Part shown: positions 1-64,000 of the stretch, piece after piece
How the letters are laid out: each line of letters starts with the position of its first letter
How positions within the stretch are numbered: the first letter of the stretch is position 1
From: Posidonia oceanica
Taxonomy: Eukaryota; Streptophyta; Magnoliopsida; Alismatales; Posidoniaceae
Direction: 5' to 3'
DNA: 64,000 nucleotides
Assembly: GCA_037176725.1 (NCBI GenBank)
Contig: JAZBRS010000026.1
Coordinates: 97,571,501 to 97,635,500 of the forward strand
Made by a program: the position numbers and the translations under genes
Notes under the pieces: generated by a model
Database searches by the model: none
What the model saw: the letters and a program-made list of their open reading frames with translations, nothing else
Told to the model about the DNA's origin: nothing

Positions 1-2760
1 GCTGTAGAACCTTTTCCTCCCGGACAGTCTGTGTCCGTGCCATTTGCCTCTTAACCTTCGCCGGCACTGCACTTCAGCGTCCCCACTGGCGAGACGCTTG
101 AGGCGCAGTACCAGCACCTGATGGAGCTTGCCTAGAGACTGCAGGGCATGGCTCTATCGGTTCGTCCTTCCTGTTCTCCTGTCGTCCCTGAGGTTCCTTT
201 GAGGCCAGTTCCTGCATCTCATGCATCTACCTCCACACCTCCGCCTCGACCATCGTCTCAACTGCTCACGGTTCCGACGATGGGGACCCGTTTACCGCCT
301 CCTGCTGCACAACACCTAGCACAGCATGTTCCTCCTCCCCCTGGTGGTCAGTCCTTCGGACCGGCTGGAGCCCAGTACCTCACTGGCTCGCTGTCTGGCA
401 CCCCGCCTGTACAGCAACTGGTGCTCCGTCATCCTACCCTTATCACAGCACAGCATGGCATTTACTCTTCTCCTTTGCATCAAGCCCAGCATCCTGCATA
501 CATTCCTGCATACACGGTTCCCCAGCACGGATACGCCAGCCATCCCGTTGCTCCACCAGGCGACGCTATGGTAGATCCGGAGGAGCACTTTGGTGCGACC
601 CATTCGGTGTTTGTGCTCACTATCCCTACTGATCCCTCTCCTATAGCAGCAACTCCAGACCCCATCAACAACCGGATGGACGTCTTGGAAAAGGCACTAT
701 GACTAGTGCAGGGTACTGAGCACCAGACCTACCAATTTCGGGACCTCTGTTGCTTTCCAGAGGCGGTACTCCCTCCGAAGTTCAAAATCCCAGACTTCGA
801 GAAATACAATGGTAGGGGCTGCCCCGTGGCACACCTGAAGGCGTATTGTGGTGATCTCGCTCAGCTTCAGGCTGACGAGAGGTTGCTGATCTGCCTGTTC
901 CAGAAGAGTTTGACCGGGCCAGCACTCAAGTGGTTCACATCGCTTGATATGTCAGCCATCAAGACTTGGAACGACCTCAGTCAGGCGTTCCTGGAACAAT
1001 ACTCCTTCAACCTCGATCTGGTCCCAAAGCGAGCGGACTTGATCGCAATCAAGCAGAATTCTGGCGAGCCGTTCGGGGAGTACGTCGGCCGCTGGCGCGC
1101 CCTTGCCTCTCAGGTTCGAGATAGACCCTCTGACGAGGAGTCTATCGAGATCATCATCAAAGGGGCGCAGCCATCTCTTGGAGCTCTGCTTAGCATCCAA
1201 CCAGTCACTACTTTTGCAGCACTCATCAGAGTTGGAGCGCGCGTGGAGAGTTCTTTGCGGAGTGGCAACTTCCCGGCTCTCTCTGCGTTCGCTAAGTAGG
1301 CCGTGATCGGCAGTAACAGTGCCAACAGCAGCGCCTCCAACAACAACAGCGGCAGCAACAACAACCGCCCGAAGAGGAAGGACTCGTCGAAAACCACTGT
1401 TGCATTCGTCGACTCCCCTGCTGTGCCTATTCGCTTGCCATCCCGGCCTGCCCCAGCTCAGATGGTGTACGCTCCTGCACCTAGGAATCCACCCACACCA
1501 CAAATCACAACCACCGCTAGACCGGTCTACCCCGCCGCACCAGTTTAGCAAGGCTCATACCAAAGGCAAAGAAGGCCACCCACTGAGAAGCGAAAATTCG
1601 CCCCACTGGTGGAACCGCTCACGGTCATCTTGCCAAAGGTTGCATCGCTCCTGAAGTTCCCGGAGGTTCGTCCGCCCCTAAATCCTTTGCCGCATTGGTT
1701 TAGGGCGAACCTCTTCTGCAATTTCCATCGAAGTACCGGGCACTCGACGGACAATTGCTACTCCTTGCGGAACGCTATTCAGGACTTAATCGAATCGGGA
1801 ACGATTGTGATTAACACGCACGAGGCATCCACTCAAGCACACACACATGCATCTACACATTCAGCTGTTCCCCCTCATTCTGGCATGATCCACCAACCCT
1901 TACCGGAGCACTCTTATCCGGGAGGGGCGGGAACCTCAGGCATCCACTCTGTCTTCCCTTCTAGGCCTACTACCTCTGTGGTAGACCTTTCTGATCTTAT
2001 CTCTAATATTTCTGAGCCTTTCCCTGTGAATCTCTATCTTGTGGCAGTTACCGGCTCCGAGTCGGGAATTCACACGATCCGACCGCGTGCCAGGCCGGAG
2101 CGCCCCTTCGCGCCCCCCGTTGTGCTTTCTCAGGCTCAATCCCCTGTACACCTTCTAGCTAGGGCCCAGCCTAGATCCCCCGTCCACCTCTTAGGGCGAC
2201 CTCAGCTACAAACTCCTGTACACCTTCTAGGCAGACCTCAACCTACCCCAGCCTTCCCACCCCAACAACCATACCCTCTAGGTAGACCTCAATACCCAGT
2301 AGGTCCCCCTGTAACCCCTCCTGTGCTCGCAGCACGTGCTCCAGTGGTTATTGACTTAACCTTGGACACCCATCGCGTCCCTTACAGCTACGCCATAGAA
2401 ATGTGTGCAGAAGTAACGCGATCGGGGAGGGTCTACAGGCCCCCAGCACCGGCAATTAGGCCAAGTCACCCTAAACCTGCTATGCCCCCACCCTCCAACC
2501 AACCCATAGTAGATCCAACCTCAAATCAACCTATAGCAAGCCAAATCCCTGCCCAGCCTGTAGCAACCCAGCTTCCTGCCACTACCCCCTTAGAGCTTGC
2601 CAAAACAACACCTCCTGTTGCCAAAAAGAACCAACCCAAGGCAGACATAACCTCCCAACTTAAGAAGGTCAAAGCTGACATTTCCATTTGGGACCTGATC
2701 CACACCTCTGCCGAACACCGCGAGGCTTTTCTTCGCGTGTTCCAGGCTGCCCGTGTGTCC
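1..2760 (+). pseudogene. gag: P gag polyprotein region, nonsense-broken
   Basis: This is the capsid-nucleocapsid part of the P polyprotein. The frame is open from base 1 onward, so the start lies off the left edge. Bases 148-700 give a Pro/Gln-rich N-terminal part. The conserved Tat capsid core is at about 760-1290 (FKIPDFEKYNG, ALKWFTSLD, EPFGEYVGRWRALASQV). Asn/Ser-rich basic sequence follows (1310-1390), then a knuckle-like Cys/His motif CNFHRSTGHSTDNC at about 1718-1759. The region after 1850 is low-complexity Pro/His/Ala linker. In-frame stops lie at 52, 133, 700, 1297 and 1546. The M copy has Gln at the site matching the stop at 133. The product would form particles and package RNA; this copy cannot make it. 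Confidence 0.88.
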
Positions 2761-2784
2761 CAGTCTATTGAGCCTTCAGCCTTG

Positions 2785-3171
2785 GAAAGCATGGTAGGGA
2801 TGATTGCGGAGCCCCAGGTCATCTCTTTTACAAGTGATGAGCTGCCTCCGGCGGGGATTAATCATAATCAACCCCTGTTCGTCACGGTTCAGTTCAAAAA
2901 CTTTCGCATTCCCCTAACGTTGGTTGATAATGGGTCAGGCCTTAACGTCTGCCCCTTGCATACTGCAACTAAGCTCGGATTCAAAGCCGAGGACGTCACG
3001 CCAGCCGTGAAGGGAATGACAGCTTTTGACAACACCCACCATGACGCTCTAGGGATCCTGATTATTCCTCTTGCTATTGGCCCAGTCGTCTTCGATGTAG
3101 AATTCTATGTCGTCGACTTGAAGCCGAATTTCAATCTTCTGCTTGGGCGCCCTTGGCTCCACAAGCATTAG
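2785..3171 (+). pseudogene. pol: P aspartic protease domain
   Basis: This is a retropepsin-like domain that would cleave the polyprotein. The catalytic region reads PLTLVDNGSGLNVCPL (about 2910-2960), with D-N-G in the place of the usual D-S/T-G, then hydrophobic strands and the C-terminal LLLGRPWLH motif (about 3140-3165). The domain itself is uninterrupted. A TAG at 3169-3171 follows it directly, and the M copy has Gln (HQHQL) there. The same reading frame continues beyond the stop, so protease and pol were once one chain. Confidence 0.82.
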
Positions 3172-5466
3172 GTCCTTCCTTCGACCCTCCATCGGATGAT
3201 AAAGTACCGTCGCGGTGATGATGTCATTGTCGTCATGGCGGAGAACTTTGAGAAGGAGTGGATCGAGGCAGTCTCCCCCGTGTCTTCACAAGCTATCCCG
3301 TTTGACCCTGAGACTTTTGAAGCTCTATATCGTGTTAATCGGTGTGAGCCGATTAACTTCATTCCTGATCTTGAACGTGTCAACTCCTTGGCTATTCACA
3401 GCAACCCCTTCCGAATGGTCAAGAATGTATGTCACAGGTGGGGTTACATAAAGGGTACACCGCTCAGGCATCACGGCCAGGGGATCGCAGAGCCGATCGT
3501 AGCGGTGGAGCGGAGGAAATCTGAAGGCCTCGGTTACGAACCCAAGCTCAACGAAGATCACTGCCTTCAGCTCAAGGATCAAGAGCCAGCCATACCCAGA
3601 GATCTCACTAACTTCACCAGTGCAGGAGTTCTGGGATCGACCAATGATCAAGCCGCGGTGCCGACAGAAGATTGGGTCTGCATTGAGGACTACTACTCTA
3701 ATGAGGAGCAGTATGGCACAGTAGAGGCAGTCCCAACTGGCAACAAGGCAATGATCAGCACAGAGGCACCACAGTCAGTTTGTTCAGCTCTCCCTCCAGC
3801 AGATACAGCAGACAGCTCAGTAGGCTCTGTGGCAGAACTGGCAAGCTCTCACACTTTTGCAGCCACATCTGCATCACAAGTATAGGCAGCAGTAGTACAA
3901 GAGTCAGAAACACTCCTTCAGGCAGAATCGGGCAGGCTACCTGCGGTCGCAGTCGCACCAGTGCCACTGTCACTCTCTCTGGAGGGACAGTCGATCAATT
4001 CAGTTAGCAGCGCGACTCAGCCCACTCCAGCAGCCACATCACTAGGAATGCAGTCGACGCAGTCCGCTTCGCATATTCCTGACGCAAAGCAGCAACTCTC
4101 ATGGCAGGCCCCCATGGCATCAGAAGCTGCACTCTCACAGTCGCAACCAGGTGCAGAGGACCAACTAAGCACCATAGTCTCCCGGCCCTTGAGCCCTCAG
4201 AAGAGCATCTCTGCCTGCCCTCCACCTGCAACAGTGACTCTAGCAGCATACCCATCTGTGGCCCCGCTGACCAGTCCGTTTGGATCTACCACACCAAAGT
4301 TGCCGCTATCAAGCACGCCCGTGAGCCAGATCATGCAAATTCCAAGGACAGCGATCCGTCTTGCAACCGGGCCAGTGCCGCAGGCCCCCAGCGCCTACTA
4401 CGTCGACTCACCCTCAGACGAGGAGGAAGGAGTGGCGATAGAAGCCCAGGTCGATTCATGGATGTCCGACTTAGAGCTACTTTATCAAGAACAAATCAAG
4501 TTGATAACAGAAGACCTGGCAGAGCATCGAGCCGTAGAAAGGAAAGGGAAAGCTGTGGTTACGGACCCTCCTCTGCAAGAAGACCATGCCTCTGTCATGG
4601 TCCTGGAAGAAGGCTCGGCAGCACCGGACTCCCCTAGACCAGATGAACTCATCACTCTCCAACCAGAAGGCGGGTCTAGGTGGTTTGTGCAACACATGCC
4701 TCACCGGGGCAGCATAGCGAGCGGCAATGCCCAGATCAGCCACTGGTCCGGCATACCCTCCACAAGCACACTAGAAGACTCAAAGGAGGAAGCACTAGCA
4801 GTCCAAGTAGCAGCAGTAACAGAGCAGAAAGCAGAATCAGTAGCAGAGTTGTTAGCAGCCTCAGTAGTAGGGCCATCAGCGATATCAGCAGCAGAATCAA
4901 CAAGGCCTTTAGCAATATCAGCAGAGCACTCAGCAGAATCAGTCAGGCTAGAGCAAACAGTAGAAGGAGTTGCTGGGACGGAGGTCGCGCATCGAGGCTA
5001 CAAGAATACTCGAGTGAGCGTGACCATCCTGAAGCGTCACCAGGGCCAAGCAGCAGAACATATACACTCTTTCGACATCACAAGTCCTTCCTTTGAGAAA
5101 GTGATCCTCTCGGAACTTATTGCTTATGGAGAGGAGGACGATACGGGCATGGATGAGATTGACGAACCATTGCCCGAGTTCCGGTCCCATGACGACGACC
5201 CAGAAGGCCCCAACCTCCATGTTGAAGAAGAAACAGAGGTTGTCAACATCGGCACAGCTGAGGAAGTCAGAGAAGTTCGTATCAGTGCTCAGCTGTCCTC
5301 CCAGGCTCGAACAGAGTTCATCGCATTTTTGAAAGAATATGCGGATGTCTTCGCCTGGAGTTATGAGGATATGGTCGGCCTTGACATAGAGATAGTGGTG
5401 CACAATTTGCCCTTAAACCCGGATGCCAAGCCAGTGAAGCAGAAGCTAAGAAGATGGCGACCGTAG
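3172..5466 (+). pseudogene. pol: P protease-RT linker, low-complexity, with G-patch-like segment
   Basis: About 760 codons in the gag-pol frame lie between protease and reverse transcriptase. Residues translated from about 3415-3540 (HRWGYIKGTPLRHHGQGIAEP then EGLGY) resemble the Gly-rich G-patch-like segment seen in some Tat pol linkers. The middle (3880-4980) is Ala/Ser/Glu/Gln-rich with near-repeats of GCA/TCA codons. The end (about 5320-5400: FLKEYADVFAWSYEDM) is the conserved lead-in to Ty3/gypsy RT. Stops are at 3883 and 5464. Many Ogre elements have an intron between protease and RT; here the frame runs through, so I see no need for one. The function of the linker is unknown. Confidence 0.7.
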
Positions 5467-6795
5467 TGGCTGCTCATGATCAAAGAAGAGATAATGAAGC
5501 AGCTCAGAGTCAACTTTCTGAAGGTCTTTCCTTATCCTGAGTGGCTGGCAAACATTGTACCTGTACCCAAGAAAGATGGCCGAATCCGGATCTGCATCGA
5601 CTACAGGGACCTAAACAAGACGAGTCCCAAGGACGACTTCCCCTTGCCTCACATTGACGTCCTAGTCGACAATACAGCGGGCCACAAGATGCTCTCCTTC
5701 ATGGACGGCTTTTCTGGATATAACCAAGTTAAAATGGCAAAAGAAGACATGGAAAAGATTTCATTCATCACCCCTTGGGGAGTCTTCTGCTACCAAGTCA
5801 TGCCATTCGGTCTGAAGAATGCTGGTGTGACCTAACAGAGGGCCATGACTGCGCTGTTCCACGACCTCATGCACCAAGAAGTAGAGGTCTACATAGACGA
5901 CATGATTGCTAAAACCAGAGAGCCTGAAGACCATCTTGCCTGTCTAAAAAAGCTCTTTGATCGTCTACGGAAATACAAATTGCGCCTGAATCCCAAGAAG
6001 TGTGTATTCGGGGTGTCTTCTCGCAAGCTGCTCGGCCACATTGTTAGCCAAAGGGAGATTGAGGTGGACCCGATGAAAGCAAAAGCCATCGTGGACATGC
6101 CACCCCCCAGAACTGAAAAGGAGGTCAGAAGTCTGCTAGGGCATTTATAGTATATCAGCCGCTTTATTGCACAGCTTACGCCCATTTGCGAACCCATATT
6201 CAAGCTCCTGAAGAAGAATGCGCAAATCGACTGGAGTGAGGAGTGTCAGGCTGCATTTGCCAAGATCAAGCAGCTGTTGATCAAGCCTCCTGTCCTGGTT
6301 CCCCCTACACCAGGGAGACCTTTGCTTCTCTACCTTTCTACCACGCAGCATTCCATGGGCACCGTCTTGGGCCAACATGACGAATCTGGTAGAAGGGAGT
6401 GCGCCATCTATTACCTGAGCAAGAAATTTAATGAATGCGAAGCCAGGTACAGTACACTAGAGAAGACCTGCTTGTCCCTTGTCTGGGCTGCACAGAAACT
6501 AAGGCACTACATGATGGCATACCCAATTCAGCTCTTATGCCGGCATGATCCTATCAAGTTCCTCTTTCAAAAGCCGGCCATGGTAGGCAGATGTACTAAG
6601 TGGCAGGTGTTATTGTCTCAGTACGACATCACCTTTGTCACACAGAAATCCATGAAGGGTCAGGCCATGGCAGACCATCTTGCTGATCTTCCTCTGCCTG
6701 AATACCAATCCCTCCAGACGCAGTTCCCTGACGAGGACATCCTCTTCGCAGTGGAGGACTCTGAGGAGAAAAATCCTGAAAAGCAAGAGGAATGG
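5467..6795 (+). pseudogene. pol: P reverse transcriptase and gypsy-type RNase H
   Basis: The RT palm and fingers read NIVPVPKKDGRIRICIDYRDLN (about 5545-5610), FSGYNQVKM, PFGLKNAG and the catalytic YIDD box (5890-5901, VYIDDMIAK). The thumb/connection follows with PKKCVFGVSS and LLGH. The first RNase H (about 6310-6590) reads LLLYLSTTQHSMGTVL, then KTCLSLVWAAQKLRHYM. Its first catalytic Asp position is Ser, as in the degenerate gypsy RNase H of Tat elements. Stops at 5833 (TAA in place of Tyr, from comparison with M) and 6148 (TAG in place of Gln) make it inactive. Confidence 0.9.
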
Positions 6796-7278
6796 TAGCT
6801 CTACTTTGATGGTGCTGTCAACAAAAAGGGCCGAGGCGTACGCGTAGTGTTGACCACGCCCTAGGGACAGATGATTCCTTTTGCGAGGAAGCTGACTTTC
6901 ACCTGCACAAACAATCAAGCAAAATATGAAGCATGCAACCTAGGGTTGAAAGTCGCCCTCGAGCATAAGGCGCGGAAGCTGCATGTGCACGGTGATGCCA
7001 TGCTAGTGATTTCTCAAGTGAACGGTGACTGGAGGACAAAAGATCCCAAACTTGTGCCATATCACGAACACCTGCTGAGGCTGATGGAAGAATTTGAGAG
7101 CATCTGCTTCACATACATGAACAGAGCAAAGAACACGTACGTAGACGCACTAGCAACTCTGGCATCCTGGCTCACTATACCTGAAGACAGCACAGTGGAT
7201 GTATCTGTCATTCGCATTGAGCAGCCTGCATACTGCCTGAACATAGAAGAGGCGGATCCAGCAGAGGAGCAGCCCTAG
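6796..7278 (+). pseudogene. pol: P second, archaeal-type RNase H (Tat-lineage marker)
   Basis: This is an extra RNase H domain that removes RNA from the RNA-DNA hybrid. The four acidic positions are visible: YFDGAVN (about 6805), AKYEA (about 6923), VHGDAM (about 6987) and VDALATLASW (about 7143). A dual RNase H arrangement is diagnostic of the Tat lineage among plant Ty3/gypsy elements. The domain is entered through a TAG at 6796, has another at 6862 (Gln in M) and ends at a TAG at 7276. Confidence 0.88.
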
Positions 7279-8642
7279 TATCAAGACATAAAAGCTTTCC
7301 TGGAGTCTGGCAGCTTTCCTCATGATACCGTGGCAGCAGGCAAGCGAACTCTGGCGCGTCTGGTGTCAAAATATGTGTTGCGGGCTGGGCAGCTGTACAG
7401 AAGGTCATATAATCAGATGCTACTGCGCTGCCTGAACAGATCAGAGGCTGACAAGCTGATGCTTCAAGTGCATGCGGGGACCTGTGGCCCGCACATGAAC
7501 GGAGTCCTCCTGGCCAAGAAGATCATACTCCAAGGATATTTCTGGCTGACCATGGAAGCAGACTGCTGCCGATTCGTGCGTAGATGCCACAACTGCATGC
7601 GGGGACCTATGGCCCACACATGAATGGAGTCCTCCTGGCCAAGAAGATCATGCTCCAAGGATATTTCTGGCAGACCATGGAAGTAGACTGCTACCGATTC
7701 GTGCGTAGATGCCACAACTGCCAGATCCATGGTAACTTCATTAAGGCCCCCCCACAACAGCTGCATAACATGTCTTCGCCATGGCCTTTCTCCACTTGGG
7801 GGATCGATGTCATTGGCGCCATCAACCCGGCCGCTTCAAATGGTCATCGTTACATTCTGGTAGCGATCGATTACTTTATCAAGTGGGTGGAAGCAGCCTC
7901 TTATAAGACAGTCACCGCTGTGGCAACAGAAAAGTTTATCAGGAACAATATCGTTGCCCGATATGGGGTCCCGCACTTTGTCATCTCTGATAATGGCACA
8001 AACTTCATTGCCAAAAGGATCGAGGAATACCTGCAGAGTTTCAAGATCAAGCATCATAGATCCTCGCCCTACCGGCCACAGATGAATGGAGCAGTGGAGT
8101 CTGCAAACAAGAACATTGTTAAAATCCTGAAGAAGATGGCAGAAACCCACAAGGATTGGCATGACAAGTTCCCGTACGCGCTCTGGGCGTACAGGACATC
8201 AATCCAGACCTCGACGGGAGCCACCCCGTATTCTCTGGTATACGGCATGGAAGCGGTGTTACCTGTCGAAGTAGAGATCCCCTCACTGCGGATCCTACGA
8301 GAAGCTGAGTTGGAAGAGGCAGAATGGGTTGAAGACCGCTGCGTCCAACTAAATCTGATTGATGAGCACAGACTGCAAGCTATGCACAATGCTCACTGCT
8401 ACCAGAAGCGGATGGCCAGAGCATTCTTGAAGAAGGTCCAACCCAGAAACTTTCAGCCAGGGGACCTCGTTTTGCACGCCATTCATTTGCCTGATGGTCG
8501 AGGGAAATTCCGACCTAATTGGCGTGGCCCCTTTGTGGTCAAGCAGATCTTCTCGGGAGGCACTGTGACTCTTGAGGATATGGACCAGGTCGGGCAGTCT
8601 GAGCCCGTCAACCTTTGCTATCTCAAGAAGTACTATCAGTAG
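7279..8642 (+). pseudogene. pol: P integrase, frameshifted by a 125-bp duplication
   Basis: The zinc-binding domain shows the H-H-C-C pattern (HAGTCGPHMNG then RRCHNC, 7471-7595) and is then repeated. The catalytic core keeps its acidic triad: WGIDVIGA (about 7800), ISDNGTNF (about 7985) and NGAVESANKN (about 8088). The C-terminal part carries FRPNWRGPFVVKQIF, a GPY/F-like module, and ends at TAG 8640-8642. The duplication is 125 bp, not a multiple of three. The first frame therefore dies at TGA 7621-7623, and the rest is open only in the shifted frame from 7584. From 7596 to the end there is no other break. Confidence 0.88.
7471..7720 (+). repeat. 125-bp tandem duplication inside P integrase
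   Basis: Two near-identical units, 7471-7595 and 7596-7720, both begin CATGCGGGGACCT and end CACAACTG. They contain the whole integrase zinc-binding domain. The M integrase has only one copy, so this is a later change in P or its recent lineage. Confidence 0.93.
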
Positions 8643-10127
8643 CCGAAGGCGGCCCCGTTGCAGATGCCCTTCTCCCACCTACACACTTGCATTCTCACTT
8701 CTTGCATTCTCGTCCTACCTGCATCTTCTATCTATCCTACTCTTGCATCCTCTCTTTTCAAATCATCATCGTCATCCTTTCAAAACATGCATTCTCTCTC
8801 TTTAAATCATCATCGTCATCCTTTCAAAACATGCATTCTCTCTCTTCAAATCATCATCGTCATCCTCTCAAATCATGCATTGCATCTTCGGCCCGGTGAT
8901 GAAAACCGGAAGTGCTTGCCTGCTCTGGAAAGAGTCCACCCTACCTCACCCGGCACTACTTAGATGTCTCAGCTAGTGAGGGAGCCACCACCAATCAGCA
9001 CAGGCGAACTGCCTAAACTCGTAAGTAAATACACCTCTGAGGGAGAAAAAATGTTAGGATGTGAATTTGAAAAAAGTGAGAGTAGACATCTAGGCTTGGG
9101 CACGTCCAAGGAACAGAAGACGAAGACAGAAGCCGGCCCTAGAGATAGGGGTGTGCAGTCTAACCCTGCTCCTTCTACCCATCACACAGCAGACCCAAAG
9201 CCCAGATCCATCACAACTCAAACACCCTTCTTTTGCCACCAAAATGGGGACAGCAAAAGCCTGAAAAAAAAATAGAGAAAAGAGAAATCAAACAAGCAAA
9301 AAAAGAGATAGAACAAAAACAAAAAAAAGGGAGAAAAAGCAAAAAAAAAAAGAAGAAAAAGGGCAAGATTCAGCCCAAAAATGCAAGCACCATCATCCCC
9401 CGTACCTTACAAGAGACCCAAGGGTGTTAAGCTTAAAAAGGGTCTACCACTTCCCTCCAAAAGCAAAACACTTACCCTCTCCTAGCTAGGGGCGGAGAAA
9501 GACTGCATACCTATGAGGGAGAAATCAAAAAAAAGAGAGCAGAAAGAATAGGTGTAGGTCCTGAGAGTTCGGCAAGTAGCCTGTCCTCACCACACCACCA
9601 CCTGTACAAGTGCCAACCCCCGTTCCGGAGTGCCACTAGCAAGCCAAGAGTCTAAGTAGGGCCCAGTGAGCCGGGGACCAATCCTTTCCTTTGCAGTAGG
9701 CACCAAAGCACTCCGTATGCTGAGGGCACCCAAGCATACTAATCATTTCATAAGCATACCAACCTGCATCATGCATCCTCAATTATCCTTTCCTTCTTAT
9801 CAATCGTTCCGCTCTGCAACTCGCTCCGACTCTGAGACAGTACTTCTTGCCTAGAACGCGTTGACGCTGCTCGAGCTGCGCTGGTCCAGACCTCCTGCCA
9901 GCCCTTGCCCCTGTGCCCACAAGACTGCTACAGATTTCCTTTGCTTATCTGTGCTTAACTGCTATATTCTGATATTAACTGCTGGATGCATATTGAACTA
10001 CTTTATCAGCCTCAGATTCTGCCTTCTGTTAGAGATTATATGCCTGTGTGACCTGACTGTTTACAATGATGATAACAGGTACCTTCAAGCTCTGCAACTA
10101 TCTGCCTGTACCCCTGTGATCTGTGTA
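8643..10127 (+). other. P post-integrase spacer (no supported gene)
   Basis: This non-coding stretch lies between the integrase stop and the extra ORF. It holds three 44-bp direct repeats at 8761-8892, an A-rich purine tract at 9255-9360, and short open frames with no recognisable domain. Parts of 8915-9060 and 9680-9750 match the reverse complement of 34060-34130 and about 33450-33520 in M, so it is ancient shared 3' sequence of both elements. The stretch 9950-10080 is T-rich and ends ATAACAG|GT, which could be a splice acceptor, but nothing else supports that. Confidence 0.75.
8761..8892 (+). repeat. 44-bp tandem repeat, 3 copies
   Basis: Units start at 8761, 8805 and 8849 with AATCATCATCGTCATCC and continue through CATGCATT. 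The third is slightly diverged. The array lies about 120 bp past the P integrase stop. Confidence 0.9.
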
Positions 10128-11330
10128 ATGGGCTTCCCTACCCTGTTGACTCCAGCACACTGCTCGGAGATCCTGCGAGAATGGATCGGCGAGCTTACCC
10201 AAGAAGACTGCGAAAAGCTGCGCCTGTGGGGCATTCCAACCAAGCTACTGAAGGCTGCTGATGTGGAAGTAAGCCGCCATCTTCTGTGTGCCGCCGCAAG
10301 GTTCTGGAAACCGGCACACCACGTCTTTCGCTTTGGCAGAACTGAGCTAACACCCACACTGGAAGAAGTGCGTCGGATCTGCGGCTTCTCCAAGATCATG
10401 GGGCCGCCTATCTTCATAAGGCGTGATGGATACCTTGAGGTCCTGAGCCAACTGACTGGGCTCCCTACTCGAAGCTGCCAACAAAGGCTGATTTGCACTA
10501 GTGGACTTGAACCTATGCTTCGCCTAGCGCACTTTGATGATGTCATGAAGAAGTGCGTCGAACTCGGAGATGAGCTGTGGCTCCGAGGGTTTGTCATCCG
10601 CTTCCTGGGCGAGCTGATCTTTACTCATGGCCGACTGACAGTGGCCATTGAGGTTGCAGAAATAGCACTTGCTGTGGTGACCCGGCACATGGACCTGGCA
10701 CCAGTTGTTCTGGCAGAAACATACCACGGGTTGGACCGCATCTCACATCGCTGCCGCCACTTCCATGGCTGCGGGGCACTTATACAAGTCTGGCTAGCTG
10801 CACACTTAGAGATGAACCTTCTGCGCCCCCAGGTGCATGCCTTTGAAGCCTACTGCAGCAGTGCCCGTGCCAAGACAGTCAAAAGCGTCAAAGAAGAGTA
10901 TGAAAGGCTATCAGCACTGACTGACGACGCGGTAACCTGGCATATCATCCCCTCCGTAGCCGAGCCATTCACTATCTTCTTCAGCGCGCACGACACGCGG
11001 CTGATTGTACTACCAAGACTCACGGCAGGTGTGGAATACCATCTCATCAAGGTTATGCGCCTGTTTGGCTTCCAGCAGGGTGCCTTTGTTGACAGCACAG
11101 CGTCCGAGCTTCTTCAGGCATACCCTCTCAGCACAACTGCCCCAACAAAGAAGCTGGCCGATCTGATGCAGCATGGGGTGCGGTCAACAGACATCGCAGC
11201 TGCGAGAGGTGTAGGATGCACCCCTGAGTATGTGACTGAGGTCCAAGAGCTCTGGCCCATCAATGAAATCCCGCTAGGCGGCCCTCTATTCCCCGACTCT
11301 AGGCAGTCAAAGAAGGCCCGAACCGGCTAG
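10128..11330 (+). CDS. Intact plant-mobile-domain-like extra protein of P (DUF7745-type), 400 aa
   Basis: This is an uninterrupted 400-codon ORF in the 3' region of P, in the same sense as gag-pol. The start ATG 10128 is chosen because the protein aligns from there with the spliced M paralogue (MGFPTL against M-AFRTL). Upstream in-frame sequence has no counterpart. Conserved features include EVSRHLLCAAARFWKP, FRFGRTELTPTLEEVRRICG and FLGELIFTHGRL, a pattern typical of plant mobile domain/DUF7745 proteins. The C-terminus is basic (SRQSKKARTG). The codons flanking both M intron sites are joined directly here: after codon 1 and after 10787. The function is unknown; mobile-domain proteins occur in host silencing factors (MAIL1/MAIN) and in transposons. 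The family name is my recognition from pattern, not a search. Confidence 0.72.
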   Translation: MGFPTLLTPAHCSEILREWIGELTQEDCEKLRLWGIPTKLLKAADVEVSRHLLCAAARFWKPAHHVFRFGRTELTPTLEEVRRICGFSKIMGPPIFIRRDGYLEVLSQLTGLPTRSCQQRLICTSGLEPMLRLAHFDDVMKKCVELGDELWLRGFVIRFLGELIFTHGRLTVAIEVAEIALAVVTRHMDLAPVVLAETYHGLDRISHRCRHFHGCGALIQVWLAAHLEMNLLRPQVHAFEAYCSSARAKTVKSVKEEYERLSALTDDAVTWHIIPSVAEPFTIFFSAHDTRLIVLPRLTAGVEYHLIKVMRLFGFQQGAFVDSTASELLQAYPLSTTAPTKKLADLMQHGVRSTDIAAARGVGCTPEYVTEVQELWPINEIPLGGPLFPDSRQSKKARTG

Positions 11331-11887
11331 GACACTTGTGCAGCCGATATGTGGTTTCCTTTCAACTTGTGCTGTATATTTTGGCCTGACACAGGCATGT
11401 ACTCAACAGTTCCTTCAATGAAAAAGTGTTTTCTGCTGTCTGCTTGCACTTCAGGACACTATTTAATGCATTGCATGATCATTGCCCACCTCATCTTGAG
11501 CCCTCTGGCCAGACTTGCAGCCAACACAACGCAGGAAAGTCCTCAGCAGCCAACCCGGAGTCCAGAATCTCTGCAGACCCACGCCGTCAAGCCAAGCCAT
11601 CCAGTGTCCCCAGTTGAGTCATCTACGGGCTGGCACCCCCAACTGCTCGGCGATAGGTCCGTCAACCTGTCATCATCTTCGGGCTGGTACCCCGAACTAC
11701 TCATCTGACAAACACGTCAGTTTTGTCTTCATCCTCTGCTTTTGATGCCAAGGACACGCTGGCCAACCCCTGGTGTCATCTCGACACCAGGGGCATCTTT
11801 GGATCGCCCCTCGGTATCATTCTCCCCCTCTTTCCCCCATGATATTCCTGGTATCATGGGATGCTTCGCTCTCGCGAAACCCATTCC
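11331..11887 (+). other. P spacer between extra ORF and tandem array
   Basis: No supported gene. The part 11625-11880 contains GGGCTGGCACCCCCAACTGC and ACACCAGGGGCATCTTT. These match the reverse complement of repeated units at 24300-24890 in M, so this is a shared 3' module of both Tat elements. TTCAATGAAAAAG at 11415 resembles TTTCAATGAATATG after the M paralogue (32878) and may mark the 3' end of the extra gene transcript. Confidence 0.6.
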
Positions 11888-12912
11888 TTTGCCGGCCGAT
11901 AAGTCCGATATCATATCATCTCTTTCCCTTTACTGGCCGATAAGTCCGGTATCTCATCATTCCCTCATCCCCTCTTTGCCGGCCGATAAGTCCGATATCT
12001 TATCATCTCTTTCCCTTTGCCGGCCGATAAGTCCAGTATCTCATCATTCCCTCATCCCCTCTTTGCCGACCGATAAGTCCGATATCTTATCACCTCTTTC
12101 CCTTTGCCGACCGGTAGGTCCGGTGTCTCATCATTCCCTCATCCCCTCTTTGCCAGTCGATAAGTCCGATATCTTATCATCTCTTTCCCTTTGCCGGCCG
12201 ATAGGTCCGGTATCTCATCATTCCCTCATCCCCTCTTTGCCGGCCGATAAGTCCGATATCTTATCATCTCTTTCCCTTTGCTGGCCGATAGGTCCGGTAT
12301 CTCATCATTACCTCATCCCCCTTTTGCCGGCCGATAAGTCCGATATCTTATCATCTCTTTCCCTTTGCCGGTCGATAAGTCCGGTATCTCATCATTCCCT
12401 CATCCCCACTCTGCCGGCCGATAAGTCCGATATCTTATCATCTCTTTCCCTTTTCCGGCCGACAAGTCCGGTATCTCATCATTCCCTCATCCCCTCTTTG
12501 CCGGCCGATAAGTCCGATATCTTATCATCTCTTTCCCTTTGCCGGCTGATAAGTCCGGTATCTCATCATTCCCTCATCCCCTCTTTGCCGGCCGATAAGT
12601 CCGATATCTTATCATCTCTTTCCCTTTGCCGGCCGATAAGTCCGGTATCTCATCATTCCCTCATCCCCTCTTTGCCGGCCGATAAGTCCGATATCTTATC
12701 ATCTCTTTCCCTTTGCTGGCCGATAAGTCCGGTATCTCATCATTCCCTCATCCCGTCTTTGCCGGCCGATAAGTCTGATATCTTATCATCTCTTTCCCTT
12801 TGCCGGTCGATAAGTCTGGTATCTCATCATTCCCTCATCCCATCTTTGCCGACCGATAAGTCCGATATCTTATCATCTCTTTCCCTTTGCCGGCCGAAAA
12901 GTCTGATATCTT
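11888..12912 (+). repeat. 87-bp tandem array, nearly 12 copies, hairpin units
   Basis: Units start every 87 bp (11888, 11975 ... 12845) with TTTGCCGGCCGATAAG. Each unit has two related halves of about 41 and 46 bp. The halves carry GATAAG..CTTATC or GATAAG..CTCATC inverted arms around a short loop. Because 87 is divisible by three, the array creates a long open frame (11742-13100) that I regard as an artefact. It lies upstream of the P polypurine tract, in the position of the 68-bp array of M. Confidence 0.93.
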
Positions 12913-12999
12913 ATCAATCTCTCCTTTTTCTTATCAATATCAATCATCAATCTCTCCTTTTTCTTATCGATATCAATCAATCAATCAATCAACCACTGC

Positions 13000-13940
13000 T
13001 CTTTCCGATTGATAGGACCGTAAACTATCATCTTGGGCCGATCCCCGATCTGGCTCGCAGTTGTGTTATACGGCTGACATCCAGTAACTGTCCCTTGTAA
13101 TTGCACCTTCCAGTTGATAGGACTGTAAACTATCATTCTCTGGCTGATGATCCAAAACTCATCCTTGGCTGATACCCAAAACTATCACTTGCAATTACGT
13201 TATACGGCTGACATCCAGTAACTGTCCCTTGCAATTGCAGCTTCCAGTTGATAGGACTGTAGACTATCGCTCCAGTTGATAGGACTATAAACTATCGTTC
13301 CAGTTGATAGGACTGTAAACTATCGTTCCGGTTGATAGGACCGTAAACTATCACCTGCAATTGCATTATACGGCTGATATCCAGTAACTATCCCTCATGA
13401 TTGCGCTTTCCAGTTGATAGGACTGTAAACTATCGTTTCAGTTGATAGGACTGTAAACTATCGTTCCAGTTGATAGGACTGTAAACTATCGTTCCAGTTA
13501 ATAGGACTGTAAACTATCACTCGCAATCATGTTATACGGCTGATATCCAGTAACTATCCCTCGCAAATGCCCTTTCCAGTTGATAGGACTGTAAACTATC
13601 GTTCCAGTTGATAGGACTGTAAACTATCGCTCCGGTTGATAGGACCGTAAACTATCATTCTCTGGCATTTGCGTTATACGGCTGATACCCAGTAACTATC
13701 CCTCATGGTTTGTGCGTTCCAGCTGATAGGACTGTAAACTATCGCTTCCAGTTGATAGGTCTGTAAACTATCGTTCTAGTTGATAGGACTGTAAACTATC
13801 CCGCACAACCATGTTATACGGTTGATATCCAGTAACTATCACTCACAACTGCCTCCGGTTGATAGGACCGTAAACTATCACTTCCAGTTGATAGGACTGT
13901 AAACTATCACTCTCGGTTGATAGGACCGTAAACTATCCGG
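13000..13940 (+). repeat. 28-bp hairpin repeat array with interspersed 35-bp units
   Basis: About 20 copies of CAGTTGATAGGACTGTAAAC followed by TATC occur, often spaced by 28 bp. They are broken by units reading TATACGGCTGATATCCAGTA. Each main unit has GATAG and CTATC arms that can pair across about nine bases. It directly follows the 87-bp array, whose arms have the same GATAxG/CxTATC theme, suggesting a common origin. Confidence 0.88.
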
Positions 13941-14495
13941 CCGGTAAGCCTGACACCTTATCACCCTCTTCGCGTGACCTTGCCCTAGGAAGGCAAAGTC
14001 CCGCATCCCCTCGCGATAGGAGAGTTGGCCTCTCTCCCCTCGCACCCCTTTTTGCTAGCTTGCTCCTTGGGCAGGGACAAGCTGCACCTTTTCTTCCTCG
14101 CCTTGTCGCGCAAGTTTGGCCTACCCGCCAGATCTTCGCGCCACATCACGCCTTTCTTTTAGCATTTCTTTTGCATCATCTCTGCACCTTCTTTGCTAGC
14201 AATGCATACTAGTTCATCATCGTCAGTATCATCTGCACTGCATCAGCATTCTAACTGCACTAACTTTTATACTAACGTTTGCATTGCAATTGCATTAGCA
14301 TGCATTGCATACTTTGCACATCATCCATCTGCACCTGCATTTTGCATTGCGGCAACGGGCTACGATTTTCGGTGCATCCGCCAAATAAGTGGCTCACACC
14401 CATAGCAATCCTCTGCTCCCGTCGGTCAGATGGGGTGTCTTGTCAACCCTGAGCAGCGGCCTCGCTCCGCTTGACCTTGCCCAGGGAGGGGCATC
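13941..14495 (+). other. P pre-LTR module with hairpin arm and polypurine tract
   Basis: The polypurine tract AGGGAGGGGCATC (14483-14495) abuts the LTR and would prime plus-strand DNA synthesis. The preceding 140 bp (GCATTGCGG at about 14345 through GGTGCATCCGCC, GGGGTGTCTTGTCAACCCTGAG) is closely matched by M at 23781-23930 on the other strand, although the LTRs differ. AGATGGGGTGTC (14428-14439) is perfectly complementary to GACACCCCATCT (14500-14511) inside the LTR start, so the tract would sit in a hairpin loop. A TGCATT-rich stretch fills 14190-14345. Confidence 0.82.
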
Positions 14496-17400
14496 TGTTG
14501 ACACCCCATCTTGACAGGCTTGGACCATTTGGGACCTTTTGGTGACTTCTGGATCTAAACCTAGGTCAAAACTACACCAACCCTTTTCATCTTACCCTTC
14601 AAAACAAGCCTAAACTTGACCTAAGCCTACACCCATTTCCCAAGCCCAAAACCTGCCCAAAAACCATAGGAAAACCTATCACTCCCAACTTAGCAAACCT
14701 ACCCAAACACTTAGAAATTTTCAACCCAAAACTATTCCAAAAAACCCTAGAAAATCTAGGTAAAACCACCCTTTTTCTACACCTCAAAACCCTTCCAAAA
14801 CCTTCTCAAAACTAAACCAAATCCCCAGAAGCAACACTAGAAACCCTAGGCTACACATTCCCCAATTTTCACCCCTTTTCAAAACCTTTAAACCCTCCAT
14901 TTACCCAAATTATCGTTTTCTCTCTCCAAGATTATTCTTTTCTCTCTCCTCTCTCTCTCCTGATTATCCTCCTCCTTTTCATCCCCTTCTCTCCTTTTTT
15001 CTTGCCTGGCTGTGGGCCCCCCTTGTGCATCTATCTCTTCTCAATCTTATTCTTATTTTTATCTTATTTTTAGCATTTTCCTTGACTTTCAAAAAATTAT
15101 TTTCTTTCAACTCCTCTCTTTCCCTTTTATTCTTCCTTTTTCCCTTTTCCTCCTCCTTCTCCTCTTCTTTCTTTCTTTTTACTAAGCCCCTAAAAAATCC
15201 TTAAAAACCTCTAAAAACTTTAAAACAAAACGAAAACAAACCAAAACCCTAAGAAAAATAATTAAAAATATTAAGCAAACAATTAAAAACCTAAACCCAA
15301 CCAAATCTAACTAAAGCCAAAAAACAAGAATGCAAGCTAAAAAATACAAAACAAACAAAGAGAAAATGCTGTAAAATCAAGGAAAAAAACCGAAATGTAA
15401 TCAAAACAGCTAAAAGTAAAATCCTATTAAAAACAACCAAGAAAACAAACCCTAAAAAAAAGAAAACACTTAAGAAATGCAAGGGCTAATAATTAAGGAG
15501 GAAAAAACCTAACTTAACAACTCTCAAAAGAAAAATTGAAAACATAATTAAAAAATAATAAAACAAACAATCAAAATTTAAGAACAGCTAATTAAAAACT
15601 TAACAAGAAAACCTAACCTAAGAAAAAAAATGCTAAAAGAATTTAACAAACGAAATTAAGAAAAAGCAAATCAAAGAAGACCTAAGAAGAATCCTAAAAG
15701 ACTAAAATCAAAAGCCAAAACTCACTCTAATTAATCTAAAAACAAACCTTAAAAAATCCTAATTAACATCCCAAGTACTTAACAAGAAAAACATAATTAA
15801 AAAACAACTTAAAAGACTTAACAAACATTTAATCAAAATAAAAAACAAATTAAAAACAAAGAAAACCCTTAAAACCCTAATCAAACCCAAAATCCCTCTA
15901 AACCTGATTAACCAACCGAAAACAGTCATTAAAAAATTTTAATCACGGTCCTAACTTAAAATACAATCACTCTAATAATTTTACCTATTTTTATTTTATT
16001 TTTATCCAATTTATTTCTCCTCTCTTTCCCTTCCATTTCTCTCTTTCTTCCTATCTTTCTTTCTTTTCTTCCTTTTCTCCTGCTGGGCCCAGTTCGGCCC
16101 CTTCCACCCCCTTCTTTCTTTTCTTTCGTTTTTCTTTTTTTCAGCTCGCGGCCCGGCCCACGCCTTCCACCCTCCTCTTCCCTCCTTCTTCTTCTTCTTC
16201 CTCTTCAACTTCTTCTTCTCCTTCCCGTGATCTTCTTTAAAATTTAACTTCGCTTCTCCCTCCCGATCACCTCAGCACCAGTTCGCCTCTCCTCTCTCCG
16301 CTCTCTGCGGATCTTCCAGGAGGGCATTTACTGCCCGTCTCCTCGCCGATTGCCTCTCCATCAGCTGCAGTGTTCGGCGCCGGTGGGATTTCAAAATCCA
16401 CAGCGCGCCCAGCAGCTTCCTCCTCTGTTAAAACCAGCACCTCTTCTCCTCCTTCCAAGCCTTTTTGTCGTCCGAGAGAGAGCAAAGGAATCCAGAGAAT
16501 TCCCAGCGCCTAAATCCCTTCCTCCTTCCACTGCAAGAACCAGCTCTTCCCCCTCTTCTTTCCCGACCACATTAGAGCCTCCATCAGCCCTCAAACTTCC
16601 TTCAATTCATCCCCCAAATCCACCCAGAATCCCAGCATTCCTTCTCTTCCTTCCACGACCAGAGCCATCCCTGAAATCACCCTCATTCACCGGATATCCA
16701 CAGCAGCAACCCAACGCCACTCCTTCCAAAACTGCCACCTCTACTGAGCCCCAAATCCGCCCAAACTTCTCCCAGCAAACCACCAGAACACCACCATCTC
16801 AGGCCAACCAATCCCCAGTCTTCTCCCCCCTCACAGGCCAAGATCCCCACAACAAACACCTGTGACCTTCCTCTGCCAGAAGATCACCCCACCTGGAAAC
16901 TCCACCCACAGGTCCCCACGATCCAATTTAACCACCCAAAACCCTTCACCCAACCTCCAGCAAGTCGCCGGCACCCTCCAATTGATCCAGAGAGTGGCGG
17001 ACATCCACCCCCACCTCCGGCATCCAGCTGTGAACCCACTGAACCGATTTGTCGCGCCGGTCTTCGCAGCTGCCCTCCGATCATTCAGCAAGCTCCGGAG
17101 CGTCGCACTGAGCAGAACCGGACGCCCAGAAGCAACTGACGACGCCCACAGCAGCCAGACCGAGCTAGTCGACTTCTGCAAAGTCGACCGACGTCGGGAG
17201 GACTCCTCAGCCACGGAAACAGGTAGCTCTCTTCATCCCTAGGTTAGTCTCCCTCTCCTCTTGCTTTTCTGCCCATCAGCCTGGGATTTCTCTCTCTCCT
17301 GCGCCGAGTCAATGCTGGGTCAACTCTGTCTTCTCCGACGAGCATCGAGCTCGTCCCGCCGCTCCGGTCTGCAGAACGTCGCTCCAACCGGCGCCCCAGC

Positions 17401-17699
17401 TCCGCACGGACCCTAGGAGTATGTCCCTGCCGTCAGAACTCGCCGACGCTGCACTGATCGACCGGCCTGCCTCCGAGTAGGCCTGCAGACCTCCGACGTC
17501 TCCTCCGGCTTGCTCCAGGCAGCGTCGCTGCTTGCCGATGCTGCTCTGGTCTCCGTCAAGCTCTGGTGAAGCCCGCCCGCCGGTCTGCGCCGCACTAGCA
17601 CCCCCTCTGCTCCCCCTGTCGGCCACTGGTAGCAACTACTACAGTTGTCGACGATCTGTTGTTACTGTGCTTTTATTTTTTGCTATCTATGCTATTTTA

Positions 17700-18650
17700 C
17701 CAAATATTGCATTTTTGGTCTCAGTTCTTGCTTATTTGCGTTCAGGTCCGTTATTTGATTAAATCTGTTTATTTCTGAGTTAAAACCATATAAAATTGCA
17801 TGAAAAATATGTAGTTCTCTTTATTTGCATGTCAGTCCTTTTACTGTGCTTTCCTTCAGTAATAAATTTGATTTTGGCCCTCCAGCTTTTGATTATTGCA
17901 TTTTAGTCCTGCTGCTGTTTAATTTGATTTAATGCACTGAGTTTGCCATATAAAATTGCATTTTCGGTCCTTATTGTTTTCTGTAATTGCCATTTAATCC
18001 TCTGTCCTGTTAACTTAGCTTTTATTTTTCAATTTTTGCTTGCTGCATTGCATTATTTCCCCCCTGTTTTCTGATTTTTGCATATAGATCCTTCCCTAAT
18101 GCACAGTAGTCATTTAAATGCATATTTTGCTTATAAAATTGCATTTTTGACCCTGCATAATTTGAAAATTGCACATTAGCCCTTTGCCTATCATTTAAAT
18201 GCATATTTTGCTTATAAAATTGCATTTTTGACCCTACATGATTTGAAAATTGCACATAGGTCCTCTGCATGCTTATAAAAATCATTTAAATGCATATTTT
18301 GCTGATAAAATTGCATTTTAGACCCTACATGTTTGGAAAATTGCATATAGGTCCCCCATCTGCATTCCTAGACCTACTAGACCCCTGTTTTGCCGGAAAA
18401 ATTGCATTTTGGACCCTAATGATTTTAAAATTGCATCTTAACTTGCCACATGATTTCAAAACTTGCCCTGATGCATATTCATCTTGGAAAATTGCATTTT
18501 AGACCCTGCCTTTTGTAAAATTGCATGCAGACCCTCTTTTTTTTCAAAATCCTTGCATGAAAGCCCCAAACTTTCCAAAATCTTTGCATTTAGACTTCCA
18601 TCCTTTCAAAAATTGCATTTGAGACCCCAATTTTCTGAAGAATCACCCTT
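17700..18650 (+). repeat. Degenerate TGCATTTT..GACCCT repeats in P LTR
   Basis: Many imperfect units contain AAAATTGCATTTT and GACCCTNNATG. The clearest tandem part repeats CATTTAAATGCATATTTTGC at 18111, 18192 and 18283. The solo LTR has the same zone in reverse complement (about 35870-36800), and N has an analogous one (57100-59200). Confidence 0.8.
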
Positions 18651-19389
18651 AAGCCTTTTCTTGCATTCTGCATGCATTGCACTCATGCATTCTAGTTTTT
18701 TGCATCCTTTGCACACACTCAAGCATCATTAGCTCCCATTCACAAGGGAGAACCTGTTTGCACACCTCTAGGACCCCCTGTACACTTAGATCCATTCTTC
18801 TCCCCTATTCTGGCCCTTCTGCCTTGAAGCTGGGATATCTTCCAATCCGACCGTTGGATCTTCTCAAACAAGCTACCTGGACGACTCCGGCGGAGCGCTC
18901 TTCAGCATGGACCAAGCAGATCTCAGATCATGCCTCAGATTTTCCAGGTACGTCCTCCTGAACCCCTGCACAGCATTCATTTGCATACCATTTGCATTGC
19001 ATGCATCGTTTTTGCTTTTTGTTTCCTCGAACATGTAGAATAGGACTTCCTCTTCTTATCTATCAATTCTGCTCCCCCTTTCGCGTATTCCCAAGTGTTT
19101 TGTGTCGTGTTTCCCCTGGATTCACCACTTATTGCGACTTTCTTCACCTTTTCCACGATCCGATTGCACCGCGAGCTTTGGGCAGCGTGCGAGACACATC
19201 GTGGGGCGGTTTAGTGGGAAATAGTCGCAAAACAGTGGTAATCCCTCCACTTGCTTATTTTCCCCGTTGTAGGTCTTCACACCTACTCTACGTGGCCCTT
19301 AAACAGTGTCTGTTCCCACACACGCACTGTTTGCCTCTCCTTTCACTTCTCTTGTTCTCTCTCCTTGCATTTGCATCTGCATGGTTTTG

Positions 19390-19740
19390 CCGAGGTTTTA
19401 TTCCGTCTTTTGGCACCGTTTTGCGTGCCCGCTCCGTCTTTTGGCACCATTTTGCGTGCCCGCTCCGTCTTTTGGCACCGTTTTGCATGCCCGCTTTGTT
19501 TTTGGCACTGTTTTGCATGCCCGCTTTGCTTTTGGCACCGTTTTGCGTGCCCGCTTCGCTTTTGGCACCGTTTTGCGTACCCGCTCGATCTTTTAGCACC
19601 GTTTTGCGTGCCCGCTTCACTTTTGGCACCGTTTTGCGTGCCCGCTTCATCTTTTGGCACCGTTTTGCGTGCCTACTTTGTTTTTGGCACCGTTTTGCGT
19701 GCCCGCCTTGTCTTTTGCGCCGTTTTGCGTGCCGTTCTCG
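19390..19740 (+). repeat. 31-32-bp minisatellite in P LTR, about 11 copies
   Basis: The units read TTTTGGCACCGTTTTGCGTG plus CCCGCTC/TTC. The array generates long spurious open frames on both strands. The solo LTR carries the homologous array at about 34970-35180, with fewer copies. Confidence 0.9.
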
Positions 19741-20067
19741 TTTCTTGCTTTGTTTTACGCTGTTTTCTCTTGCATGTCGCCTGCATTGCTTGGTTTTACC
19801 TTCGTTTTGCTTTTCCGCTTGCATTTGCATATAGGGCAGTGATGCTTACTGCCTGGAGTTCTCACGAGCCAGGTTTTGCCCGGTTCGGAACACAGACAGC
19901 GTGGCTGAGCACTTAGAGAGCACGTTTACTTCCCTGCTTTGCATTCTCTCCACTTAGAGCACACCTTGAGCATTCATTTAGGCATTCATAGGCACATAGG
20001 CATCCAAATCTGCATTTCCCTGCGTATGCGAGTGTAAGCCTAGAAAGACCGATTCTCAGGCGTGTCG

Positions 20068-20105
20068 GGGGTGCCTAACACCTTCCCCGCGCGTAACAGG
20101 AGTCC
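20068..20105 (+). promoter_or_regulatory. Conserved Tat LTR motif (TGCCTAACACCTTCCCC...GTAACAGGAGTCC)
   Basis: The same motif occurs at a similar distance from the LTR 3' end in the other Tat LTRs of the window: 21409-21455, 34591-34632, 50210-50252 and 56819-56860, all on the minus strand. Such conservation between otherwise different LTRs suggests a functional RNA or 3'-end formation signal. The role is my inference. Confidence 0.6.
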
Positions 20106-20285
20106 TTGCCCAGTCTTTTGGCCCGTAATGACCATATCGCCCTTATCCTAGGCATGAATCATCTCATTTGCATGTATTTGCATTTGTTTTCCTTTGCATT
20201 GCTTTGCTTTGCATTTCTTGCTTGGTTTTGCGTGTTAATTCACGCATTTCCCCCGGTTTTCCTTGTCTCCCGATAATAGACACGG

Positions 20286-20297
20286 TGGCGACTCTGA
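20286..20297 (+). other. Primer-binding-site-like sequence buried inside P LTR
   Basis: TGGCGACTCTGA lies 119 bp before the LTR end. It matches the start of the true M primer-binding site (TGGCGACTCCGCTGGGGA). The solo LTR has it at 34398-34409. Confidence 0.6.
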
Positions 20298-20439
20298 TTT
20301 GTCTTATCTTCTTCCTTTCTTACCTTTTCTCCTCTATTTTGTGTGTTCTCGAGTTGAGCCCTCCTCCTCGGACCTCGCCGCTAATAGTAAGCCTGATTCT
20401 GATTAGGATTACTACATATATTATCCATTTGAGCCCCAT

Positions 20440-20455
20440 GACTCTATAAAAGGAC
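20440..20455 (+). promoter_or_regulatory. TATA box of element H
   Basis: CTCTATAAAAGGACCCC matches a strong plant TATA box (TATAAAA at 20445-20451). It lies 29 bp after the P insertion point, so P would separate this core promoter from its upstream part. Confidence 0.6.
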
Positions 20456-20885
20456 CCCGAGAGCTGCTTCTCACAGGGGAGGCAATTTTATGAGTTGAGG
20501 AGGCACTTTTTTGGGTTAGGAATCCCTAGTGAGATTCCCTAGGTAGGAACCATTTTCTAGATTAAGAGAGAGAGATCCTTAGCCTCCACTCTGTCAAAGT
20601 ATTTTGAGAAACTCTAGATCCCAGAGATCATCATCCTTAGATTATCTACTTTAGATCCTAGAGATTAGCCTAGCCGGAGCTCCGTCCATGCCTCTACTTC
20701 CTCACTCCACGCCATAGAGTACGTGGGTGAAGGGAGTATTTCTTCCAATGTACTTTTTTATTTTCATTATTGCATTCTTTAATTAGGACCCATAGCAGAT
20801 GCATGTGGGGAACCACCCCCGGTTAGTATTAGATTCATTTATTTATGTTATTTCTTACTTATCTGATATGTTTACTACACCCAGA

Positions 20886-20890
20886 CTTAC
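20886..20890 (+). repeat. Target-site duplication of M, left copy (CTTAC)
   Basis: CTTAC directly precedes TGTGACC, the left end of M. The right copy is at 52588-52592 after GTCTACA. Confidence 0.8.
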
Positions 20891-23148
20891 TGTGACCATC
20901 TCTTTCGACGTACGACTCGGGGGCCGCTGCCAAAGCTCGCAGACGCCCGACCGTAGAGAATGAGGGCCACAGCTAATGGTGTATCCGAGGAAAGTTCGAC
21001 TCGAGGAAGAAAACACCAATCAAATGATAAGTGACGATAAAAAGAGAAAAGGAATGAGATCAAGTCTAATTTCCCCGACGGAGTGGCCATTCTTATGTGA
21101 CCGTCTCTCGTGGACGACACGGGGGCCGCTGCCAAAGCTCATAGACGCCTAGTCGAAGAGAAAGAGGGCCACAATTAATGGCGTATCTGAGGCGGATTCG
21201 ACTCGATAAAGAGAATAAATCACCAATAATCGACGAAATCAGCGAATATGATAAACAACAAAAAAAGGGGGAGTCGCCACCTAGTCTAATTGAGAAAAGC
21301 CGGAAGACAAGGAAAATCAGATGTAAACTAATAAAAATGAAAGGAACCCAAAGTGGATCCATGCAAAACGGATGCGACACTGGGTCATTACGGTCCAGAG
21401 ATGGGTAAGGACTCCTGTTACATGTAGAGAAGGTGTTAGGCACCCCCGACATGCCCGAGGAGCGGCCTTTTCTAACGTCATTCCGCTCATAGTGTGGCTC
21501 AATGTAGGCCAAAGGCCAATTAGTGTATGCTCTAGCAAAAGGAAACATGCTATGATAATGCAAGAAGGCGAAAGGAAAAGCCTCAAATAGACATGCATAA
21601 AGGTTAAAAGAAACCAAGGAAAGTAGCTACATAAAGCTAAGAGGCAAACATGCATAAGGGAAACAAGTGCAAGAGGATAGGATTCAGATAAACACTCATA
21701 CATGCTGAAAGAAATCAGGTAAACGACAATATAATGCTGGAAAGTAACATACATAATGTGAGGGAAATGTAAAGCATATAGGCTTAAATAAACATTGCTT
21801 AACACTAAAAGGAAACAGAAAAGTAATTAAAGGATGCCTAAATGTAAACATGCATGAGGAGTAGCTAATACGAGAGTGAAAGGCTCTGTCCACATCTGTA
21901 GAGGCTACTGTTAAATACGCGAGAGTCCCACGCGGGACCTCCACGCGGGAACAGTCCGCTTGTCCAGTGGAAAGTCATGGCCAAATGGGAGGCCCTCCTC
22001 AATTCAATTCGGTATAGAACCGGTTGAATGATGAGGAGGAGGTATCCCGGAACAATAATATGCAATAACATCAAAGAAACAGCCATAAACAAAGGTCGGA
22101 AAGGGGCTGGGAACTCTGCCCGATATCACAGTCAAACACGCGGGAGGTCTACGCAGGACCTCGGCATGGGAATGGCCAGTGGCCCAACAACTAATAGAAA
22201 GTAAAGAAATCAGATGGATGATGAGGAGGGGATGCTCGACAACAATAATATGCTAAACTATAAAAGGAACAGACACAAATAAGGGTCGGAAAGGGGCTGG
22301 GAACTCGACCTGATGTCATGGTCAAACACACGGGAGGTCCACGCGAGACCTCGGCGCGGGACCGGCCAGTCAGACAGAGGACCTTCATCGCCAGATTCCA
22401 GGCCCGATGCTTAATGAATTGCAATGAAACCAGTTGGGGAAGCAAGGTGGTGTACCAGGCTACCCAATCGGGGTGCAGATGCAGAGCGGCATCGCCCGAA
22501 TAGCCACCCCCTTCTCAACAGTATTGTGCCGGTAACTGCGCGTCTCTGCTGGCCAAAGAGGCGGCTTGGAGGGCGCTGTCGGCCATGGGCACACTAAGGA
22601 GGCTAGAGGCGAGTGCGAGGGACCTTCTCAGAGGCTTAGAGCGGTGGGGCAAGGTGGCTACGTGCGCGACGGCGCAAGGCCGTGCGCGAGCCGTCTGCCC
22701 TCCGCAAGAGGCGGCGGAAAAGAAATGAAAACAGGCAATGCAGCTAAATAGAAATGCGAATAACACTTAGGAAATAAGCATACAACAACTAGAAGCTATT
22801 CTAAGCTAACTAAGGGACGAACGCTTGCCTGAGATGCGCTGCGGGGGATGTCTTCTCCAGCGACGGCACTGCTGCAGATGCACAGTTGGACGAAGGCTAC
22901 GAAGCTCAAGGAAGTTGGCACTCTCTCTCACGGGCTCAGGGGAAGGCTTTGGAGATGGTGGAACTCAGGTGGTTGTCTCGACAGTGAAATGGTTCACCGG
23001 AGATGGATTCTCAATCCAAGGACGCTGGAATTGAGAAGTTTGGGGGTCAGGAAGCTCTGGGAAGTTCAGGGGATTACTCAAAATTCAAGAGGATGCTCAG
23101 GGAAGCCAGAGAAGCCAGAGAGAGGGGCTCGGCTGGTCGGGAGCACTG

Positions 23149-23158
23149 TTTTATAAGT
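23149..23158 (-). promoter_or_regulatory. TATA box of M 3' LTR
   Basis: On the minus strand CACTTATAAAACAGTG lies just downstream of the U3 repeats. The 5' LTR has CCTATAAAATAG at the same place (51980-51991). Confidence 0.6.
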
Positions 23159-23351
23159 GGAGGAAACGGTGTAAACCGTTGGTGCGGATCTGGATTTAAA
23201 TCGGGTGGTTGAGATGTTGGTTGAAGATCGACGAGTGGAATCGGTTGGGATGGAGGGCTGGATGATTCAGGTGTCCGGAGGCACAAGCTCAGATCAGCGG
23301 GAGCCAATGGCAAGTGAGGAAAAGGTGGGCCAAGGTGATTGGTCCCCCTGA

Positions 23352-23555
23352 TTTTTGCCACTGACGCAGGACAAAACGCAGGAGCTCCACGCGAGAGCTT
23401 GGCGCGATTGTCAGTCTGTCAGTTTTCGCTACCGACATAGGACAAAACGCGGGAGCTCCATGCGGGAGCTCTACGTGAGTGTCAGAGTGTCAGTTTTTGC
23501 CACTAACATAGGACAACAAGCAGGAGCTCCACGTGGGAGCTCGACGCGAGAGTGA
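23352..23555 (-). repeat. 70-71-bp direct repeats in U3 of M 3' LTR, 3 copies
   Basis: Units start near 23352, 23422 and 23494 (plus-strand reading TTTTTGCCACTGAC..GGACAAAACGC). Each carries a GGGAGCTCCACGCGGGAGCTC-like core. The three copies sit upstream of the LTR TATA box, an enhancer-like position. The 5' LTR has them at about 52185-52365. Confidence 0.82.
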
Positions 23556-23780
23556 TCCCATCTGTCTAGCTGCCTCACCTTGTGATCCTGTTTCTTTGGT
23601 TCGTGGACCATCCAGGGCTATGGTTTTGTGCAATTTGCAGTGGTGGATTTATTGGGATGTGATTGGTGGAGTTTTGTTGGGTTTGGGTTTGGGGTTTCAA
23701 GAAAGGGTTGGGGCCACCTCGTCCGTGCGCTTTTGGGAGCAAACAACCATCGCCCGACTTCCAGATTTGGGGTGTCTACA

Positions 23781-24240
23781 AATGCCCCTCCCTGAGCTAG
23801 GTCGAGGGGACCAAGGCCGTTGCTCAGGGTTGACAAAGACACCCCACCTGAAGTCGGTGGGAGAAATGTTGCTGTCGACGTGAGTCACTTATTCGGCGGA
23901 TGCACCAAAAGATCGTGACTCGTTGCCGCAATGCAAATGCGAATGCCAATGTGAATGCAAATGCCAATGCAAAATGTGAAAGTTAGGATGCAAAGTTAGT
24001 GTTAGTCTTGAGATGCTGATGGTATGCTGGCGCATGCTGAGCGGTGTATGGCTCAGACGTGGGGTACCGTTCGCCGAGCTTCGCTCTAAGCGAGGGCGAT
24101 GCAGATGCTGTGCGCTGAGCAGTGCACGGCTTAGACGCAGGGTGCCACTCGCCGAGGATTGCTCTAAGCGAGGGCGATGTAGTGTATGCAAATGATGCAA
24201 ATGCAATGCGCAATGAGTTGACGGACTCACCACCGGATAG
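23781..24240 (-). other. M pre-LTR module with hairpin arm and polypurine tract
   Basis: The polypurine tract AGGGAGGGGCATT (23793-23781 on the minus strand) abuts the 3' LTR. AGACACCCC at 23837-23845 pairs perfectly with GGGGTGTCT at 23769-23777 in the LTR start. The first 150 bp match the P module at 14345-14495. Beyond are ATGCAAATG-type repeats (23930-23990) and two copies of a unit of about 75 bp with CTCTAAGCGAGGGCGATG (24050-24180). No gene is seen. Confidence 0.82.
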
Positions 24241-24299
24241 TTCGAGTTATCGGCCCGAGGGGAAAGGACGATGACCTAGGACAACTGAAAAAAGATGCC

Positions 24300-24900
24300 T
24301 TAGTATCGAGTAACAATGCCAGGGGGTAGCCGAGGTGTTCCTGGCGAAAAAAGAGAGGTGCGAGACAACTATGACGGGTGTCAACCGAGCAATTAAGGGC
24401 TGCCAGCTCGAAGACGGGAAAGATCCTTCAAGACAGTGGAAAAAAAAGATGCCCCTGGTATCGAGAAACGATGCCAAGGGGTAGCAAAAACACTCTAGAC
24501 ATGGTGACAGGTGTCGACCGAACAGTTAGGGATGCTAGCCCGAGCAGAGAAGCTCCAAACACTTTGACGGATGTCATCCAGGCAGTTAGGGCTACTAGCC
24601 TGAGCAAACATTTTGACGATTGTCGACCGAGCAGTTAGGGCTGCTAGCCCCAAGAAGTGAAAGATCCTTCAAGACAGTGGAAAAAAGATGCCCCTGGTAT
24701 CGAGAAACGATGCCAAGGGGGAGCAAAAACACTCCAAACATGGTGACGAGTGTCGACCGAACAGTTAGGGATGCTAGCCTGAGCAGAGAAGCTCCAGACA
24801 CTTTGACGGATGTCATCCAGGCAGTTAGGGCTGCCAGCCCGAGCAAACATTTTGACGGTTGTCGACCGAGCAGTTAGGGCTGCCAGCCCGAGCAGAAGGG
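24300..24900 (-). repeat. 241-bp tandem duplication of a mixed repeat module in M
   Basis: AAGATCCTTCAAGACAGTGG recurs at 24420 and 24661, giving two units of 241 bp. Inside are shorter repeats with TGTCGACCGAGCAGTTAGGG and CTGCTAGCCC. Part of the module matches P 11625-11880. No gene is supported. Confidence 0.85.
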
Positions 24901-25852
24901 CTTGTCCTCGATCAAGGAGGCAAGCAGGCGGGACTTCGTCCGTCTGGAATGAAGACGCACGAGAGAGGCTTGTCCTCGACCGAGGGAGCAAGCAAGCAGG
25001 GCTCCGTCCGTCCAGAACAAAGACGCGCGAGAGAGGCTTGTCCTTGACCAAGGGAGCAAGCAGGCGGGGCTTCGTCCGTCCGGAACGAAGACACATGAGA
25101 GAGGCTTGTCCTCGACTAAGGAAACAAGCAGGCGGGACTTCATCTGTCCGGAACGAAGACGTGCAAGAGAGGCTTGTCCTCGATCGAGGAAACAAGCAGG
25201 CAAGACTCCATCCATCCGGAACGAAGACGTGTGAGAGAGGCTTGTCCTTGACCGAGGGAACAAGCAGGTGGGACTCCGTCCATCCGAAACGAAGATGCAC
25301 GAAAGAGGCTTGTCCTCGACCGAGGGAGCAAGCAGGCGGGGCTCCGTCCGTCCGGAATGAAGATGCACGAGAGAGGCTTGTCCTCGATCGAGGAATCAAG
25401 CAGGTGGGACTCCGTCCATCCGGAACGAAGACACACGAGAGAGGCTTGTCCTTGATTGAGGAAACAAGCAGCTGAGACTTCGTCCGTCCAGAACGAAGAC
25501 GCGCGAGAGAGGCTTGTCCTCAACCGAGGAAACAAGCAAGCAGGACTCCGTCCGTCTGGATCGAAGACATGCGAGAGAGGCTTGTCCTCGACCGAGGAAA
25601 CAAGCAGGTGGGACTCCGTCCGTCCGGAACGAAGACATGCGAGAGAGGCTTGTCCTCGACCGAGGAAACAAGTAGGTGGGACTCCTTCTGTCTGGAATGA
25701 AGACGCGCGAAAGAGGCTTGTCCTTGACCGAGGAAACAAGTAGGCAGGACTCTGTCCGTCCGGAACGAAGACGCACGAGAGAGGCTTGTCCTCGACAGAG
25801 GAAACAAGCAGGCAGGACTTCGTCCGTTCGGAACGAAGACACGCGAAAGAGG
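24901..25852 (-). repeat. 68-bp tandem array, 14 copies, hairpin units
   Basis: Plus-strand units start every 68 bp with CTTGTCCTCGACC (24901, 24969, 25037 ... 25785). CTTGT-CCTCG and CGAGG-..-ACAAG form a stem across the ACC loop. Because 68 is not a multiple of three, all frames are sampled, and the array yields open frames up to 251 codons on both strands that I consider spurious. It is the positional counterpart of the P arrays but has a different sequence. Confidence 0.93.
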
Positions 25853-27278
25853 CTGAAATGTGATAAGTTTTGGACTTATCGACCGCAAAGATAACGGGAA
25901 TACCAATACCTGGAGGTTTGGCAGAGGTCCAAAGACGGTCTCGTGACAGTTAGGGGTGTCAGCCTGAAGAAGAAATCCAGGAAGCGGGTGCGCTCCGAAG
26001 CTGATGGCTTGTGACTGCATCGCCTTGAGGGGCGAAACTGCAGCTTCTATTTTGGTAGGGGCTTTCATGCAAATCTCTCAGTCTGTGGTGCGTGGCAGCT
26101 TCGTTCGGCCAATCCTCCTGAAGAGGTTCAGATTGCCTGATATAACTGTAGGGGTCTCTCTGTAATTTGTCCAAATTGCAAGGTTCGCTGCCCGTCCCGG
26201 GCTATAGTGACCTGACCAGGTCTTGTTCTGATTCCCTTGTGACCACAAAGGATCCTGCCGTGGCTCGGTTGGAAATCGGAGCTGATTTGCCGTTCCTGTG
26301 AAAGCCGGGGGCTTATCTGTAATTTCTACAAACTGTGATATCTTCTGTCCATCTCGGACTATTGTGACCTGACCAGGTCCTATTCTGATTCCCTTGTGAC
26401 CACAAAGGATCCTACCGTGGCTTAGTTGGAAACCGGAGTCGATTTGCCGTTCTTGTGAAAGCTAGGGGCTTATCTGTAATTTTTGTGAACTATGATAGAA
26501 TTAACTTGCAGGCTAATGGATGCTACCGTTCTGTTTGTTCGTCCAGGGCACTTATGACGCGACAAACATTGACGTGCTGTTGTGAGGGCTCTGCCTTAGG
26601 CTGTGGCCATTCCCGGTGCTTGTGCAGAAGCTTAGGGCCTATGTGCAATTTTGCAAAACTGCAGGACTCTGAAGTGAATTTCAATGTTCTGGGAGTCTCC
26701 TTGGTGATGTCCACCTGTACTGGGCCCCGTGACAATTTTGTCAAATAGAGGGATCTCTGATTGGTTGCTGCAAAATCAAAGTGTAAAATGCAAATTTTCT
26801 AGGTAAATTGCGCTTTAGTCCCTAAAGAGATTTGCCGAGAATGCCAAAGGTTTTTAAAACCTGGTGGGTCCCACCAAGGTAACTGCCGGCAACCATTTCT
26901 AGGCCCTGAGGGTGCATCCCTTCATTGGCAACCAACAACTTATGGGCACTATTCCTTTATTTCATTTCATGCCACATATTTGCTAAGTTCATGATTTGCA
27001 TTTTTTCAAAAATTTTGTTTCAAACACAAAAGCCGTGTCCAGGGCTTTCTTCCTCATTCTTCTCCTCATTTCTCAAGCTCCAACCGTCCTTTCGTCTCCC
27101 CTCCCCCTCTGTGCAACGGCGGGTGTGGTGTCACCCATGAGATCAAGGGCAGCGGCATGGGAGGCATAGAAGCTTGCAAAGCACTTCCGTGGGAGGACCT
27201 CCGCGAGCACGGGGCGCGGGATCTGAGGCAGGGCTGATCTCCGGCGGTAGTGGGGATTCTCCGGCGACATCAACAAAA
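25853..27278. other. M spacer upstream of the antisense mobile-domain gene, with 152-bp repeats
   Basis: No supported coding sequence. GATAAGTTTTGGACTTATC (25862-25880) is a hairpin like those of the P array. Two units of about 152 bp start near 26206 and 26358 (GTGACCTGACCAGGTC..GATTCCCTTGTGACCACAAAGGATCC), each ending in GGGGCTTATCTGTAATTT. GGGCCTATGTGCAATTTTGC at 26634 resembles the degenerate LTR repeats of the P family. The last 200 bp before 27279 is GC-rich and may be promoter or 5' UTR of the gene beginning there. Confidence 0.6.
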
Positions 27279-30200
27279 ATGGTATGCCTCAGATTCCTCT
27301 CTTCTTTTTGCTTTTTGTATGCCATCCTCCCCTCTCTCTCCATCTCTTCCGAGGCATCGGCGGGCTGGTGGTACTGCCGGTAATGGATTGTTCGGGCCGT
27401 GAGGGCTCGAATGGCTGCTTGAAGTGGTGCCGACGGCAATGCTTGCGGCATGAGGGGGTGTTTCTGCCGATGGTACTTGCAGCACTAAGGGCTCGGCTAA
27501 GGTTTTTGTATGCCATCCTCCCCTCTCTCTCCATCTCTTCCAAGGCATCGGCGGGCTAGTGGTACTGCCGGCAATGGGTTGTCCGGGCCGTGAGGGCTCG
27601 CACGGCTGCTTGAAGTGGTGCCGGCGGTAGTGCTCGCGGCATGAGGGGGTGTTTCTATCGATGGTACTTGCAGCACTAAGGGCTCGGCTGAGGGTAGCTC
27701 GGCACCGTGGTTGGTGGCTTGTGGCTGTAGTGCTCGGCCAGGGGGTGGTTCTGCCGATGTGGAGGCACGGCTGTGCAGGTGTTGGCCGTCGGTGGGTTGG
27801 GTTCCCACTCCATTTTTCTTGTCTGAAATCACTGTATGAAGCCTTGATGATATCATTTTCCTTGGGTTCACCACATGCCATGCTACTGATAATTTTTGTT
27901 TAGCTATGTTTGCAATGTGCCATGCTTGTTTTTTTTTTATTTACTGTTTGGCTATATACCATGATTGATATATGCCATGCTTAGTTCATTTTCAAGATCA
28001 AATGATGATTTTTTTGATATGATCTGAATGCCATGAACAGACTTGTGTATACCATCAGATCTGTGCCTGCCTTCCTGATTTTATTTTTTATTTTTTTATA
28101 TATGCTGGATTGAATGCCCTCCTTGTCTGAACGTTGATCTGAATGTGCCATGAATAGGCTTGTTTATACATGATTTAAATCAGCATATTGCCTTCCTGAT
28201 TTGCTTGTATGCTATGCCGGCTGTAATGATTCTTCAACTAGATTTCTGATTTTTCCTTGTTGAATGTGGCATGCTAACTTGGCCAAATGACTTTGCATTT
28301 CAAATTCTGAATTTGCCTTTATATTTGACTGCCATGAACTGTGCTCTGACTTTTCTGTCAAACCTGGGGATGTTGTGCTTGATCTGGTTGCATTTCTAAA
28401 TATCAGTATTTGTTTAAATACCTGATAAAGCATGCTTGTACTGCCAATTGCTTGATTTACATGCACCGGTGATGGTCTTATGGCATGCCTGTTGTTTGCA
28501 TTTGTGTGTGCATAATACTGCTCATGTTGGGCATTATTCCGTGAAATAAATGCTGTTGTGTGTTTTTTCTTGCATTTAGAATATGATTTGCTCTGAGCCT
28601 CCTGACTTTTGGCTTTGCAGTCTAGTTCAAGGCGAGCGGGTGAGAGCGACGCCTCGAGCTCGAGGTCTTGGGGACCGCAAGCCTCGGGATCCCAGGTGTC
28701 TGGGGGCACTTCCGACTCGGATGACTCACGAGAGGGTTCCGCTAGTCCAGGTCCGACCATTCCCTTAGAGGTAGACTCAAAACCCAGCTTTTCGATCTGT
28801 ACTTTTGTTTCTGCTTTCGTCTGCTTCTGATTCATGCTTCGAACTTTTGGCAGGAAGTGGGAAAGTATGATGGACACCTGCTTAGCGGGGACCACATCTG
28901 CGACCAGGACTGGTTTGAGGTAAGGCAACTCTTCCCTTGTTAGTCACTTGCTTTGCATGCGCATGGGCCCTTTCTGACCTGTTCTGCTGCTTGTATAGGA
29001 TGGGAACTCCCTCCAGGTGATGCGGTGCAGCTGGGCACCGATGTTGGCTCATTTTCACTGTCTGCCAGATTTTTTGCGAGACTTTTTGCTACATCAGAGT
29101 CCCTTTGGCAGCTTTCTGAGGATCCCAGCCAACCATGGCCACTACAACTTCTTCCGGGCTTTGGCTGAGAGGTGGCGGTTCGAGACGCACACCTTCCACT
29201 TCCCATACAGGGTGATGACAATCCTGCCCGAGCACTGGGCCATGCTGTCTGGAATGACTTCTGGAGGAGAGCCCATAGTGGGCAAGGGCGTCCTGGGATA
29301 CGCCAGAGTTCCTGAGTTGCTAGGGAGGCCAACGCCGGATCAGACGTGCTCAACTTACAACTTCCGCGCATCATGGCTGCGAGAGTGGAGCAGGATTAGG
29401 CAGGACTCGGCCCTTGGCTCAGCAGAGGTAGCTTTTGTCCTTCGCCACTTCCTACTAAACCTGCTAGGGGTCGTCTTCTGCGACGTGTCCGGATACTGCA
29501 TCCACACGGATTGGCTCGTCTACCTAGCCGACTTAGGCGAGCTTTGGCGCTATGACTAGGGAGGTGCCAGCTATGCATATCTCCTGTGCGGCCTGGACGA
29601 CGTGGTTCGCAAGAACCATCAGTCGTACGTGGGCTTGTACCCCCTGATTACTGTAAGTATTAAGTTTATTTCTGTTCTGCATTACTTTCAACTCTATTTA
29701 TTTATTAGCTATACTGACATATTTGCCTGCTTGCCTTGCAGTACTGGGCGATGGAGCACTCTTGCGGGGACATTACTTCTTCCGCCACTGTCCCGAGCTT
29801 CTTCCACTTCCCCGGCAGTGGTGCGAGCCGGATCACATCGCGGCCTCGGGTGTCTATGGGTATGAGTTGTACCAGTACCTCCTTGATATCATCCAAGCTG
29901 ACAAGGTGAGCTTTGAATTTCAGTTTGCATCTAGTGCTCCTAAACTGCTTAGAAAAACTGCTCTGATGATTGTTCTGTTTGCTTTCTGGTCGACTTGCAT
30001 CCTTTTCTGAGGTACGAGACCTTGGAGTGGGCTCCCCTGGTCTCGGGCCGGAGGCTGAGGAGAGTGCAGGTTCAGTTTTTGTACCTCAAACGATATGCTT
30101 ACTACCTTCCCGGGCGGGTTCATCACCAGTTCACTCGGGTGTTCAGCATCCCCAGGCCGCTGCCTGCTGATATGGTGTCCAAGATTCTGACTCGGGCTGC

Positions 30201-30919
30201 TGCCAGGACTACCTTGGCTACATCAGCAATGGCCCAAAGCCGATTCACCATCCAGGAGGCCTCCCGTGACGAGTACATGGATTGGTTCGAGCGGGTTGGC
30301 AAGCCGCACTTGTTCCCGGAAGATCTTCGGGAGGGACAGATGCAAATGTAGTACAATGAAGGCTGGAGTCAGGTAAAAGACTCTCAATACCGCTGTAGAT
30401 CTGATGAATGTAGTATCTGTCCTCGTATCCTGACTCTTTGACTTGAATACAGGCCTTCGAGGTGCGGCTGCGGGAATGGATGCGGCAGATGCGGGCAGCT
30501 CGGGTAAAATAGCTGTAGAAAAGCTTTTAATCTTTGCTTGTTGACGTATCTCTACCTGTTCTGACATATCTGGTTCTTTGGCACAGGCGAGGCAGTAGCG
30601 ACGGCTTCCAGAGGTACAAGCTTGCAAATAGCTTAACTTACCATAAATGCTTGCTAAATGTCTTATGTTTGTTTTTCAGGGGAGCAGTTCCCGACCGGCC
30701 ATCAACACTGAGTCCAGTGGGGAGTTCAGGGTGAACTTTGCCTTGGCAGATGTGTCGGATGCAGAGTCTCCTGCCGGGGAGTGTAGCATGGGGCCAGGTC
30801 CCTCACAGTCTCGACTAGTTGCTACGAGGCTTGCCAAGAGATTGAGAAGGAAGCAGGACAGGGAGGGCCTCCTGAGGATCCATGGCACCCCGCCTCCTGA
30901 TTCGTCTGAGGAAGATTGA
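27279..30919 (+). pseudogene. Nine-exon plant mobile domain gene (MAIN-like), antisense inside M, broken
   Basis: Predicted exons by GT..AG and frame: 27279-27281 (ATG only), 28621-28770, 28854-28919, 28999-29652, 29742-29905, 30012-30372, 30453-30503, 30587-30613 and 30680-30919 (TGA). Exon 2 is Ser-rich. Exon 4 carries the plant mobile domain (aminotransferase-like, MAIN-type): RALAERWRFETHTFHFPYRV, GMTSGGEPIVGKG and WLREWSRI. Exon 9 is polar and basic (RLAKRLRRKQDR). Stops are at 29557 (TAG where Trp is expected), 30349 and 30596. Exon 5 also appears frameshifted twice. The gene runs opposite to gag-pol, so M genomic RNA cannot splice its introns. Related proteins act in host silencing and occur in transposons; the role here is unknown. 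Confidence 0.75.
27317..27692 (+). repeat. 191-bp tandem duplication in intron 1 of the antisense gene
   Basis: GTATGCCATCCTCCCCTCTC recurs at 27317 and 27508, with the following sequence repeated through GGTACTTGCAGCACTAAGGG. The rest of the 1339-bp intron (27282-28620) is T-rich with repeated TGCCATG motifs and no supported ORF. Confidence 0.88.
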
Positions 30920-31386
30920 GTGCCTGTAGTCATCGAATCTTATTTGCTAGACTGTTTGCATTCTGTTTGCTTTCTTTATGCTTTATCCTCTGTCTGTACT
31001 CCTGATATTGTAAACTGAACTGAATATGGAATGCAAAAAATGCCCGGGGGGCTTTCTGGATAGCAAAACATGTGCATCTGTGCTTGTACTGAATGCATGT
31101 GTCTATATAATCAAGCAAGCGGCCTCTTCTGTAGTTTTCCGGAGGTTCCACAAGTTACTGGTGACTTAAGTTAACTTAAGTCACGGTCAGAATTTTTACT
31201 GTAAAAAGCACGGGAGCTCTACACGGGACCTGAACATGGGACCGCGATGCAGGACCAAGAGGCCTGTCCTTGTGTCACGTGATCTACACTTCTAGGGCAC
31301 CTATTTATAAGCTCCCCATTGCCCATGGGAGTGCTAGACGCCCCCCAAAAACCCTATGGCCACCTCTTCTCCCATTTTTCTCCAAA
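30920..31386 (+). promoter_or_regulatory. Intergenic region between the two antisense genes: palindrome, G-box, TATA
   Basis: A perfect 24-bp palindrome lies at 31161-31184 (GTGACTTAAGTT followed by its complement). A GGGAGCTCTACACGGGACC module follows at 31204-31236, similar to the M U3 repeats. A G-box CACGTG is at 31276-31281 and a TATA-like TTTATAAG at 31304-31311, about 80 bp before the ATG of the second gene. This looks like a private promoter for that gene. Regulatory function is inferred from motifs only. Confidence 0.55.
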
Positions 31387-32809
31387 ATGGTGGGTTTCTC
31401 TTGTTTTTTCTTGATTTCTTTGGTTGGCCCATCACACCCTAGGTCCCCATGGTGGGCGACTCCTGTCGGCTCGACGAGGCTGCTGTCCAGCCTTCCCCCT
31501 TTCACTCTTCTTTATTTGTTGGGCTCCATTCTGATCTTTGCATTTGTTTTGCGCAGGCTTTTCGCACTTTGGTCACCCTAGTTCATTACTCGGAGGTACT
31601 ACGAGCATGGATCAGAAGTCTCACTGCCGATGACCGTGAGATGCTGCAGCTGTGGGGTATTTCCTCCCAGACACTGAATGTAGCTGAGGTGGAAGTCAGC
31701 CGCCACCTCCTCTGCACTGCGGCGAGGTTTTGGAAGCCCTCATTCCACGTTTTCCACTTTGGTTTAGTGGAGATGACGCCCACCCTAGAGGAGGTGCGCC
31801 GGATCTGCGGCTTGTCACCATTGTTAGGGCCTGCTATGTTCATGAGACGCGAGGGCTATGCGTCCATCCTGTGTCAGCTGACGGGCCTCACTCCTAGGGA
31901 GTGTGTAGAAAGGTTGATCCGTACTGACGGGCCGATGCCTAGGATTCGCCTAGAATATTTTAAGCAGATGATCCCGAGGCGTGCCACCTTGGGCGCTGAG
32001 TTGTGGCTTAGGGGGTTCGTCACCTGCTTCCTTGGTGAGCTGATCTTTGGCCATGGCCAGCTGGCTATCGCCGTCGAGGTGGCCGAGGTAGCCTTGGCTG
32101 TAGTAACCCGGTAGATTGATCTAGCGCCGGTGATTTTGGCAATGACCTTCTGCGGGCTGGATAGGGTCTCACACCACTGTCGCCATTTCCATGGCTGTGC
32201 TGCTATGGTTCAAGTAAACTGCCCATTATAACTACCCAGATGGCCTAATCTGTTTCTGCTCTACTGACTCTATTATGCTCTTTCTTTCAGGTCTGGTTGG
32301 CCTGTCACATGGGAGCAATGGCTATCCGCCCTCAGCGTCCTGTTTTGAAAGCTACTGTCGCTCTAGGCATGCCCGGGCCGGAGGGGCTGACTAAGGACAC
32401 CGTGGTCTGGTGGATTCTCCCTACCGCGGTGGATCCATTTACCGTGTTCTTTAACGGAAACAACGCACAGTTGGTCGTCCTACTGGGGTTTACTAGGGGT
32501 GTTGAGTTTCATCCCATCCGAGTGCTGCGACAGTTCGACCTTCGCCAGGATGCATTCACTAAGGGCCACATGCCCGAGAGATTCCGGTCTTATCTGCTCA
32601 ATTCTTCAGTTATGACGGAGGAGCTAGCCTGCCTTATGAGAGGTGGATTCTGATCCACTGACATAGCTGCGGTGCCTAGCTTGGATTGTACTGCTGGATA
32701 CATCGCTGAGGTGCAAGCAACGTGGCCCATCCGTGAGGTCCCACCTAATGGTCTTCTATTTAGCGATGCCAGGAGCTCCAAGAGGGCGCGGCCTAGCTTG
32801 GATGGATGA
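31387..32809 (+). pseudogene. Three-exon DUF7745-type mobile-domain-like gene, antisense inside M, broken
   Basis: Exons are 31387-31389 (ATG only), 31557-32213 (219 codons) and 32291-32809. Introns are 31390-31556 (167 bp) and 32214-32290 (77 bp), both GT..AG. The protein is clearly paralogous to the P ORF at 10128-11330 (EVSRHLLCTAARFWKP, MTPTLEEVRRICGL, CFLGELIFGHGQL, C-terminal ARSSKRARPSLDG). In P the two exon joints are fused exactly and exon 2 has the same 657-nt length. Stops are at 32112 (TAG) and 32651 (TGA). Compensating frameshifts with a deletion occur around 32340-32400. It runs opposite to gag-pol. Confidence 0.8.
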
Positions 32810-34282
32810 AGGCAAAGTGTAATATGTTGATCAACCCTGCGACTTGTGCGGGTCAAATCCAACGCTTCTAACCGGATTTCAATGAATATGAAGCTATTAT
32901 GATGTTGTGTTATGCTTCCATATTGGCTTCTACTTGTGGCGCTTAGGGTCTTCTTGGTCTTATGGGCAAAATGCAAACCAATCCACTAGTAGCTGTTCTG
33001 CAGCCAAAACCCTGTTAAACACGCAATAACGGCACGCGGGAACTGAGTGCGGGATCTAGACACGGGGATGGTTTAATAGGTGACTTTCAGTGTTTTCCTC
33101 CCCTCTGAGTGGTGCAAGGGGGTCGGGTGTAGCCTCCTGACTTTGTGTCTATGACCCTCAAGCTATGGGCAAGTCTGCTCTGCCTCCTATCAAGGATTCT
33201 GCCTCTGAATTGTGATCCACTAGCAAAGTCTGGCTTGAACTCGGTGCATCCTTCGACACTGGCTTGCGGTTGGTGGCCTCTGATTGATGTTGGGTCAGCG
33301 ATGCATGTCCAGCTTAGGAATGTCCTGTCCCTAGCCATACTGGCCCAGTGATCTCTGTAGCGGGCCATGGCATGCCTTGGCTCGGAACCGAGCGGGAACC
33401 TTGCAGTGTTCGGTAAAGAGATGCTACATGAATGTATGATTGATGCAAATGTTTTGTCATCCTCAGTATATGGAATGCTTTCAATGCCTACCATGGAGAA
33501 AGGAGTGGTCTCAAATCTCATCTGACTCTACCTAGATTCTTAGCTGTTGGTGGCACTCGGAGATGGGTAATGGTGTGTTTGGTCGGTGGTGAGATGAGAA
33601 TGGGCTTCGTGCCAAACCCTCTCTAGGACCTACACCTTCTCTTTAAATTCTTTTGTTTTGCTCCCACATAGACTAGCAGGCTCACTCTATCCCAAACTTG
33701 GAGGTAACGGATGCCTGGTCTGGTGTTCAAGAGTTGTCGCTGCTAAAAGGGGTGGCTAGTCCCTGGGGGAATGTGTGCTTCCCAGGCATGGGCTTCGATT
33801 CCTCTCCAAGGTTGGTTGAGGGAATGGGGCTACTCTGCTCGCCTCTAACTCTAAGGCTAGCTTCTATCTTCGCCTTCTATCTTCTTGTTTCTTTTGTGCC
33901 CTCGTAGGCGGATATATAAATTTTGTATGGCTCACACTCTCGCTCTCGCCCTAGCATTTTGTCTCCCTCTCGAGGTGCAGGTCCTAGGAGGTGTGAACAT
34001 TTCGTCCATTCTCATATTGAAGGTGGCTCCCTTATTGACTAAGACATCTAAGTAGGACGAGATGAAGCGAGGTTGGACCCCTTCTCAAGCAGGCAAGCTT
34101 TTCCGATTTTCCTCATTGGACCATGATTGTAATGCATGATGATGGTATTGTATGCTACGTGCAAATGCTGTTTATGACTGGCTGGATAGCATGTAAAGCA
34201 AATAAAAGAGTGCAGATGCGAGTGCATGATAGCGGGGCAGTCATGCATGCATGAGATGCAGGGCAAAGGGGATTCTGCAAGG
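32810..34282 (-). other. M post-integrase 3' region, continuing across the solo LTR
   Basis: On the minus strand, from 34282 downward, it matches P after integrase: CTTGCCTGCTTGAGAAGGGG to CTACTTAGATGTCTTAG (about 34105-34035) against P 8917-8970, and TTTCTCCATGGTAGGCATTG (about 33505) against P about 9690. GCACGCGGGAACTGAGTGCG at 33033 resembles the U3 module. The small minus-strand open frame at 33087-33521 has no counterpart protein in P. I see no gene. Confidence 0.75.
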
Positions 34283-34287
34283 CAAGG
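34283..34287 (+). repeat. Target-site duplication of solo LTR, left copy (CAAGG)
   Basis: CAAGG precedes TGTAGTAATCC, the LTR edge; the right copy is at 40106-40110. Confidence 0.88.
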
Positions 34288-37200
34288 TGTAGTAATCCCA
34301 ATCGGAATCAGGCTTACTATTAGCGGCGATTGATCCGAGGAAGAGGCTCAACTCGAAAACACTTAAAATCGAGGAGAAAAGAGGAAGATAAGACAAATCA
34401 GAGTCGCCACCATGTCTATTAACGGAAGACAAGGAAAACCGAGGGAAATGCGTGGATTAAACACGCAAATCCAAGCAAGAAATGCAAAGCAAAGCAATGC
34501 AAAAGAAAACAAATGCAAATACATGCAAATGAGATGACTCTAGCCTAGGATAAGGGCGATATGGTCATTACGGGCCAAAAGACTGGGCAAGGACTCCTGT
34601 TACGCGCGGGGAAGGTGTTAGGCACCCTCGACACGCCCGAGAATCGGTCTTTCTAGGCTTACGCTAGCATACGCAGGGAAATGCAGATTTGAATGCCTAT
34701 GTGCCTATGGATGCCTAAATGAATGCTCAAGGTGTGCTCTAAGTGGTGGAATGCAAAGCATGGAAGTAAACGTGCTATCTAGGTGCTTAGCCACGCTGTC
34801 TGTGTTCCGAACCGGGAGAAACCTAGCTCGTGAGAACTCCAGGCAATAAGCATCACAGCCCTATATGCAAATGCAGGCGAAAAAGCAAAACAACGGGAAA
34901 ACCATGCAATGCAGGCGACATGCAAGAGAAAACGGCATAAAACACGCAAAACGAGGCTAGAAACGAAAACGGCACATGAAATGGTGCAAAAAGACAAGAT
35001 CGGCACGCAAAACGAGCGAAAAAGCAAGGCGGCACGCAAAGCGGTGTAAAAGACAAGGCGGGCACGCAAAACGGTGCCAAAACAAAAGCGAGCACGCAAA
35101 ACGAGGCAAAAGTAAAGCAGGCACGCAGAACGGTGCCAAAGACGAGAGCGGGCACGCAAAATGGTGCCAAAAGCAGCGAAATAAAACCTCGGAAAAGCCA
35201 TGCGAATGCAAATGCAGGGAAAAAGATCAGAAGAAGCTAAAGGAGAGGTAAAACAGCGCGTGTGTGAGAACAGACGCTGTTTAGGGCCACACAGAGTAGG
35301 TGTGAAGACCTACAAAGGAGAGAAGTGAGCAAATGGAGGGATTACCACTTTTTTGTGACCGTTTCCCACTAAACCGCTCCACGATGTGTCTCGCACGCTG
35401 CCCAAAGCTCGCGATGCGATCGGATCGTGGAAAAAGGGGAAGAAGGTCGCATTAAGTGGTGAATCCAGGGAAAACGCAACACAAAACACTTGGGAATACG
35501 CGAAAAGAGGAACGGGATTGATAGATAAGAAGAGGAGGCCCTATTCTACATGCTCAAAGAGACAGAAAGCGAAAACAAGGCAAACAATGCAAATGGCATG
35601 CAAATGAATGCAATGCAGGGGTTCAAGAGGACATACCTGGAAATCCTGGGGCCTGATCTGAAGTCCATGCTGAAGAGCGCTTCGCCGCGGTCGTCTGGGC
35701 AGCTTATTTAAGAAGATCCAACGGTCGGATTGGAAGATATCGCAGCTTCAAAGCAGGAGGGCCAGAACAGGGGAGAAGAACAGATCTAAGTGTTCAGGAG
35801 ATCCTAGGGGTGTGCAAAAAGGACCTCCCAGGTGAAAGGGAGCTAAGGGGGCTCTAGTGTGTGCAAAGGGATGCTAAGTGCAAAGCTACATGAATGCAAA
35901 TGCATGCAAGAAGCAAGAAAAGACAAGAAGGGGGATTTTTAGAAAAAATAGGAGTTCGAATGCCATTTTTAAAAGGAAGGTGGGCTTAAATGCAAAGTTT
36001 GGAAAAACATGGGGCTTTCAGGCAGGTTTTGAAAACAGGAGGAGGCAGAGGGCAATTCTGCGAAGGATAGGGTTTTTAGAATGCAATTTTGAAAGAGGGT
36101 ATGCATCAGGGGAGGTTTTGAAAGCATGTTGCAAATCAGAATGCAATTTTGGAAATATTAGGGTCTAAAATGCAATTTTTCCTGAAAACAGGGTTCTGGG
36201 GAGTCTGGGAATGCAAGTGGAGGGCCTACATGCAATTTTGCAAACATGGGAGCTAAAACGCAATTTTAAGGGCAAAACAGGCATTTTACATGAGTTTATA
36301 AGGATGCAAAGGACCTATGTGTCATTTTGAAATCATGCAAGGTCAAAAATGCAATTTAATATGCAAAATATGCACTGAAATCATGGTCTGTGGACTGACG
36401 TGCAATTTTTAAAAGATGCAGGGGGAAAAATGCAATTTAATAAGCTAAAATGCTTGCAAAATGATTACTGTGCACTTAAAAGGACCTACATGCAAAAATG
36501 AAAAAAAAACAGAGGGGATAATATGCAATGCAGCATGCAAAAATTAGAAATGAAACCTAAGTTACTACAGTGCAGAGGATAAAAATGCAAAAATGAGAAA
36601 AAACAGGGGTTCAGAATGCAATATGATATCGCAAAGTTCATGCATTTAAATTAAATAATCTACTGCAGGACCTATATGCAAAAATTGGAAACAGAGGGAC
36701 TGATGCATAAAATTTTATAACTAAACAGCACAGCAAAAGGACGGAATTGAAAATACTGAAAAGCACAGATACTTAAAGCAATTTAGCATGGTTTTAAATT
36801 AAAAACAAAGCAAATTAAATGGCATAAGGATCAGAATGCAAAAATAAGGAAACTTAAGCTAAACATGCAATATTCACACAAAAAAACTATATAACTGAGA
36901 AAATAAATCTACAGTGATTGCCGGCGGCAACGAACACTGTAGCAGTGAGCTACCAGAGTTTGCGGCCGCCGGCACAGGGGGGCTGAGGAGGCACTGAACG
37001 GCGGAGGCGGCTGCTGACGTCCGTGCGGAGCTTCGGGGGTCACCGGGATGGCGTTCCGCTGGCTGGAGCGCCGCGAAGGCCGGAGAACGGCGCTAGAGAA
37101 GATGGTCTGACCGGCGAACAGCAACGGAGCAGGAGGACCAGAAACCTACTTCTAAGAGGCTGAGAAGCAGCAGGGGAAGAAGAGGGAGCTGAGGGCGTAA

Positions 37201-40105
37201 AGAATTACCTGGCTCCGCGTCTGGAACGTGCTCCCGACCTCAGCAGTACCGGAGCTGGTTGGCGACGTTCGTCCAGTTGTAGCGGTGGTCGTCGGGTGCT
37301 CGCGGAGGTTGGAGCTGCCTCAGAGCGTCCTTCCGGTGCTTCCTGAGCGATCAGATGGATGCTTTGGAACTCGAACAAAGATCTGAAGTTTTTGGGTTCT
37401 CAAAAAGGAACCTGAGGTGGGGGGGGGGGGCTGTTGCTGCTCGTCTGGTGGAGTGAAGCCCTTCGGGAGGTAGTTGGAGGTCTGGGGAGTGAAGCTGGAT
37501 GGCTAGCTTAGGTTTCTGGAGAGTGTGGAGGGAGTTTGAAGATTGGGTCCATTTCTGGTCAGAAGGAGTGATAGGTGTTTGTTGTGTTGTTCTCGGCCGG
37601 TGGTGGGTGGCTGGGCTGGAGGTCAGGTGTTTCTGGAAGGTGAAGGTCTGGTGGATCCCTGGGTGGAGTTTGGGAAGAAGCTGCGGGCTGAAGTGAAGGG
37701 AATTGTGGAGAGATCGGTGTTGGGTTGCAGGTGGAGTTTCAGGTGGTGTTCAGAGGATGTTTCAGTGGTTTCGTGTGGTGGAAAGGTAGTGGGATAGTGG
37801 AGGGTGAAGTCTGGTTGCAGGGTGGATTTGGGGGGTTAATTGGGAGAAGAATGGAGGCTTGAAGTGGTGCTAGGTTATTGGAAAAGAAGGAGAAGGGTCT
37901 GCTGTGGATTTCAGAAGGGAAATGAGAGTGATTGGGTGGGGAACGGCTCTGGAATGGGTGGCTTCTCTCCGGGATGCCAAGGACTCCCTCAGACACTCTC
38001 TTCTTGCTCTCTCTTGGGCTCTTCTCTCTGGGAATTGAAGGATGCAGAGGAGGAAAAAGGAGATCGTTTCAGGTGGGGAGAATGCTGTTGCTGCTCTCTG
38101 GTTCGCTCTCTCAGGTTTGCTCTTCTCCTGATGGTCTGCTGCTGATCTCTCACTAATGGGCTCTGATGGAATTGAAGGATGAACGGGAGGTTTTTATCAA
38201 GAGGAGGCTGGCTGCTGGCGCGCTTCTGGATTTCAAACTCCATCGGCAACACTGCAGCAGAAGGGATGGATGTCGGCAAGACGACCGGCATTCAATGCCT
38301 CTCGGGAATGGTGCTGAGATAGAGGAGAAGCGGCGAGCTGCTGTTGGTGATTGGATGGAAGGCTTTGAAATTTAAAATGGAGGAGGGAGGACTGTTGGCA
38401 GCTCGCGGAAGAAATCGGAAGAAACGCAGAGAAGGTGAAGGAGGAAGAAGGGGTGGAGAAGGCGGGCCGGGCCGTGGGCTGGAAAAAAAAAGAAAAAGGG
38501 AAATAAGGAAGGAGGAGAGGAAACGGGCTGATGGGCCCAGCAGAGAAAAATGGAAAGAAAATTGAGAAGAAAGAAAGAAAGAGAGGGAAAAGAGGAGAAA
38601 TAAAATTAGGAAAAAATAAATTAAAAATAAGTAGAAATATTAGGGTGTTTGTGTTGTGAATTAGGATCTTAATCAGATTTTTAATGACTGTTTTTAGGTT
38701 AATTAGTGTGTTTTGGGCTTGATTAGGGTTTTAGGGTTTTGTTTTGTTCTTAATTCGTTTTCCACTTGATTAAGTGTTAAGTCTTTTTTAAATTGTTCTT
38801 TTAATTGTATTTTTCTTGTTAAACATTTAGGACGTTAATTGGGATTTTTTAGGATTTACTTTTATATTAATTAGGATGGGGTATGGGCTTTTAGTTTTAG
38901 TCTCTTAGGTTTTTTCTTTCTTAAGTCTTTTGAATTAGGTTTTTGATTTTTATTTGTTGATTTTTTTCTTGATGTTTTTTTAATTAGGTTTCTCTGGTTT
39001 GATGGAGTATCTTTAGGTCTTTTTAATGTGTTTCTCTTTTTCTTTTTAATTAAGTCCTTATGTTGTTTTTCTTATGTTTGTTAGGTTAAGTTTTTTTCTT
39101 CATTAATTGTTTATCCTAGGGTTTTTAATTGTTTTTCTTCTTTTTAGGGTTCGTTTTTTAATTCTTTTGGTAGGGTTTTCACTTTTTGTGGGTCTTGATT
39201 TTGTTTTAGTTTTTTCCTTGATTTTTCAGTATTTTCTTTTAGTTTTTTTTTGCATTTTTTAGTTTGCATGTTTGATTTTCTTTTTAGCTTGATTTAGTTA
39301 AGTTTAGGTTTTTAATTGTTTGTTTAATGTTTTTAATTACTTTTCTTAGAGTTCTGGTTTGTTTCTTTTACGTTTTAGATTTTTACAGATTTTTAGGGGG
39401 TTTTATGGATTTTAGTAGAGGGAAGAAAAAGGAAAAGAGAAGGAGGAAGAAAATGGGAAAAGGGAGAAATAAAAAGGAAAGAGATAAGTTGGAGGGAAAT
39501 GATTTTTTAAAATTCAGGGAAAATGTTAAAAATAAAGTAAAAATAGGAATAAGATAGAGAAGGGATAGAAGCACAAAGGGGGCCCACAGCCAGGCAGGAA
39601 AAAGAGCAAGAAAGGGATGAAAAGAGAGACGATAATCAGGAGAGAGAGAGAGGAGAGAGAAAATGATAATCCCGGAGAGAGAAAAGGATAATTAGGGCAA
39701 ATGAGAGGCTTAGAGGTCTTGGATTGGGATGAAAGTTGGAGAGTGGGTAGCCTAGGGTTTCTAGTGTTGGTTCTGAGGTTTTGGTTTGATTCTAAGAAGG
39801 TTTTGGAGGGGTTTCAAGGTGTAGAAAAAGGGTAGTTTCACCTAGGTTTTCTAGGGTTTTTGGGAATGGCCTAGGTTTGAGAGTTTCTAAGTTCTTGGGC
39901 AGGTTTGCTAAGTGGGTGTTGGTGGGTTTTCCTATGGATTTTGGTCAGGTTTTGAGCTTGGGAAGAGGGGTAAAGGCTTAGGTCAAGTTGGCTTGGTTTT
40001 GAAAGGTAAAGAAGAGGGTTAGGGTTTGGTTTAGTTTGGGTTTGAGTCCAGCAATCACTAGGAGGGCTCCAAGTGGTCCAAGCCTGTCAAGATGGGGTGT
40101 CAACA
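34288..40105 (-). repeat. Solo LTR of family P, 5818 bp
   Basis: On the minus strand it runs TGTTGACACCCC (40105) to GGATTACTACA (34288). It matches the P 3' LTR from end to end and is flanked by CAAGG on both sides. No family P coding sequence is attached; the neighbouring gag-pol belongs to M. It therefore arose from an inserted P-family element by recombination between its two LTRs. It has the same zones as the P LTR in mirror order, with a shorter minisatellite and no conserved ORF. Confidence 0.92.
34970..35180 (-). repeat. Minisatellite in solo LTR (fewer copies than P)
   Basis: Plus-strand units of about 30 bp read GGGCACGCAAAACGGTGCCAAAA, the reverse complement of the P LTR units at 19390-19740. 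About seven recognisable copies are more diverged than those in P. Confidence 0.85.
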
Positions 40106-40110
40106 CAAGG
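40106..40110 (+). repeat. Target-site duplication of solo LTR, right copy (CAAGG)
   Basis: CAAGG directly follows TGTCAACA, the LTR edge at 40105. Confidence 0.88.
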
Positions 40111-40126
40111 ATACAGTTCCAGATCA

Positions 40127-41360
40127 CTAGTAGTATTTTTTGAGGTAGCAGGCATTGACTGGCTCGGATTGCTCGACCTGATCCATGCTCTCGAGGATTG
40201 CTGTGTCCCTAGAGAATATCTGCTTGATGAAGTAAGGACCACGCCAGTTGGGTCAGAATTTGCCTCGACCGTCAGGGAGGTGAATAGCTCGCAGGACCAA
40301 GTCACCTGGCATGAAGCTTCTGGGTCTAACTTTCTTTTGATAGGATCTGGCCATCCTCTTCTAATAGCATTGAGCGTGGTGCATTGCCTGCAGTCTACGC
40401 TCGTCGATCAGGTTTAGCTGGGCGCAGCGGTCTTCGACCCATTCTGCTCCTTCTAGCTCCGCCTCCTTTAGGATTCGTAAGGACGGGATCTCAACTTCAA
40501 CAGGTAAAACTGCCTCCATGCCATAGACCAGCGAATATGGAGTTGCTCCTGTTGAGGTCCGGACCGATGTTCTGTAGGCCCATAGTGCATATGGGAGCTT
40601 GTCATGCCAGTCCTTGTGAGTTTCTGCCATCTTCTTGAGGATCTTTATCAAGTTCTTGTTGGCCGACTCAACTGCACCATTCATCTATGGCCGATAAGGG
40701 GAGGACTTGTGGTGTTTGATCTTGAAACTGTGCAGGCATTCCTCCATTCTCTTGGCTGTGAAGTTCGTGCCATTATCAGAGATGAGCGCATACGGGACCC
40801 CGTAACGAGCAATGATATTGTTCCTAATGAACTTCTCCGTTACTACGGCCATTACTGTCTGGTACGAGGCCGCCTCTACCCATTTGGTAAAGTAGTCGAT
40901 CGCCACAAGGATGAAGCGATGACCACTGGAGGCTGCAGGATGGATTGCACCGATGACATCAATCTCCCAAGTGGAGAAAGGCCAAGGTGACGCCATGCTG
41001 TGAAGCTGCTGCGGTGGCGCATGGATGAAATTCCCATGTATCTGACAGTTGTGGCATCTGCGCACGAACTGACAACAGTCCGCCTCCATGGTGGACTAGA
41101 AGTAGCCTTGCAGCAATATTTTCTTGGCTAGTAACACACCGTTCATGTGTGGGCCGCATGTCCCTACATGGACCTAAAGCATCAGCGTGTCAGCCTCTTT
41201 TCTTGTTTGCACAGCGCAAGAGCATCTGATTGTAGGACCTTCTATAGAGATGTCCTGCTCCCAAGACATATTTGGACACCAAGCATGCCATAGTCTTTCT
41301 GTCTACTGCTGATGTGACAGTTGGGAGGTTGCCAGATACTAGGAAGACCTTGATGTCATG
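40127..41360 (-). pseudogene. pol: M integrase, broken
   Basis: The zinc-binding part (about 41330-41050) is frameshifted and has stops. The core keeps all three acidic residues: WEIDVIGA (about 40965), ISDNGTNF (about 40780) and NGAVESANKN (about 40670). The C-terminal part has FRPNWRGPYFIKQIF. The last codons (CYLKKYY, TAG at 40129-40127) align with the P integrase end. A TAG before MNGAVE (about 40685) and one near 40360 each replace Gln present in P. The stop lies 17 bp from the solo LTR duplication. Confidence 0.88.
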
Positions 41361-41990
41361 CTACCAGGGTGGCTCTTCTGTAATAACTACTTCCTCGATA
41401 CTCATGCAGTGTGTAGGCTGCTCAACGCGGGTGACTGAAACATCTACTGCATTGTCCTCGGGTATGGAGAGCCAGGACGCTAAGGTTGCCAAAGCGTCTG
41501 CATAGACATTCTTGGCTCTATTCATGAAGGTGAAGCAAGTCTCCTCAAAATGCTCGATAAGTTTCAACAGGTACTCGTGGTATGGCACCAGCTTGGGGTC
41601 CTTGGTCCTCTAGTCGCCATTGACTTGGGAGACGACTAGCAATGCATCGCCGTGTACATGCAACTTCCGCACACCATGCTCGAGTGCGACTTGCAATCCT
41701 AGGATGCAGGCTTCGTATTCTGCCTCGTTGTTGGTGCAACTGAAGGTCATTTTCTTGGCAAATGGGATTAGTTCTCCCTGTGGTGTTGCTAGGACTGCTC
41801 CGATGCCTCTGCCTCTTTTGTTGATGGCACCGTCAGAAAACATGTGCCATTGAAATTCGTCCTCGGGATCCTTCTGTTCGACATCTTCCAAGGTGAACAA
41901 GATGTCCTCATCGGGAAACTGCATCTGCAAGGGCTGATATTCAGGCAATGGTAAGTCGGCCAGGTGATCTACTACAGCCTGTCCCTTCAT
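41361..41990 (-). pseudogene. pol: M second, archaeal-type RNase H
   Basis: The catalytic residues are kept: MFSDGAIN, AEYEAC, VHGDAL and ADALATLASW. One TAG interrupts it after VNGD (41610-41612), where P has Trp, and another precedes MKGQA (about 41991), where P has Gln. This domain is the Tat-lineage marker. Confidence 0.87.
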
Positions 41991-43157
41991 CGATTTCTAG
42001 GTGACGAAGGTGATGTCGTACTGAGATAAGAGCACTTGCTACTTGACACATCGGCCTACTAGTGCGGGCTTTTGAAATAAATATTTCATTGGATCATGCG
42101 GGCATAGGAGTAGAACAGGGTAAGCCATCATGAAGTGCCTCAACTATTGTGTAGCCCAGACTAGGGAAAGGCAGGTTTTCTCGATCATCGTATACCTGGC
42201 TTCACAGTCATTGAACTTCCTGCTCAGGTAGTAAATGGCGCGCTCTTTGCGACCTGATTCATCATGCTGGTCCAGGATTACGCCTACAGAGTGCTGCGTC
42301 GTTGAGAGGTATAGTAGCAGAGGTCTTCCTACTGTGGGAGGAACCAGGAGGGGGGGCTTAGTTAGGAGCTGCTTGATCTTTTCAAACACGGCTTGGCATT
42401 CGTCGCTCCATTTGATTTGTGCATTTTTTCTCAAGAGTTTGAAGATCGGCTCACAGATGGGTGTAAGCTGTGCAACGAATCGACTGATATACTGCAGTCG
42501 CCCCAGTAGGCCTCGGACCTCCTTCTCAGTGGCAGGGGATGGCATTTCAATAATGGCTCGGGCTTTGCTGGGATCTACCTCAATCCCCCTTTGGCTGACA
42601 ATATAGCCTAGGAGTTTTCCAGATGATACGCCAAAGATGCATTTGTTGGGATTGAGCCTGAGCTTATAGTGCCTAAGGCGGTCGAATAGCTTCTTCAGGC
42701 AAGTAAGATGATCTTCGGGCTCCCGGGATTTGGCAATCATGTCATCCACGTAGAATAAAGTCGTCATTGCCCTTTGGTAAGTTGCCCCAGCATTTTTTAG
42801 CCCAAACGGCATTACTCTGTAGCAGAAGACTCCCTATGGGGTGATGAAGGATGTCTTTTCCATGTCTTTTTCTGCCATTTTAATCTGATTATAGCCTGAA
42901 AAGCCATCCATGAAAGATAGCATCTTGTGGCCTACTGTATTGTCTACCAGAACGTCTATGTGCAGCAAAGGAAAGTCGTCCTTGGGACTGGCTTTGTTCA
43001 GATCTCTGTAGTCGATGCACATACGGACTTTTCCGTCCTTTTTAGGCACGGGCACAACGTTGGTGAGCCATTCTAGGTATAGAACGACCTTGAGAAGCTG
43101 ACATTGTGCTGCTTCATAATTTCTACCTTGATCATCAACAGCCACTGCAATCGCCAT
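41991..43157 (-). pseudogene. pol: M reverse transcriptase and gypsy-type RNase H, with deletion before YVDD
   Basis: RT motifs read VVPVPKKDGKVRMCIDYRDL, GFSGYNQIKM, PFGLKNAGATYQRAM and YVDDMIAK. Compared with P, 30 bp is missing between MTTLF and YVDD (near 42750), removing the ten residues before the catalytic box. A TAG at 42834-42836 replaces the Trp of the TPWGVF motif. A frameshift lies near 43100. The first RNase H (42330-42150) is recognisable, with YLSTTQHSVGVIL. The protein cannot be functional. Confidence 0.88.
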
Positions 43158-45291
43158 CTCCTGAGCTTCTATTTAACTGGCTTCACATCTGGGTCTAGTG
43201 GTAGTGTGTGTACCACTATCTCGACATCTAAGCCAACCATATCATCATAGCTCTAAGCGAAGACGTCTGCATATTCCGTGAGGAATGCAATGAACTCTTC
43301 CCAGGCTTGGGGGGACAATTTGGCGCTAATACAGACCTGCTTAATTTCCTCAGCCGTGCCGATGTTGATGATCTCTACTTCCTCTTCGACGTGTAGGTTT
43401 GGTCCTTTTGGATCGTCGCCGAAGGGTTGGAACTCAGGCAAAGGCTCGTCATTCTCTTCTATGCCTGTATCCTCCTCCTCATAAGCTATGAGTTCTGAGA
43501 GGATCTCCTTCTCAAAGGTTGGATTTGTGACATCAAAGGAGCAAATCTGTTTAGCATCCTGGCCCTGATGGCACTTCAAGATGGTCACGCTAACTCGCAT
43601 GTTTCTGTATGCCCGCTGCATGGGCTCAGCTCTGGTGGCCCCTGGCTCTGCTGGTTGTCCAGGTCTTTCTACCTCTACTGTCTCTGCTGCTGCTGCTGTT
43701 ACCGTCACTACATGCTCCTTTGCATTTCCTGATGTACTGGCGGGGAGCATCCTAATCTGGTAGCTGTCTCTTGGCAGGTTAGTGGGACTGCTTCTGCCTG
43801 CTGTGCTACCTGAGCGGGGCAAGCACTGTATAAACCACCTAGACCCACCTCCTGGCTGCGAGGTGATTAAGTCAGATGGTCTAGTGAGTGATGGAATTGC
43901 TGTTTCTTCCAGGACCATAATGGATGAGTGGTGCTGTTGCCTGGGGGGATTTGTGGGCATCTGATCTGTAACCACCGCCTTCCCTTTCCTCGTGGCGTCC
44001 AATTCGGCGACGTCTTCTGCAAATACTACCAGCTGCTCCTGGATTAATAACTCTAAGTCTTCGAATGTGTCCTCCTCTTGCGCCTCCATGACAGCTCCCT
44101 CTTCTTCGTCGGGAGCGAGGTCGACAAGGTAGGCATCGCACGGCTCATATGCCTACCGCTCGAGATTTCCTCCTCTTGGGGCGACTGCTTTGGCCGCTAA
44201 CTGGATTAGAGGCTAAGGGGCTTGCCACGATGAGCGTGCCATCTGTGTTGGCAAGTTGGGAGGATAATCTGGCCCGTTGCTTGGGAGGGCCGATAGCTGG
44301 ACGGCTGCGCTGGGAGATAGGACTCCTCTGGTAGGTGGTGACACTATGGGTGTAGCCGTGGACACCATGTGGTCCCACCACAAGACTTGATTCTTTGAAA
44401 TAGGTGGGTATGTGGCTGTAGGATCCACTTGCGTTATTAACAACGCCATTGGCAAAGCGGGAAGAGCTGCTGAACTGGCAAAACTCTTCTCTTGGGGAAA
44501 GGGCCACGGTGTTGAGGCGATTGTTGTCATGGTCGAGCTGGATGGTGGCTTCTGGAGATGGGCTCCTGACTGCGGAGCTACTGCTGCAACTGATGGGCAA
44601 ACTGATGATGCTGTGCAAGGACGAGAGGCTGTCAACCCTAATGCAGCGTCTGCCGGAACTGTTATAACTGTAGGAGGCAGGGAGAAGCGAACTAACCGGT
44701 GTGCTGGGGGATCTGGCTGGGCATCCTTGCTGATCTGCACGGTATCTGTCTCTGACTGCTCTTCATCTGAGTACCAGTCTTCGACACTGACCCACTCCTC
44801 TGACAGCAGTGGGGAACTTGAGTGTAGTGCTGCGGCTTCATTGAGGTTGGGATTGAGGATACTTGCACTGATGAAGTTAAATAAACCCAAAGGGATGTTC
44901 ATCCTCCGACCCCTTCCGCGCCGGTCGCATCCTTACGTGGTTGCCAGTCGTAACCGAGGCCTTCGTGGTCTCTCCTTTCTTCTGCCGTGATTGGCTCAGC
45001 GATCCCTTGGCTGTGCAGCCCGAGCGGTGTCCCGTGCTTGTAGCCCCACCTACGACAAAGGTTCTCGACCATCCGAGAAGGGTTTCCCTGAGTGGTCGAA
45101 AGATTGATGCGCTCGAGATCGGAAAGGAAGTCAACCGGTTCAAACTGATTAATGCGATACATAACATCGGTGGGTTTAGGATCAAAGGAAATAGTTTGCA
45201 GGGAAACTGAGGAGACCACCTCGCCTCCCTCTTCGTCAAAGTTTTCAGCCATGACAGTGATAATTTCGTCATCGTGGCGGAGCTTTATCAT
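43158..45291 (-). pseudogene. pol: M protease-RT linker
   Basis: It is homologous to P 3172-5466. The G-patch-like segment is at about 45080-44950 (RRWGYKHGTPLGLHSQGIAEP, GLGYDW). An acidic low-complexity middle follows, with the conserved end FLTEYADVFA near 43260. A frameshift is near 44890. TAG at 43250-43252 replaces Trp and another near 43172 replaces Gln, judged against P. Confidence 0.75.
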
Positions 45292-45690
45292 TCAGTGGAG
45301 AGTTGAGGGGATCAGCTGATGTTGGTGTAGCCAAGGGTGTCCCAACAGAAGTTTGAAAGACGGCTCTAAATCAATAATGAAAAAGTCAACATCGAATACC
45401 ACTGATGGCAAGGGGGTAACCAAAGCTCCCAGAGCGTCGTGGTGCGTGTTGTCAAACGATGTCATCCCTTTGGTGACTGGTGTGATGTCCTCGGCTTTGA
45501 ATCTGAGTTTGCTTGCAGTGTGCAAGGGGCAGACATTAAGGCTTGCACCATTATCAACCAGGGTCAGAGGGATGCGGAGATCATTGTACTGCACCGTGAA
45601 GAAGAGGGGCTTGTTGTGGCATGCCCCTGCCAGGGGGAGCTCGTCACTCGAGAAAGAGATGACATAGGGTTCCGCAATCATGCCCACCAT
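45292..45690 (-). pseudogene. pol: M aspartic protease domain
   Basis: The domain reads PLTLVDNGASLNVCPL, a central hydrophobic part and LLLGHPWLHQHQL, aligned throughout with P 2785-3171. D-N-G again occupies the active-site position. It is open to a TGA at 45292-45294, where P has Arg. A TAG before the domain (about 45735) replaces Gln. Confidence 0.83.
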
Positions 45691-46203
45691 GCTTTCAAGG
45701 GTTGTAGGTTTGATGGTCTGGGATACATGGGCTGCCTAGAACACACGGAGGAAGGCCTCTCGGTGCTCCACAGAAGAGTGGATTAGGTCCCAGATGGAAA
45801 TGTCGGCTTTCACCCTCTTAAGCTGGGCAGTAATGTCAGCACTGGGCTGGCCTTTCTGGGTGGAGGCAGAGGGTTGAATGGGGTCCTGGTGTGGTTTGGT
45901 GGTTTGCTTTGTGGATGGAGTGGTTGTGGCTTCTGGGGTGGTAGGCTGGGCTACCGGAGCTGGAGGTTTGTATACCCTTCCCGAGCGTGTGACCTCCGTG
46001 CACATTTCTATGGCGTAGTCATACGAGACTCTATGGGTGTCCCGGGTTAGAGTAATAACCACAGGTATGCAGGCCGCAAGCTCCAGGGGGGTTGGCAGTG
46101 GATAGGCAGGTCTCGCTGGTGGAGTAAATCGGGAGGGGGGCTGAAGAGGCTCTGGTTGTGGTAGGGCCAGTAGACAGATAGGTGGTTCAGCCAGGTGTTG
46201 CAT
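45691..46203 (-). pseudogene. gag: M gag-protease linker
   Basis: Pro/Thr-rich linker with the conserved block DTHRVSYDYAIEMCTEVTRS and a coil-like part ISIWDLIHSSVEHREAFLRVF, shared with P (2370-2750). It is in a different frame from the upstream gag, so an indel lies near 46200. Confidence 0.75.
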
Positions 46204-48644
46204 GGTGGGCCGAGCGGCGGAGGCCCTGGCTCGGCGTTCAGCTGTATCATATGGATTGCCGATTCAGAGCCGGTGAGAACAGAATTGTACAAAGCCAAAG
46301 GAAAAGGATCCGAAGCATGATGGATTAAAGAAGAGGGGTCCACTGCAGAGGCGGTGGGCCCAGAAGGGAAGAGAGCGTGGACTCCTGAGGTCCCGGCGCC
46401 TCTTGAGCCAGAATGCTCAAGTAGGGGCCAATGCAAGATGCTGGGATGAGCTAGAGATGATGCAGGGGTGGATGCAAGTGGAGGTGCGGAAGTGGGTGCC
46501 GCCTCCTGAGTGTTTATGGAGATGACCCTTTGGTCGATCAAACCCTTGATGGCTCCCTGCAAAGTGAAGTAGTTATCCGTCGAGTGGCCCTCAACTCGAT
46601 GGTAATTGCAAAAGAGTCCTGCCTTGTACCACGGTGGAAGTGGGTTTGGCACTGGGTGAACCTCGGGGAACCTAAGGAGTGACGCAACCTTAGGCAGGAT
46701 GGTGCTCAGTAGGATGGTGCTCAGCATGTTGCCGCAAAACCGTCTCTGCGGAGGGTGTTGTCCTTGCCGGGCCGGTGCGGCTGGGTAGACCGACTGGGCG
46801 GTGTGTGCAATCTGTGGAGTGTGTGACGGTGTAGGTGCATAAACTACTTGATTCGAGGCAGGGTGACTCGCCAGGTTGAACTGCGCCACAGGAGAATCGA
46901 TGTAGGCAACGGCGGGCTTGGGCTGGTCCCTCCTTTTGGCATGGTTGTTGCCGCTGTTGCTGTTGCTACTGTTGTTGTTGTTGTTGCGGTTGGGGACGAT
47001 GTCCGGTCTGGCGAGTGCGGAGATTGTGGAATAGTGGCCACTGCAGATTGCACTCTCTACATGGGAGCCTGACCGAATCAGTGATGCAAATGTGGTGACA
47101 GATTGAAGACTGAGCATACCCCCAATAGATGGCAGTGAGCCTCGGATGAGGATCTCGATGGACTCCTCATCAGAGGGCCTAGCTCGAACCTGCGAGGCCA
47201 GTGCGTGCCATCGGTCGACGTACTCCCCGAACGGCTCATGGGGTTTCTGCATAGTGGAGACCAGGTCGTCCCGCTTTGGGACCAGGTCAAGGTTAAAAGA
47301 GTACTGTTCCACGAACACCAGGGTCAGGGCACTCCAGGTCTTAATGGAGGCCATATTAAGTGATGTGAACCACTTGAGAGCTGGACCAGTAAGACTCTTT
47401 TGGAACAGGCAGATAAGGAACCTCTCATCGCCCTGAAGCTATGTGAGGTCCCCGCAATAAGCCCACAGATGGGAGATAAGGCAGCCCTTCCCGTTGTACT
47501 TGTCAAAGTCCGGGACACGGAAATTCGCTGAGAGTACAGCCTCTGGGAAGTAACAGAGGTCCCGGTACTCGAAGAACTGGCGCTCCCTGCCCTACACTCG
47601 ACGGAGTGCTCTCTCCAGATCGCCCATCCTGTTAAGGAGGGCGTCCGGGGTTGCTGCTGGCAAGGAAGATGCAGCTGGGGCAGGGTTAGTGTATGCCGTC
47701 TGGGTCACACCTAAGTGCTCCTCCGGATCCACCATCTCATCAGTTGGGGAGGCGACGTGATGGCCAGCATACCCGTGCAAGGGTGTGTGGTGTTGTGGGG
47801 TGTATGCAGGAACCTGAGTCTGCTGATGCAAGGGAGGAAGAAAGGCAGAATGTTGTGCTGTGGGTGTTGAAGCATGTGGAAGCAACAGCTACTGCAACGG
47901 CACAGTGTCGGACTGCAGGCCAAGTGGGTGCTGTGCTCTTGTCATCCTGGAAGGATGACCACCAAAGGGAGGAGTGAAATGCTGTGCAGTGAGAAGTGGG
48001 TGCACAGGAGGCAACGATGCCGCCCCCACCGTCAGAGCAATGAGTAGCTGTGGCGATGGCTGAGGCGGTGGTGCAGTGAGGAATGCCTAAAACTGGAAGG
48101 GAGGGACCAAAGGGACCTCAGGAGCCACGAGAGGGTGAATGGATAGAGCCATGTCCTGTAGATGCTGGACAAGCCCCAACAGGTGCTGGTACTATGCTTC
48201 AGGTGTCCCGTCAGTGGGAATACTGAATTGCAGTGCCTGCGGAGGAACGGGCGCAACAGGTGGGGACACAGACTATCCAACAGGGCGGAATCCTACATCA
48301 GGAGGTGCTGTCGTAGTGGGGGAATCAAGCACAAGACCTGGGACATTATATAGCATTTCCGGGGCTCGAGAGGTAGTCACCGTGACAGATTCGGTGACAG
48401 TCCCTAGGGGTACGGTAACCAGATGATGTCCGAAAATTCCAGGGTTCCCCTGCGCCTGAAAGTGAAAGGTGCGAGGGGCAATAGTGGAGGTCAAAACCAC
48501 AAAAGGGAAAGTCGGAACCTCGGACCCCTCCAGGGCAACAGAGAACATGGGCTCACTAACCCACTAGGCCATGGCGGTCTGAGAGCGAGTGAGAACTGGA
48601 CTGCGACAGGGAACAGAAGGACGACGCCTAGGACGAGCTATCAT
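46047..48644 (-). pseudogene. gag: M gag, broken
   Basis: The most likely start is ATG 48644-48642 (MIARPRRRPS). The N-terminal 300 codons are Pro/Gln/His-rich. The capsid core (about 47530-47000) has VPDFDKYNGKG, LKWFTSLN and EPFGEYVDRWHALASQV. An Asn-rich basic tract and CNYHRVEGHSTDN follow. Stops include one near 48575, one at about 47592 and one near 47440 (the latter two are Gln in P). A frameshift at about 46200 leads to a dead end at 46047. Confidence 0.85.
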
Positions 48645-49667
48645 CGAACTCGACGGATAACTCAATAAAGGAGGGTCGAGAAAGAGGTGTCACAACAGGG
48701 GTGTGAGCAAAGAAACAGACTCGAGCTCCAGCAAGGGAACTCGCTCACAGTCCTGAGGGACAAAGCAAACAAAACAGGTTAGGACCTAACCAATGAATGC
48801 AAATGCTGTTAGTTGTGATATGTATGATATGCATGTGAATGCTCTCTAACATGCTCTCTCTCACCAATCTAGTGTGTCCTAGTAGGTTATCTACTCTGGA
48901 TCCACACAAGGTGTATAGATCTCCGACTCAGTCAGAAAAGTAAGGCTCCCGTCTAAATCCTGGCCAAAGCCAGACGGTGACAGGTGGTGCGTTTGGGAGC
49001 CGTCAACCTGCCAGAGCAAGGCTTGTACCCCCTAGTAACACCGACACGACCCTAGACAAAGGGAGGACAGGGCCAATCCACCTGCGCTATCGCCAAAGCG
49101 ACGGAACGAGCGGACGGGATCTATCCTTCTCAGACTAATAGGGGGACTCAGGGAGGAGAAGAATGCATGCCCTATATGCTCAAGCATGCGAGTATGCATT
49201 AAGTTTTTTAGCTTGCACATTTTATTAACCGCAAGGGGGTAAAAGTTGATGCAGAAGCTCTAGTAGGCCTAAGCGTCATTTTTACTTGCATATTTTTTAG
49301 TTAAACCAAGGGAGGAGGCAATCACGTCTCTACTTTACCTTAGGATAAATGCAAGAAAGGGGAAATAAACATTCAATCATGGCAATGCTAAGTCAGACAT
49401 CACATCAAAAGGCATGAGCATGGCATGTGATTTTGTTGTGTGCATGATTCGTGAAATAAAAGCAATCATCAAATCAAAGGAAGGCATATGTATGCTAAGG
49501 CATGTGCGTGCAGTGATATGATATGTAGGTGCGGAAAGAGAACGAACATTCAATCACGACATTGCAATTAAGCCTAAGTAAAGTAACAAAGAGCTAGAGC
49601 AAAGGTGCAAGAAAGAAAAGACCACAAGTTAAGCCGAAGGCGGAAAACAAAAACTCGGAGTCTAGTA
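48645..49667 (-). other. M 5' leader between primer-binding site and gag
   Basis: About 1.0 kb of A/G-mixed sequence with no supported ORF. Some Ogre elements carry an extra ORF before gag; I see none here. A purine-rich stretch and ATG-poor sequence are consistent with an untranslated, packaging-signal-bearing leader, which is inference. Confidence 0.6.
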
Positions 49668-49685
49668 TCCCCAGCGGAGTCGCCA
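49668..49685 (-). other. M primer-binding site
   Basis: TGGCGACTCCGCTGGGGA begins 6 bp inside the end of the 5' LTR. It begins TGG, complementary to a tRNA 3' CCA, and from memory it matches the tRNA-Arg-type primer sites described for Ogre elements. Minus-strand DNA synthesis would start here. Confidence 0.8.
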
Positions 49686-49691
49686 CCTTAC

Positions 49692-52587
49692 TGTGATCGT
49701 CTCTTTCGACGTACGACTCAGGGGCCGCTGCCAAAGCTCGCAAACGCCCAGCCGTAGAGAATGAGGGCCACAGCTATTGGTGTATCCGAGGAAAGTTCGA
49801 CTCAAGGAAGAAAACACCAATAAAATGATAAGTGATGATAAAAAGAGAAAAGGAATGAGATCAAGTCTAATTTCCCCGACGGAGTGGCCATTCTTATGTG
49901 ACCGTCTCTTGTGTACGACACGAGGGCCGCTGACAAAGCTCGCAGATGCTCAGTCGAAGAGAAAGAGGGCCATAATTAATGGTGTATCCGAGGTGGATTC
50001 GACTCAATAAAGAGAATAAAATCACCAATAATCGATGAAATCAGCAAATAAGATAAACAACAAAAAAAGGGGGAGTCGCCACCTAGTCTAATTGAGAAAA
50101 GCCAGAAGACAAGGAAAACCAGATGTAAACTAATAAAAACGAAAGGAAACCAAAGTGGATCCATGCAAAACGGATGCGACACTAGGTCATTGCTGTCTAG
50201 AGATGGGTAAGGACTCCTGTTACGTGCGGGGAAGGTGTTAGGCATCCCTGACACGCCCGAGGAGCGGCCTTTTCTAACGTCATTCCGCTCATAGTGTGGC
50301 TCAATGTAGGCCGAAGGCCAATTAGTGTATGCTCTAGCAAAAGGAAACATGCTATGATAATGCAAGAAGGCGAAAGGAAAAGCCTCAAATAGACATGCAT
50401 AAAGGTTAAAAGAAACCAAGGAAAGTAGCTACATAAAGCTAAGAGGCAAACATGCATAAGGGAAACAAGTGCAAGAGGATAGGATTCAGATAAACACTCA
50501 TACATGCTAAAAGAAATCAGGTAAACGACAACATAATGTTGGAAAGTAACATACATAATGGGAGGCAAATGTAAAGCATATAGGCTTAAATAAACATTGC
50601 TTAACACTAAAAGGAAACAGAGAAGTAATTAAAGGATGCTTGAATGTAAACATGCATGAGGAGTAGCTAATTTGAGAGTGAAAGGCTCTATCCACATCTG
50701 TAGAGGCTACTGTTAAATACGCGAGAGTCCCACGTGGGACCTCCATGCGGGAACAGTCCGCTTGTCCAGTGGAAAGTCACGGCCAAATGGGAGGCTCTCC
50801 TCAATTCAATTCGGTATAGAACCGGTTGAATGATGAGGAGGAGGTATCCCAGAACAATAATATGCAATAACATCAAAGAAACAGCCATAAACAAAAGTCG
50901 GAAAGGGGCTAGGAACTCTGCCCGATATCACAGTCAAACACGCAGGAGATCTATGCGTGACCTCGGCGCGGGACCGGCTAGTCAGACAGAGAACCTTCAT
51001 CACTGGATTCCGGGCCCAACAACTAATAGAAGGTAAAGAAATCAGATGGATGATGAAGAGGGGATGCTCGACAACAATAATATGCTAAACTATAAAAGGA
51101 ATAGATACAAATAAGGGTCGAAAAAAGGCTGGGAACTTGGCCTGATGTCACGGTCAAACACGCGGGAGGTCCACGCGAGACTTCTGCGCGGGATCGGCCA
51201 GTCAGACAGAGGACCTTCATCGCCAGATTCCAGGCCCGGTGCTTAATGAATTGCGATGAAACTAGTTGGGGAAGCAAGGTGGTGTACCAGGCTACCCAAC
51301 CAGGGTGCAGATGTAGAGCAGTGCTGCCCGAATCGCCGCCCCAACCTCGGCAGTATTGCACCGGCAACTGCGCGTCTCCGCCGGCCATAGAGGCAACTTG
51401 GAGGGCACTGTCGGCCGCGGACACACTAAGGAGGCTAGAGGCGAGTGCAGGGGACCTTCCCGGAGGCTCAGAGAGGTGGGGCAAGGTGGCTACGTGCGAG
51501 GCCGTGCACGAGCCGTCTGCCCTTCGCAAGAAGCGGCAGAAAAGAAATGAAAACAGGCAATGCAGCTAAATAGAAATGCGAATAACACTTAGGAAATAAA
51601 CATACAACAACTGGAAGCTATTCTAAGCTAACTAAGGGACGAATGCTTGCGTGAGACGCACTGCAAGGGATGTCTTCTCCGGTGATGGCGCTGCTGCAGA
51701 TGTGTGACTGGACGGAGGCTACGGAGCTCAGGGATGCTCGGGGAAGTTGGCACTCTCTCTCACGGGCTCAGGGGAAGGCTCTAGAGGTGGTGGAACTCAG
51801 GTGGTTGTCTCAACAGCGAAATGGTTCACCGGAGATGGATTCTCAATCCAAGGGTGCTGGAATTGGGAAGTTTGGGGGTCTGGAAGCTCTGAGAAGTTCA
51901 GGGGATTGCTCAGAATTCAAGAGGATGCTCAGCGAAGCTAGAGAAGCCAAAGAGAGGGGCTCGGCTAGCCGAGAGCACTATTTTATAGGCGGAGGAAAAC
52001 GGTGTAAACTGTTGGTGTGGATCTGGATTTAAATCAGGTGGTTGAGATGTTGGTTGAAGATCGACGAGTGGAATCGGTTGGGATGGAGGGCTGGATGATC
52101 CAGGTGTCTGGAGGCACAAGTTCAGATCGGCTGGAGCCAATGGCGAGTGTGGAAAAGGTGGGCCAAGGTGATTGGTCTGCCTGATTTTTGCCACTGACGT
52201 AGGACAAAACGCGGGAGCTCCACGCGAGAGCTCGGTGCGAGTGTCAGTCTGTCAGTTTTCGCTACCGACATAGGACAAAATGCGGGAGCTCTACGTGAGT
52301 GTCAGAGTGTCAGTTTTTGCCAATGACATAGGACAACACACGGGAGCTCGACGTGAGAGTGATCCCGTCAGTCTAGCTACCTCACCTTCTGATCCTATTT
52401 CTCTGGTTCGTGGACCATCTAGGGCTATGGTTTTGTGGTATTTGCAGTGGTGGATGTATTGGTATGTGATTGGTGGAGTTTTGGTGGATTTGGGTTTGGG
52501 GTTTCAAGAAAGGGTTGGGGCTGCCTCGTCCGCGCACTTCTGGGAGCAAACAACCATCGCCTGACTTCCAAATTTGGGGTGTCTACA
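49692..52587 (-). repeat. M 5' LTR, 2896 bp
   Basis: It runs TGTAGACACCCC (52587) to ..GATCACA (49692) on the minus strand, homologous to 20891-23780. It contains U3 repeats (about 52185-52365), a TATA box (51980-51991) and the GTGTTAGGCATCC motif (50230-50243). Buried primer-site-like sequences lie at 49873-49890 and 50069-50081, each in a repeated module of about 200 bp that also repeats the LTR end (TGTGACCGTCTC). Small open frames are not conserved. Confidence 0.92.
51980..51991 (-). promoter_or_regulatory. TATA box of M 5' LTR (element promoter)
   Basis: On the minus strand GCCTATAAAATAGTGCTC lies about 200 bp downstream of the U3 direct repeats. Transcription would start about 30 bp further, near 51950. 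It would drive the genomic RNA of M. Confidence 0.65.
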
Positions 52588-52592
52588 CTTAC
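52588..52592 (+). repeat. Target-site duplication of M, right copy (CTTAC)
   Basis: CTTAC follows GTCTACA at the outer edge of the M 5' LTR and equals 20886-20890. Confidence 0.8.
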
Positions 52593-54264
52593 CTAGATCT
52601 ATTCTCTTGTTTTGATGGAGAGGAACATGCTCTATAGCACGAGGACAGTGTTAGACGACATCTTGCCATTGATCGAGTGAGCCAGCAACCCACATCATCC
52701 ACATCTCCCCCAGGCATCTTATCAGCCAGCACAGCAAATCGACGAGTGGCGATCACAAGTAGACAACATCGTGGAAGCGTCTCCTTCACCTTCATCTACA
52801 CAACCCCAAAATCGACATCCACAAAAAGTTGCGATCACGGTAGGACCGGCTTGAGCCAACCCTCCATGCTACGTAAGTGAACTCTTTTCCTTCCTTCTTT
52901 TATTATTTCATAGATCTAGGTGTTGTTTTCAGTTTGGTTGTCGTACGTATAGGTTTTCGCGACACCCAGACCTTTTTATTAGGTTTTTTTATTTCTGACA
53001 TTAGTAAAACCATGCATCTAGTTGTTTTGCGCTTAAGGCGTCGAGTCTCGTTAGCACTTTGAGGCAACGACTCACTTCAGCATCTAGAGCTTCGATGACT
53101 AGGTTGGTTTTAATGAGGTTAGAAAACTCCCTAGCGGCACCTTCTCTAGTCACACCTCTCTAGGGTGACTGACATAGGCGCCTTCCTCATAGGCAACTGG
53201 AATCAGATACGGTTCCCACTGCAGATCAGTAGTTTTTTCGTAGTTTGCATTGCATTTTAGGTCTGCACTTATATAAAATTAATCAAAAATCATTCCTATT
53301 CACAGTACTTCAATTTTTTAACGGTTTTTAGGTCTATTTGTGTCCACCACTAGAGTGGAAACTAATTTTCTGATATTAGAGATAAAGTTCCTTAAGGGAA
53401 TCTTTCTCTAACAAGAACAATCAACCTGAGCGAACTGGGCTAGTGCAAGTCGCTCTCCCATACTCAATGTTGATTGTAATAGTTAGAATGAGAACTCAAG
53501 CTGTCCTAAGGTTTTATTATTGACTCCTTCTTCTCCCTGAGTCAATAATAATCCCTGGTAGATACTTGATACACTAATATTTCGTGTTTATTTACTGCTT
53601 TGTGGATTGTTAGGATACGAGCCTAAGCACAGAATCTTAGGTTGTGGGCCCCTCTATAGAGAGAGAAACCCGCCACTTAGGCACTCTTGGTGGACCCTAA
53701 CGAAGGTCAAAGGGAGGTACCCAAAGTGTCAAAAATCCCATTGAGTGACCCTTAGATCCCACAAAGTTATCCTTACCCCTAGCCTAGGAACCTAATTATT
53801 GAGAGGATGCGGGTTAAATCAAGCGATTAATTAACTACTTAAACAAGTAAAACTCGCATTCTATCTGAAACTTGTTTGCTTAGTTAGTCTTGTTTAACGC
53901 ATGATCTGTCCAAAATAGATTCGGCTGCCAAGAGGACAGGGGACTTTACTGCCTGTCCAAGAGGTGCCGCATTCCGTCGTTGTTTCAAACGGCGACATGT
54001 TTCGTCGCCTGTCATACGGGCAACTACTGGGAGATCGCGTCGGCATGCCTTGTTTGCAGGGTGGTTTGGCCGTATTCAGTGATACGAACTGCAGAAACAA
54101 TCGTCGGATATTAATTTTTTTGTTTGAACAAGTTGTAATTACTTTCTTTCCATCGAGTCTATAATTTTCTTTTCATAGGAACCGTGTGTAAGTTGCATTC
54201 ATAGAGTCTGTAATTTATTTTTTCTAGCATTCATAACAAAAGACAAAAAAAGAAAAAAAATCAA
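52593..54264 (+). mobile_element. Element H, right fragment: LTR/leader without genes
   Basis: This continues H after M. No ORF over about 70 codons looks real, and I could not place the LTR end or primer site. The sequence is mixed, with pyrimidine-rich runs, and leads without a visible break into the AAATTC tract and gag of H. Confidence 0.5.
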
Positions 54265-54860
54265 AACTAAAATTCAAATTCAAAATTTGGATTCAAAAGT
54301 AAAACTTAAATTCAAAATTCAAAATTTGAGTTCAAATTCAAAATTAAAATTCAAATTCAAATTCAAATTGAAAATCAAAGCTCGAATCCAAATCCAAATT
54401 CCAATTCCAATTCCAATTCAAAATTCAAAACCAACTCCAAAATCAAGGTTAGATTAAAAGTTTGAAATCAAGATTCAAATTTGAATTAAAATCCAAGATT
54501 CAAATTCAAAATCAAATTCAAAATTTGAATTCAAAATCAAAATTGAAAATCAAATTCAAAGCTAAAACTCGAATTCAATTTCGAAACCAAAGTCCAAAGT
54601 CAAAATTTGAATTCCAAATTCAAATTAAAGACTCTAGAATCAAACTAAAATTCGAATCCAGAATTCCGAATTCAAAATCAAAGTTAAATCAAAATCAAAT
54701 TCAAAACAAAAATTCAAACCCAAATTCAAAAATCAAATCCCAAAATCAAACTCAAATTCAATTCAAAATTTGAATTTAAATTCAAACTCAAATCTTGAAT
54801 TTAAACTAGAATTGAAATTCAAATTCAAAATTTCAAATTTAAAACTCAAAAGTTTACAAC
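54265..54860 (+). repeat. Degenerate AAATTCA-type microsatellite tract
   Basis: About 600 bp is built almost wholly from AAATTC, AAATTTGAATTC and AAATCAAA words with little else. It lies directly upstream of the H gag start. The open frame at 54462-54773 (Lys/Asn/Gln/Ser/Ile only) is a by-product. Confidence 0.9.
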
Positions 54861-54870
54861 TGCATCAAGC

Positions 54871-56592
54871 ATGGTGCAGGTCACTTCAAGCATATCTGCC
54901 TCAACATCCATGGCTCAAGCAACTAGTACCGGGGGTCTGCACAAGTTTCTCTTCAGCACCCCAATGTCACAAGTGCCATATAACTTCATGCAAGAAAGGG
55001 CTCGCCCGATATTCCCCCACATATCTATTCCGTTCAACTACCCCTCTAAGGGCCCGACGCCCGTATTTTCTGCACCAATTTACAGTAGGGGTCAACCTCA
55101 TGGACAGGAAGTTGAAGGGGAGAGAGAAATCAGCCACTCACAGCCATGGAGCGCACTGTTGGAACACACACTTCCCAGGGTAACCTCCCATATAGCGGCA
55201 CCCACATCAGCCGCTTCCCATCTCTCGGAGGAAGCAACTAATGAGATCTGCCGATTCCTGGCACAACACCACCTCTCGTTTAGGAGCCCGCAAATTCCAT
55301 CCGTCCACCAACCTTCTTTCCCGAACACTCACCAGAGCCCACTCACTCCACCCACTCACACCTACAACATACCACCAAACCCCACCGTAGCTTCCCTACA
55401 CACAATCCATCCGCACAATACCACGCAACACCAACCTATCCCTCCATACCTCAAACCTTGCCATCCCTAATGAGCTACCACCAACCACAATACCCTTGGG
55501 CACCCTAATCACCACTCCTGACCATGCAATCCTACTACACTCCACCTCAACCCTTACCCTTCTCTCCATAATCCCACCAGACTCATGGGCACCTAAGCTA
55601 GGGGCAACAGGCCATGTTGGGGCTAGACATCAAAAGAATGATCTCAGAGGCACTAGTAGATGTGGGGGTCACATCTAAAGCACCAGTCAGTTTTGACACT
55701 TCCAAGTTCCCCTGCTTCACCCTTCCACTGGGATTCAAGATGCCCAAAATGCAAAAGTATGATGGGATGGGCAATCCAAGAAATCATCTAGCCACTTTTA
55801 CTATGGATACCCTACCCTATCAACATGATAATAGGCTCACTATATACCTCTTCTTTAAGAGCCTAGAGGGAGAAGCACTAAGATGGTTCAACACCCTCAC
55901 AGCATATGATCTCAGTGACTTCAAGATAGTGCTGGAAAAATTTCTGCACCAATATGGCCACCACATCTAGCACAAGCCAACAATAGGCAACCTCCTTGCC
56001 GAAAAGATAAAACCAGATGAGGAGTTTGCCACATTTGCAAGCTGATGGAGGGACATGGCTACCAGGTCTGAATGTTATATCCTTGAAAGCGAGGCAGTTG
56101 AGGTCGTTACCAGGAATACCACTGGAGCCCTCAGGGTAGGGTTACTGGTTAGTGACTTCCAAACATACCCTCAACTGTACGAACGAGCTGCAAGAGTCCT
56201 CCGCAACAAAGACGACTTACCATTCTTGGAACCTGAGGGAAGGGACAAGAAGATGACCCCTGGCAACACTCTTGAAGGGATCATGGGTAGTGTGGCATCG
56301 GTCGCAACTCAGCCAGGACAGAAAAGAGGGAGAAATCCCCAATACCAATCTAGGTACCCAGTTCAGGTCCAAGGACAGTCACTTTACTGTCAAGAGCAGC
56401 AAACCCCATACCAACATCAGTTGGTCCGGCACCATGGGCAACCAGTTTAGAATCAATTCCAACAACAATAGCCCTTACAATACTAGCATCAGTGGCCTCC
56501 AACCTACTCAGCATATGCCCAACAAGGACAATCAAGCAATCAATACAAGGGGCAACAACAGGGGCAAAGGGGCTATAACAATGTTCCTCTAT
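54871..56592 (+). pseudogene. gag: H gag (Tat-type), broken and truncated
   Basis: From ATG 54871 a Pro/Ser/His-rich part runs to a TAA at 55468. After a frameshift the capsid core is at 55614-56250: FPCFTLPLGFKMPKMQKYDG, SLEGEALRWFNTLTAYDLSD, then a matrix/capsid C-terminal part (YERAARVLRNKDDLPFLEPE). Gln-rich sequence follows to about 56590. Stops include 55968 and a TGA near 56043 (Trp expected). It is a different family from P and M but has the same general gag type. It ends where the N LTR begins, so no pol is present in the window. Confidence 0.8.
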
Positions 56593-59500
56593 TGTAACCA
56601 TGCGACCAAATGGCTCGAAAGAATGAAACGAGCCGAATCATGAGTCACGACAAAAAGAAGTAAAAATGGCGAAAGATGAAGAAAAAAGACGAAATTCGGA
56701 GTCGCCACCTAGTCTATTTGCAAAGCCAGGAGACAAGGAAAACCGAAAAGATATGAAAACAAATAAAAGAAAATAAAAAGATATGACACAAGGTCAATGC
56801 GGGCCAAAGATTAGGCAAGGATTCCTATTACGCACGGGGAAGGTGTTAGGCACCCGCGTGCGTCCGAAAAATCAGTTTTTCTAGGCTAATCTGCTTATTT
56901 GTGGTTAATGTTTGCAATGTTGCAATTACTGTACGCCCGAGGGTGATATGATATGCCATGCTTGAACTCATGCTTATGCCTTTGAAACATGCCTCAAATG
57001 TATGCTTAAATGCCATGATGTATGTGGGAAAATGAATATGTATCCTATGTGTGTGCGTAATGCAAGATATCCTATATGTAATGAGGATGACAATGCTAGA
57101 AATGGTGCAACGGAGCTAAATGCAAGGACATGGAGACGTATTGTATGTAAGAACGTAAATGCAGGGATCTAAGTGCAATTCAAGGAAACTATAGGGGCCT
57201 AAGTGCAAAATGCTTTTATGTGCGTGCAATGCATGGTCTCCTACATGTTATGGGGCTAATGGTCCTTAAAAGAATGCATGAATGCTAGATGTGATGACTT
57301 AGGGGTGCTATGAATGCAAAATATGTAAATGTAGGGACATAAGTGGAATAAGGGAAAGCTATGGGGTTTATGAGCAAAATGAGACAAAGTATGAGGGCAT
57401 GCATGGGCTTATGTGCAACTAAAATGGATGCAAGGGCTAAAATACAATTAGAATGAATGCAAGGGGCTTAAATGCAATTATATTAAATGTAGGGGGCCTA
57501 AGTGCAATTACGTTAAATGTAGGGATCTAAATGTAAATTAACACAATGTAGGGACTAAAATGTAAAATGCCATGTGTGTAAGACGAGAATGCAGGGGCTA
57601 AAATGTAATTAGAATGAATGCAAGGACTAAAATGCAATTATAGTAAATGTAAGGACCAATATGTAATTAAAGTAAATGCAAGGTGATTTGAATGTTTATT
57701 TAAATGACTAAATGCATGTAAATGGGCCTAAATGTAAATAGGCAAGTTTACAAGATCTAAGTGCAATGCAAAATGATGTAAATGCTTACTTAGATGATAA
57801 AATGCATGAAAATGGACCTAAATGCAATTATGCAAAGTCATTGGACTTAACTGTAAATGTTGTGAATGCAATGTGGTTGTGAAAACTATTTAAATGAAAT
57901 GCAATGTATGAAGGACCTAAATGTAAAAAAAAATGAAATGGTGGCTTAAATGCTAATGCAAAATGATTCTAAAAGGATGAATTAAACAAATGTAATGCAA
58001 AATGGACTTAAATGTGATAAAACTATAATGCAGGATTAAATGCTAATGCAATAATACTCTAAAATGTAAAAATAAAGGGAATGCAATGCAATGCAAAAAT
58101 GGACTTAAATGCAAATAAACTAAAATATTGTATTAAATGCTGAATGCAAAATGGACCAAATTGTAAATAAACTAATGTGTGGGGTTAAAATGAAAATTAA
58201 ATGGAATGCATAGACCTAAATGCAAATGTAATAATATGCAGGATTAAAATGTAATGCAATGATATTTAAAAAGCATTAAAATGAGATGTAGGGATGAATA
58301 CGCAAATATATGCAAATATGATAAGATGCATGATTTAAAATGTAATGTAAGGATATTTAAAAAAGAATTAAAATGAGATGTATGGATGAATATGCAAATA
58401 TATGTAAATATGACAAGATGCATGATTTAAAATGTAATACAATAAAGTTTGAAAACTATTTAATGAAATGCAAAATAAAAAGGACTTGGATGCAGTAAAA
58501 AAATAAAAGGATCTAATAGTAAAGAAACAAAACATAATAAACACAGCATGGGGACCTACTTGCAATGAAAGTAAACTAACAGATTTTAAAAAAACAATGT
58601 ACTGTAACTCTAAAAAACAAATTAAACAAAACTAAACAGATTGTAAATAAACTAAACTAAAGGACTAAACTGTAATGTAATAAAGTTAAAAAGAAAATTA
58701 AATGGAAAGCTAACCTGGACTGGACCTGTATGTAATAAAAAGAAATTTACAGATAAAAGGATAAAATAATAGAATTAAAACGAAATTTAAATAAAAACAT
58801 ACCTGGACTGGACCTGCATGCAAATAACCAAAACTACTGGACTAAAAGTTAATGTAATAAGATGAAAAAAGATAATTAAATGATATCTAACACTGAAACA
58901 GGACCCAACTGTAAATAAAATATTATTTTGGGTTTTTTAGGAATTTAGTATGATTCAAATAGAGATTTAAATAAAACCTACATCAGATTGGACTAATGAG
59001 TAAATAAAACATGTTTTTGGGTTTTTTAGCAATGCAATATGGTTTTAAAATGAAATTAAATGAAACTTAACAACTGGCTGGACTTGTGTGAGAATACAAC
59101 ATATTTTTGGGTTTTATTTCAATGCAATATGGTTTTAAAATGAATTTAAATAAAACTTAATCAACTGACTGGATCTATGTGCAATAATAGTATAAAAATG
59201 GGTTTAAATGTAATGTGTGTGAATCGAATAAAGTTACAGCATTTAAATGAATGAGTCGAAAATAAAAGAAAAAAATAAAGCTACAGCAACTTACCTGAAG
59301 CTGCAAAGATCACCGGCGAGGGGGGTTGCTGGAGAACTAGAGGCGCGGTCAGGCCTCGACAGCGGCAAGAAAGGGGAGGGGCTGGTGCGGCGAAGGTGTG
59401 GCGGTGGAGAGGAGGCTGAGTCCGGCAGGGTGGCAGCATTGGAAGCTCACCGGAGTCACACCTGGTCTTGCTAGAGTCGGAGAAGGAGATGGAACCAGAG

Positions 59501-59665
59501 GTCGAAACGTGGCTCTAAGCTCAGGGGAAGGGTCCGGAAGCTCGAGGAGGGTATCCTGAAGGCGATGGGATATTCACTCAGCCGTGACGCCGCCTGGAAA
59601 GCTCTAATGACGTCGGAGGTTTGGGCTTGCAGGTGCAGTAAGCGGGGGTGGTGCTGGAGAGGCTG
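56593..59665 (-). repeat. Element N: Tat-family LTR, truncated by element T
   Basis: It has the Tat LTR hallmarks on the minus strand: the conserved GTGTTAGGCACC motif (56838-56850), a buried primer-site-like TGGCGACTCCGAATTTC (56691-56707), long degenerate repeats with GGACCTAAATGCAATT (57100-59200), and a GC-rich block (59300-59660). The left edge is inferred at TGTAACCATG (56593), similar to TGTGACCATC of M. The right side is interrupted by T at 59666, so its other end is outside the window. No coding sequence is seen. Confidence 0.65.
57100..59200 (-). repeat. Degenerate ATGCAATT/GGACCTAAATG repeats in N LTR
   Basis: Dozens of imperfect units on the plus strand read GGGCCTAAGTGCAATTA or GGACTAAAATGTAA, becoming more A-rich to the right. 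They resemble the zone at 17700-18650 of the P LTR in organisation. Confidence 0.8.
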
Positions 59666-62600
59666 TGTAACGACCAAAGTCACTACCAACAAAACCAAGC
59701 CCACAAAATTTCTAAACTTAACTTACTATTACAATTACAATAAACCACTGGGATAAACAACAAATATCAATGCCAGGAACCTGCAATAAACAGCTACGTG
59801 ACTCCCACTATATGCACTAGAACTCCAAACCAGCTAACCATCTGCACCTGAAAACCAAACAAGTACACATGAGTGACCTAAAAATCGTCACTTAGCACAC
59901 ACCTCGCAAAAACCCTTGAGAAACCAGCGTAAAACATCAAATATGGCACAACCGGTAAAACCCCAAAATCTGGGTCCACAACAAGCAATATAATCAATAA
60001 AACACCCTTCCCAAAGCCCACAAGCTAAAAACCAGGGAAGACAGGCATTTACAAAATATTCACAAAGCCATGGCCCACCGGCCCAAACCTCAAAACCAAG
60101 CAAAACCTTCTAACCCCTCAGGCTGGGAAAACACTTGGCCCACTGGCCAAGACAAGGCGGAAATACCTTGCAAAAATAAAGCTCAAACAATATAATGGCC
60201 AACCGGCCTAAAGGTCAAAACCAAAACCACATGGCATAACTAGGCGGGGAAACGACTGGCCTATTATGGCCCAAAACACAAATCACAATATCACACCACA
60301 CACGGGTGGAAAAGCAACTGACCTAATACGGCCCAAAACACAAACCACAAACTCACGCCATACACAGGCAGAAAAGCAATTGGCCTAATACGGTCCAAAA
60401 CTCAAACCACAATATCACACCACACACGGGCGGAAAGCAACTGGCCTAATACGGCCCAAAACTCAGGCAAAGCTCAAGGCCTAATACGGCCAACAACAAC
60501 AACACACAGCCCCACGGGCACAAAACCACAACTGATCGTATTGCCTAGCGCTAAGCAACCGATCTGGCCTCAAGCAGTAGCCAGGGACTCACCCCCTGCA
60601 GCTCATTGCATTGCCACGAACACCTGCCCTGTGGAGAAGCGTGTCCGTCCCGGTATCTCATCACTAGAGACGCCTCAAAAGCGATCCCCCACCAAGGAAA
60701 GCTACTCACCCCAACTGGGCAAGCTGTCCTCACTTAGGACAAACCACAAGACACGCCTAATATACGGCAACCTCAACTCAGTACTCCGAACCACTAGAGG
60801 CTCCAACCCCTAGGCTCAACCAGCACCAGTGCCCTGAACCACTAGAGGCTCCAACCCCTAGGCTCAGTCGGCACCCAAAACAAGGCGAGTCCCGGTGCCC
60901 GTAACAACTAGGGTATCGCGCCCAGCTACGTAGGAGTATCATACCTCCCGAGTCCGCTGCTACGATACCGCTAGGTAAGGCCAGTACCCCGACCCCCAAA
61001 CCTCAACCCAAGGGAAGTGTGCGACACACCAGGAACGCTGTCGCATCCTCGGGTCTAGCCAACACAACTCCCAGGTTTTCGGCCACAGAAAACCTCGGCA
61101 AGACCATTTGCAAACCATTCCTATTTTTCCTTAGAAATCTCTTTGAAAACATTTATCAAATATCATGGGCTAAAGCATAAAAAGCCCAAAAACCAACCAA
61201 GGAAACCACATGGGAAAACATTTGCTGAGAAAACACTCAGCCCCTGATTCGGCACGTCGAAATTCACCGGAGTGCCGAATCAAGACGGAGATTCACAACT
61301 CAGCACTGGAACAGCGCTCCATTATGCTATAGAAAATGGGACTCCGCCCAAAAATGGGACTCCGGACCAAGGGAAAACGGGGCTCCGTTCCGAAAATGGA
61401 AATTCGGACCAAGGGAAAACGGGGCTCCGTTCTAGACCAGTTTAGAAAACTTAAAGAACCGACTTAAAACCCCAAACACCCGAAACAAACTCGAAAACTA
61501 GCGTGCCATATACCAGAATCTCCAAAATAAAACAAGGAATGCAACCATACCCTCGATATGATATTCCGAGGCACGGAACACACGAAAACACCGGAAATCC
61601 AATATTCAACTCAAATTCTATAAAAACCCAAAAACCATAGCAAATCTGCGCCAAACCGGGCGCGCAACACATGCAAACGAGCATCTCAGCTCGAGCAACA
61701 AAAATATATCACAATCGCCTCAATCCGAGGCCCAAAACACCGAAATCCACCGGAAAACCAATAATTAGGCAATTAAGCTGCTTGGGCCATAAATTCGGCC
61801 AAAAACCACATTAAATCTCTAAAAATTACCAAAACACTTCCATGACATTCCATATATGTCGAGGAACACAAGCATATCAATTTCAAGGCATTCTTGAGCC
61901 CACAGCTCAAGAAGCCGCCAAAAATCCACATTCAAGCTATAACTTACTGAAGCCAAATAAATTTGCCTAAATGCATATAAATCCCTAAAAATTGCTAAAC
62001 TCGAATATAACATTTAAAACATGGCAAGGGACACATGCAAGGTAAATTCTACATATTTAAGGCTCCTAGGGCGAGGCGTGTACCTTGGGATAGAGGGACA
62101 ACCTCTGTCCACCGGTGTTCCACGCGCACATCGAGCTCCACACGGGCACGGCACTCCACCGGGACAACGACCGGAGCTCACTCGCCGCACCACTGCCAGC
62201 CACCGCACGCCGGCCACCACCACGCTTCTGCCACCAACAGAGGAGAAGAAGAGGAGGAGGAAGAAGGGGACAGGAGGGGGAGGAAGGGGGAAAAGGAGGA
62301 GGGGGAAAGGAAGGAGGGGGAGAGATCGGTGGGGAGAGGGGGAGGAGGAGAGGGAGACGCGCCGCCGGCTAGGGCACAGCATGCAGGAAGGAGGAGAAGC
62401 GGCACGAGGGTGAGGGGGAGAGAGGGACACGCGTGAGGAGGAGGGGGGTAGGGCACGCGCGATGGATGAAAGGGTGGGGGAAGAGAGGAGGGGTAGGGCA
62501 CGTGAGGGGGATAAAGGGGTGGGGAGGAAGGAGAAAGAGAGAGGGAAGGAGGGAGAGGGAGAGAGATAGAAAGAGAGAGAGAAACACAGGACCAGAACAC

Positions 62601-62784
62601 AGTCTGTCCCACCAACCACCACAAGTGGGAGTCCACCATAACAATACAGGTGGAGATCCACACAAACCACAGATGGGGCCCACAACAACCCATGTGGGGC
62701 CCACAAGGCCACTAACACCCGACCAAAGCCAAGGAATTCATTAAACAAGCATACTTATAAGGAAATGAATTCCCGGGTGTTACA
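59666..62784 (-). repeat. T 3' LTR, 3119 bp
   Basis: On the minus strand it starts TGTAACACCCGGGAATTC (62784) and ends GGTCGTTACA (59666). It contains four units of about 62 bp with ATACGGCCCAAAACACAAACC (60240-60480), a duplicated GAACCACTAGAGGCTCCAACC (about 60787-60880), GGGGCTCCGTTC repeats (61320-61440) and a GA-rich zone (62230-62600). The 244-codon minus-strand open frame (62014-62748) within it is low-complexity and unlikely to be a gene. Confidence 0.87.
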
Positions 62785-62818
62785 TCATAAACACCTAAAA
62801 AGGATTTCGCCTCCGAAA
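62785..62818 (-). other. T pre-LTR purine-rich segment
   Basis: On the minus strand TTTCGGAGGCGAAATCC, then TTTTTAGGTGTTTATGA, lies between the pol stop and the LTR. It matches the usual Del/Tekay context GGACGAAATCCTTTTAAG ahead of TGTAACACCC. Confidence 0.7.
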
Positions 62819-63994
62819 TCAAGGGTAAGCGAAAAGGTGCGGGTTTCGAGTAAGGATGCCATCCTTGCGCTCCCAAGTGGCCTCTGCTGCTCCATGATGC
62901 TGCCATCTCACAAGAATCAGCGGAATCACCTTATTCCGCAACACCTGTTCTCTACGATCAACAATCTGGACAGCCTCCTCAACAAAGGAGAGATCTTCCT
63001 GGAGCACCTCTGGCTGAACAGGGATCACCTGTGAAACATCAGCTAGACACTTCCTCAGCATGGAGACATGGAACATGCTGTGCACTGCCGACAGCTATGG
63101 TGGTAGGGCCAATCTATAGGCAACTTCACCAACCCTCTGCGTGATCTGGTACAGGTCAATATAGTGGAGACTTAGCTTCCCACGCTTGCCAAACCTCTTC
63201 ACACCCTTGGTCGATGAAACCTTCAAGAACATAAAGTCTCCCACTAGAAACTCCAACAGTCTCCGCCTCCGGTCAGCATAACTTTTCTGCCAACTCTGTG
63301 TAGTCAGAAGCCTTCTACGGATCAAGTCCACCTTGTCTTCATACTGCTGCACAAACTCCAGACCACGAAGCTGCCGCTCACCTACCTCACTCCAGCAAAC
63401 TGGGGATCTACAGGGCCTACCATACAGAGCTTCGTATGGTGCCATCCCGATGCTAGTGTGGTAGCTATTGTTGTAAGCAAACTCAACCAACAGCAGGTGG
63501 TCCTCCCAACTTCCTTGGAAATCCAGGGCACAAGCTCTCAACATATCCTCCAAAGTCTGGATAGTCCTCTCTGTTTGACCATCCGACTGAGGGTGGAAAG
63601 CTGTACTGAAATTAAGTACCATACCAAAAGCCTCCTGCAGAGTCCTCCAGAACCATGAGGTAAACCGCGTGTCTCTATCAGACATAATGGATACAGGAAC
63701 ACCATGCAACCGAATGATCTTCGATACGTACAGTTCTGCCAATCGCCGTAAAGGAAGATTCACTCGGATAGCAAGAAAATGAGCTGACTTGGTTAGCCAA
63801 TCAACGATCACCCACACGGTGTCATTCTTCCTCAGAGAACACGGCAACCCAGTCACAAAATCCATAGAGATGTGCTCCCATTTCCATTCCGTTATACTCA
63901 ACGGTTGTAGAGTTCCTCCAGGTCTCTGGTGCTCTACCTTGACTAGCTGGTAGGTCACACACCTTGCCACATAGTCAGCAACTTCTCTCTTCAT
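62819..63994 (-). pseudogene. pol: T integrase with chromodomain (C-terminal part of pol)
   Basis: The integrase core shows WKWEHISMDFVTGLP, IMSDRDTRFTSWFW and HPQSDGQTERTIQTLE, the D,D(35)E triad. A GPY/F-like part follows (GKLSLHYIDLYQITQRVGEVAYRL). FHVSMLRK leads to the chromodomain (about 63010-62830: VDRREQVLRNKVIPLILVRW, ATWERKD), which in chromoviruses directs insertion to heterochromatin. One in-frame TAG at 63095-63097 lies before the FHVSML motif. The rest is open. Upstream pol lies beyond the right edge. Confidence 0.9.
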
Positions 63995-64000
63995 ACTAGG

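Follow-up and report, generated by a model that had tools for sequence, protein, structure and literature searches.

Of Ogre elements, 57% contain PMD (PF10536) as an extra ORF; the group is also marked by an additional RNase H lying between the RH and INT domains and by a partially spliced intron between gag-prot and RT (PMC6317226, available portions). PMD further occurs in the Gypsy consensuses of ten plant species, or 40 without a copy filter (PMC9289625, available portions). Antisense accessory genes are also described for Retand, Grande, RIRE2 and PvRetro13, although they encode TRP28 or other domains rather than PMD, and the accessible text on these elements merely calls for a search for antisense and spliced transcripts (PMC7264820). 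In retroviral vectors, according to the accessible part of PMC6775231, the gene has to be placed in reverse orientation because beta-globin intron 2 is required. The available text of PMC6317226 and PMC9289625 describes neither an antisense PMD gene with introns nor the two orientations with differing intron state, and the words "intron," "PMD," and "plant mobile domain" are absent from PMC11963269. A literature search with most subscription journals outside its reach returned, in the text accessible, no report of antisense intron-bearing retrotransposon genes.

The window analysed here is a 64,000-nt stretch of Posidonia oceanica DNA (GCA_037176725.1, contig JAZBRS010000026.1, positions 97,571,501-97,635,500 of the forward strand). 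It contains two Tat-type elements, each with a gene (P and M) between pol and the 3′ LTR (Table 1), which resembles the PMD extra ORF of Ogre as far as the accessible parts of PMC6317226 and PMC9289625 describe it. Both products match PF10536 above cut-off, and Pfam matches were found for gag and RT in the M element, RNase H in both, and the integrase core in the P element. The elements have the Ty3/gypsy Tat (Ogre) set of gag, RT/RNase H, integrase and LTRs, with the protease of the P element matching slightly below cut-off. A PBS complementary to tRNA-Arg is a listed trait of this group, and a PBS-like sequence follows the 5′ LTR of the M element. The start of the P element gag-pol and its 5′ LTR, the partner of the LTR at 14496-20416, fall upstream of the window, whereas the M element is enclosed by LTRs that are 90.3% identical to each other. 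The block at 34288-40105 was considered as an integral part of the M element and rejected, since it is a solo LTR flanked by a separate TSD, a point absent from the earlier note.

Table 1. Positions of the two elements, their accessory genes and associated features in the window
Feature	Position	Strand	Remarks
P element gag-pol	22..8642	+	RNase H, integrase domains on +
Post-pol stretch of P element	8872..9748	+	pieces 8872-9058, 9107-9178, 9479-9748
P gene (PMD/DUF7745 accessory gene, sense, without intron 2)	10128..11330	+	
3′ LTR of P element, TGTTGACACC...ATTACTACA	14496..20416	+	match to solo LTR 34288-40105
M element, LTR to LTR, gag-pol on -	20891..52587	-	TSD CTTAC at 20886-20890 and 52588-52592
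M element 3′ LTR	20891..23780	-	
M antisense gene, promoter-like stretch	31161..31311	+	palindrome ACTTAAGTTAACTTAAGT; CACGTG (31276); TATTTATAAG (31302)
M exon 1, coding part (ATG)	31387..31389	+	
M intron 1, 167 nt	31390..31556	+	
M exon 2, 657 nt	31557..32213	+	one in-frame stop
M intron 2, 77 nt	32214..32290	+	
M exon 3	32291..32809	+	one in-frame stop, 11-codon deletion versus P
Solo LTR of P family, inserted in M element directly after pol	34288..40105	-	TSD CAAGG
M element 5′ LTR, then PBS-like GTGGCGACTCCGCTGGGGA	49692..52587	-	

The earlier note had taken P and M to be paralogous genes lying in opposite orientations within their elements, and the comparison bears out both points. Each gene reads on the + strand, in an element whose gag-pol is on + for P and on - for M. 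Codons 2-220 of P align without a gap to M exon 2 over 657 nt, equal in both, with 435 of 657 positions identical and differences distributed 63/39/120 by codon position, and 210 of 389 aligned residues are identical over the whole protein. The open frame of P extends 5′ as far as 9855. M, by its in-frame stops (two) and the 11-codon deletion in exon 3, is a decayed copy, which the earlier note did not mention.

At the second joint the fusion that had been claimed is exact. M intron 2 (GTAAACT..TTTCAG) is a precise 77-nt surplus over P, which reads CAAGTCTGG here, its joint being CAA|GTCTGG with the intron exactly missing. Joint 2 of P is an exact exon fusion, and the absence would represent a loss. 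We compared relatives with the gene in the gag-pol sense (P type and P0006 type) and relatives with the gene antisense (M-like and Q). Intron 2 is missing in 20/20 P-type loci read, and there is no room for it in the scored P-type (104) or P0006-type (121) matches, which come from lists biased toward uninterrupted copies. Among the 12 M-like loci the intron is legible in 11, the exception being L037, which is broken at this place; L030 and L039 no longer have the acceptor AG. It is present in 9/9 Q loci fetched for intron 2. In Q it is 72 or 75 nt long, a multiple of three, and stop-free in 6 of 7 parsed copies. Since its position and a TCTGCTC.ACTGAC-like stretch are common to Q and M-like genes, intron 2 is old on the antisense side. 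With its GT..AG ends, conserved position and precise absence from a paralogue, it has the sequence character of a spliceosomal intron. For M introns 1 and 2 alike, position and GT..AG are mostly kept among relatives, which confirms both as real.

Orientation relative to gag-pol was scored through the integrase. Intron 2 is missing from all 22 loci scored as sense and present in all 14 scored as antisense, with no crossed case. The sense loci are P, 19 of 20 P-type loci (L010-L029) and 2 of 3 of the P0006 type; the antisense loci are M, 8 of 12 M-like and 5 of 6 Q-type. Seven further loci had no integrase in the fetched stretch and were left unscored, and for the P0006 type and Q the fetched stretch covered a single side of the gene, so that any crossed copy in these two groups would appear among the unscored. 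Neither a sense copy with intron 2 nor an antisense copy with its precise loss occurs among the scored loci. The loci are not independent, and a Fisher test of the association was set aside for that reason. In an unrooted tree a single branch, with 85% bootstrap and 96% SH-aLRT support, divides the intronless from the intron-bearing genes; the Mucuna proteins P0019/P0020, on a branch of 1.55, were rejected as a root, being too distant. The scored loci thus descend from two groups with one branch between them and provide a single contrast. Orientation-dependent intron fate accordingly stands as an association in every scorable locus, whereas the "clean natural demonstration" of the earlier note, if meant as a replicated one, comes down to one moderately supported branch.

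Because the tree is unrooted, the change can also be read in the reverse direction. A sense, intronless ancestor would have flipped. A promoter, an ATG farther upstream and a donor would then have arisen for the antisense gene, with intron 1 formed from the leader, and intron 2 would have been gained as well. The length of Q intron 2 and its mostly open frame would suit such an origin, as would the letters at joint 1, where P-type CAATGGG and the antisense acceptor CAGGG are two letters apart and can be read either way. We nevertheless consider intron gain improbable, for it requires the precise gain of an intron 2 complete with donor, acceptor and branch-like CTGAC. Reverse transcription offers a known route to the precise removal of introns, and it is the simpler one.

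The post-pol pieces of the P element match most elements with an antisense gene, in the same order and in the element sense, the first and last pieces being found in M and in 10 of 12 M-like loci, whereas L030 and L037 have no piece at all. These collinear flanks place the gene at the same site in both sets and argue that the gene alone was flipped. Host PMD genes exist, MAIN and MAIL1 (PMC9289625, accessible text), and could have been captured twice, from genomic DNA with introns in antisense and as cDNA without them in sense. The shared site and collinear flanks speak against two such events, as does the similar order of divergence between P and M in pol and gene (nucleotide identity 73-77% in pol, 67-73% in gag and 66% in exon 2), and we judge two separate captures very improbable. 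Closer to the gene, in the two sense loci tested, no homology was found between P-type and M-like flanks downstream of the stop or farther than ∼50 nt upstream, an uninformative result at this divergence; since these flanks cannot be aligned, neither end of the flip can be placed.

Intron 1 of M also has the features expected of a spliceosomal intron. The donor ATG|GT(A/G)GGT is kept in 11 of 12 M-like loci, L033 having unrelated sequence there, and the 3′ end is TGTGTAG or TGTGCAG in 8 of 12, with the acceptor AG lost in L033, L040 and L041. The promoter-like stretch upstream has similar sequence in 11 of the 12, again with the exception of L033. The length of intron 1 varies from 167 to 175 nt in the 10 M-like loci measured to the acceptor (L036 excluded), and splicing of copies such as L031 would restore the frame and give MGFPTLVTP, an N terminus directly encoded in sense-type proteins such as P0011. 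A coding N-terminal extension was rejected, given that the frame read from the ATG meets a stop in 11/11 M-like loci measured and that the length is not fixed modulo three. In M itself this frame is open throughout, and the ENA proteins P0054/P0055 read the intron end in frame, observations that lean toward a coding reading.

The claimed fusion at joint 1 of P, in contrast to that at joint 2, was not established, because no more than the three letters ATG speak for it. In the P type, the sequence preceding this codon fits the end of intron 1 with a score of 6.38 (98 control offsets: mean 1.17, maximum 4.19) and the end of the 5′ leader with 1.74, which argues for a flipped DNA segment and not for a spliced mRNA. 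The latter would enter if the mRNA of the antisense gene, with its promoter-like stretch and clear splice sites, had been reverse transcribed and joined to element cDNA, yielding a sense intronless gene in one step and accounting for orientation and intron loss together. Such a capture predicts 5′ leader before the ATG, and the P0006 type is mixed in this respect. L061 and L062 favour the intron end (0/98 offsets reach the score), L062 at 7.54 versus 2.67 for the leader, whereas L060 scores 6.25 for the leader and 3.00 for the intron end (reached by 5/98 offsets), and over 20 ungapped positions before the ATG the leader leads in L060 and L061. Random capture also does not predict a gene at the same site as the antisense one, and we regard this route as unlikely, if worth weighing.

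A flip of the gene with splicing-linked loss of intron 2 is, in our judgment, the best reading, at somewhat less than an even chance. We infer the direction of change, the flip and the splicing of genomic RNA as follows. In the M-like and Q subfamilies the PMD gene is a separate unit, antisense to gag-pol, with two spliceosomal introns and a promoter-like stretch upstream. Most likely it flipped in the ancestor of the sense set, the P and P0006 types, which have it at the same place without intron 2. The genomic RNA would then have borne intron 2 in a sense that can be spliced, and reverse transcription of spliced RNA would have produced the founder copy of the intronless lineage. In antisense elements the introns would lie backwards in genomic RNA and survive every round of copying. 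Intron 1 was probably not removed from genomic RNA by splicing, and the start codon of P may sit in the old acceptor.

The same logic governs reverse-oriented vector genes, although these are engineered and the P/M case would be natural and evolutionary. The Ogre intron between gag-prot and RT is likewise a spliceosomal intron in a Tat element, yet it is in sense and is retained, contrary to the proposed rule (PMC6317226, available portions). The P/M family offers a natural test of whether retroelement replication strips introns solely from genes that read in the same direction as the genomic RNA. It is also large, with about 61,000 to 72,000 loose candidates per genome search, not all of them copies, which leaves ample material for finding any crossed cases there may be. 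More speculatively, and less likely than not, an Ogre-type accessory gene may have switched between an antisense, self-promoted, intron-bearing mode and a sense, LTR-driven, intronless, env-like mode, with orientation alone deciding intron survival and intron content a heritable record of past orientation; if so, this record could be read from a very large number of copies and in different plants. The case also suggests that the PMD accessory gene of a Tat element can lie antisense and be spliced, and annotation based on long ORFs would fragment such a gene.

The two plant mobile domain (PMD) genes of the window, P and M, each gave Pfam PMD and DUF7745 matches above cut-off, and the earlier note had taken them for paralogues lying in opposite orientations within their host retrotransposons (the P element and the M element). 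Both points are borne out: M exon 2 aligns without a gap to codons 2-220 of P over 657 nt, with 435 identical, and P is sense and M antisense to the gag-pol of its own element. The differences at the three codon positions (63/39/120) are dominated by third positions, as would be expected after selection on the protein. M itself is a decayed copy: its reading frame is interrupted by two stops and has lost 11 codons in a deletion. Intron 2 of M is an extra stretch of 77 nt bounded by GT..AG, where P runs on uninterrupted (CAA GTC TGG). The claim that both joints are exactly fused in P stands at joint 2, the place in P matching intron 2, and is doubtful at joint 1, the place matching intron 1, where the support consists of the ATG.

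Features of the two retrotransposons and their PMD genes
Feature	Position	Strand	Remarks
P element	gag-pol until 8642, PMD gene, tandem repeats, 3' LTR	+	Tat-type LTR retrotransposon
P gene (PMD)	10128-11330	+	sense to gag-pol of P element
3' LTR of P element	14496-20416	+	5' LTR partner before window start
M element	20891-52587	-	Tat-type LTR retrotransposon, TSD CTTAC
gag-pol of M element	48278 to 40131	-	
M gene (PMD)	31387-32809	+	antisense to M element gag-pol
Solo LTR of P family	34288-40105		TSD CAAGG; insertion directly behind M element pol

The M element, whose LTRs are 90.3% identical to each other, begins ∼0.5 kb past the 3' LTR of the P element. Both elements carry tandem arrays in their 3' regions (11800-13853 and 24442-27693; periods of 87, 166, 68 and 191 nt, and others), and a G-patch match, weak and short of the cut-off, lies in the P element between its protease and its RT (3172-3885). 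PMC6317226 gives PMD as present in 57% of Ogre elements.

The genome (2.96 Gb in 80 contigs, with the window on contig C25) holds many copies of both kinds. Among the best matches of longer lists, biased to query-like copies so that their uniformity is partly built in, none of 104 to P was long enough for intron 2, none of 121 to the P0006 type, a second intronless subfamily, had room for it, and all 150 to P0012 reached, by eye, at least residue 220, into the intron. P0012 is a protein, matching this genome at 100%, whose exon 2 ends at residue 215 and whose translation enters intron 2. Intron 2 was absent from all 20 P-type loci fetched from the P search. From the P0012 matches we took 12 M-like loci having exon 2 without a stop, a sample that favors better-kept copies, and intron 2 was readable in 11 of them, with the acceptor AG gone in L030 and L039 and L037 broken at that spot. 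At intron 1, ATG is followed by GT(A/G)GGT in 11 of the 12 (the upstream sequence of L033 is unrelated). The 10 copies of this intron that were measured as far as the acceptor are 167-175 nt long; eight of the 12 loci close it with TGTGTAG or TGTGCAG, and the AG is gone in L033, L040, and L041. Promoter-like sequence resembling that of M precedes the gene in 11 of the 12; in M this stretch (31161-31311), located within the element's own 3' region, combines a ACTTAAGTTAACTTAAGT-like palindrome with two boxes, one resembling CACGTG and one TATA-like, some of which are degenerate in the M-like loci. Both introns also occur in the Q family (P0017 and P0022), where intron 1 was present at the single locus inspected (L044) and intron 2 was visible in 9/9 loci fetched (L049-L057; seven were parsed by pattern and gave lengths of 72 or 75 nt). 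The Q intron 2 length is a multiple of three and the intron is stop-free in six of the seven parsed copies, so unspliced reading would keep the frame.

Orientation follows intron state at every locus that could be scored by its integrase. An integrase lies upstream on the same strand at P, at 19 of the 20 P-type loci (9.5-kb windows round the gene; none in range at L015) and at two of three P0006-type loci (L059 and L063; L058 has a P-family LTR there). It lies downstream on the opposite strand at M, at 8 of the 12 M-like loci (none in range at L030, L031, L037, and L039) and at five of six Q loci (none in range at L042). The genome-wide association expected in the earlier note thus held at every scored locus, with 22 sense copies lacking intron 2, 14 antisense copies with it, none crossed and seven unscored; the M-like windows began ∼2 kb before exon 2 and ran on for 2.6 kb after it, and could thus reveal at most the last few hundred bases of a sense integrase, the Q and P0006-type windows covered the 3' and the 5' side only, so a crossed copy there would count as unscored, and the intron 2 state of L048 was taken from match length rather than from its sequence. 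An exon 2 tree separates Q, P0032, and the M-like loci from the other sense-type and intronless proteins with 85% bootstrap, under the usual 95% threshold for this bootstrap, and 96% SH-aLRT; the sole outgroup is distant and its placement not credible. The orientation data cover the P, P0006, M-like, and Q types, and because all of these split on one branch of the tree, the linkage amounts to a single contrast. What had been called a clean demonstration of orientation-dependent intron fate is matched by the agreement at all scored loci but reduces to one contrast on the tree.

Behind pol, P 8872-9058 and parts of 9479-9748 match M and 10 of the 12 M-like loci, with their order preserved and the sense of the element kept, and P 9107-9178 matches M and seven of the 12; L030 and L037 gave no match to these three pieces. 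The stretch ahead of the 3' LTR is also alike (P 14241-14508 and M 24021-23768). The gene alone is turned round, at the same location in sense and antisense elements. Antisense copies resemble a small gene that has two introns and is served by a promoter of its own; sense copies, env-like in position, would be expressed through the transcript that starts in the LTR. The most likely account, which fits the P subfamily, is a flip with splicing-linked loss of intron 2. Inversion would bring this intron into the sense of the genomic RNA, splicing and then reverse transcription of that RNA would remove it exactly, and intron 1, cut short and deprived of its donor, would be left in place. We observe the positions, orientations, intron states and collinearity, and infer the direction, the flip, the splicing and the reverse transcription. 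The main rival is capture of a spliced mRNA of the accessory gene, which would result in a sense intronless gene; its predictions differ from those of the flip for the sequence before the ATG.

The 10 nt that directly precede the ATG in the P subfamily agree at a mean of 6.6/10 with the end of intron 1 and 3.3 with the end of the 5' leader, compared with ≤5.5 over 118 other offsets, the Q row in this comparison ending three letters short. With gaps allowed, three sense leaders scored 6.38 against seven introns (control mean 1.17 and maximum 4.19 over 98 offsets), and the 5' leader scored 1.74. For the upstream translation of nine sense-type proteins, the mean agreement with the translated intron end lies above all 118 offsets; over its last four codons P0014 falls below zero and P0006, P0007, and P0059 are barely above it. 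The three P0006-type copies are divided, with the intron end favored in L061 and L062 (0/98 offsets) but 5/98 offsets in L060, where the 5' leader scored 6.25 versus 3.00 for the intron end; when 20 positions are compared without gaps, L060 and L061 agree better with the 5' leader and L062 with the intron end. Both the leader and the intron end are rich in pyrimidines. We lean toward a P start codon created within the old intron 1 acceptor (CAG to CAATG). A 91-codon open frame lies upstream of this ATG (9855-10127). The same interval contains a stretch resembling AACAG/GTACCTTCAAG that most P-type loci retain; it might provide the acceptor for splicing of a subgenomic RNA like that of env.

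Published work (PMC6317226, PMC11963269, PMC7264820, PMC9289625, PMC6431247) describes extra open reading frames of either orientation, the presence of PMD in Ogre and, in Grande, an antisense gene that has a promoter of its own, and reverse orientation is used in vectors for intron survival (PMC6775231). In a literature search covering few subscription journals, neither an antisense PMD gene with introns nor the two-state pattern of orientation and intron was found to be reported. In the tea plant, 175 phasiRNA loci are given at PMD genes (PMC10673657); as a guess, sense and antisense transcription of PMD-bearing elements could feed such phasiRNAs.
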